Of a stretch of DNA of 33,324 bases, positions 1-33,324 are shown one piece after another. Under the pieces are notes generated by a model. That model was not told where the DNA came from. It saw only the letters and a program-made list of their open reading frames with translations, and ran no database searches. Made by a program: the position numbers and the translations under genes. The first letter of the stretch is position 1, and every line of letters begins with the position of its first letter. The stretch comes from a virus: positions 1 through 33,324 of the IMG/VR virus record IMGVR_UViG_3300028837_002155; one strand, given 5' to 3'.

Positions 1-40
1 AAAGCACTGAACTATGCATTCATAACCAGTCCCATTCAAC

Positions 41-84
41 ATCATCGCGACCCGCGAATCAGTTGATTCACGAGTCGCGATGAT
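41..84 (-). other. Long 3' RNA hairpin (21-bp stem)
   Basis: Positions 41-61 and 64-84 form an inverted repeat with a 2-base centre. Read as plus-strand RNA there are two C-A mismatches. Read as minus-strand RNA the same positions are G-U wobbles, so all 21 pairs form. This agrees with the minus-strand direction of the genes to its right. It lies just after the stop codon of the last small gene (108). No U-tract follows, so it is not a classic intrinsic terminator. It could be an mRNA-stabilising structure, an RNase III site or a binding palindrome. Confidence 0.7.
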
Positions 85-107
85 CCAGGTTCTCCAAATA
101 GGAGTCA

Positions 108-239
108 TCAGGGTGCTTCACAGTAAAAAGGCAAGTTATTGTCACGGGCGAACGCCACAAGTTCCGCTTTTCTGTATTTTCCGATCTTCCAAAAATGGAG
201 CATCAACTCATTGATTTGTTGAATAACCAAATTATTCAT
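108..239 (-). CDS. Small hypothetical protein, SAP-like (43 aa)
   Basis: A 43-codon frame starts with ATG at 239 and overlaps the stop of the preceding gene as TGATG, which implies translational coupling. The protein is basic in its second half. The run from about residue 20 (GKYRKAELVAFARDNNL) resembles the helix-turn-helix core of SAP or Rho_N nucleic-acid-binding motifs. This is a weak match by eye only. The stop is followed by a small CTCC/GGAG hairpin and then by the 21-bp hairpin at 41-84, so it is probably the last gene of this transcript segment. Confidence 0.6.
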   Translation of the reverse strand: MNNLVIQQINELMLHFWKIGKYRKAELVAFARDNNLPFYCEAP

Positions 240-655
240 CAGAATTGCACCGGGTTCTCAGGATCGTGGGGCTTCCAGCGTAGCACGGTGCCATTGCCGG
301 GGAACGGGATACAATGAACCTTACCATCGCGATCAAGGACTCGATGCATTGTACCGCCGGGACAAGTGAATAGAGTCACTGGATCAAAAATCCGGTATGG
401 TTCATCACGACCGGGAATATCGTACACACGGTACACTTCATCAGTCAAATCACCTTCCTTGAGTTCAGAATCAGGTGCATTCGGTTCAACAAAAACTTCC
501 TTAAGCGCTTCGTTCCAAGCTTGTTGCTGTTCAAGCTCGTTAATCTTATCAATGATTCTAATTAAAGCATCCATATCGCACGGGACTGCTTTTTTCATCA
601 TTTTCTCAAACAATTTCTCGGCTGCTACTCTTAAAAGAGCAATTTCTTTTTTCAT
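239..655 (-). CDS. Hypothetical protein (138 aa)
   Basis: Function not recognised. Residues 1-50 are Lys/Glu-rich and predicted helical (MKKEIALLRVAAEKLFEKMM, then a DKINELEQQQAW stretch) and may form a short coiled coil. The C-terminal half has a turn-rich beta character (GRDEPYRIFDPVTLFTCPGG and GNGTVLRWKPHDPENP). The start is supported by GAGG seven bases upstream of ATG 655. The start overlaps the stop of the upstream gene as ATGA. It belongs to the run of small minus-strand genes downstream of the DNA polymerase. Confidence 0.75.
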   Translation of the reverse strand: MKKEIALLRVAAEKLFEKMMKKAVPCDMDALIRIIDKINELEQQQAWNEALKEVFVEPNAPDSELKEGDLTDEVYRVYDIPGRDEPYRIFDPVTLFTCPGGTMHRVLDRDGKVHCIPFPGNGTVLRWKPHDPENPVQF

Positions 656-1140
656 GATTTCACCTCATAAAGAATACCGTCAATAATAGCCCACTCAATG
701 GTTCGCGGATCAATGAGTCTTAGACCATTTTTCTCCATATCGGTGAATCTCAAACGACCATGTTCATCAAAACTGCCTACATGACGACCTTTCATGACTC
801 GGACTTCACCGGCTAAAGTGTCCTTGATTGCTTTCTTGAGTTCAGTGTGCGAATTGGCGTCAAGCGCCGCATTGGTAACCTTTTCCGGATCAACCTTCTT
901 TCGGAACTGAATTGTCATTGCAATTCGCGGAAAGTCAAGAATCTTCTTAATCAGATTGGACCGTGAAATTGGTTCTTCACTGATAACATCATCGGCGACC
1001 GTGAACTCCTTGTCAAAGATTTCACGATCAACTGTCCATTTCAAACCATTCTCATTTTGAACTATAACAGTAAGTTTGTCAACATTGATAACCTTGCCAA
1101 AAGAATTACGCGACCAGAAAGAGCCAGGTTTGATACTCAT
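652..1140 (-). CDS. Hypothetical protein (162 aa)
   Basis: Function not recognised. It is a mixed charged soluble protein without membrane segments. The last 35 residues carry the pattern GRLRF....DPRTIEWAIIDGILY, which recurs as GRLCV....DPRTVNYAIIND in the short frame immediately upstream (1137-1289), so the two are paralogous. AAGGA lies six bases before ATG 1140. Its start overlaps the stop of that upstream frame (TTATGA) and its stop overlaps the next start. Confidence 0.75.
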   Translation of the reverse strand: MSIKPGSFWSRNSFGKVINVDKLTVIVQNENGLKWTVDREIFDKEFTVADDVISEEPISRSNLIKKILDFPRIAMTIQFRKKVDPEKVTNAALDANSHTELKKAIKDTLAGEVRVMKGRHVGSFDEHGRLRFTDMEKNGLRLIDPRTIEWAIIDGILYEVKS

Positions 1141-1289
1141 AATGGGTCCTTAGGTTTGATTTTGACATCATTGATAATCGCATAATTCACAGTACGCGGG
1201 TCGAGGTATTCCGGTGATTGTGCATCAATATTGAAAACACACAAACGTCCGTCAACAGAAAACTTAACACCACCACAACAAGCAAACAA
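1137..1289 (-). CDS. Short paralog or fragment of the 652-1140 protein (50 aa)
   Basis: The frame from a possible TTG start at 1289 to a TGA at 1137 encodes GGVKFSVDGRLCVFNIDAQS followed by a DPRTVNYAIIND segment. This parallels the C-terminus of the next gene. There is no ATG or GTG start and no clear Shine-Dalgarno sequence, and a stop lies just upstream. It may be a truncated duplicate whose N-terminal part has been lost. The codons look protein-coding, and the overlap with the next ATG is the usual pattern here. The stretch 1290-1346 shows no gene. Confidence 0.5.
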   Translation of the reverse strand: MFACCGGVKFSVDGRLCVFNIDAQSPEYLDPRTVNYAIINDVKIKPKDPL

Positions 1290-1346
1290 ACATTACGGCT
1301 TCACAAACGAAACCAACTATAAGCCTGTCTCGATATTCTTGTTCAA

Positions 1347-1466
1347 TTAAAAAGTACTACGCTTTGGAAACTGAATAGGGAGACCTTCTGCATTGTAACT
1401 AATTTCAAATATCTGATCTTCAGGAACAGAGAGGATGGCCTCAAATAATTCACGTCTAGTAGTCAT
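1347..1466 (-). CDS. Small hypothetical protein (39 aa)
   Basis: A 39-residue frame begins MTTRRELFEAILSVPEDQIF. The start at 1466 is chosen because AAGGA lies five bases upstream. A longer frame extending to 1547 would overlap the upstream gene deeply. It overlaps the 3' end of the 86-aa gene by 11 bases. It is acidic in the middle and unrecognised. Confidence 0.5.
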   Translation of the reverse strand: MTTRRELFEAILSVPEDQIFEISYNAEGLPIQFPKRSTF

Positions 1467-1716
1467 TCGATTCCTTAGTAATCGTTCTCTTGAGTTCAGT
1501 CTCAGCAATTGAAAGTGCCAATAAGCGAATTGCTTGTCGTACTTCATTCAAATCAAATATTTCAATTTTCTCCAGAATCTCACGAGCACGTTGTTGATAA
1601 TATCTGGGATCACCAATAGCGGCAATAGCCATCATAGGTCCAGGACTACCTGGCTTAAAGGCGCAACTCAACAACACTCTCTTGATCGCAACAAACGTCA
1701 GCTTCTTCTTTGGCAT
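1456..1716 (-). CDS. Hypothetical protein (86 aa)
   Basis: Unrecognised. ATG 1716 is chosen over the longer frame to 1827 because GGGAG lies seven bases upstream and the residues before it look like an out-of-frame shadow. The protein runs MPKKKLTFVAIKRVLLSCAF, then a Gly/Pro/Met segment and a helical C-terminal half (REILEKIEIFDLNEVRQAIRL). It overlaps the 3' end of the preceding gene by 62 bases, which is long even for this compact genome. A palindromic site at 1491-1504 lies inside it. Confidence 0.6.
   Translation of the reverse strand: MPKKKLTFVAIKRVLLSCAFKPGSPGPMMAIAAIGDPRYYQQRAREILEKIEIFDLNEVRQAIRLLALSIAETELKRTITKESNDY
1491..1504. promoter_or_regulatory. Palindromic site TGAG-TTCAGT-CTCA
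   Basis: Exact TGAG-N6-CTCA match, inside the 86-aa gene. It has the same centre as the copy at 9170. Confidence 0.6.
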
Positions 1717-2068
1717 CAATAGTCTCCCGATTTGGCCCAAACATTCTAGGTCGTTTCTGCCGCCAACGTTTGAGCAGATTCTTGGACGCTTCCTGCAATA
1801 ATTCTTGCTCCTGTAAGCCTTCAACACCTATCGCATCATAATGTTCCCATGTTTCCTCTGAACGCATTGCTCGAATCGACGACCAGTAATCCATTTCTTT
1901 ACTGAGTATGAAATCATGAAGCCAATCAAAAGCTTTTATATAATGATTGACTTTGTACTTTAATCCTTTCGCGACGTTGATTTGCTGCTTAGGAATACCT
2001 GCAATACGAAGAATCCTAACATAAGATTCCAATAATTTCTCAACGTCTTTCCTGGATTGCTTTGTCAT
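1655..2068 (-). CDS. Hypothetical protein (137 aa)
   Basis: A mostly helical, charged protein (MTKQSRKDVEKLLESYVRIL, then FDWLHDFILSKEMDYWSSIR) with a basic patch LLKRWRQKRPRMFGPNRE. No family is recognised. AAGG lies five bases before ATG 2068. It overlaps the upstream Rho_N-like gene by 29 bases. The basic patch would fit nucleic-acid contact, but that is inference. Confidence 0.7.
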   Translation of the reverse strand: MTKQSRKDVEKLLESYVRILRIAGIPKQQINVAKGLKYKVNHYIKAFDWLHDFILSKEMDYWSSIRAMRSEETWEHYDAIGVEGLQEQELLQEASKNLLKRWRQKRPRMFGPNRETIDAKEEADVCCDQESVVELRL

Positions 2069-2360
2069 TGATACCTTTCTTGCGTAATTCCCTACGAAGA
2101 TCGAACTTGGTCATACGACTATAGTTTTTAATTTTGTAATAACGTGATAAGTTAATCAGCTCACGTTTTGATAAATTCTTCAAATTAGTTTTTTCAAACC
2201 ATTCGCGAACAGACTCGATATCAATCTTATGAATAAATGTAATAAGCTCATTTCGTTTATCATGAGATGTACAATTCCAAACAGATGCAAATTCAGGATT
2301 CTGAATCAGGCGATTTATCGCCCTCAGATCCAGAGTTTTTCTGCGCATCTCCACTTGCAT
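2040..2360 (-). CDS. Rho_N/SAP-like small protein (106 aa)
   Basis: The C-terminal 45 residues (LKNLSKRELINLSRYYKI, then SRMTKFDLRRELRKKGI) follow the L..L....L..LA...GI..YS...K.ELI..L pattern of Rho N-terminal or SAP-type nucleic-acid-binding motifs. The rest is unrecognised. The start is uncertain: ATG at 2360 (MQVEMRRK) is taken, with 2348 and 2378 as alternatives. All three overlap the 3' end of the upstream gene. Its role is likely nucleic-acid binding, inferred from the motif only. Confidence 0.6.
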   Translation of the reverse strand: MQVEMRRKTLDLRAINRLIQNPEFASVWNCTSHDKRNELITFIHKIDIESVREWFEKTNLKNLSKRELINLSRYYKIKNYSRMTKFDLRRELRKKGINDKAIQERR

Positions 2361-2556
2361 TGCGGCCGGACTGTTCATTGGCTTCACGTGTTTGAGCCTC
2401 CAGTTTTTGAGCATGTGCTGTGAAGAAATCGCAGAGGTTCATATAGAGTCGTCCATCAGCTGGTCCTAAGTCTTCAGCCATGGATTTGTCTACTAACCCC
2501 TGCAATAACTCCGATAAAGAGTTCACATGACTCAAATATGCGTCTATATCGCTCAT
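2293..2556 (-). CDS. Hypothetical protein with polar tail (87 aa)
   Basis: Begins MSDIDAYLSHVNSLSELLQG. ATG 2556 overlaps the stop of the HNH-AP2 gene as ATGA, so the longer in-frame extension is rejected. Residues 1-60 are helical. The last 30 or so are a low-complexity Asn/Ser/Gly/Asp/Glu tail (SGRNASGDAQKNSGSEGDKS). No family is recognised. Confidence 0.7.
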   Translation of the reverse strand: MSDIDAYLSHVNSLSELLQGLVDKSMAEDLGPADGRLYMNLCDFFTAHAQKLEAQTREANEQSGRNASGDAQKNSGSEGDKSPDSES

Positions 2557-3044
2557 TTTCCTAATTCCTCTGGGAAATTCAATCTTGAATAATCTTTCCA
2601 TAAAGACCAAGCAGCTGCGTCATAAACTAAAGCCGCTTCTTTTGCTGTATTATACAGTCCGAGATGTGATTTTGTTCCTTGATAACAAATTTGTGCTCGC
2701 CATTTTTGATTCTTTTGTTCCCAAGAAACACCTTTATATCCAGAAATGTTATTACTGTTGGGACCACGATTGGCTTGATTTTGGGAATTTGTTGCAATTC
2801 TTATATTTGAATGTTGATTATTATGGCCATTACCATCAATGTGATCGATTTGACCTTTGAAACCAGGATTATACTTTTCCATAATGACGCGATGCATTTT
2901 AATATGTTTTCCATTAATTTTACTCTGGGCGTAAACAGTATTTCCCTTAGGGTGAGCCTGCCAGGAACATAAATTGAGTAGAAACTCAAAATCCTCGTCA
3001 TCAACAAGAGCTTCATATCCTTGAGTAAGTGGAATAATTTTCAT
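2553..3044 (-). CDS. HNH homing endonuclease with AP2 domain
   Basis: A 163-aa free-standing endonuclease. The HNH_3-type core has H51, the I-D-H-I-D-G-N-G segment at 67-73 and N80. An AP2-like DNA-binding domain covers about residues 100-157 (ISGYKGVSWEQKNQKWRAQI, then YNTAKEAALVYDAAA). This architecture is established for phage and plastid mobile endonucleases, which nick DNA and promote spread of their own gene. It sits immediately after the DNA polymerase (TAATG overlap) with no intron signs visible. All expected catalytic residues are present, so it is probably active. Confidence 0.9.
   Translation of the reverse strand: MKIIPLTQGYEALVDDEDFEFLLNLCSWQAHPKGNTVYAQSKINGKHIKMHRVIMEKYNPGFKGQIDHIDGNGHNNQHSNIRIATNSQNQANRGPNSNNISGYKGVSWEQKNQKWRAQICYQGTKSHLGLYNTAKEAALVYDAAAWSLWKDYSRLNFPEELGK
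2975..2988. promoter_or_regulatory. Palindromic site TGAG-TAGAAA-CTCA
   Basis: Exact match, extended to TTGAG/CTCAA at 2974-2989. It lies inside the HNH-AP2 gene near its start. Confidence 0.55.
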
Positions 3045-5389
3045 TATTTTTCACTCCAATTCTTCATTTTAGTCGACCAGTCTATTGATATTAAAGGAAT
3101 AATTGAACGATATGTTTCAACTTTCTCCTTCACAACTCTTGTAATATCATCACTAATTTTAGGAATGCAGGTAACTAAAATCTCATCGTGAACATTCATC
3201 GGAGCCACAAACCATTCATGTACTCCCGACGGCTGTAAATTCCAAATAACACATTCAACAGCTTTTGTAATGCCGGCACCCGTTGATTGGATAACGTGAT
3301 TAGCTGCGGCGCGCATGTTGTTTCCTTGAAGACCAAAAGCGGCCCCAAACAAAGCGCTACGAACTGCTCCACAAGCAGTTTGTTCACGATCGCGCCGCAC
3401 AACCTTAAGTCGTATTTTAGTCCATTCCCCCGGTGGATTTTCGGCAAGTTGAAAAAGAGCTTTGCAAATTTGATTCTCAAGAGTAAAATATCGTCGAAAT
3501 CCAAGCAATGATTCAATGTATTCTTGAGGTTCATGCCATTCAACTTTGCTTCCGATACCGCCGGGTTGCCTCATCGAGCAAAACTTCTCAATGATCTGTT
3601 CCCGAGCTTTAGCAACTCCAGGATACCGTTTATAGAATCTATCAAACGTATTTTGGGCAACCTCTTCCGAAACACTAAGCCGTTTAACCAGAGTATTAGC
3701 GTCACCACCGTAATTAAGACCGAACACACCGCGTTTACCATCTAGATAATAGTCTCTACCGGTTTTAACACCTTTCGAAGCCATAATTGATTCGTATGTC
3801 TGATCCGGAAAAAGAGCCTCAGCAAGTAAAGCATGAATCTTTTTACCGCTTTTGAGATCATTTTCAAGACCTTTATCTTTGTAGACAGCTGCTGAGATAC
3901 ACACCTCGAACGATTCAAAGTCACCGCCGTCTAATTGAGTTCCAGGATCTTGAAGCGTGAAACAAGACCTCACAAACTTGGTGTTGATGACACCTTGTGC
4001 ATTAAGTCCATCAGCGCCAGACATTCTGGTTGATAAGGTTCCGATAACCTTGAATGACGCATGAAATCTTCTAGCTTTGAGAAGCTTGTCGTAAGTTTCA
4101 ACTTCTTTGCCTGCGGACCGGGCATCACGAACATCACGTGCCCGGAGGGCAGCAGGATGCGGGTTATTTTCGTCATCTTCCCACCCATTAAGCCATTGAA
4201 TTATGAGTCCATCTTCACAACGATCGCATTTACCATCAGGACACTCACACTTAGTCTCATCTTTTGGACCGGTAAGCTTCTGGAGAACCTCATCCCCGGT
4301 CCCATCAGCCTCAATAACAAGAAACTCTTCCTCGTCCATAACCTGACGAAGCCATCGCTTCACTGCTGAAGGGGCTGTCGGGGCTCCTGCAGCCCGCACC
4401 AAAGCATCTTTACGTTGTATCGCAATCTTATCCAAATTAACCGGAAAACCGTGCCACCGAACAGCACCAACCATACAGGCAAGGACACTATCGTCGTCAC
4501 CAGAAATAGAATCAACAAACTTAGGATGATGATGCAAGTCCCTAGTGTATACAACATCATTTTTTGCATATTTCTGAGCCCTTTTATTATAATACCAATG
4601 ATCAATATGACGCTGAATTACTTCAGGCCACGTCCAATTCCATTTTCCAGGCTTACCCCAAGCTAATGCAAATGGGGCATAACCGCCTTTCTTTTTTGGA
4701 CCTTCATATGGTCTGAATCTTGAGTCCACTTCAACATCGGTGAATCTGTCGATAAGTTCCGGTTTGACTCCAAGAAGATGTTCAGCCAATGATTTGAGCG
4801 ACGCATCGGGTTTGAACTTGAGTACAACATCACGGAAGTCTGAGTGAACGACACCATCCTTATCTTTAGACTCTGTAATATTCCATTGTGGTGCGTGTTT
4901 ATTCTTTCTATCATTGAAGTAGATTCCGTCAAGTTGAACACGATTCGCAAGTTCCGAGCGGAGACGATCTACCATAATCGCCGGTACTTTTTTGATTCTA
5001 ATATCTTTACGAGCCATGAGACATTGGTAAGGGCCTTTTCGACTATAAAGCATCAAATCCAAAGCGTTTTTTGGCTTTAAACAAATGTTCGTGAAACGTG
5101 CCTTCTCTTCCAGAATCGCTAATTCATCAATATGGTCCTCTGGAATTGCATTGTGATCCGGAAACAATTTGAATGTCGTGTATATTTTGCAAAGATGAAA
5201 ATGGTCAAAAGCAAGGTGGAAACCCACAACCGTATGCTCCATCATCCACTCAATGAGACTTAGAGTCTTGTGAATCGGTTCTTTCCACGGGTGAAAAAGT
5301 ATAACTGGACCATCATCTACTGCATACTGAATTAGTACACACATGCCATGGAAGCCACAACACTCAGTATCGTAATGAAGGAATTTCAT
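3044..5389 (-). CDS. Family A DNA polymerase with 3'-5' exonuclease
   Basis: 781 aa, the replicative polymerase of the phage. The N-terminal proofreading domain has DEDD residues: D7/E9 in DTE, D62 in FHLAFD, and Y274-A-K-N-D278. Polymerase motifs are A (D490-F-E-S-F-E495), B (K552-R-G-V-F556-G-L-N-Y560-G) and C (H734-D735-E736). Phe at the 556 position corresponds to F762 of E. coli Pol I, which disfavours dideoxynucleotides. There is no 5'-3' exonuclease domain. An unusual Cys cluster (C381, C383, C388, C391) between exonuclease and polymerase domains could bind zinc. The start overlaps the previous stop (ATGA). Confidence 0.95.
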   Translation of the reverse strand: MKFLHYDTECCGFHGMCVLIQYAVDDGPVILFHPWKEPIHKTLSLIEWMMEHTVVGFHLAFDHFHLCKIYTTFKLFPDHNAIPEDHIDELAILEEKARFTNICLKPKNALDLMLYSRKGPYQCLMARKDIRIKKVPAIMVDRLRSELANRVQLDGIYFNDRKNKHAPQWNITESKDKDGVVHSDFRDVVLKFKPDASLKSLAEHLLGVKPELIDRFTDVEVDSRFRPYEGPKKKGGYAPFALAWGKPGKWNWTWPEVIQRHIDHWYYNKRAQKYAKNDVVYTRDLHHHPKFVDSISGDDDSVLACMVGAVRWHGFPVNLDKIAIQRKDALVRAAGAPTAPSAVKRWLRQVMDEEEFLVIEADGTGDEVLQKLTGPKDETKCECPDGKCDRCEDGLIIQWLNGWEDDENNPHPAALRARDVRDARSAGKEVETYDKLLKARRFHASFKVIGTLSTRMSGADGLNAQGVINTKFVRSCFTLQDPGTQLDGGDFESFEVCISAAVYKDKGLENDLKSGKKIHALLAEALFPDQTYESIMASKGVKTGRDYYLDGKRGVFGLNYGGDANTLVKRLSVSEEVAQNTFDRFYKRYPGVAKAREQIIEKFCSMRQPGGIGSKVEWHEPQEYIESLLGFRRYFTLENQICKALFQLAENPPGEWTKIRLKVVRRDREQTACGAVRSALFGAAFGLQGNNMRAAANHVIQSTGAGITKAVECVIWNLQPSGVHEWFVAPMNVHDEILVTCIPKISDDITRVVKEKVETYRSIIPLISIDWSTKMKNWSEK

Positions 5390-5601
5390 TTGATTTTTAA
5401 CAAAAGTTTATGTTTTGAAATTTCTTCACCGGTTACATCGTAAAGCATTAAAATTCCTTCTTCATAGTTTATACAAATTGATGAGACAAAATCATCGATT
5501 TTGAAGTCTCCAATCGGAACTTTGAGTTTGCAATCATAAAATATAATTGTATTATTTGTTAATTCATCGTATTGTACCCAATCAAATAATTGTTTTTCCA
5601 T
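5386..5601 (-). CDS. Small hypothetical protein (71 aa)
   Basis: A beta-rich protein beginning MEKQLFDWVQYDELTNNTII, with alternating hydrophobic strands and a basic C-terminus (KHKLLLKIK). It is unrecognised. The start at 5601 directly follows the preceding stop, and its stop overlaps the polymerase start by 4 bases, so expression is probably coupled to the polymerase. Confidence 0.7.
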   Translation of the reverse strand: MEKQLFDWVQYDELTNNTIIFYDCKLKVPIGDFKIDDFVSSICINYEEGILMLYDVTGEEISKHKLLLKIK

Positions 5602-5859
5602 TTAATTCACACCGCTAGAGGCTTGACTCGAAGTGTTCCTTCCCAATGCAGAACACAATTGATTATACAAATCCCCAGAATATTTTCCAGTAGCCAATCC
5701 TGCCCAATCTACATTTTCAGTATTATCGAGAACTTGAACCTGAAGCAAATGTCTTTGTGTATACCCTTTCGAGTACAGAAGAATTCCCAAATTATCTTCA
5801 TTCATCCAATTTGAGCCGAGATCCTCGTTCCACGTCAGCTCCACTGTCATTGATGGCAT
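5602..5859 (-). CDS. Small hypothetical protein (85 aa)
   Basis: Begins MPSMTVELTWNEDLGSNWMN. GAGG six bases before ATG 5859 supports this start, although it lies 62 bases inside the upstream gene. It is a soluble acidic protein with no recognised motif. It belongs to the small-gene cluster just upstream of the polymerase. Confidence 0.65.
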   Translation of the reverse strand: MPSMTVELTWNEDLGSNWMNEDNLGILLYSKGYTQRHLLQVQVLDNTENVDWAGLATGKYSGDLYNQLCSALGRNTSSQASSGVN

Positions 5860-6040
5860 AAGTATCCTCGAACCTTTCTATGTGAACCATGAATTGACAG
5901 GCATCACAAACTAGATAATGTTTCCAGGATGAACATTCATCAAACAAATGAATCCCGCGACAACAAAAATAATGTCTCCAGAATCGCAGTATCAGACCAT
6001 AGCTTAAAAACCAAGAATACGTAATTCCATAATAATTCAT
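5798..6040 (-). CDS. Small Cys-rich hypothetical protein (80 aa)
   Basis: The start ATG 6040 is preceded by TTGAGG nine bases upstream, the same initiation layout as the phosphoesterase gene at 9377. Residues 2-24 are aromatic and hydrophobic (YGITYSWFLSYGLILRFW) and could be a membrane helix or a buried core. They are followed by CC, C, and CDAC cysteines with His residues that could chelate metal. The upstream sequence TTGAGGTTAAAATCA is a one-mismatch version of the TGAG-N6-CTCA palindrome. No family is recognised. Confidence 0.55.
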   Translation of the reverse strand: MNYYGITYSWFLSYGLILRFWRHYFCCRGIHLFDECSSWKHYLVCDACQFMVHIERFEDTYAINDSGADVERGSRLKLDE

Positions 6041-6067
6041 TGATTTTAACCTCAAAAATGTGAACTA

Positions 6068-6133
6068 AGGATGACGAGAATCGAACCGCATTACGGATTT
6101 CCGCCCGGTGCCCTACCGTCAGATGACATCCCA
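6068..6133 (-). other. Degenerate tRNA-like sequence
   Basis: Read on the minus strand, GGATG near the 5' end pairs with CATCC at the 3' end, and a GGTTCGATTC T-loop-like motif is present. However, the T-stem does not pair beyond about two base pairs. No anticodon loop with U33 and a good stem can be drawn. It is likely a decayed tRNA or tRNA-derived spacer rather than a working gene. Confidence 0.45.
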
Positions 6134-6148
6134 CTCACTTTGGCCAAG

Positions 6149-6221
6149 AGCCAAGGGTCAGAATCGAACTGACGACAAATTGATTACAAATCAATCGCTC
6201 TACCAACTGAGCTACCTTGGC
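6149..6221 (-). tRNA. tRNA-Thr (UGU)
   Basis: A full 73-nt cloverleaf on the minus strand. The acceptor GCCAAGG pairs with CCTTGGC. The D-arm is GCTC/GAGC, and the anticodon stem ATTGA/TCAAT carries loop TTTGTAA with anticodon TGT at 6188-6186. The T-arm is GTCAG-TTCGATT-CTGAC. No CCA is encoded and the discriminator base is U. All stems are perfectly paired. It probably supplements translation of ACA codons. Confidence 0.95.
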
Positions 6222-6224
6222 AAA

Positions 6225-6288
6225 TGGCTACGATGACTTTCCGAGACTGATGCGGTGGCCTGCCAATGCTCAGCGTCCATCCGCAGCC
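6225..6288 (-). other. Structured spacer with 7-bp closing stem
   Basis: On the minus strand GGCTGCG (6288-6282) pairs with CGTAGCC (6232-6226), with one G-U, as an acceptor-like stem ending three bases before tRNA-Thr. An alternative internal hairpin pairs 6251-6258 with 6277-6285 (one bulge). The length is 64 nt and no T-loop or anticodon arm is evident. It is possibly a decayed tRNA or a processing structure. Confidence 0.35.
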
Positions 6289-6301
6289 AAAATTACCCTT
6301 G

Positions 6302-6378
6302 GCCTGACTACACCAGGCTGCACTTCTACGCTAACCTTGCATGTTTTGATCTGACTACACCAGATCGCACTTCTATGC
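6302..6378 (-). repeat. Two tandem tRNA-half-like hairpin units (47-nt period)
   Basis: Units at 6348-6378 and 6302-6331 each contain, on the minus strand, a small GCRT-AGAA-GTGC hairpin followed by a stem-loop with an identical 7-nt loop GTGTAGT. The loop stems are GATCTG/CAGATC and GCCTG/CAGGC. Two base pairs differ by compensatory changes, which argues for selected RNA structure. The pair resembles a D-arm plus anticodon arm (loop U33, then GUA) without acceptor or T-arm. The function is unknown. Confidence 0.6.
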
Positions 6379-6442
6379 TGACCGGGATGCTTTGGCACTC
6401 CGACCTACTGGCAAAACAATACAAAGCTTACTGGCAAGGGAA

Positions 6443-6515
6443 TAGGGCGTAGGGGATTTGAACCCACTGATACGAGATTGAAGGTCTCGTGTGCTAACCA
6501 CTACACTAACGCCCC
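6443..6515 (-). tRNA. tRNA-Glu (UUC)
   Basis: A 73-nt minus-strand cloverleaf. The acceptor GGGGCGT pairs with ACGCCCT (terminal G-U). The D-arm region is TAGTGTAGTGGTTAGCAC. The anticodon stem CGAGA/TCTCG has loop CCTTCAA and anticodon TTC at 6482-6480. The T-arm GTGGG-TTCAAAT-CCCCT has one mismatch. The discriminator is A and no CCA is encoded. It would read GAA and GAG codons. Confidence 0.9.
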
Positions 6516-6520
6516 AAAAG

Positions 6521-6584
6521 TACGGGCGACGAGGTTCGAATTCGTATTATCTTCTATCGATGAAGATGACTTACCATAACCGCA
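6521..6584 (-). other. Degenerate tRNA-like sequence (CGA anticodon loop)
   Basis: On the minus strand an anticodon arm TCTTC-ATCGATA-GAAGA (6566-6550) has U33 and a CGA triplet. It is followed by a 4-nt variable region and a T-arm-like ACGAATTCGAACCTCGT. The acceptor pairing is imperfect and the D-arm region is only about 11 nt, too short for a D-stem. It is likely a decayed or truncated tRNA. It lies between tRNA-Glu and the stop of ParB-like protein 1. Confidence 0.4.
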
Positions 6585-6598
6585 GTACGCGGCCTTGC

Positions 6599-7567
6599 TT
6601 AGTTGATAAGCGCTGCTGAGTCTTTAACAGTCGTATGTAGGGATGCTGCAACATCAGGCTCCGTTTCCACAAGACGGTTTGTGCTGCCTTTACCTGCCTC
6701 AACACTTGAAATTGGAATACGATAGAATTTATCAACTTTCTTACACTCATTTCTAATATCAAAAAACAACTCGGCAGTGTTAATCTCTCCATTTGTCCAA
6801 GCCATACATCGGGTTGCAAACCCAAATCCTGGTCCTTCTTTACCAATATGACGCATCATTTCTTGAACTTCATTTTTCGCACGACGCTTCTTTTTGAAAG
6901 GATTATCTTTGGGCTTACTGATGCTTACGCCCCTTTCACCACGAAGCATTGCATTCTTGATATTTCGGACAGCTTCGTACTGAAGTTCAGCAAGTTTCGC
7001 TGGATCGTTGGTCTTGCGTTTAAGACCATAAATTTGTTTAATCTGGGCGTTGTTGAGAATACCTGCGGCCGCTTCCTCCTGAATTACCTCAGGCAATTCA
7101 AGTAAATTATAGCGAACCTGTACCCAACTACGATTACGTCCTATGGCTTCGGCTGCCTTCTCTTGAACAAGCCCAAGATCCTTTAACTTTGAAAGAGCGT
7201 TTGCCTCCTCCATGATATTTAGCTCGCATCTTTGCAAGTTCTCAGTCAAGTTATAAACGCGAGCCTGAATCTCACTAAGGCCGTGCTTAATCATCGCAGG
7301 AATTACATCTCGCCCAAGTACTCTATATGCCATATGACGACGGTGACCAGCAACGATTCTGAACTCAAAAGGTTTGGGCAAACCACCATCTACATCTTCG
7401 GCTCCTTGAACGGATATTGGAAATTGAAGCCCATTTTTATCAATATCACCAGCAAGAGTAGCCACATCATAAGGAGCAATACGACCCCTACAATTGAAAT
7501 TATTGTCCGATAAGATCGTTGCCATGGGTATGAGTTTAACCTCATAATTACTCATAACGTCGGTCAT
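6599..7567 (-). CDS. ParB/Spo0J-like DNA-binding protein 1
   Basis: 322 aa. A ParB N-terminal domain covers about residues 8-115, with the conserved IVAGHRRHMAYR box (G74-H-R-R77; CTP- or nucleotide-binding motif in true ParB) and ENLQR at 110-113. A helix-turn-helix follows at about 134-158 (VQEKAAEAIGRNRSWVQVRY). The C-terminal 130 residues are unrecognised and include a KKKRRAK basic patch near 240. ParB-family proteins bind 16-bp palindromes and can spread on DNA, or act as nucleases or regulators in phages. It overlaps the upstream HNH gene by ATGA. A TGAG-N6-CTCA site lies at codons 8-12. Confidence 0.85.
   Translation of the reverse strand: MTDVMSNYEVKLIPMATILSDNNFNCRGRIAPYDVATLAGDIDKNGLQFPISVQGAEDVDGGLPKPFEFRIVAGHRRHMAYRVLGRDVIPAMIKHGLSEIQARVYNLTENLQRCELNIMEEANALSKLKDLGLVQEKAAEAIGRNRSWVQVRYNLLELPEVIQEEAAAGILNNAQIKQIYGLKRKTNDPAKLAELQYEAVRNIKNAMLRGERGVSISKPKDNPFKKKRRAKNEVQEMMRHIGKEGPGFGFATRCMAWTNGEINTAELFFDIRNECKKVDKFYRIPISSVEAGKGSTNRLVETEPDVAASLHTTVKDSAALIN
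7531..7544. promoter_or_regulatory. Palindromic site TGAG-TTTAAC-CTCA
   Basis: Exact match within the first codons of ParB-like protein 1, 23-36 bases after its start codon. Confidence 0.65.
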
Positions 7568-8085
7568 TGATATTTCTCCAAATAGGTTGCGGCTCGTCTT
7601 AGAGTTTCTGGGTTATCATAATAGTATCCTAACCCTGTGTTACAATTATGACATAAAAGGCCGCGTACTTTTCCCGTTTCATGGTCATGATCCACAGATA
7701 ATGAAACATTTTTAATACACTTATTACCGCAAATTTCACATTTTCCGTCCTGAAATTTGAGTTTGTACTCAATCCATTCCGGCGAAACATCATATTTGTA
7801 TATACAACTTACAGCATTGTTTTTAGCTCGAAGGCATACTTTGCATCTTGCACGTTTCCCATTCAATCCGGTTTCGTGAAGACTGAATTGATCCCAAGGC
7901 TTATAGATTAAACATTTTGTACAAGCTCGTCCTTTTTTATCAACTCTTAAAGAGGTTTTACTGCCACAAAAACATTTCTTACATTTGGGTTGCTTACCAT
8001 TTACTCCAGTCGGATGGTCATAAAATTCATTCCACAACTTAAACACACCACAAAAAGTACAATTTCGCCCCTTTTTAGTTATCAT
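7564..8085 (-). CDS. Endonuclease VII-like HNH protein
   Basis: 173 aa. Two N-terminal zinc-finger-like repeats share a GR.CT.C...K.W..F..H.TG.NGK....CK.C pattern (C9, C12, C35, C38 and C55, C58, C81, C84). The C-terminal recombination endonuclease VII core has CEIC at about 116-119, D132-H-D-H135, RGLLCHNCN at 141-149 and a GLGYYYDNPETL tail. T4 endonuclease VII resolves branched DNA; small phage versions with extra zinc fingers are usually mobile HNH endonucleases. All catalytic residues are intact. It overlaps both neighbours by ATGA, which suggests insertion into an existing gene junction. Confidence 0.9.
   Translation of the reverse strand: MITKKGRNCTFCGVFKLWNEFYDHPTGVNGKQPKCKKCFCGSKTSLRVDKKGRACTKCLIYKPWDQFSLHETGLNGKRARCKVCLRAKNNAVSCIYKYDVSPEWIEYKLKFQDGKCEICGNKCIKNVSLSVDHDHETGKVRGLLCHNCNTGLGYYYDNPETLRRAATYLEKYQ
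7758..7771. promoter_or_regulatory. Palindromic site TGAG-TTTGTA-CTCA
   Basis: Exact match, extended to TTGAG/CTCAA. It lies inside the endonuclease VII-like gene. Confidence 0.55.
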
Positions 8086-9377
8086 CCTTCAGGCCCAGCA
8101 AGTGTGACTTTATACTTCTTAGGACCATCCACCTCCTCTTCTCGCCTCAACTTGATAGGAAGACGCCAACTTATTCCTCTATTTTCACCGGATTTAACTC
8201 CGTGTAAAAGTTGCATTGGCTCATTATAACCAGAAAGACCTTCGAAAATATAAGGATCAGTTCCAATCCATGCGCCATTAATAATAGTCTCATTCTTGAG
8301 AATTGCTTGCGTCCCAAGAGCGTGAAAATGGCCAATACAATAATAATTAATCGTTCGTCCGTGAGCTGCATTAAGCGCCGTGAGTCGTTGAGTTTTGCGA
8401 GCAATCCCGTACCAAGGGATACCTGCCCAACCCTTAATTCCGTCTCCGTGCTCACAATGGAAATTATAACCTTCAATTTCCACAACTGCTGAAAACGCTT
8501 CTGGGATAATGAACTCAACGTGAGCTAGCTCAGCACAATAAGCCCTAGCTGTTTCGGCAATCAGATAATCCCATGAATCCCAAGCGTGATGATAATCCTT
8601 CTTTGCAACGTCCTTACGGCGACCATGATTCCCAGACAAATATAACACTTTAATTTGTGGAAACCAAGCACTTAATTCACGGATCATTTGACCATGAAGT
8701 TGTCCAATGGCCAAACAGTTTCTCATCATATTCCCGTAATGGGTATTGATGACATTTTGGCGAATCTCACCTGATGTGTGGTCACCATAAGCCAAAATAT
8801 ACAAAGTCTCAAAACTATACCCAGCCATCCTATTCTGAGTATAATCAAGAATTGTTTCAACCAAATTTTCGCCCCGAGCCAAAGCAATATTAAAATCGTG
8901 ACGCTCAAGATTCTGAACCATATGTGGATGAATCATAGCATCATGATGCCCATCGCTCATATGTAGGACACACGACTCTTTAACAGGGCCACGTTGCTGT
9001 CTTTTCCACATATGATACGGAGGAGCAAGCGGTTGTACCAATTCCTTCATTTGCTCGCCCAAAATGCGCAATGTCGCATCACCTTTCTGAGCGATCCGGA
9101 GCTGTTGTCGCAGCTTCCGATTTTCGTCAATAAGAATCACGTTCTTACCTTGAACCTTATTGAGATCACTGAGTTCAGTCTCAGTTGGTTCAGGTTTGGC
9201 CACCGATGCTTTCTTTTCTCTTTTTCGTTCTACGCCGGCATCATCAAGCCATCTCTGTAATGACCCACGTGAACAACCTAAATTACGCGCGGTTGCAGCT
9301 ATAGTTTCACCACACTTAACTGCTTCTACTGCTCCAGTAATTTGTTCAACAGTGTATAATTTTTCAAAGTCGGTCAT
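8082..9377 (-). CDS. HTH-metallophosphoesterase fusion (431 aa)
   Basis: Residues 10-50 form a helix-turn-helix of resolvase or small-terminase type (ETIAATARNLGCSRGSLQRW). A basic and helical linker follows (about 50-115), then a calcineurin-like phosphoesterase domain. Metal-site motifs are D142-G-H144, Y-G-D199-H, G249-N-H251-G, H-C-E-H-G-D-G and G-H-F-H. The family hydrolyses phosphodiesters or phosphomonoesters; phage members next to replication genes are proposed DNA exonucleases or phosphatases. ATG 9377 is chosen over the in-frame TTG at 9392 because GAGG lies nine bases upstream. That GAGG is part of the palindrome at 9377-9392. Confidence 0.85.
   Translation of the reverse strand: MTDFEKLYTVEQITGAVEAVKCGETIAATARNLGCSRGSLQRWLDDAGVERKREKKASVAKPEPTETELSDLNKVQGKNVILIDENRKLRQQLRIAQKGDATLRILGEQMKELVQPLAPPYHMWKRQQRGPVKESCVLHMSDGHHDAMIHPHMVQNLERHDFNIALARGENLVETILDYTQNRMAGYSFETLYILAYGDHTSGEIRQNVINTHYGNMMRNCLAIGQLHGQMIRELSAWFPQIKVLYLSGNHGRRKDVAKKDYHHAWDSWDYLIAETARAYCAELAHVEFIIPEAFSAVVEIEGYNFHCEHGDGIKGWAGIPWYGIARKTQRLTALNAAHGRTINYYCIGHFHALGTQAILKNETIINGAWIGTDPYIFEGLSGYNEPMQLLHGVKSGENRGISWRLPIKLRREEEVDGPKKYKVTLAGPEG
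9170..9183. promoter_or_regulatory. Palindromic site TGAG-TTCAGT-CTCA
   Basis: Exact match inside the phosphoesterase gene. It has the same 14 bases as the site at 1491. Confidence 0.6.
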
Positions 9378-9391
9378 TGAGTTTATCCTCA
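9378..9391. promoter_or_regulatory. Palindromic site over the phosphoesterase RBS and start
   Basis: On the minus strand TTGAGGATAAACTCAATG: one half-site contains the GAGG Shine-Dalgarno sequence and the other abuts the ATG. The inverted repeat is TTGAG-N6-CTCAA. Confidence 0.7.
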
Positions 9392-9402
9392 AAAAGTTTC
9401 AG

Positions 9403-11499
9403 TTATGACAATACATCTAAAATTTCAGCCATAGAAACGTCAACACCTAACGTCAAATCTTGTCTGGCAATTTTCTCATTCAATTTAGCCAGAACCAGAT
9501 AATCCGTAGGGAGATGCAATGCATCAAAGATAGTAGCACCCCTATTAACATTCATACTTGGCCTATGGATGCGGTCGACGCTTTGGATACGATCCTGAGC
9601 ATTATGAGTATTAGACCAATAGAAACTGCTAGGCGAAGCTGTAAGAGTAAGCCCCATTCCGGCCGCGCCGGGTTGTCCGATAAAGCCAACTCTCGGGTAA
9701 TCGAGTTTTGCGTCTTGAAATAGGTCCAATGGGTCGATATTTGGGACGGAAGAATGGATTCCACGTCCATCCCACCGAATATATTGCCATCCCATATCCT
9801 CGAAAATACGCACGCAACGATCAACAGATCCGGTAAAGCCAGCATAAGTGACAAGACGCCCTACTTCTACATGTTGATCAATTTTTTCACGTAAGGCATC
9901 CTCTTTCGGGCATACCAACTCTTTTACTGTTCGTGTGAATACATCAATTTCGCCTTTACCTTCGCATTTAATACAGGGCATCATAAGGTGATCAAAATGT
10001 ATTTCTCTCCAAATTACCTCCGCATTTTGTTCACGTTCAGAACTGTATTGTGGACCTTTGAGCTCAGGATCATCATTATCAATGGAATCAAGTGGTGGAA
10101 GATTGAATTCAAATTCAGGCTTCACAACCCAATCCAATGCTTCTTTTTTACCTCTACAAATTGGACAAAGTTCTGTGCCTAACTTCTCCTTCTTATACAA
10201 AAAGCCATCAGATAATGTTCTTAAGCGAGTCAAGGCTTCCACTGCACTGGGCGCATTTCGGGCCATTGTCCTCGCTATTTGTAGAAGCTTTTTGCTGGGC
10301 TCAAGCTCGATGGTTTCAAATCGCTTCTCTGGCAAATCGAGACAATCACTTTTGAGTTGCACCAAGACGAGACCGTCCATTCGTCTGTGTAGCTTTTTGA
10401 CTTCATTGATTGCGAGTTCAAACTCATGAGTTTCCTTGACGTCTAATATTTCTGGGTCAAGGTGATCCACATGTTCTTCAACTTCACCACAAATCGTACA
10501 AGCGCCGTCGCCTTCAAACTCATGATAATTTCCAGTGATCCCATGATTGGGATGATTTTTGACTTTACCACACGTGTCACAAATATCATCGCGGTCTCTC
10601 CACGTCTCAATATGTTTATGCGGTCCACCGCCGAAGTCTCGGTCAACAAGGACAGCTAAACGACGTTTCAATTTACCAATATCACCCTCAATCAGGTAAC
10701 CAGGACATGCAATATGACATTGCGCCCACCAATCAAGCGGAGATAAAGGAGCCGGAGACCCAGACATAAGGATAATCCAACAATCATCGCCCCAGTATTC
10801 GCGCATAGCATTAGCCATAATGACCGCAGCCATGGTTCGTTGAGACGTTGGAGTCTTTACGCAAGATGATTCGTCTAGTGTTAACCACTGAGGAGGCTTG
10901 AAATCAAAACCTTCAAGCTGTTTAACCCGCTTCACGAGACCGTTATAAGTCATCATGGTTGGACGAATTAAACATTCCCATTTTCTGAGTTCGCGCTCAA
11001 CAGCTTTGATGCCAGATCGTGGAGCCACGTACCATGCACTTTGTGGCTTTGCGATCTCACGAGCTTGAATTTCAGTCAATGTCTTGCCGACTCCCATCTC
11101 CCCTGAGAGTATACAACAACGACGAGTCAGTAAGAAAGATACCCCGTTACGTTGATGATCCATCAACTCGGGGCGTAGATGTTCGTAGACGGGCAGCGGG
11201 GATTTGTATGCTGCGTAGGGCTTGTCGCCCTGGAGATATCGAAGTTGAAATGCATTGTGTTGATCATCAACTACACTCCAAATTTTATCTGTTCCAAAAG
11301 TCTTACTAACCCAATCTCTCATGTTAGGGAGCTGATACGCGTGATACGCGTGGCCACTCATGAGTTTGATTTCGGCATTAAGTTTCTTGTTGAATTCGGC
11401 GACGAAGAAAATTCGGCCTTTTGTGTAAACAAGCTTTGCAGGGTACTTCTTTCGATTTTTCTTCGGGCCTAAAATGAGTTTGGTGTCAACGGTTTTCAT
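9403..11499 (-). CDS. SNF2-family DNA helicase/translocase
   Basis: 698 aa. Superfamily 2 motifs: Q-like DHQRNGVSFL (114-123), Walker A GEMGVGKT (133-140), Walker B-position DESS (209-212), motif III SGSPAP (246-251), and C-terminal QPGAAGMGLTL with QDRIQSVDRIHRPS (arginine-finger region). Two Cys/His inserts could bind zinc: C307/C310 with C334/C337, and a later CPIC with CIKC. Phage SNF2 helicases remodel DNA or replication intermediates. The start ATG 11499 has only a weak Shine-Dalgarno sequence and is fused to the end of a decayed HNH gene, so its original leader may have been replaced. Confidence 0.9.
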   Translation of the reverse strand: MKTVDTKLILGPKKNRKKYPAKLVYTKGRIFFVAEFNKKLNAEIKLMSGHAYHAYQLPNMRDWVSKTFGTDKIWSVVDDQHNAFQLRYLQGDKPYAAYKSPLPVYEHLRPELMDHQRNGVSFLLTRRCCILSGEMGVGKTLTEIQAREIAKPQSAWYVAPRSGIKAVERELRKWECLIRPTMMTYNGLVKRVKQLEGFDFKPPQWLTLDESSCVKTPTSQRTMAAVIMANAMREYWGDDCWIILMSGSPAPLSPLDWWAQCHIACPGYLIEGDIGKLKRRLAVLVDRDFGGGPHKHIETWRDRDDICDTCGKVKNHPNHGITGNYHEFEGDGACTICGEVEEHVDHLDPEILDVKETHEFELAINEVKKLHRRMDGLVLVQLKSDCLDLPEKRFETIELEPSKKLLQIARTMARNAPSAVEALTRLRTLSDGFLYKKEKLGTELCPICRGKKEALDWVVKPEFEFNLPPLDSIDNDDPELKGPQYSSEREQNAEVIWREIHFDHLMMPCIKCEGKGEIDVFTRTVKELVCPKEDALREKIDQHVEVGRLVTYAGFTGSVDRCVRIFEDMGWQYIRWDGRGIHSSVPNIDPLDLFQDAKLDYPRVGFIGQPGAAGMGLTLTASPSSFYWSNTHNAQDRIQSVDRIHRPSMNVNRGATIFDALHLPTDYLVLAKLNEKIARQDLTLGVDVSMAEILDVLS
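10986..10999. promoter_or_regulatory. Palindromic site TGAG-TTCGCG-CTCA
   Basis: Exact match inside the helicase gene. The centre is unusually GC-rich. A CGAG variant with centre TTCAAA lies at 10413-10426. Confidence 0.5.
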
Positions 11500-11506
11500 T
11501 TAAGTA

Positions 11507-11637
11507 CCGATGTGCTTTGAGTACGAAATCAGAATTATCCTTAAAAGCGCCTAACCCTCGGTTACAAACTCATACACAATATGCCTCTAATTTTCTGTGT
11601 TTTGTGACAATGATCTATTGTAGCTGAATTAGCTTTT
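11507..11637 (-). pseudogene. Remnant of endonuclease VII-like HNH gene
   Basis: On the minus strand one frame reads KANSATIDHCHKTQKIRGIL, then CMSL and a stop. The +1 frame continues CNRGLGAFKDNSDFVLKAHR up to the helicase start. This is the C-terminal half of an endonuclease VII domain (compare DHDHETGKVRGLLCHNCNTG in the intact gene) with a frameshift at the CxxC region. The N-terminal zinc fingers and start are missing, and a stop lies just before the remnant. It is no longer functional and fills the gap between the 177-aa gene and the helicase. Confidence 0.8.
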
Positions 11638-11642
11638 CAACG

Positions 11643-12176
11643 TTATGGGCTATACTCCAAACAATATGTATCATCATGCAAATCCTTTGCTCGATACTCG
11701 AACCAAATATCATTAAGACCCAGCTGATCAAAAGCCCGTTTAATGGTATTAAACAAGAGACGCAAACGTTTTGGTACATCAGGATTACAGCATATAATTA
11801 CAGCATCTCTCCAATCTGCTAACGTTCCAGACAGAATGGCGACTCGTCCTTCGTCTTCAGCAGCAGGAGCGGATAATACATCCAGGCTCGTGGTCTCGGC
11901 AAAGAATAAAATGGTCGTAGTAGAACTAACAACCATAAATGACAATGAAAAATGCCGAAGCCACGGGCCGGGACGCCTCAGATTGCTCTGTACGTCACTG
12001 GTCCGGCCGAGTTTAAACTCAGCAAGACTGGCCAGATATTTTGAAATAGATGATAACTGCGCGGGGCAATTATCCACACCAGTTGCAGGGCTGCGACCAA
12101 GTAATCTCTTGGATACAGATAAATAATTAGTCCAATCGACTTGACTCAATGTGATAGGGATTACTTGATCGGCCAT
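11643..12176 (-). CDS. Hypothetical protein (177 aa)
   Basis: Not recognised. The N-terminal part is helical and polar (SQVDWTNYLSVSKRLLGRSP). A central beta-rich segment (FSLSFMVVSSTTTILFFAE) is hydrophobic, and the C-terminal part (RDAVIICCNPDVPKRLRLLF) suggests a compact alpha/beta fold. It starts four bases after the stop of the upstream gene. It sits between replication genes and is presumably co-transcribed with them. A CGAG-TTTAAA-CTCA variant palindrome lies at 12008-12021. Confidence 0.7.
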   Translation of the reverse strand: MADQVIPITLSQVDWTNYLSVSKRLLGRSPATGVDNCPAQLSSISKYLASLAEFKLGRTSDVQSNLRRPGPWLRHFSLSFMVVSSTTTILFFAETTSLDVLSAPAAEDEGRVAILSGTLADWRDAVIICCNPDVPKRLRLLFNTIKRAFDQLGLNDIWFEYRAKDLHDDTYCLEYSP

Positions 12177-12180
12177 GATA

Positions 12181-12858
12181 CTACCGCTCTACTTCTTCTT
12201 GCTCGCCCTCTTTCACGTCTTCGCCAGCAGCCTTAGGCTTTGGCGGGTTTTTGAACCTTAAGACTTGCTCATCAGCTTCTTCCTTCGTTGGAAGAGGGGA
12301 CGGCGGAGTCGAACAAGGGGTGATAACGGGACCATGCCACTTGTATTTTCCATTGTCAATTAATTCAGCACGTAAATGACATGCATTGCCACCAATGAAT
12401 GGATTGAATTTACGGGCCGCACGTTTAAGCGTCGGAGATCCGCAGAAGAAAGTGGCAAAAGTCTTCTCGCAAGAAACCCAGAGAAGAACCTCAGGACCAG
12501 CCATGCAATCCTTTACCTTATCAGCTTGCAATGACTGAATACGAGCATACTCGGGGTCCTTCTTGTCATAGATGATCATGACGTTACCACTGGCATCCTT
12601 CTGAAAGGCGCGAGCACGAGCAGTAAAGACAATGACATCAAGCTCCTTGCCAAGGTCAACAATTTCGCCATCCCGGACAAGCCCATAATGACCGCCTGAG
12701 ATTTTACCCTCAGCAGCAGCGTCACTCTTCAGTGTAAAGAGTTGCAAATAAGGTAGAAATCCGCTACCAGCAGATAATTCAATAAGCAAATCTTGATCAG
12801 CGGCGATGAGATCACCACCAAGAGATTCAACAGGAACAAGTGATTTGTCGTCAGGCAT
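12181..12858 (-). CDS. Hypothetical replication-region protein with acidic tail
   Basis: 225 aa from ATG 12858 (MPDDKSLVPVESLGGDLIAA). GAGG five bases upstream fixes the start, so the hydrophobic extension to 12912 is rejected as leader. The core contains GGHYGLVRDGEIVDLGKELD, FTARARAFQKD and VLLWVSCEKTFATFF. The C-terminus is Pro/Lys-rich and then acidic (EDVKEGEQEEVER). Position in the replication cluster and an acidic tail are features of phage single-strand-binding proteins, but no OB-fold motif can be shown by eye, so this is only a possibility. Confidence 0.7.
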   Translation of the reverse strand: MPDDKSLVPVESLGGDLIAADQDLLIELSAGSGFLPYLQLFTLKSDAAAEGKISGGHYGLVRDGEIVDLGKELDVIVFTARARAFQKDASGNVMIIYDKKDPEYARIQSLQADKVKDCMAGPEVLLWVSCEKTFATFFCGSPTLKRAARKFNPFIGGNACHLRAELIDNGKYKWHGPVITPCSTPPSPLPTKEEADEQVLRFKNPPKPKAAGEDVKEGEQEEVER

Positions 12859-12926
12859 TAAAACCTCAAAAAAGAGTGTGAAAATGATAATTAAGAACTT
12901 AACACAAAACACTCCCTAAAACCGGT

Positions 12927-12973
12927 AAAAATAACAACAGCCTACCGTAGCATCTTGCTACAATAAACTGTTG
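12927..12973 (-). terminator. Possible intrinsic terminator with nested hairpin
   Basis: An outer stem pairs 12935-12940 with 12968-12973 (CAACAG/CTGTTG). Inside, GTAGCA-TCT-TGCTAC forms a 6-bp hairpin (12947-12961). On the minus strand the outer stem is followed by TTATTTTTA. It lies between ParB-like protein 2 and the 225-aa gene, so it could separate or attenuate their expression. The rest of the 12859-13068 gap holds a GATTG/CAATC hairpin at about 13031-13046 and no gene. Confidence 0.5.
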
Positions 12974-13057
12974 CTCGGGAGCACAATACAAAAGCGAGTG
13001 GCAGTGGAGCAAATCAAGTAGGCACTACCGGATTGCTTGATCAATCTTTTACTCGCT

Positions 13058-13071
13058 TGAGTTCAAACTCA
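13058..13071. promoter_or_regulatory. Perfect 16-bp palindrome at the ParB-2 stop
   Basis: TTGAGTTCAAACTCAA at 13057-13072 has perfect 7-bp arms around CA. It overlaps the stop codon of ParB-like protein 2. It is the best consensus copy. Confidence 0.7.
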
Positions 13072-14034
13072 AACTACCAAAATAGCGGCCTCTTCCTGCG
13101 CCTTCGCGGCATTTGCCGCAGCTTCTTCAGCCTTCTTCGTGGCGCGAGCGGCAGCGCGCTTCTTCTTCTCGTCATCGAGACGAGTCTGCTTCTCTTCCCA
13201 TGCCGCCCTTTGAACTTCAACACTCGTCGGGTCAATGTTAAGGACCCACTGCAAAGTGAGGTAAGCAGCTTCTCCCGCCGAATTACAATCAGCTACAATC
13301 GCGGACAAAACAACCCGCGATTTGAGTTCCTCTTCCAATTCGGGCTTCTTTCGAACCTTGACATTGGGAGTAAACTCAGGCTTGCCAGCTTCCTTACCGG
13401 CCTTTTCAGCATCCTTGATTTCCTTCACACGATTTTGGACCAACGGACCAAACTCAGTCGTTGCCATCGTCATTGCGCTGTCGATATAATTGAGCTGCTC
13501 GTCGTGAGGCAACTTGGCGAGAATAACAGCGTTACTTACACTGATATCGCCATTATCGACAATATCTTGAACGACCTTGTTTAGCTTCAGGAGGCCGAAT
13601 CGCTGATTCAACCATGCCGGCGAACGATGGACCTTGTTGGCCAAATCAGTCATCGTCCAGGTCGGATTAGAAGAAATGACACGCTGCAAACCCTTCGTGT
13701 ACTGCACCGGCTTTGTTTCAATACGCATACAATTGCCGATGATCTGAGCCAAAAGGGCCTCAGTCTCATCAAAATTCTTGAGGTTAACCTCAATTGTTTC
13801 GTGTCCAACTTCGCTACAAGCTGTGTAACGATGAAGACCTTCAACAATCTCATAATAAGTCACTTTCTCACCTTCAACTTCTTCGATGCGCTCACGCACA
13901 CAAATCGGATTCAACAAACCAATCGTTGGATCGCCGATTGAATCGCGAAGATTGATATACTTCTCGCTTTCACGATCGACGGAACGGAGGGCGACCGGAT
14001 TCGGTCGAATGTCAGAAATGGCCACATTGGGCAT
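13069..14034 (-). CDS. ParB-like DNA-binding protein 2
   Basis: 321 aa. A ParB N-terminal domain covers residues 1-115, with YEIVEGLHRYTACSEVG at 61-77 (EGLHRY in place of G-E-R-R) and NCMRIETKPVQY at 101-112. A helix-turn-helix spans about 126-150 (WTMTDLANKVHRSPAWLNQR). The C-terminal 65 residues are a Lys/Ala/Glu-rich coiled coil. AGGAGAG lies six bases before ATG 14034. It is the first gene of the leftward transcript from the divergent control region, with palindromic sites at 14060 and 14099 in its leader, one inside (13779) and one at its stop. Autoregulation or partition is a plausible role but is inferred. Confidence 0.85.
   Translation of the reverse strand: MPNVAISDIRPNPVALRSVDRESEKYINLRDSIGDPTIGLLNPICVRERIEEVEGEKVTYYEIVEGLHRYTACSEVGHETIEVNLKNFDETEALLAQIIGNCMRIETKPVQYTKGLQRVISSNPTWTMTDLANKVHRSPAWLNQRFGLLKLNKVVQDIVDNGDISVSNAVILAKLPHDEQLNYIDSAMTMATTEFGPLVQNRVKEIKDAEKAGKEAGKPEFTPNVKVRKKPELEEELKSRVVLSAIVADCNSAGEAAYLTLQWVLNIDPTSVEVQRAAWEEKQTRLDDEKKKRAAARATKKAEEAAANAAKAQEEAAILVV
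13779..13792. promoter_or_regulatory. Perfect palindrome TTGAGGTTAACCTCAA
   Basis: A 16-bp perfect palindrome (13778-13793) inside ParB-like gene 2. Confidence 0.65.
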
Positions 14035-14059
14035 ACGTTACTCTCCTAATTAATGTGAT

Positions 14060-14073
14060 TGAGACGAAACTCA
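14060..14073. promoter_or_regulatory. Palindromic site in the ParB-2 leader
   Basis: TGAG-ACGAAA-CTCA, 26 bases upstream of the ParB-2 start and just upstream of its Shine-Dalgarno sequence. Confidence 0.7.
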
Positions 14074-14098
14074 TACTGAGACATTCTAAGATTGAATC

Positions 14099-14112
14099 TG
14101 AGTTTGAACTCA
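14099..14112. promoter_or_regulatory. Palindromic site in the ParB-2 leader
   Basis: TGAG-TTTGAA-CTCA with perfect 6-bp arms. It lies between the leftward promoter and ParB-2. Overlapping half-sites follow at 14126-14142. Confidence 0.7.
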
Positions 14113-14170
14113 CTGATACCGGTTTTTTGAACTCAACTCAAATTCGCGTCCTGTACCTAGAATATATCTC

Positions 14171-14204
14171 ATCTTATACTAGCCCGCAAATCGACAATTG
14201 TTGC
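14171..14204 (-). promoter_or_regulatory. Leftward phage promoter (bipartite)
   Basis: Minus strand GCAACAAT (14204-14197), 13 bases, GCTAGTATA (14183-14175), then AGAT. The identical elements at identical spacing occur on the plus strand at 14469-14498. With TAGTAT as the -10 box, GCAACA lies 17 bases upstream in the -35 position. It drives ParB-like gene 2, about 140 bases downstream. Confidence 0.7.
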
Positions 14205-14468
14205 ACAGGATTCTATTCAATATATTCTATATGCGCCCGCGTAAGGATTACCTTAAGTCCTTTACTGGCAAGGGGTTACGTCGAACATTTTAACAACTTG
14301 ACATAAAACCTTGACAGTAAACAAGTTACACAAAATACGAGAATTCGTGTTTTACCTTACTTCATACCTGATATGTGTGTTTTGTTTTTTAGCATGTGCG
14401 CTAATAGAGAATAGAAATTCCTGTATTTCCTGTAAGTCCTTTACCAACAATAAATTACAAAAAATTAC
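14205..14468. other. Gene-free AT-rich control region
   Basis: No coding frame is convincing here. An exact 12-bp direct repeat TAAGTCCTTTAC occurs at 14254-14265 and 14433-14444. TTCCTGTA is repeated near 14418-14434, and two TTGACA boxes lie at 14298 and 14311 without good -10 partners. Together with AT richness and the adjacent primase this is a candidate replication origin, by inference only. Confidence 0.5.
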
Positions 14469-14502
14469 GCAACAATAATAGTCATTAAGGCTAGTATAGG
14501 AT
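14469..14502 (+). promoter_or_regulatory. Rightward phage promoter (bipartite)
   Basis: GCAACAAT (14469-14476), 13 bases, GCTAGTATA (14490-14498), then GGAT. It is the divergent twin of the leftward promoter. It lies about 150 bases upstream of the primase-helicase start, and the palindromic sites at 14564 and 14642 lie in the intervening leader. Confidence 0.7.
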
Positions 14503-14563
14503 AGAAGGAAATATATAATTTTCTGAGTTGAGTTCAAACTTTCAAACTCAAAATCTCAATCTC

Positions 14564-14577
14564 TGAGTTCAAACTCA
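14564..14577. promoter_or_regulatory. Palindromic site in the primase leader
   Basis: TGAG-TTCAAA-CTCA with perfect 6-bp arms. A degenerate copy (TGAG-TTCAAA-CTTT) lies at about 14529, making a cluster downstream of the rightward promoter. Confidence 0.7.
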
Positions 14578-14641
14578 CGCTTTAGTCTTAAAATCTAATT
14601 TTAAGCTATTCATGTGGGTCCGTCTCAGGCGTCCGGGAGAT

Positions 14642-14655
14642 TGAGTATGAACTCA
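14642..14655. promoter_or_regulatory. Palindromic site over the primase start codon
   Basis: TGAG-TATGAA-CTCA contains the ATG (14647) of the primase-helicase in its centre, so a bound protein or RNA hairpin would cover initiation. Confidence 0.7.
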
Positions 14656-17325
14656 GATCCTCTACAAACTGAAGCTATCAAGAAATTTCTTGAAGCCAAC
14701 ACTCACAAAGACTTAGCCGATCTCTACACGGAAGATATGGAGGTCCAAGTCCTTGCAGCGCAGGATAATGGCACACGAGTCGCCGGTGAGTATCTAGGCC
14801 GCGCTTGGAACGGTTGGGCAGATCCACAAGATCCCAGCCTCATCTGGAAATCGTTCCGCATTCCTTACAAGGCGAAAACGGTTCCTGAATATAATCCCAG
14901 AGAACAAAAGTGGCCACTTGGTTTGCACGCCGAAGGAATCGGGATGACCGGCTGGAATTGGGTTCAGCGCAAATCACTTTGGGTTGCTTATGATTTCGAT
15001 TCTATTGCAAACCATACACAAGGCTTGACAGCTGACGAACTTGAACAAGTTAAAGTTGCAGCTGTATCTATCCCTTGGGTCACAGTGCGAAAATCAACTT
15101 CTGGAAAAGGTTACCACATTTACGTCTTTCTGGAAGGTGTAAGAACTGAGAATCACACCGAACACGCTGCCATCGGTCGTGCAATACTTGGTATGCTCTC
15201 CGCGAAAACAGGATTTGATTTCAAAAGTAAAGTAGATTGTTGTGGCGGAAACATGTGGGTATGGGCGCGCAAGATGAAAGGTACAGACGGCCTGACTCTT
15301 GTGAAAAAAGGTGTTCCACTAAAGGAAATCCCACCAAATTGGCGAGACCATGTTGAAGTAGTTAAAGGTTCACGTCGTAAAAATCTTCCAAGATATGTTG
15401 AAAATACTGATATTAATGAGTTTGAAGAACTTTGTGGAACAAGACCACGTATCAAACTAGATGAAGTTCACTTAAAGTTACACACCTATTTAGATGAAAT
15501 GGGTGCTCAATGGTGGTGGGATGCCGATCACTGGATGATGGTTTGCCACACCGCTGACTTGAAACGATGCCATACTGATCTTAATCTCAGAGGCATCTTC
15601 GAAACAATAGCTACTGGTAAAGAAGCACCTGATCATAATGCATTTTGCTTCCCCATGAAAAAGGGCGGATGGTCCGTTCGGCGATACTCGGAAGGCGTTC
15701 AAGAACATGCATCATGGGAGCAAGATTCACAAGGCTACACTAAATGTTTCTTTAATCATGAACCTGATCTTAAAACAGCAGCAAGATCCAATGATGGTAT
15801 TGAAACCGAGAAAGGCGGTTTTGAATTCACTGAAGCTGAGGTTGCACTCAAAACTGCATTAAGCCTTGGAGCAAATGTCACACTTCCTCCATGGGCCATG
15901 AATCGCACAACTATCCTCAAGCATCATAAAGTTGATGGTCGTCTCATTATGGAAGTTAAACGCGAACCTTCTGATAATGGGGGAGAAATGCGCGGCTGGC
16001 GAGAAGATAAAGGTTGGTGGAAACGAATTTTCAATACTCGTGTTACACCAGTTACTGAACCCGAAACAGGTAATAACGATGATTTAGTGCGTCACCTTAT
16101 TACGGACAGTGGCGATGACTACGGTTGGGTTGTAAATACAGGTGACAATTGGAATACAGAACCGTTAGCCCATGTCAAATTGAGTTTAAAATCACTATCT
16201 TATGTTGATCGCGAAATAAACGCAATTCTCGGGCAATGTGTATTAAGAGGTTGGACACTGGTGAATATCCCTTTTGATGATGAATTCCCCGGAGATCGGC
16301 GATGGAATAGAGGCGCTGCGCAACTTAAATACAAACCTAAATTAGAAGAACCCTTTCATCATCCAACATGGTCTAGAGTTCTTAACCACACCGGTGCGGG
16401 ATTAGACGATGCCGTTAAAGATAACGCTTGGTGTCAAGTAAATGGTATTATGACCGGAGAAGAATATTTGAAGCTTTGGATAGCATCAATGTTTCAACAA
16501 CCCGCAGAACAATTACCTTATTTGTTTTTCTTTTCAGAGAAAGAAGGGACAGGAAAATCAATTTTCCATGAAGCCCTTAACCTTCTTATGACGAAAGGTT
16601 GTATGGAAGCTAATGACGCATTAATGTCTAGCGGTAACTTCAATGGGGAATTACAAAACGCTGTTTTATGTTATGTGGAAGAAGTTGATCTTACCAAACA
16701 CAAAGAAGCGCGTGCAAAAATTAAGAATTGGGTAACAGCTAAACAGCTTACGATTCATCCTAAGAATCAAACACCTTATTCAATCACAAACACCACACAC
16801 TGGGTTCAATGTGCAAATTCACAAACACACTGCCCTGTTTTTACAGGTGATACACGCATAACAATGTGTCATGTCTCGCTCTTAAAAGAAATTATCCCGA
16901 AAGGACAATTACTCCAACTTCTAGAAAAAGAAGCGTCTGATTTTCTTGGGGCAGTGATGTCAATTGAATTACCACAACCTGAGGACAGACTCAGTATCCC
17001 TATCATAGAAACTGAAGAAAAGAAAACAACAGCTAGAAACAATATGTCACCGCTTGAGATGTTTATCGATGAATGCTGTCATCCTATAGAAGGTGCACTC
17101 GTCCCTTACGGTGACTTTTACACTAAGTTTGTTTCTTGGCTCGATGCCGAAGATGTAGGTAATTGGAGCAAAATTCGTGTTGGTCGAGAAATACCTCGTA
17201 CCTTCCCGAAAGGGCGTAATACATCCGAGGGTGGTAAGTTCTTTGTCTCTAATTTAAGTTTCGACTCAGAAACAAAGCCAAGTAATCCTTGGCGACTTGT
17301 GGGCGACAAGCTCGTGCGCGCATAA
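14647..17325 (+). CDS. Primase-helicase (AEP primase-polymerase + SF3 helicase)
   Basis: 892 aa from ATG 14647, with GGGAG seven bases upstream; the longer frame from 14614 lacks this. An archaeo-eukaryotic primase-type domain has D116-F-D118, S152-GKGY-H157 and D197. A superfamily 3/D5-like helicase has Walker A E-G-T-G-K637-S638, Walker B CYVE678-E-VD681 and the sensor stretch WVQCANSQTHCPVFTGDTRI. Such fusions prime and unwind phage DNA at the fork. It is the first gene of the only rightward operon, and pairs functionally with the family A polymerase. Confidence 0.9.
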   Translation: MNSDPLQTEAIKKFLEANTHKDLADLYTEDMEVQVLAAQDNGTRVAGEYLGRAWNGWADPQDPSLIWKSFRIPYKAKTVPEYNPREQKWPLGLHAEGIGMTGWNWVQRKSLWVAYDFDSIANHTQGLTADELEQVKVAAVSIPWVTVRKSTSGKGYHIYVFLEGVRTENHTEHAAIGRAILGMLSAKTGFDFKSKVDCCGGNMWVWARKMKGTDGLTLVKKGVPLKEIPPNWRDHVEVVKGSRRKNLPRYVENTDINEFEELCGTRPRIKLDEVHLKLHTYLDEMGAQWWWDADHWMMVCHTADLKRCHTDLNLRGIFETIATGKEAPDHNAFCFPMKKGGWSVRRYSEGVQEHASWEQDSQGYTKCFFNHEPDLKTAARSNDGIETEKGGFEFTEAEVALKTALSLGANVTLPPWAMNRTTILKHHKVDGRLIMEVKREPSDNGGEMRGWREDKGWWKRIFNTRVTPVTEPETGNNDDLVRHLITDSGDDYGWVVNTGDNWNTEPLAHVKLSLKSLSYVDREINAILGQCVLRGWTLVNIPFDDEFPGDRRWNRGAAQLKYKPKLEEPFHHPTWSRVLNHTGAGLDDAVKDNAWCQVNGIMTGEEYLKLWIASMFQQPAEQLPYLFFFSEKEGTGKSIFHEALNLLMTKGCMEANDALMSSGNFNGELQNAVLCYVEEVDLTKHKEARAKIKNWVTAKQLTIHPKNQTPYSITNTTHWVQCANSQTHCPVFTGDTRITMCHVSLLKEIIPKGQLLQLLEKEASDFLGAVMSIELPQPEDRLSIPIIETEEKKTTARNNMSPLEMFIDECCHPIEGALVPYGDFYTKFVSWLDAEDVGNWSKIRVGREIPRTFPKGRNTSEGGKFFVSNLSFDSETKPSNPWRLVGDKLVRA
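15837..15850. promoter_or_regulatory. Palindromic site TGAG-GTTGCA-CTCA
   Basis: Exact match inside the primase-helicase gene. A TGAG-TTTAAA-ATCA variant lies at 16181-16194. Confidence 0.5.
16980..16993. promoter_or_regulatory. Palindromic site TGAG-GACAGA-CTCA
   Basis: Exact match inside the primase-helicase gene near its 3' end. Confidence 0.5.
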
Positions 17326-17428
17326 CAAGGTCTCAGAATAGGTACAGTGAAATGGGTTATCCTATAACTACACATGTTGACGAAAACGGCCGAGTTTGCA
17401 CTAAATGCAAAATATATAAATCTTGGTC

Positions 17429-17442
17429 TGAGTTTGGACTCA
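17429..17442. promoter_or_regulatory. Palindromic site TGAG-TTTGGA-CTCA
   Basis: Exact match inside the frameshifted HNH gene, in the zinc-finger coding part. Confidence 0.5.
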
Positions 17443-17756
17443 AAGCGAATGGTGTTAATGGTCACAATTCACTTTGCAAATTATGTTGGAATAAGAAACA
17501 TAGATTATTAAGAAAATTTAGTAATTATGGTTTGACGGTAGAGCAATATGAAGCTATGTATGCACGCCAGAATGAATGTTGTGCAATTTGTAATGAGAAA
17601 ATTACATTAGAATGTATTCACAGTAAAAATACGCTTGTATTGATCATGTTGGTTACGTTCTTGTAAAAGTCCGTGGTCTTTTGTGTCATAACTGTAATGT
17701 TATGTTAGGTATGGCAAAAAACGACCTAAAAATTCTTGAAACCGCCGCTGCTTATT

Positions 17757-17770
17757 TGAGGACAAACTCA
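17757..17770. promoter_or_regulatory. Palindromic site over the kinase RBS and start
   Basis: TTGAGGACAAACTCATG: GAGG is the Shine-Dalgarno sequence and the second half-site runs into the ATG. The layout is the same as at 9378. Confidence 0.7.
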
Positions 17771-18330
17771 TGATTATAGTTGGAATCGGGTATCGTAAGG
17801 GAAGAGGTAAAGATTCCCTCGCCAATTTCATTAAAGACCATCTTTCAATTAACTGCAAAGGTTGCACTGTAAGAGTTGTGGGATTTGCAGACAAACTCAA
17901 AGATATCTCATACCAACTTTTCAGTTGGGCAGGTCTACAGCGTGGAATCTACTATGAGAGTCATTATCAGATGAAAGAAGAAATCCTCCCGGCAATCGGC
18001 ATGTCACCACGCGATATTTGGATCGCTGTAGGCAATGCATTGCGAAAAGTGTATTCTAAATCATGGATTCATTTTTTAACAAAGAATCCACAAAACGTCG
18101 ATGTTTTGTTATGTAAAGATTTAGGTTTCGTGAACGAAGCAGAAGAAATCCGTGCAACCAAAGGCGGTGTATTAGTCAAAATGGAACGTGAAGGTCCAAT
18201 GGCAACTGATGGTCGTGAAACTGAACTCGATGGTTGGTTGGATTGGGATATTATCGTCAAGAATCATGGAACACTCCATGATCTTCAACGAACAGCTGTA
18301 CAAATTTGCACGGAGTATATACTCAAATGA
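17770..18330 (+). CDS. Deoxynucleoside monophosphate kinase
   Basis: 186 aa. The N-terminus MIIVGIGYRKGRGKDSLANF has a P-loop G-x4-GKD/S at residues 7-16, typical of phage dNMP kinases (T4 gp1-like). It is followed by FADKLKDISYQLFSWAGLQ, common in that family. It phosphorylates dNMPs to dNDPs to feed replication. GAGG of the overlapping palindrome lies six bases upstream of ATG 17770. The start overlaps the end of the frameshifted HNH frame. It overlaps the next gene by ATGA. Confidence 0.85.
   Translation: MIIVGIGYRKGRGKDSLANFIKDHLSINCKGCTVRVVGFADKLKDISYQLFSWAGLQRGIYYESHYQMKEEILPAIGMSPRDIWIAVGNALRKVYSKSWIHFLTKNPQNVDVLLCKDLGFVNEAEEIRATKGGVLVKMEREGPMATDGRETELDGWLDWDIIVKNHGTLHDLQRTAVQICTEYILK
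18312..18325. promoter_or_regulatory. Variant palindrome over the exonuclease RBS
   Basis: GGAG-TATATA-CTCA, one base from consensus, with a 12-bp perfect core GAGTATATACTC. It contains the GGAG Shine-Dalgarno sequence and ends two bases before ATG 18327. Confidence 0.6.
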
Positions 18331-18998
18331 AGCATTTTAATGGCCATCTACCAGCTTCGATAGACGTGGAAACTACGGGGTTCATCCCCGGATATCATGA
18401 TATTATCCAAATTGCAATTTTGATTTTAGACCCGATGGACATGAAGCCAATGAAACATATTCTTCCATGTTATTTGAACATGAAGCCAAAACGGCCAGAA
18501 AATATGGATCATAAGGCAATGCACATAACTCGCATTAACTTTGCAAAATTAATGCAACGTGCCCTTGATCCTTGGGATGCCGCTGACATCTTTGAGCAGT
18601 GGTTTGAGGCGCTTAAACGCGATAATAACAAACGCAAAGCTGTTCTTGGAGAAGGTAAGAAGCTGTTACCAATAGCACAAAACTGGGTATTTGATAGAAA
18701 CTTCATTATTGATTGGTTAGATGGACTTACAGATCCTGTAAATGGAGAATATTGCAATTTCGAATCATTCTTTCATCCATGGGTTCGCGATACATTAACT
18801 ATTGCTCAGTTTCTTAATGATAAATATGTCATGGACCCAAACTGTATTTTACCGCATAAAGTTCCATTTCCAAAATCAAATCTCGGGTATCTCTGTTCAC
18901 AACTTAAAATCAAAAACCTTCAACCGCATGACGCTTTGCAAGACTGTCTTGCGACTGCTGCGGTCTATAGGAAGATGATTCGCGGGGAAATTCCATAA
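18327..18998 (+). CDS. DnaQ-like 3'-5' exonuclease
   Basis: 223 aa from ATG 18327 (the ATG at 18306 is less well placed). Exo I motif D13-V-E15-T-T-G-F, Exo II region AQNWVFDRNFIIDWL, Exo III H-D-A-L-Q-D-C-L. This is the DEDDh pattern of epsilon/RNase T-type exonucleases. The polymerase already carries its own proofreading domain, so this enzyme may process ends, RNA or host DNA instead. It is the last gene of the rightward operon, and its stop is one base from the stop of the convergent tail operon. Confidence 0.85.
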   Translation: MKHFNGHLPASIDVETTGFIPGYHDIIQIAILILDPMDMKPMKHILPCYLNMKPKRPENMDHKAMHITRINFAKLMQRALDPWDAADIFEQWFEALKRDNNKRKAVLGEGKKLLPIAQNWVFDRNFIIDWLDGLTDPVNGEYCNFESFFHPWVRDTLTIAQFLNDKYVMDPNCILPHKVPFPKSNLGYLCSQLKIKNLQPHDALQDCLATAAVYRKMIRGEIP

Positions 18999-18999
18999 A

Positions 19000-19317
19000 T
19001 TATGATAATCTAGAAGGACATTTTCCGCAAATTTCAAGATTCACATCTTGATTCCTCTTCTCACAATTTGGATTATTACATTGGCAAAAAGTACTCATGT
19101 TTCCATTGCTATTAAGTAACGGAGCTACCATTCGATATACACAAGGTGCTGAGTTTAAAATCAGTCGTCTTGGATTCTTTGGGTCGTGTACGTACCCATT
19201 CTTCTTTGGCGCCATCCCAATATAAAGCAAACTTCCATCCGGTCTTTCAACCGGATCGGTAGATTTGTTTTCTGGTATCTTCTTGCGAACTCTTTTCGCG
19301 CCACCGCAACATCCCAT
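19000..19317 (-). CDS. Cys-rich small protein (105 aa)
   Basis: Begins MGCCGGAKRVRKKI. The C-terminal region has CQCNNPNCEKRN, then ICGKCP, which could form a zinc site. GGAGG lies eight bases before ATG 19317, which overlaps the previous stop as TAATG. It is the last gene of the leftward tail operon. No family is recognised. Confidence 0.75.
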   Translation of the reverse strand: MGCCGGAKRVRKKIPENKSTDPVERPDGSLLYIGMAPKKNGYVHDPKNPRRLILNSAPCVYRMVAPLLNSNGNMSTFCQCNNPNCEKRNQDVNLEICGKCPSRLS

Positions 19318-19577
19318 TATTTTTTCCTCCGTTTATATGGATATTCTCGTGCCGTGATATTCTCAATTGGAATGAACAAAATATCTAATTCTCCAGTTTG
19401 AGATGTGCCTTGCGCGAGTGCTACCCTGGATTCATCCTCGTGTGCAACCCAACCAAGGCTTCTATTAATAATGATCCCACATTGGGCTACATCATCTCGG
19501 TGAACACGATCCCCGCTTCCTACCGCGTCACGCCAAATAATCCAACATACCTCAGATTTTTTACATGGATAATCCAT
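19317..19577 (-). CDS. Hypothetical protein at the end of the tail operon (86 aa)
   Basis: ATG 19577 is chosen because GGAGG lies six bases upstream. The pattern WIIWRDAVGSGDRV, then GIIINRSLGWVAHEDESRVA, and finally LFIPIENI resembles small phage proteins found near tail genes that have a beta-barrel pattern (W.D....G.....D.R..L...IP). The role is unknown. It is tightly packed between the baseplate-like gene and the last gene. Confidence 0.7.
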   Translation of the reverse strand: MDYPCKKSEVCWIIWRDAVGSGDRVHRDDVAQCGIIINRSLGWVAHEDESRVALAQGTSQTGELDILFIPIENITAREYPYKRRKK

Positions 19578-19579
19578 AG

Positions 19580-21514
19580 TTAACCTCCAAGAGGACCATC
19601 TTTCATACCTTGCCAAGCTTCAGGATTAGAAGGTCGTCCTGCTGCTGTAATTGCAGGGGTTTCTGGCTCTTCACATTCAGCACCCCATTTATCCGCAACT
19701 ACCACATGACCTGTCATACCAGCAATAACACCCCAATCGCCAACACAACCTTGACTACCGGATGCTTTCCATGCAGCTCCTGCTGCATCAGCAGCTACTT
19801 TGGAATTGAACCAAATATATGATGAACAATCAGAACCTACACTGAAATTATGTGTCATTGGGATACCACAATCACCTTCAGTACCAGATATCAAATCATC
19901 ATCCATTTTAACGGTCATAATTTCGCCCATACAAAGTCGCACAGCTGCAGCACAATTATCTTGTGGCTCTTCAGGTAAATCATCCTGAGGATCTCCATCT
20001 CCATCACCTCCACCCTCACCTGTTTGAGTATTTTCATCGGTATTTTTATTATCGCGGGAATCTTGTTGTTCATTTTTAGTTGTGTTTTCAATCCATTCAG
20101 GACCTCTTGTACCTAATGGATTTTTTGTTGTTCCTACATTTCCACCACTCTCACCTGGAGTATCATCAGTTGGTTTTTTATCATCCTTATCAGATGGTGA
20201 AGGATCACCTTGATCCTTACTACATTTATCTGAATATGGACTTGGACCGGGACCCATACTTGCTATACTTTTACAGCCACCCGCTGAAAAAGTTATTTGT
20301 TGTCCCGGTTCTAATACTGGGGGAGCTAATGGATGTAAATCCGGAGGTTCTACATCAACATTCGGTCCAGAACCACCGACTTTTCCTTGCGTATAATCCT
20401 CCCTTTCAGGATAAAGATTAGAAATATCAATATCAGCAGGCCATGCAAAAATATAAGGTTCTCTTTCGCCTGATCGTACAGGTGTCCAGAATTCAAATTC
20501 AATTTCATTATTATCCGAGTTATAGGTTGCTTTTTCAATAAAACATTTTACTTTTGAATCAGAAAAATCAGAAAGATCAATTTCTGCTATATCAAAAACT
20601 TCAGCTTGAAGTTTGGTTAATGGTGTCTTACACTTGATTTTTCGCCAAGTGTTTGCCATACGTATTAACCAAAAAGTTGCAGTTTTTTCAACAAGTTGAT
20701 AATATTTGAATGTAAAAAAATTAAATACTTGTTCTTGTGTTCCATACCTTAATATGTTATACCTGAGAATTGCTTTATTTGGATCAGTATAAACATGATT
20801 TGGTATCCATTCCGCTACAAACTTAGTTACAAGTTCTTCAGTTTCTGTGTGTGTCATCATAAATGATTTTGGAAGTATATCAGTTTCAGTGATTTCAATA
20901 TCTTTTGATGGTTCCTCGGATAAATAAGTCAAAAAGAACACATCATTCCTAAGAACCAAGGCACATCGTTGTTGAAAAGCTATTTGTTGTAATAAATCTA
21001 AAATATTTCCTCTCTCAAGAAGAGGAAAATCCATTGGGTACTTATCACCAAGTTTCGTTTTAACAGCGTTAAAAGTTGTCGCATCAACACTAAATACAGT
21101 GTATTTATCAATCAACCATGTTAAAATATCAACGGTGTTTGGCCCGACACTGGATGTTAGCGTCACATATATTTCATCTTCATACCCTTCATCACGTTTA
21201 CTTAGAGGTTTTGACATGACAACTTCAGTAACCGTGTATTCAACAAAATCAGAATAACGAGTTGTATAATAATCAGATGGTACAGATACAAGTTGTCTGA
21301 TTCCAGATGCTTTGAATGTTCGATAAGCAGCAACACGCAGTACAGTACTGGGAAGAATATTACAAATATACACAATTTCTTCATTCCCAAGCATAACTAC
21401 TTCACAACCAGGTTCTGCCCAAAAGAAATCGGCTTTTGGAAAAGCTGCTAAATAATCCCAACCAGTATCTCCCGGATCATCACCAGGAGCACAACCTGTA
21501 GCATACATTCTCAA
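19580..21514 (-). CDS. Tail hub/baseplate-like protein, C-terminal part
   Basis: 644 aa from a TTG at 21514 (642 from ATG 21508). No good Shine-Dalgarno sequence is present, and the frame is open and coding-like back to 21598 (DNCEERKEHTTGLQVSGRDV). This strongly suggests it continues the upstream 21594-22505 frame through a +1 shift. Residues 1-350 are a folded domain (WLIDKYTVFSVDATTFNAVK; LLQQIAFQQRCALVLRNDVF). About 420-545 is a low-complexity Asp/Gly/Pro/Asn linker. The last 100 residues are Cys- and Gly-rich. Position after distal-tail genes fits a tail hub or baseplate role. Confidence 0.75.
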   Translation of the reverse strand: MRMYATGCAPGDDPGDTGWDYLAAFPKADFFWAEPGCEVVMLGNEEIVYICNILPSTVLRVAAYRTFKASGIRQLVSVPSDYYTTRYSDFVEYTVTEVVMSKPLSKRDEGYEDEIYVTLTSSVGPNTVDILTWLIDKYTVFSVDATTFNAVKTKLGDKYPMDFPLLERGNILDLLQQIAFQQRCALVLRNDVFFLTYLSEEPSKDIEITETDILPKSFMMTHTETEELVTKFVAEWIPNHVYTDPNKAILRYNILRYGTQEQVFNFFTFKYYQLVEKTATFWLIRMANTWRKIKCKTPLTKLQAEVFDIAEIDLSDFSDSKVKCFIEKATYNSDNNEIEFEFWTPVRSGEREPYIFAWPADIDISNLYPEREDYTQGKVGGSGPNVDVEPPDLHPLAPPVLEPGQQITFSAGGCKSIASMGPGPSPYSDKCSKDQGDPSPSDKDDKKPTDDTPGESGGNVGTTKNPLGTRGPEWIENTTKNEQQDSRDNKNTDENTQTGEGGGDGDGDPQDDLPEEPQDNCAAAVRLCMGEIMTVKMDDDLISGTEGDCGIPMTHNFSVGSDCSSYIWFNSKVAADAAGAAWKASGSQGCVGDWGVIAGMTGHVVVADKWGAECEEPETPAITAAGRPSNPEAWQGMKDGPLGG

Positions 21515-21593
21515 AGCGCCAAAAACACCTGGATTATAAACATCACGTCCACTTACTTGAAGACCAGTAGTATGTTCTTTACGTTCCTCACAA

Positions 21594-22505
21594 TTATCCT
21601 AATTGCGCCTCATCACAAACAAGTATCCAAAGAAATGTATTTTGTGGAAATTTCGAACCACCAAGAATTTCAATAACATCTCCTATTTTTATACTATAAC
21701 TTTTTTGAAGTGCTAATTCTGTTTCCCATTCAATTATTTGCTCTAATCTTCTACAATAACAGTCCATATCTTCCATGAATGTAGCTATATGTGTTCCAAA
21801 AACCCCAGGTAAATCATCCTCACCTTGAACTGCTTTTGTTCCTGCAGAAACTAATGGGCAACATGTAAGCTTCAATTGTTCTAAGCGTTTTTCAAGTGTA
21901 AAATCATAAATGCCAAAACCTGTTTTTAAAACAGCTTTGTATGGAGTTTTAGTTCTTAATGCTGGTACATTAACAGGTGTACCAAAACAAAGCGGCCAAG
22001 CCTTACCAACCAAATCAATGTCTGAATAAGCAAAATTACCTTCCTCAATAGAGAAACCATATTCAGCATCTTCAATTTGATTAACAACATCGAATCTTAC
22101 TGTACGGTCACTTTCATGCCACTCGATTGGACTGGAAACTTGTCCTTTAAAAAGGAGAAATCGATCAGCAAAATCAAGATCCTTGTACCACTGATAGACC
22201 CAAACAGGTTGTTTGTGAACATCAACATTGTCCAAAATATTTTTGATTGTACCATCAATATCATCCAATGTGACACTGATTTGTTGGGAATCACCAGATG
22301 TACCTTGAGATACACCTTGAATCGTGATCACGTTATCAAGGCCACTTACTTCCTGAATTGTGCCACTAACACGTTCTTCTGGAATAGCAATATCACCATA
22401 TCGTTTAACACCCCCATTACCCCATTGAACCTCTAAGATAATTATAGGCTCCATACCTTCTTTTGCAGCTATTTTTGCCAAGCCATTTACTGAGATATCT
22501 CTCAT
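21594..22505 (-). CDS. Tail hub/baseplate-like protein, N-terminal part
   Basis: 303 aa. Begins MRDISVNGLAKIAAKEGMEP; the beta-rich body includes GDSQQISVTLDDIDGTIKNI and FKGQVSSPIEWHESDRTVRF, as in tail-tip or hub proteins that form beta sandwiches. It ends EAQLG at a TAA, after which the +1 frame resumes in the next gene. The joined product would be about 970 aa. GAGGG is nine bases upstream, and the start overlaps the previous stop (ATGA). A TGAG-N6-CTCA palindrome covers the start codon. Confidence 0.75.
   Translation of the reverse strand: MRDISVNGLAKIAAKEGMEPIIILEVQWGNGGVKRYGDIAIPEERVSGTIQEVSGLDNVITIQGVSQGTSGDSQQISVTLDDIDGTIKNILDNVDVHKQPVWVYQWYKDLDFADRFLLFKGQVSSPIEWHESDRTVRFDVVNQIEDAEYGFSIEEGNFAYSDIDLVGKAWPLCFGTPVNVPALRTKTPYKAVLKTGFGIYDFTLEKRLEQLKLTCCPLVSAGTKAVQGEDDLPGVFGTHIATFMEDMDCYCRRLEQIIEWETELALQKSYSIKIGDVIEILGGSKFPQNTFLWILVCDEAQLG
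22491..22504. promoter_or_regulatory. Palindromic site over the tail-hub start codon
   Basis: TGAG-ATATCT-CTCA, with TGAGAGATATCTCA read on the minus strand directly after the A of the ATG at 22505. Confidence 0.55.
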
Positions 22506-22897
22506 TGTTTTATGCCCTCAAATTCAATTTGAATATCGGCTAATGTTTCACCCGTGTTAACATTACCAGGAATAGCTTGACTATTTTCAAATTCATTTGG
22601 ATTTGTCGTAATCCATCCAAGCCAAAGTTGATCCAAATGATCCAGTAACATGATTCGTGTGCGATAATAAGCAACTAAAAATGCACGAAACTCAAGTGCC
22701 TTCATCCGTGTCACACGAAAACGCATTTGTAATCGCTTACGCCCATTTTTTGATTTAACATAAGTATATCTTGTATTATCCATACTGCGTTTAGTTGTAA
22801 CAGATGCCATAAAAGATTCCGAATCACCAAACTGAGGATTCGGAAGAAACACATGCACTTCGATTAAAGGGTATGGAGCACCGAATCTTACACTCAT
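22502..22897 (-). CDS. Distal tail-domain protein (131 aa)
   Basis: A single-domain protein with KRLQMRFRVTRMKALEFRAF, then LVAYYRTRIMLLDHLDQLWLGW, ending IQIEFEGIKQ. The same pattern of motifs closes the upstream repeat protein (TLQVFADPTWPKLQILALTF... ISFEFEGELQ), so the two share a paralogous tail domain. It is probably a distal tail or tail-tip adaptor. It overlaps both neighbours by ATGA. Its position between the tape measure region and the hub fits. Confidence 0.75.
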   Translation of the reverse strand: MSVRFGAPYPLIEVHVFLPNPQFGDSESFMASVTTKRSMDNTRYTYVKSKNGRKRLQMRFRVTRMKALEFRAFLVAYYRTRIMLLDHLDQLWLGWITTNPNEFENSQAIPGNVNTGETLADIQIEFEGIKQ

Positions 22898-24309
22898 TGT
22901 AATTCACCTTCGAATTCAAATGAAATGTCCACAATATCTCGTCGTGAACGAACAAATGGTTCATCAGGCGTTATAATAACGCCATGCCATATGCGACCAT
23001 CCCAGTCTTCGAAGCCAACTTCCAAACCAAGTGAATCAAGAAAAAATTGTTGTACCGCGGCAGCTTCAGTTTCCGTCAAACCCGTAAAGGTCAATGCTAA
23101 AATCTGTAATTTTGGCCATGTTGGATCAGCAAAAACTTGCAACGTACCTCCACGAGATTCACGTTGGATTCGCATATTTTGCAATCGATCACGATCCCCA
23201 AGCATAGGTGCTCGAATTTGAACAGCTTTTGTCGGGATTACTGTTGGCCAATATAGTCTTACATGATTTTGACGTACTAACGTTGGGGCCGTGGATGATG
23301 GTGGTGTCGGTGCGTTTGGATCTGAACTATAACCTAAAACTGGATCATAAATACAAAGACTACCAACACCATCTGTAATGAATGCGTGTTGAAAAACTAA
23401 ATTATCAGAAGCTATCGGAAATCTTATACTATTGTATTCAGCATATGATTGACTCCAAACTATCCAATGTTTAACGAGTCGTATAAAGTCATCATCCATC
23501 ACATCCGTGAATACGAATGTCTGTTGAAGAATTTGTTCCTTAGGAAAACCAGCCCAATGTGTGAAAACAAGACTATTACTAGTAGAATGTGATGTAGCTG
23601 TTGCTTTAATCCATGTCCTGGCAACATTATCCGTGAAAACAAGATTACTAGGAATAGCATCTACTTCAATACCGCCTGGAATAATTAGACCGCCACCGGC
23701 GATATGAGTAAACATTAATTCCTGTACAAAAGTAACAAAGTTACAATCTGCTTGCTGTGTGAAGCTAAATGCTTGAGTTACTCCAACATCGATACTAGAA
23801 GGATTTGAACAATTATCGGTGAAAATAAATCCTTGTATAAGCTCCGCACAATATGGCATCACAACGAGCGAATGTGAAAAGCTAAATGCAGAAGTTGCTG
23901 ATACTGCAAACCCTTGATTAAAAGTTAAAGCCTGTGAAAACTCAAGACCTTGTGCAATTGTATGATCCGTGATACTACTATCAGCAGTTTGTGAAAATTC
24001 AAGACCCTGTGCAACAGTATAAGAAATTGATCCTGTATAGGCAAGAGTTTGTGAAAATTCAAAATTTTGTGCGGTCTGCAAACCAATGATAACAGTGGTT
24101 TCTTGTGCAAAGTCCAATGACTGTGCAGTCTGTATATTGATACTGACACTGCTTCCTTGCGAAAAAATAAGACTATGATCAACAGTTCTATTAAAAACTT
24201 GAGGCGCACCAGATTGAGTTAAAACTTCAACAAATTGCCTTGTAGCACGAAGTTCCCCGTCACCAGTCGAAGCGACTTCAATATCTTGTCGTGTAACTCT
24301 TAGGACCAT
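22894..24309 (-). CDS. Repeat-containing tail protein with distal-tail domain
   Basis: 471 aa. Residues about 40-310 contain some thirteen copies of a short motif, hydrophobic-x-F-S/T-Q/H/D (SLIFSQ, SLDFAQ, NFEFSQ, GLEFSQ, FSFSHS, FIFTDN, FSFTQQ, LVFTDN, LVFTHW, LVFQHA), spaced roughly 17-40 residues. This suggests a beta-repeat or solenoid-like fibre. Residues about 350-471 are the domain shared with the 131-aa downstream protein. It is likely a tail-tip or fibre component exposed at the tail end. The start is four bases after the upstream stop. Confidence 0.75.
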   Translation of the reverse strand: MVLRVTRQDIEVASTGDGELRATRQFVEVLTQSGAPQVFNRTVDHSLIFSQGSSVSINIQTAQSLDFAQETTVIIGLQTAQNFEFSQTLAYTGSISYTVAQGLEFSQTADSSITDHTIAQGLEFSQALTFNQGFAVSATSAFSFSHSLVVMPYCAELIQGFIFTDNCSNPSSIDVGVTQAFSFTQQADCNFVTFVQELMFTHIAGGGLIIPGGIEVDAIPSNLVFTDNVARTWIKATATSHSTSNSLVFTHWAGFPKEQILQQTFVFTDVMDDDFIRLVKHWIVWSQSYAEYNSIRFPIASDNLVFQHAFITDGVGSLCIYDPVLGYSSDPNAPTPPSSTAPTLVRQNHVRLYWPTVIPTKAVQIRAPMLGDRDRLQNMRIQRESRGGTLQVFADPTWPKLQILALTFTGLTETEAAAVQQFFLDSLGLEVGFEDWDGRIWHGVIITPDEPFVRSRRDIVDISFEFEGELQ

Positions 24310-24313
24310 GATA

Positions 24314-25366
24314 TTATCCTACTTCGACGCCAAATTGTGCTGCATTTACACCGGCTTCAATCCAAGCTGCTGATGTATGGGGATCTTGCTCTAAAATACG
24401 TTCACGATGAGTATAAGTAGTGGAACCCACAGGCTCTGCTGAACCTGCACTCACCGTGGTACTTGATTTGCATGGTTGTTTCAATGTAAAGATATTAACA
24501 TCTGTTTCACGTACTGTAGTATTGATTTGGACGCCTAGGATATCCCCGAGACTACCTGGCATAGATTCGTAATTATAGAGATCACGGTCCGTACTTGTAC
24601 TACTTTCAACATAACTAGTATCATCATCGGATACCACTTCATCAACACACTCATAATTTGACCCAGCACTCGGTGTGAAGTCCGTTTCATCTCCAGCACT
24701 ATTCGGAAAGATTCCAGACACCATGCAAACACCAAGGAAATTATTGTTCACACTACCAGCATCATCACAAATATAGATGTCATCATACGTAAAATTATAC
24801 GTAGCATCTGTGGTTCCATAAAAACGTACAGCGGCCACATCAGCGAGTGCACCTTGTAGCGTGTCTTTTGAGGTTAAACTCAAAACACTATTTTCATCAA
24901 CTTTAACGTCCACAGTTCCTGCTGAATTGTCGAGGAAGATTTTAATCTCAATATAATACCAAGTTTCAGTCGATAACCCGGCGGTTGTTGATCTTCCAAG
25001 TTCTGACCCGCGCCGCTCAACTACAATTTCTCCACCTGAAGTGATTTGCACATTGATTCCAAAATCAATGTATTCCTCAATAAAATAAAGAATATTTGTA
25101 TCAGCAATCGGTAATACATCACATTTCCATGCAAAACCAATGATGATAGTATCAATCGCTGCAGCTGTATTCAAAGCTGGTGTTTGAATATATGGATTAC
25201 CGGTTGTGTTCGTATTCCAAGCAAATGTTCCAGCGCCTGCACGTCCTTGAACAAGAGTACCAAGACCTTCAACACGATAAGTCAGATATTTTCGGGATAT
25301 ATCATTATTGGCAGAAATAGTACCAATACCACCAAAGCCTTCAAAGCCTTCAACCCATCTTAACAT
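24314..25366 (-). CDS. LamG-like tail protein, paralog B (350 aa)
   Basis: N-terminal MLRWVEGFEGFGG motif, then a lectin/concanavalin-like jelly-roll domain (IIGFAWKCDVLPI; YYIEIKIFLDNSAGTVDVKV; YDDIYICDDAGSVNNNFLG). The C-terminal domain ends ILEQDPHTSAAWIEAGVNAA, then QFGVEVG. It is a paralog of the adjacent 25366-26388 protein along its whole length, with an almost identical C-terminus. GGAGG and AGGATA precede ATG 25366. It is probably a receptor-binding or tail-decoration protein. A palindromic site lies at 24869. Confidence 0.8.
   Translation of the reverse strand: MLRWVEGFEGFGGIGTISANNDISRKYLTYRVEGLGTLVQGRAGAGTFAWNTNTTGNPYIQTPALNTAAAIDTIIIGFAWKCDVLPIADTNILYFIEEYIDFGINVQITSGGEIVVERRGSELGRSTTAGLSTETWYYIEIKIFLDNSAGTVDVKVDENSVLSLTSKDTLQGALADVAAVRFYGTTDATYNFTYDDIYICDDAGSVNNNFLGVCMVSGIFPNSAGDETDFTPSAGSNYECVDEVVSDDDTSYVESSTSTDRDLYNYESMPGSLGDILGVQINTTVRETDVNIFTLKQPCKSSTTVSAGSAEPVGSTTYTHRERILEQDPHTSAAWIEAGVNAAQFGVEVG
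24869..24882. promoter_or_regulatory. Palindromic site TTTTGAG-GTTAAA-CTCAAAA
   Basis: The half-sites extend to 7 bp each (24866-24885), the longest flanking match of the set, inside the LamG-like paralog B gene. Confidence 0.55.
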
Positions 25367-26388
25367 TATCCTACCTCCACACCAAATTGAGCTGCATTTA
25401 CACCAGCTTCAATCCAAGCCACTGATGTATGTGGGTCTTGTTCTAAGATACGTGTTTTCGTAATATATGATTGAGTATTTAAAACAACACCAGCATCAGT
25501 ACTAAGAGTTGTACTAGATTTACAAGGTTGTTTAAGGGTATAATTTGTTTCATCGGTTTCACGCCCCGTTGAATTCATTTGCAAACCCTTGATAACATCG
25601 ACACCAGCCATTGAAGCGTAATTATAAAGATCACGATTTGTTGAAGTTGAATCCTCAACATATGTTGTATCATCATCTTGTGGATTCTCGTCCACAGCCG
25701 CATAATTTGCGCCGGCGCTTGGTGTCCAATCTGTATCATCCCCTGCACCATCCGGAAGAATACCATCTACCCGAATACTACCAAGAAAATCATTATTAAC
25801 TGATCCAGTGGTATCACAAATGTAAATATCATCATATGTGTAAGCTTGAACTGTTGAGTTCCCATAAAAACGAGCGCCTTGTGCTGTAGTTGTTGCACCA
25901 ACTTTTGTGTCTATGTTTGTTAAAGCAAATTGTTCAACACCATTGATTTTGAGAGTTGCTGATCCAGTTGTGTCATGAACCGTCATTTTTAATTCAATAT
26001 AATGATATGCCCCTGGACGTAAAGAAACAGTAGATGCCGCAAGAATAGTTGTACCACGACGTAAGACAAGTTTATTACTTGCAAACATTGAAAGATTGAG
26101 ACCTAAAGCTGCATTACCTTCAATAATATACATAACAATAGCACCATGCGCGAAAGCTGAAAATTTAAACGCAAATCCAATTATAATTTCTGAAATTGTA
26201 CCCAGATTTGGGGTTTGAAAATATGGATTCGATGTAGTTGAAGTATTTAATGCACGACTCATACGTCCTGTCTCAATACCAGCCATATTGGCCGTACGAT
26301 TTACTGTCGGATATTTTCGATCAATATCTGGAGTTGGGGCACCAGTGGTTCCAAAATGTTCGAAACCTTCAACCCAAAGTAAAGCCAT
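25366..26388 (-). CDS. LamG-like tail protein, paralog A (340 aa)
   Basis: Same architecture as its neighbour: WVEGFEHFGTTG start, jelly-roll LamG-like body (IIGFAFKFSAFAHGAIVMYI; YHYIELKMTVHDTTGSATLK; YDDIYICDTTGSVNNDFLG) and a C-terminal DGILPDGAGDDTDWTPSAGA segment ending in QFGVEVG. Tandem duplication followed by divergence is the simplest history. GGAG lies seven bases before ATG 26388. It lies directly after a strong terminator, so its expression requires read-through or an unseen promoter. Confidence 0.8.
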   Translation of the reverse strand: MALLWVEGFEHFGTTGAPTPDIDRKYPTVNRTANMAGIETGRMSRALNTSTTSNPYFQTPNLGTISEIIIGFAFKFSAFAHGAIVMYIIEGNAALGLNLSMFASNKLVLRRGTTILAASTVSLRPGAYHYIELKMTVHDTTGSATLKINGVEQFALTNIDTKVGATTTAQGARFYGNSTVQAYTYDDIYICDTTGSVNNDFLGSIRVDGILPDGAGDDTDWTPSAGANYAAVDENPQDDDTTYVEDSTSTNRDLYNYASMAGVDVIKGLQMNSTGRETDETNYTLKQPCKSSTTLSTDAGVVLNTQSYITKTRILEQDPHTSVAWIEAGVNAAQFGVEVG

Positions 26389-26416
26389 GATGATTCTCCA
26401 TTTTACGTCGTGGAGT

Positions 26417-26455
26417 AAAAAAGCGGCCGGGGTAGATGACGACTCTACCCCGGCC
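26417..26455 (-). terminator. Strong intrinsic terminator
   Basis: A perfect 12-bp GC-rich stem pairs 26425-26436 with 26444-26455 around a 7-nt loop. On the minus strand it is followed by GC and six T residues. It lies just after the stop of the 240-aa gene. Confidence 0.9.
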
Positions 26456-26461
26456 TAATGA

Positions 26462-27184
26462 CTAGCTCGTTGAAGCGTTAACTGTGTAAGTCACCTTCAA
26501 TTGGTCACCATTCGAAACGGCAACATCGCCACCACTGAACAATGCAGTGGACCACAACGTATTACCCGCAGTATGGTCACCCTTTGTTTGGGCTTCACCG
26601 TCGTCACCAACAATGAAGATACCTTTGACCGTACCAGCGCCCGTAATATCAAAAATCGCCTTCGTTGACGTATTGGTGATCGACTGACCAGATGCAGCAT
26701 CCGGCGGCCACTCAGGTCGTGTAGTCGTGGAATCACCATTGTTGGCATCCGTATACGACGAAAACGTATCCCATTCATTTCCAGCTTGATCAATATCATC
26801 ATACGTGTCTGTCGCATCAAGAGCCGTATAACCCGTCAGATTAATCAGACCCATGTACCACGCCGTTCGTTGCGTACCGGAATCAAAATACACATTCAGA
26901 TTGTTGTCAAGCCCTTCATTCGTGATACCATTTGGGAACTCACGAACATCAATGACTTCACCATTGCGAATATGTTCAACCTTGAACATACCACATTGTC
27001 GAAACATACCTTCGGCACGCGGAAAACGTCGATTCCGCGACTCATCACCCCACTTCGGACCGCCGGGCGTTTTACCGATTTCAACATCAGCCTTATCAGG
27101 CTGCCAACGACGCTTCTCGCGCTCAATTTGCTGGTCTCGCATGGCCGCAAACCGACGCCTACGCTCTAACTGTCGTTCATTCAT
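26462..27184 (-). CDS. Phage structural protein, tail-associated (240 aa)
   Basis: The N-terminal 35 residues are highly charged and helical (NERQLERRRRFAAMRDQQIE). The rest has the pattern FPNGITNEGLDNNLNVYFDS, then WYMGLINL, and ISN/FDITGAGTVKGIFIVGDD, ending in GDQLKVTYTVNAS. This pattern is familiar from structural proteins of unknown exact role near tail fibre genes. It overlaps the tape measure stop by ATGA, with AGGAGA five bases upstream. A strong terminator follows directly. Confidence 0.75.
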   Translation of the reverse strand: MNERQLERRRRFAAMRDQQIEREKRRWQPDKADVEIGKTPGGPKWGDESRNRRFPRAEGMFRQCGMFKVEHIRNGEVIDVREFPNGITNEGLDNNLNVYFDSGTQRTAWYMGLINLTGYTALDATDTYDDIDQAGNEWDTFSSYTDANNGDSTTTRPEWPPDAASGQSITNTSTKAIFDITGAGTVKGIFIVGDDGEAQTKGDHTAGNTLWSTALFSGGDVAVSNGDQLKVTYTVNASTS

Positions 27185-30100
27185 CGACTTCTCCTGGTAT
27201 TAAATGTTTGTCGTCTAGACTCGCGTTTAATTGCTTTCATTATTTCACGAGCCGTTTCACGTGGACTAGCTTCCTCAGGAACCTCAATATTAATGTCTCC
27301 AAAATTGTTGGTGGTACCGGTATCTACCCGATTGAAAGAAGGCATGATGCCAGCATTCATCGCTTGAATTTGTGGAAAAAACTTTCGTGTCGCATTAACT
27401 GTGTTGAAAGATTCACCAGGTTGTGCTAGAACCGGAACACTATCCATTCCAATTTGACCACCGGCAGCACGACGTATCGGATCAAACGCAAGTCCACCTA
27501 ATTGTCTACGAACTAAAGCACCATAATGTGCCATTTGACCACCACTAGCTGCTGTTTTTTGACGATAGGCATCAGCTGCAGCAAGTGTAGCTCGTGCTTC
27601 CCTACCTAAAGCTGAAACTGCTCGATTAGAAGCATCAGTAGCTTTGTCACCTGCATCCGTTGCTTTAATACCTAACGTATCCATCGCTTCACCGGCCGCT
27701 TTATTAGCTTCTTCAAGAGGAGCAAGTGTTTCAGCAGACATAGCCTTTCTAGCGGCTTCTTGTGCTTTATCAACTACACCATCAAGTTTATCAATAACAG
27801 CTTGAATAGCTTTAGCAAGTGTAGGATAACCTTGAACTCCGGCACGAGTCGCTAATTCAGTCATAGCGAATAATGCCTGCTTCGCGGTTTTTGCTCCTTC
27901 TGGACTAAAATTATCAGGGGATAATGATTTTTCTATCGCTGTTTCTAATTCAGTAAAACGTGTAACAATACCTCTGACTGTTGGATCTAATCTATTGAAT
28001 TCTGCAAAATTGGAACCAGTGAAAAAATTAGAAAATATTGTCGCAAATCGTTCTACACTATTACCCAAATCAAGAAATGCAAAAGATTGTGAAGTAAGAT
28101 TTCCAAGTTTCCCAAAGAACCCTGCATCAGGATCAACCGCGAAACCTCGCATCTGGCGACCCATCTGCAAAGCAACTTCCATCACATTAATTGCGGCTCC
28201 ACGAGCATCAACCAATTCATCTTTCCAAGCAGCTGTTGCTGTTTGCATTTCCAGCATTGAAGTTGCTGCTTCACTCGTATCCTTCTCTACTTTAGGTAAA
28301 GCTTTTTGAGCTTCTTCCATTCCCCGACCACCAATTTCAACTCCCGTCAATTTTTCAAAAGCAATTTTTTCTCCTTCAGGTATTGAATCAGCTTGAGCGT
28401 TCAATTTAGCAAGAATTCGGCCGAGGTTAATATCAATAACCTCAGTAAAATCAATCTTAACACCTGTTATCGGATCGCGAAAAGCTTCCTCAAATTTTTT
28501 CCTAAACGCCGTTACTTCAGGTTCATATTGTTCAAGAATCCGGGCATTTTTACCACCTAAATCATATTCTTCCTGAATTATAGTGGTAAGCTTCCTCATT
28601 TTCTCCCGAACACTTTTCAAATCAATATCAGGCGATACTTCACCTTTATCAATAATCTCTTGTAGTTTCCTGACTTCAGCTTCAAAAGCTTTGATACGAA
28701 CAAGACGCGCTTCTTCCTCAGCACGAATTTTATCTGCTGTTTTCTTTGCACTAATCTGCTGCTGTGCAATGGTATTTTGAATACGCAATTGTTGTTGCTG
28801 TGCAGATAGTGTTTGTTCTACAGCTTTAGCAATACTAGCAGAATTCTTTGAAGAATCAGCAGTACGTACAGCTTGTTTAGCGACTGATTCTGCTTGTTTT
28901 GCTAATTCTTTCGCACGTTCTCGATCGCCAGCAAGTAATGCTCGATTCGAATCACGAACTAAATCTTGTGAACGTTGAATCTGTCTCCATGATTTCTGTT
29001 GATCATTAAGACCCTTGATGCTACGTTCAAAATTGAAATCTGCGATTGATTTTTGAATACTACGAGTTTCATTCTCTAACGTTTTTAAAGCATCAGCTGC
29101 TTTTTCAGTTGCATCACGTACAATACCGACAAATTGCTCATAAGCACCAAATCGTGCTTCCATCTGATCATCAATACTACCAAAAACAGCATTCTGCAAA
29201 CCTTCAGCAAAATCTGCATCTTGTTGCCAGAGCTGTTGTTTCTTCTGCAAAAATTGTTGTAATCTTGCAAAAGTTGATTCTTCAGTTTCTTCAATTGCTG
29301 CGCGCCGAGCTTTTTCAGCACGTATACTGGACTTTGCTGCCTCGGCATTCGCTTCTTTTATCCTATCACGAGCACGTTCAGCCGCATTTGAAACCTGATT
29401 ATATACTACAACAATCGCAGCTATAGCAGCGCCTAAAGCAAGAGCCCCACCTAATGGAGTCAAAACGAAACTTGTTGTTGCCCCTAAAGCTGCAAGTGCA
29501 GCTGCTTTAACACTCGTAAAGGACGCGATAAGCGCAATACTTTTGGTAATGACTCCAGTAGCAAAAATTATATACGCTGAGGCTGCGGTAGCGGCGGCTG
29601 CTGTTATAGCTGCTAAAGCTTCAGGGCCACCACCTAATACAGCAAATGCTGTATTTAGTAATTTAATAGTACTTTTACCAAAAGTATCAGTGAATATATT
29701 CTTGATTCTAGTGAGTTCAACCTCAAATTTCTTGGCATCAGTTTCAAAAATTGTTTCAAAAGCTTTACCAAGATCCTCAGCACCTGCAACTTTAATCTGG
29801 TCTAAAGCTTCAGCAAATTGCTCAGCTTTACTACCAGCCAAACCTAATACACCCCGAATGGCTCGCACACGATTAAACAAATCACCAATTTCAGATGCTG
29901 AATCACCCGTTGCTTCAGTTAATTTATTAAGAAAACCTTCAAAACCAAATGCCTGGATTCCGGCTTCTGCTGATGCTATACCCAATTCTTTGAAGGCTTG
30001 CTTCAAATTATCAGTTGGACGAATCAATTTCAACTGAATATTATTGATTAGGGTAAATGCTTCATTGTATTTCAAACCCTGAACCGTTAAAGTTGCAACG

Positions 30101-31068
30101 GCTGCATTTACTGCATCAAATGAAACCCCTAATTGTGCTGATAAAACCAAAACACGACCATATGTATTAGCAAATTCTTCACCACGAATACGACCTAATT
30201 CAATAGTCTTAAACAGTTTGCCAGCGACTTCTTCGGCATCAGTTGAAGCAAAACCATAAGCATTGATTGCAGAAGACAACAAATTTACCGCTGAAGCTGT
30301 ATCAGTTACGGCGGCAACTGCAAACTTATTTGCTGCAGTAAGAAATTCAAAAGCTTCTGAACCTTCAGTTACCTGGTTCGACAAAGTTTGATAAAGACCT
30401 TCTGCCACCACATCAAGAGGTTGTGCAAATTGCTCGGAAATTTCCCGTACACGAGAACCAAGTTGACCTAATGACATACCAAGGTCGCCACCGATCGTCT
30501 GAATTTCGGCTAGAGCAACTTGATAATCAAGAGCTTCACTTACTCCATCAGCAAACGCATTTGTAATAACTGTAATTGCTCGGTGAATAGTTTGAATCGC
30601 AAAAATTCGAACAACAGATTGCCACGACAACAATACTACTTTGCCAGATTCTGCACCTGATTGACCGACTTTATCAAAAGCAGGCGGAAGTTTATTTGCC
30701 GCTACTTTGACTTTATTTGTTGATTGTGCGACTGCAGCATTAGATGCAGTAATATTAGCTCCAGTTTGACTTACTGCATCAGAAATCGTTGTTTGAGCAT
30801 CTGTGACACCTTGCATATCCGCTTTGACTTGAGCAAATCCTGATACTTTAACAGGAGTCTTCGAGACTGCTGAAAGTCTGGCCATGGAATCGGCCATTCG
30901 ACTAACAGTTTTATCGAAACTCCTGCCAGCTCGATTAAAACTGCGCGTTCCTTCAGCAGCTGCTCGAATAGCGTCATTATATTGACGAGTTTCTTGTTCA
31001 AGACGATTTAAGGTAGCGATTGCCTCAGTTGCATCAAAACCTATCCTGGTATTAAGATCGTCTGCCAT
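27181..31068 (-). CDS. Tail tape measure protein
   Basis: 1295 aa. A TP901-type tape measure core spans about residues 150-370 (LDYQVALAEIQTIGGDLGMS; NAYGFASTDAEEVAGKLFKT; GVSFDAVNAAVATLTVQGLK). An Ala/Gly/Ile-rich hydrophobic region at about 475-560 could insert into the membrane. Long Lys/Glu/Gln/Ala coiled coils follow at about 560-860, with more helical repeats to the end. Tape measure length sets tail length; at the usual 0.15 nm per residue, about 190 nm is implied. The start overlaps the preceding stop (TAATG). A palindromic site lies at 29712. Confidence 0.93.
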   Translation of the reverse strand: MADDLNTRIGFDATEAIATLNRLEQETRQYNDAIRAAAEGTRSFNRAGRSFDKTVSRMADSMARLSAVSKTPVKVSGFAQVKADMQGVTDAQTTISDAVSQTGANITASNAAVAQSTNKVKVAANKLPPAFDKVGQSGAESGKVVLLSWQSVVRIFAIQTIHRAITVITNAFADGVSEALDYQVALAEIQTIGGDLGMSLGQLGSRVREISEQFAQPLDVVAEGLYQTLSNQVTEGSEAFEFLTAANKFAVAAVTDTASAVNLLSSAINAYGFASTDAEEVAGKLFKTIELGRIRGEEFANTYGRVLVLSAQLGVSFDAVNAAVATLTVQGLKYNEAFTLINNIQLKLIRPTDNLKQAFKELGIASAEAGIQAFGFEGFLNKLTEATGDSASEIGDLFNRVRAIRGVLGLAGSKAEQFAEALDQIKVAGAEDLGKAFETIFETDAKKFEVELTRIKNIFTDTFGKSTIKLLNTAFAVLGGGPEALAAITAAAATAASAYIIFATGVITKSIALIASFTSVKAAALAALGATTSFVLTPLGGALALGAAIAAIVVVYNQVSNAAERARDRIKEANAEAAKSSIRAEKARRAAIEETEESTFARLQQFLQKKQQLWQQDADFAEGLQNAVFGSIDDQMEARFGAYEQFVGIVRDATEKAADALKTLENETRSIQKSIADFNFERSIKGLNDQQKSWRQIQRSQDLVRDSNRALLAGDRERAKELAKQAESVAKQAVRTADSSKNSASIAKAVEQTLSAQQQQLRIQNTIAQQQISAKKTADKIRAEEEARLVRIKAFEAEVRKLQEIIDKGEVSPDIDLKSVREKMRKLTTIIQEEYDLGGKNARILEQYEPEVTAFRKKFEEAFRDPITGVKIDFTEVIDINLGRILAKLNAQADSIPEGEKIAFEKLTGVEIGGRGMEEAQKALPKVEKDTSEAATSMLEMQTATAAWKDELVDARGAAINVMEVALQMGRQMRGFAVDPDAGFFGKLGNLTSQSFAFLDLGNSVERFATIFSNFFTGSNFAEFNRLDPTVRGIVTRFTELETAIEKSLSPDNFSPEGAKTAKQALFAMTELATRAGVQGYPTLAKAIQAVIDKLDGVVDKAQEAARKAMSAETLAPLEEANKAAGEAMDTLGIKATDAGDKATDASNRAVSALGREARATLAAADAYRQKTAASGGQMAHYGALVRRQLGGLAFDPIRRAAGGQIGMDSVPVLAQPGESFNTVNATRKFFPQIQAMNAGIMPSFNRVDTGTTNNFGDINIEVPEEASPRETAREIMKAIKRESRRQTFNTRRSR
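29712..29725. promoter_or_regulatory. Palindromic site TGAG-TTCAAC-CTCA
   Basis: Exact match inside the tape measure gene. Confidence 0.5.
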
Positions 31069-31937
31069 TATCCCACCCTCTTAATAATTCTCTGACGAAA
31101 TTTTATAACGGGCAAACGAAAAGATAATGCAAATGATTGCAATGCTCTGTTTCCAGCTTCAAAAGATTTCCACGGAGCCGATTTACTTATTCCAACATAT
31201 TGAGTTTCTTGTTCAACATAATGCGGAACACGCGTACTAGCTGTAAATTCATAAATAGGTGTCTCAATTTTGATTTCAGCGTCACCGAGACGCTCACCTT
31301 TCGGCACACGACTTCTTGTTCTTAAAGGAGATAAAACAATTTGCCCTTTTGCTACTCTGGAAACACTTAGTAATGACGCACGGGCCATTCCCGACCAAAG
31401 CGGAACTCGACCCGTTACCGCCGTCAACCATTCCCTCGCAGCTTCTTCCAATTGAAGCTGCATATAATTCTCTAAATTATCCCGCTCCGAAACTAAAAGC
31501 CGATTTCTCGCCTCTTCAACAGCATCTTCGCTTAGACTATTGGCTCGCATAACACCATTCACAAGTCGACTGATTTCAATATCACTGAGACCAGATTCAC
31601 GTAGTTCTTTCGTGTACTTATCCCACGTGGTATGATCATCCAACTTTACAGTTTCCCACTCAAGATCCGGAGTTCCATCCTCAAGACCCTTGATCACCAT
31701 ATAAGCAACACGTTTATTACCGTAATTTGTCAAAGCCTGTTGAAAACCTTTGTCTTCAATATTAGAGATAATTTCCCCGCCAGGCAATGTTTTGGTAGGT
31801 GGTTTTGGTGGCGGACACAATGTCGTAAATGGTTCAAAGTCTTCAATCGCTTTCGCCAAGAAGATCAAATCCCCATTTGGTCGCGGGAGCGGAATTGGTT
31901 CAATGTGTACGCCAGGTCGTTTGCCTTTTAGCTTCAT
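31068..31937 (-). CDS. Tail accessory protein, possible chaperone/neck fusion
   Basis: 289 aa from ATG 31937 (GAGGAG seven bases upstream; the hydrophobic extension to 31994 is rejected). The N-terminal half (HIEPIPLPRPNGDLIFLAKA, then a Pro-rich stretch and WDKYTKELRESGLSDIEISR) occupies the tail-assembly-chaperone position between tube and tape measure genes. The C-terminal half (VPLWSGMARASLLSVSRVAK; RVPHYVEQETQYVG) resembles minor tail or neck proteins of HK97 gp10 type. No frameshift site was seen. The function is inferred from position and weak motif likeness. Confidence 0.6.
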   Translation of the reverse strand: MKLKGKRPGVHIEPIPLPRPNGDLIFLAKAIEDFEPFTTLCPPPKPPTKTLPGGEIISNIEDKGFQQALTNYGNKRVAYMVIKGLEDGTPDLEWETVKLDDHTTWDKYTKELRESGLSDIEISRLVNGVMRANSLSEDAVEEARNRLLVSERDNLENYMQLQLEEAAREWLTAVTGRVPLWSGMARASLLSVSRVAKGQIVLSPLRTRSRVPKGERLGDAEIKIETPIYEFTASTRVPHYVEQETQYVGISKSAPWKSFEAGNRALQSFALSFRLPVIKFRQRIIKRVG

Positions 31938-31954
31938 CAAATAGCTCCTCAAGG

Positions 31955-32036
31955 TTAATAAAAAGAAAAAGAAGGGCAGTGTTGTACCCGACACTCATTT
32001 AAGTAACCGGCAATTAACCCCGATCACCCCTTCTTT
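31955..32036 (-). terminator. Probable terminator after the tail tube gene
   Basis: An outer 9-bp stem pairs 31968-31976 with 32028-32036 (AAAGAAGGG/CCCTTCTTT on the minus strand). An inner AGTGT/ACACT hairpin spans 31978-31995, and a T-rich run (TTTTTCTTTTT) overlaps the base of the stem. It lies between the tube protein and the tape measure cluster, a usual place for reducing expression of downstream minor proteins. Confidence 0.6.
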
Positions 32037-32046
32037 GAACTCAAAC

Positions 32047-33183
32047 TCAATAATCATTGGTACGGGTGATAACCGCCTTTGTGGCGTTACATTGTCCCGT
32101 AACAGAAACCTGTGCCGCATCCGAGTCATGACTAAGTTGCGTGTAGAAGAACTGAGGCAACTTAATCACTTCCGCAAGAATACTACCGCAAGCCGGGGCA
32201 TTAATGATTTCAATATCAACAACAAACGAAGCACACGGATCTGCAGTATTAGAAGATACCCAATCGGCCGCAGCTCCTTGCTGCTTCAACGCATCTTCAA
32301 AAGTAGGTGTTCCTGCACCACTCAGAGATTTGAGGAATTCCCACGTAAAATCGAACGATACATCCATTGGTTGTTCATCACCTTCGCGATAAGTATCCAT
32401 TAATCCACGGTCACGAAGATATTCAATTTCACGATTCTCATCATAAGTGAAATTGCCTTCACCGAGTTTAACGTTAAGAATCTGAGGACCAAAAGTAATA
32501 GCCTCACCACCAGTCAAAGCAATCTTCAAAGCAGGATTAATATCGACGCTGTTTGTTGCACCGATTGGATAACCCTTTGTCGTTTCCGTAAAAACCGGAG
32601 GCGTCGAATCGCTGAGATCAATATCCGTACACATAACCATTGTAGTGATGTCCATACCTAAAACACTTGCACCACTGAACGTCAATACAACCGGAGCTGT
32701 ATCCACTGGACCACCGGTAACAGCAACATCACCGGCAGTATAGACCACACCCTCAATAACCAAGCCGGCCAAAGCCGTATCGACAATCGTTTGAAGATCA
32801 CCAAATACTTCATCAAACGCAATTGCTCCGGTAGTCACGGACGAGTTACCAGGAAGAGTAATTGACATCGTAAAAGTACCAGACGTCGAAGCAATCGCCG
32901 GCGCAGTTTGAACTTCATCAACAGCTGCACCAGCTGTAACACGATTAGTAACAGTATAATCCTGTGTGTCACCTGCAAAATTGACCCCAGCACCCACGGG
33001 AACAGTAGTCGGCATCGTACCAAGTGTAAGTCCTACAGTCGTTGCATTCAACAACGCACCGCCAGCAATCACAGTTGGACTTGATGTACCATTTCCAAAG
33101 CCATCCTTAACTCGTACCGTGGCATCCTTCAGGTCAAAAGGAGCATAGGCAACCAAACTAGGTTTGGTTCGAAGAAATTCCAC
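32047..33183 (-). CDS. Major tail (tube) protein
   Basis: 378 aa from GTG 33183; AAGGAG lies nine bases upstream, and the extension to 33270 is a shadow of the upstream gene. The central block (ILNVKLGEGNFTYDENREIE, then YLRDRGLMDTYREGDEQPMD, then VSFDFTWEF) is characteristic of tail tube proteins. The N-terminal 200 residues contain Ala/Thr/Val-rich beta repeats, probably an inserted or decorated domain. The C-terminus is beta-rich with paired cysteines. It is first in the order tube, accessory, tape measure, as in siphoviruses. A terminator follows. Confidence 0.8.
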   Translation of the reverse strand: MEFLRTKPSLVAYAPFDLKDATVRVKDGFGNGTSSPTVIAGGALLNATTVGLTLGTMPTTVPVGAGVNFAGDTQDYTVTNRVTAGAAVDEVQTAPAIASTSGTFTMSITLPGNSSVTTGAIAFDEVFGDLQTIVDTALAGLVIEGVVYTAGDVAVTGGPVDTAPVVLTFSGASVLGMDITTMVMCTDIDLSDSTPPVFTETTKGYPIGATNSVDINPALKIALTGGEAITFGPQILNVKLGEGNFTYDENREIEYLRDRGLMDTYREGDEQPMDVSFDFTWEFLKSLSGAGTPTFEDALKQQGAAADWVSSNTADPCASFVVDIEIINAPACGSILAEVIKLPQFFYTQLSHDSDAAQVSVTGQCNATKAVITRTNDY

Positions 33184-33187
33184 GTTT

Positions 33188-33324
33188 TTAATCTCCTTCG
33201 TTAAGATGTATTTCGAACGCCGCTTGAACAGTGGCCTCCTCAATTGGAACTTTCGGATCGATCTGTCCAAAGTGAAGAACTCTCACGTTCTCTTTAGGCC
33301 CTCGATTAATTAACTGCAAAGTTC
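33188..33324 (-). CDS. Partial gene, C-terminal end (45 codons)
   Basis: Open to the right edge. The visible end reads TLQLINRGPKENVRVLHFGQ, then IDPKVPIEEATVQAAFEIHL and NEGD, with stop TAA at 33188-33190. The stop is five bases before the GTG of the tube protein, and the tube Shine-Dalgarno sequence lies in its last codons, implying coupling. The sequence is too short to name; a neck or head-tail completion protein is expected at this position. Confidence 0.7.
   Translation of the reverse strand, partial: TLQLINRGPKENVRVLHFGQIDPKVPIEEATVQAAFEIHLNEGD

Follow-up and report, generated by a model that had tools for sequence, protein, structure and literature searches.

Many phages encode orphan ParB-like proteins whose role is unknown (survey, PMC12704722). 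The closest described systems are KorB/OB of plasmid RK2, in which a ParB-fold repressor acts at 16-bp operators scattered over a mobile replicon; Noc/NBS of Bacillus, in which an orphan ParB paralogue is paired with a 16-bp dyad spread genome-wide; ParB/parS partition, including the dispersed centromeres of N15, with a ParB-type protein and several copies of a 16-bp dyad; and the stoperators of the cluster A mycobacteriophages L5 and Bxb1. KorB is a clamp able to silence promoters more than 1 kb away (PMC11790492), and Noc, whose specificity depends on few HTH residues (PMC7383237), targets the host chromosome and membrane, blocking division. Stoperators occur as tens of sites on the phage genome whose sequence coevolves with the regulator, an autoregulatory copy lying upstream of the regulator itself (PMC6550527). 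Each is a 13-bp asymmetric sequence, most copies facing the same way relative to transcription (PMC6550527), and the protein that binds them is a monomeric immunity repressor of another fold, in temperate phages. In ParB, the catalytic glutamates of the GERR and ENLQR motifs have defined CTPase roles (PMC8494293).

The window analyzed here, a stretch of 33,324 nucleotides from an uncultured phage, contains a dispersed array of its own (Table 1). A recount confirmed the 20 exact TGAG-N6-CTCA matches reported by the first-pass annotation, at the same coordinates. With the spacer varied from 0 to 24, only N6 was raised (n = 20), every other spacer giving 0-3 matches, in keeping with the near-absence claimed earlier. 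Half-site frequencies predict 0.57 copies, close to the chance expectation of about 0.5 given previously, and 1000 codon-preserving shuffles gave a mean of 0.85 and a maximum of 6. The motif had nevertheless been undercounted. Its full form is yTGAK-TTYRAA-MTCAr, with G or T at position 4 of each half, and the window holds 40 copies of TGA[GT]-N6-[AC]TCA, where codon shuffles average 4.0 +/- 2.0; this wider class takes in 7 of the 11 sites earlier listed as one-mismatch copies. The description of several copies as perfect palindromes was wrong: when strand pairs were compared, TGAGGTTAACCTCA was the single perfect 14-bp dyad, and the central CA step of TTGAGTTCAAACTCAA, quoted as perfect, breaks its symmetry. 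The center is pyrimidine-purine in 17 of the 20 exact sites. That 23 of 30 intragenic sites share one reading frame is what a by-product of codon usage, amino-acid usage or chance might produce, but such an origin has next to no probability and was ruled out, as the shuffles give one tenth of the observed count, intergenic copies exist as well, and N6 is the sole raised spacer.

Table 1. Coordinates of the regulator genes, the region between parB1 and the primase gene, and the repeat sites in the window.
Feature	Coordinates	Strand	Basis
ParB2, 322 aa ParB-like paralogue, alternative or second candidate binder	6599..7567	-	Pfam and PDB profiles
ParB1, 321 aa orphan ParB/Noc/KorB-fold protein, candidate array binder	13069..14034	-	Pfam, AF2/Foldseek, HTH-motif covariation
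AT-rich intergenic region with numerous half-sites and 3 sites; candidate operator, possibly also replication origin	14035..14613		Sequence, conserved cluster
Primase-type replication protein, gene divergent to parB1; true start probably 14647	14614..17325	+	Pfam, PHROG
Site TGAGTTCAGTCTCA	1491..1504		Exact match
Site TGAGTAGAAACTCA	2975..2988		Exact match
Site TGAGTTTAACCTCA, within start of parB2	7531..7544		Exact match
Site TGAGTTTGTACTCA	7758..7771		Exact match
Site TGAGTTCAGTCTCA, second copy	9170..9183		Exact match
Site TGAGTTTATCCTCA, at exonuclease start	9378..9391		Exact match
Site TGAGTTCGCGCTCA, position kept in G004	10986..10999		Exact match
Site TGAGTTCAAACTCA, at parB1 stop	13058..13071		Exact match
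Site TGAGGTTAACCTCA, sole perfect dyad	13779..13792		Exact match
Operator-like site, parB1 upstream side	14060..14073		Exact match; conserved cluster
Operator-like site, parB1 upstream side	14099..14112		Exact match; conserved cluster
Operator-like site, primase upstream side	14564..14577		Exact match; conserved cluster
Site across probable primase start codon	14642..14655		Exact match
Site TGAGGTTGCACTCA	15837..15850		Exact match
Site TGAGGACAGACTCA	16980..16993		Exact match
Site TGAGTTTGGACTCA	17429..17442		Exact match
Site TGAGGACAAACTCA, at dNMP kinase start	17757..17770		Exact match
Site TGAGATATCTCTCA	22491..22504		Exact match
Site TGAGGTTAAACTCA	24869..24882		Exact match
Site TGAGTTCAACCTCA	29712..29725		Exact match
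20 more TGAK-N6-MTCA sites	460..32218		Starts 460, 1157, 1903, 2145, 4819, 5523, 6041, 10059, 11518, 15576, 15933, 16181, 19150, 22244, 22325, 23970, 25054, 25141, 31571, 32205

Sites lie both within genes and at gene boundaries, as first noted, the majority in transcribed genes and some between them. Clustering at 7.5-17.8 kb holds in part: 15 of the 20 exact sites fall there, but the 40 sites together are spaced no differently from random (coefficient of variation 1.08 versus 0.96 simulated). An even, chromatin-like periodicity was unsupported, the spacing being indistinguishable from random in four of six genomes, below random in G008 (p 0.02) and above it in G010. Any preference for start codons was slight and inconsistent between genomes (p 0.007 in the window, p 0.006 in G010, none in G009).

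The array is retained in related phages as a density rather than as a fixed set of sites. Collinear relatives carry the motif (G004 with 88 copies over 60 kb, G003 with 37 over 24 kb), and across seven genomes including the window the counts exceed codon shuffles throughout (in the other six, 88 vs 7.8, 37 vs 2.4, 34 vs 4.5, 37 vs 5.7, 34 vs 6.7 and 42 vs 7.0). A 16-bp informative dyad with a central YR was found in each genome analyzed, and more distant members use TGAT-N6-ATCA, so that a TGAG clade (5 phages) and a TGAT clade (12 phages) share one spacing; some members have GATT-N5-AATC. No clear array was seen in the deep members G017, G019 and G024, though ParB1 is present. Only 4 of 20 positions are kept at orthologous locations between the window and G004, yet density alone predicts 0.02; intragenic copies turn over fast while density is maintained, and selection therefore appears to act mainly on density and not on fixed positions. 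In an independent, unbiased scan for site pairs, array-dense contigs longer than 5 kb were all members of this family; L092, a dense contig without ParB1, proved not to be a counterexample, as it holds the structural half of a genome from this family. Searches of bacterial genomes by tblastn found no relatives, and the array was not found in the stretches examined of Yuavirus MP1412 and Casjensviridae phiAxp-2, whose primases match distantly.

A conserved cluster lies ahead of parB1 and the divergent primase gene. In 17 phages, the 700 bp upstream of parB1 hold 48 sites versus 14.7 expected, and most members of the TGAG and TGAT clades alike have a site roughly 20-120 bp away from that gene. 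The divergent gene product matches Pfam DUF5906 (1e-15) and a PHROG DNA primase family. Predicted sigma-70 promoters in this region were not above the shuffled level.

Two ParB-like proteins are encoded, as the first-pass annotation stated, both with Pfam ParB_N and HTH_ParB matches. ParB1 belongs to the ParB/Noc/KorB superfamily, combining ParB_N (4e-8) and a ParB-type HTH (5e-7), both above the gathering cut-off, with a matching predicted fold; its PDB profile matches Spo0J (6e-24), and its AF2 model (pLDDT 83.5) retrieves Noc, ParB and KorB in Foldseek, aligning to Caulobacter ParB 6t1f_D with a TMt of 0.84. It differs from a canonical CTP-hydrolysing ParB in lacking the GERR and ENLQR glutamates: the corresponding positions in 24 homologues are L67 (23 of 24) and G/A100, and glutamate occurs in none.

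The motif changes together with the ParB1 recognition helix. W126, H136, L142 and F146 are present in every ParB1 of the TGAG clade (5 phages) and in none of the TGAT clade (12). Three of the 15 clade-diagnostic residues, H136, L142 and F146, fall inside the 11-residue recognition segment (hypergeometric p 0.012), and residue 136 aligns with G170 of Caulobacter ParB, a DNA-contacting position (PMC7383237). The helix statistics are modest overall (p 0.01-0.03), and the covariation counts as one observation because the TGAG/TGAT switch is probably a single evolutionary event; in the deepest members the GATT half-site persists despite a diverged helix.

ParB2 could instead bind the array, alone or with ParB1, the paralogues perhaps dividing even (N6) and odd (N7, GATT-N5-AATC) sites. 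It has a canonical HTH (HTH_ParB 6e-10, ParB_N 7e-8), a KorB-domain match (1e-4) and PDB profile matches to Noc, ParB and KorB, and is found in nearly all family members with enough sequence; moreover, the sites of G020 fall into two classes (37 of GATT-N5-AATC and 24 of GATT-N4-AATC), and G005, L022 and L045 have a minor odd-spaced class. This assignment is nonetheless unlikely. None of the eight clade-diagnostic residues of ParB2 lies in the recognition helix, whose WVQVRYNLL is identical between TGAG phages and the TGAT phages G009, G011 and L022; masking known sites in the window, G004 and G003 exposed no second dyad; and the conserved cluster adjoins parB1, not parB2. An HTH-bearing exonuclease (8082-9392) was rejected as binder because its HTH differs strongly among the window, G004 and G003, all with the same motif.

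TTGAT-type half-sites resemble FNR-family halves, as would suit a host regulator, whether CRP/FNR-like or a nucleoid protein. Such a binder is very improbable, as the array is restricted to this phage family in the pair scan, the motif shifts with a phage-encoded HTH, and 40-90 mostly intragenic sites are unlike a host promoter pattern.

A partition centromere of a plasmid-like prophage would explain ParB-family proteins alongside 16-bp dyads, and L5 clade phages can replace integrase by parABS (PMC6550527). However, a ParA-type ATPase (PF13614) was absent from 12 records of up to 75 kb, with a positive control found in all 14 genomes, and use of the sites as parS in partition is thus unsupported. 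Sites are also far more numerous than in ParB/parS systems and, rather than forming one cluster near parAB, extend across all genes, being denser upstream of parB1; a centromere is highly unlikely.

More weight attaches to stoperators, at which a repressor on each site would itself obstruct the elongating RNA polymerase and would not slide, the arrangement of cluster A mycobacteriophages. Site number, genome-wide spread, an upstream autoregulatory site (PMC6550527) and the majority of sites inside transcribed genes all fit. Still, we consider this doubtful, as the sites here are dyads without orientation and the candidate binders are ParB-fold proteins. No integrase and no consistent HTH_3 or CI-like repressor were found in the 12 records, leaving no sign of lysogeny to maintain.

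Comparative evidence favors the dispersed operator, stoperator or parS-like array for a ParB-like regulator first suggested: it is conserved in relatives, tracks the ParB1 recognition helix and clusters before parB1. From these sequence comparisons, the repeats are probably dispersed operator or loading sites of the phage's own orphan ParB1, KorB- or Noc-like rather than centromeric. As for KorB, the dyads are dispersed, some at promoters and others distal. RK2 carries about 12 OB sites in 60 kb, compared with 40 in 33 kb here; the site sequence also differs, ParB1 lacks the hydrolysis glutamates, each phage has two paralogues, and no KorA partner was identified in the phage. Relative to Noc, the array is on a phage, at a density we estimate to be about 50 times that of NBS; the site differs from TATTTCCCGGGAAATA, and ParB1 of the window begins straight at ParB_N, with no evident membrane-targeting N-terminus.

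Under this model, ParB1 dimers would bind each site through their HTH and repress both the parB1 promoter and the divergent primase promoter. As a CTP-type clamp loading at one site per 0.7-1.8 kb, ParB1 could then spread by sliding along adjacent DNA, so that the phage genome is coated or silenced in a KorB- or Noc-like manner. Because both catalytic glutamates are missing, these clamps may be long-lived. ParB2, which retains the ENLQR motif and the second glutamate (17 of 17, the first being H, F or Y), may modulate the ParB1 system or bind a subset of sites.

These observations suggest a phage-wide DNA-coating or gene-silencing system not previously described. The array gives one phage orphan ParB family a specific DNA site together with a predicted operator and a naturally occurring switch in specificity, and ParB1 function is thereby directly testable. 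More tentatively, and as a possibility we hold at less than even confidence, an apparently virulent phage family may use paired orphan ParB-fold proteins, one without hydrolysis glutamates, as permanent sliding clamps that coat the whole genome as a phage chromatin or global silencer, with selection on site density and not position. If ParB1 is such a hydrolysis-deficient clamp, it would be a natural counterpart of the engineered E78Q/E111Q ParB mutants and, if true, would represent a new means of phage genome organization or silencing.

The first-pass annotation had listed 20 TGAG-N6-CTCA copies in the window, and all 20 coordinates proved exact on recount. Its statement that other spacers are nearly absent was also borne out, with spacings of 0-24 other than 6 giving 0-3 copies each, and codon-preserving shuffles of the window contained a mean of 0.85 copies (maximum 6 in 1000) as compared to the 20 observed. 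Allowing G or T at position 4 (TGAK-N6-MTCA) yields 40 copies, versus 4.0 +/- 2.0 in codon shuffles, and the symmetrised profile, y-TGA-K-T-T-Y / R-A-A-M-TCA-r, spans 16 bp with a pyrimidine-purine centre. Several copies had been described as perfect palindromes, but only one is a perfect dyad. While 15 of the 20 exact copies do lie in the cluster reported at 7.5-17.8 kb, the spacing of all 40 sites is indistinguishable from random.

The window, a linear IMG/VR virus record of 33.3 kb, covers a segment of a tailed phage in which the structural genes lie to one side and the replication genes form a block to the other. Within this block, one minus-strand operon, divergent from the primase, encodes ParB1, ParB2, two unknown proteins, an SNF2-like helicase, an exonuclease, an HNH protein and DNA polymerase A, the last assigned from tblastn matches. 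No close cultured phage was found (best ParB1 and ParB2 matches <36%), and the primase has only distant Yuavirus and Casjensviridae matches. Two tRNA genes adjoin ParB2. Two ORFs match two parts of a single 1006-aa protein (30078-33098) of the related contig G004; the copy in the window looks frameshifted between 21514 and 21594, through either a sequencing error or a real change. Tandem paralogues of ~340-350 aa occur as three consecutive copies in G004 as compared to two in the window; the gene family therefore expands in tandem. Three HNH/endonuclease-VII-like proteins, two of which resemble each other, have no match among G004 ORFs and are likely homing endonucleases.

Coordinates of window features
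Feature	Position	Strand
HNH/endonuclease-VII-like	2553-3044	
tRNA Thr-tgt	6148-6221	-
tRNA Glu-ttc	6442-6516	-
ParB2	6599-7567	-
HNH/endonuclease-VII-like	7564-8085	
ParB1	13069-14034	-
Primase	14614-17325	+
HNH/endonuclease-VII-like	17289-17666	
Apparently split ORF, one part	19580-21514	-
Apparently split ORF, other part	21594-22505	-
Tandem paralogue	24314-25366	-
Tandem paralogue	25366-26388	-

Relatives were gathered by ParB1 and ParB2 searches, beginning with four contigs of collinear gene order, G001-G004 (proteins of most genes roughly 50-70% identical; G002 and G004 nearly the same as each other), and extending to a family of 27 contigs. G001-G004 carry 6, 24, 11 and 27 exact copies, respectively, against 0-2 for a reversed-pattern control, and the wider motif occurs 88 times in 60 kb of G004 and 37 times in 24 kb of G003. 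The density of the array is kept in relatives, but exact positions mostly are not: of 20 intragenic sites that were aligned, the window and G004 have only 4 in common, and base identity within sites (0.62) equals background (0.61). The pattern is consistent with selection acting on coverage, together with a small number of operators kept in place. Phages with 44-51% identical ParB1 are enriched in TGAT-N6-ATCA at unchanged spacing, with TGAG-N6-CTCA absent or nearly so. In still more distant relatives the spacing is altered, to TGAT-N5-ATCA in L049 and GATT-N5-AATC in G018 (28 copies) and G020 (37 copies). G020 also has 24 copies of GATT-N4-AATC, with different flanking preferences (L065-L067), and its two classes may be separate sites of ParB1 and ParB2. 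No clear array was found in deep members G017, G019 and G024. Other strong repeats, CCGG at 7/14-bp and GCGC/CGCG at 6-bp periods in G023 (L080-L081) and G018 (L062-L064), and a 15-bp tandem TAGT-N3-ACTA array in G025 (55480-55744), are likely coding tandem repeats.

A further scan of viral contigs, which took no account of ParB, looked for pairs of TGAGT-N4-ACTCA, or of TGATT-N4-AATCA, separated by 4-30 bp. Among 50 hits, seven contigs carried dense arrays (~0.85 per kb or more over >5 kb), and six of these (G002, G004, G013, G010, G034 and G050) encode ParB1. The seventh, G033, lacks ParB1, but a number of its genes share 43-54% identity with genes from the structural side of family members, and the simplest reading is that it represents a member's structural half. 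The records of two short member stretches, L094 (from G035, near-identical to G050) and L086 (from G029), encode ParB1. Neither ParB was detected in the records of two 3.7-kb stretches where TGAT-N6-ATCA is locally dense, L111 (5 copies) and L114 (8 copies, 26% GC).

The two ParB-like proteins noted at first pass are indeed both of the ParB/Noc/KorB type by Pfam and PDB profile, and by fold for ParB1. In 12 records neither ParA nor an integrase was found, and a single HTH_3 protein was over threshold, which argues against a partition system and against a classical lysogeny repressor, though these records may be incomplete. Three lines, gene order, HTH covariation and exclusion of the exonuclease HTH, point to ParB1 as the predicted array binder. 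Across 17 phages, the 700 bp before parB1, common with the divergent primase, contain 48 sites, where the site density of each genome itself would predict 14.7 (Poisson p 5e-12, indicative only because the genomes are not independent). The usual arrangement, in TGAG and TGAT phages alike, is a single site ~20-120 bp upstream of parB1 with two more close to the primase. Fifteen columns of ParB1 are diagnostic for these clades, and four of them fall in the HTH (W126, H136, L142 and F146), an enrichment with p 0.027 in the HTH as a whole and p 0.012 in the recognition segment. H136 aligns, in our alignment, with G170 of Caulobacter ParB, listed among DNA-contacting residues (PMC7383237). The recognition helix of ParB2 contains none of that protein's eight diagnostic columns, and phages on both sides of the switch have WVQVRYNLL. 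The exonuclease carries the one other HTH found in the replication block, but was rejected as the binder because its recognition helices are unrelated among motif-sharing phages. The TGAG/TGAT switch was probably one event, which weakens the covariation case for ParB1, as does retention of GATT halves in the deepest members while the ParB1 helix diverges.

Dispersed operators are already known for KorB and stoperators, as are genome-wide sites of a ParB paralogue, Noc. The literature searched yielded no phage family that combines two orphan ParB paralogues with ~35-90 dyads per genome; a 2025 survey remarks that many orphan ParB-like proteins of phages have no function assigned to them (PMC12704722). 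CTP hydrolysis by ParB requires the GE78RR and E111NLQR glutamates; in E-to-Q mutants CTP binding, closure and loading persist, but spreading extends further and recycling is lost (PMC8494293). The first position in ParB1 is leucine in 23 of 24 and otherwise threonine, and the second mostly alanine or glycine, neither ever being glutamate; ParB2 keeps the second glutamate in 17 of 17. Lacking both catalytic glutamates, ParB1, which ends in a long Ala/Lys/Glu-rich helix, is therefore predicted to bind nucleotide without hydrolysing it, and a clamp would perhaps close on the nucleotide. The KorB clamp can slide off its operator and silence promoters >1 kb away (PMC11790492). With sites every 0.7-1.8 kb, such a silencing range would take in the entire phage genome, and by analogy with KorB, ParB1 might slide from its sites as a clamp and reach all of it.
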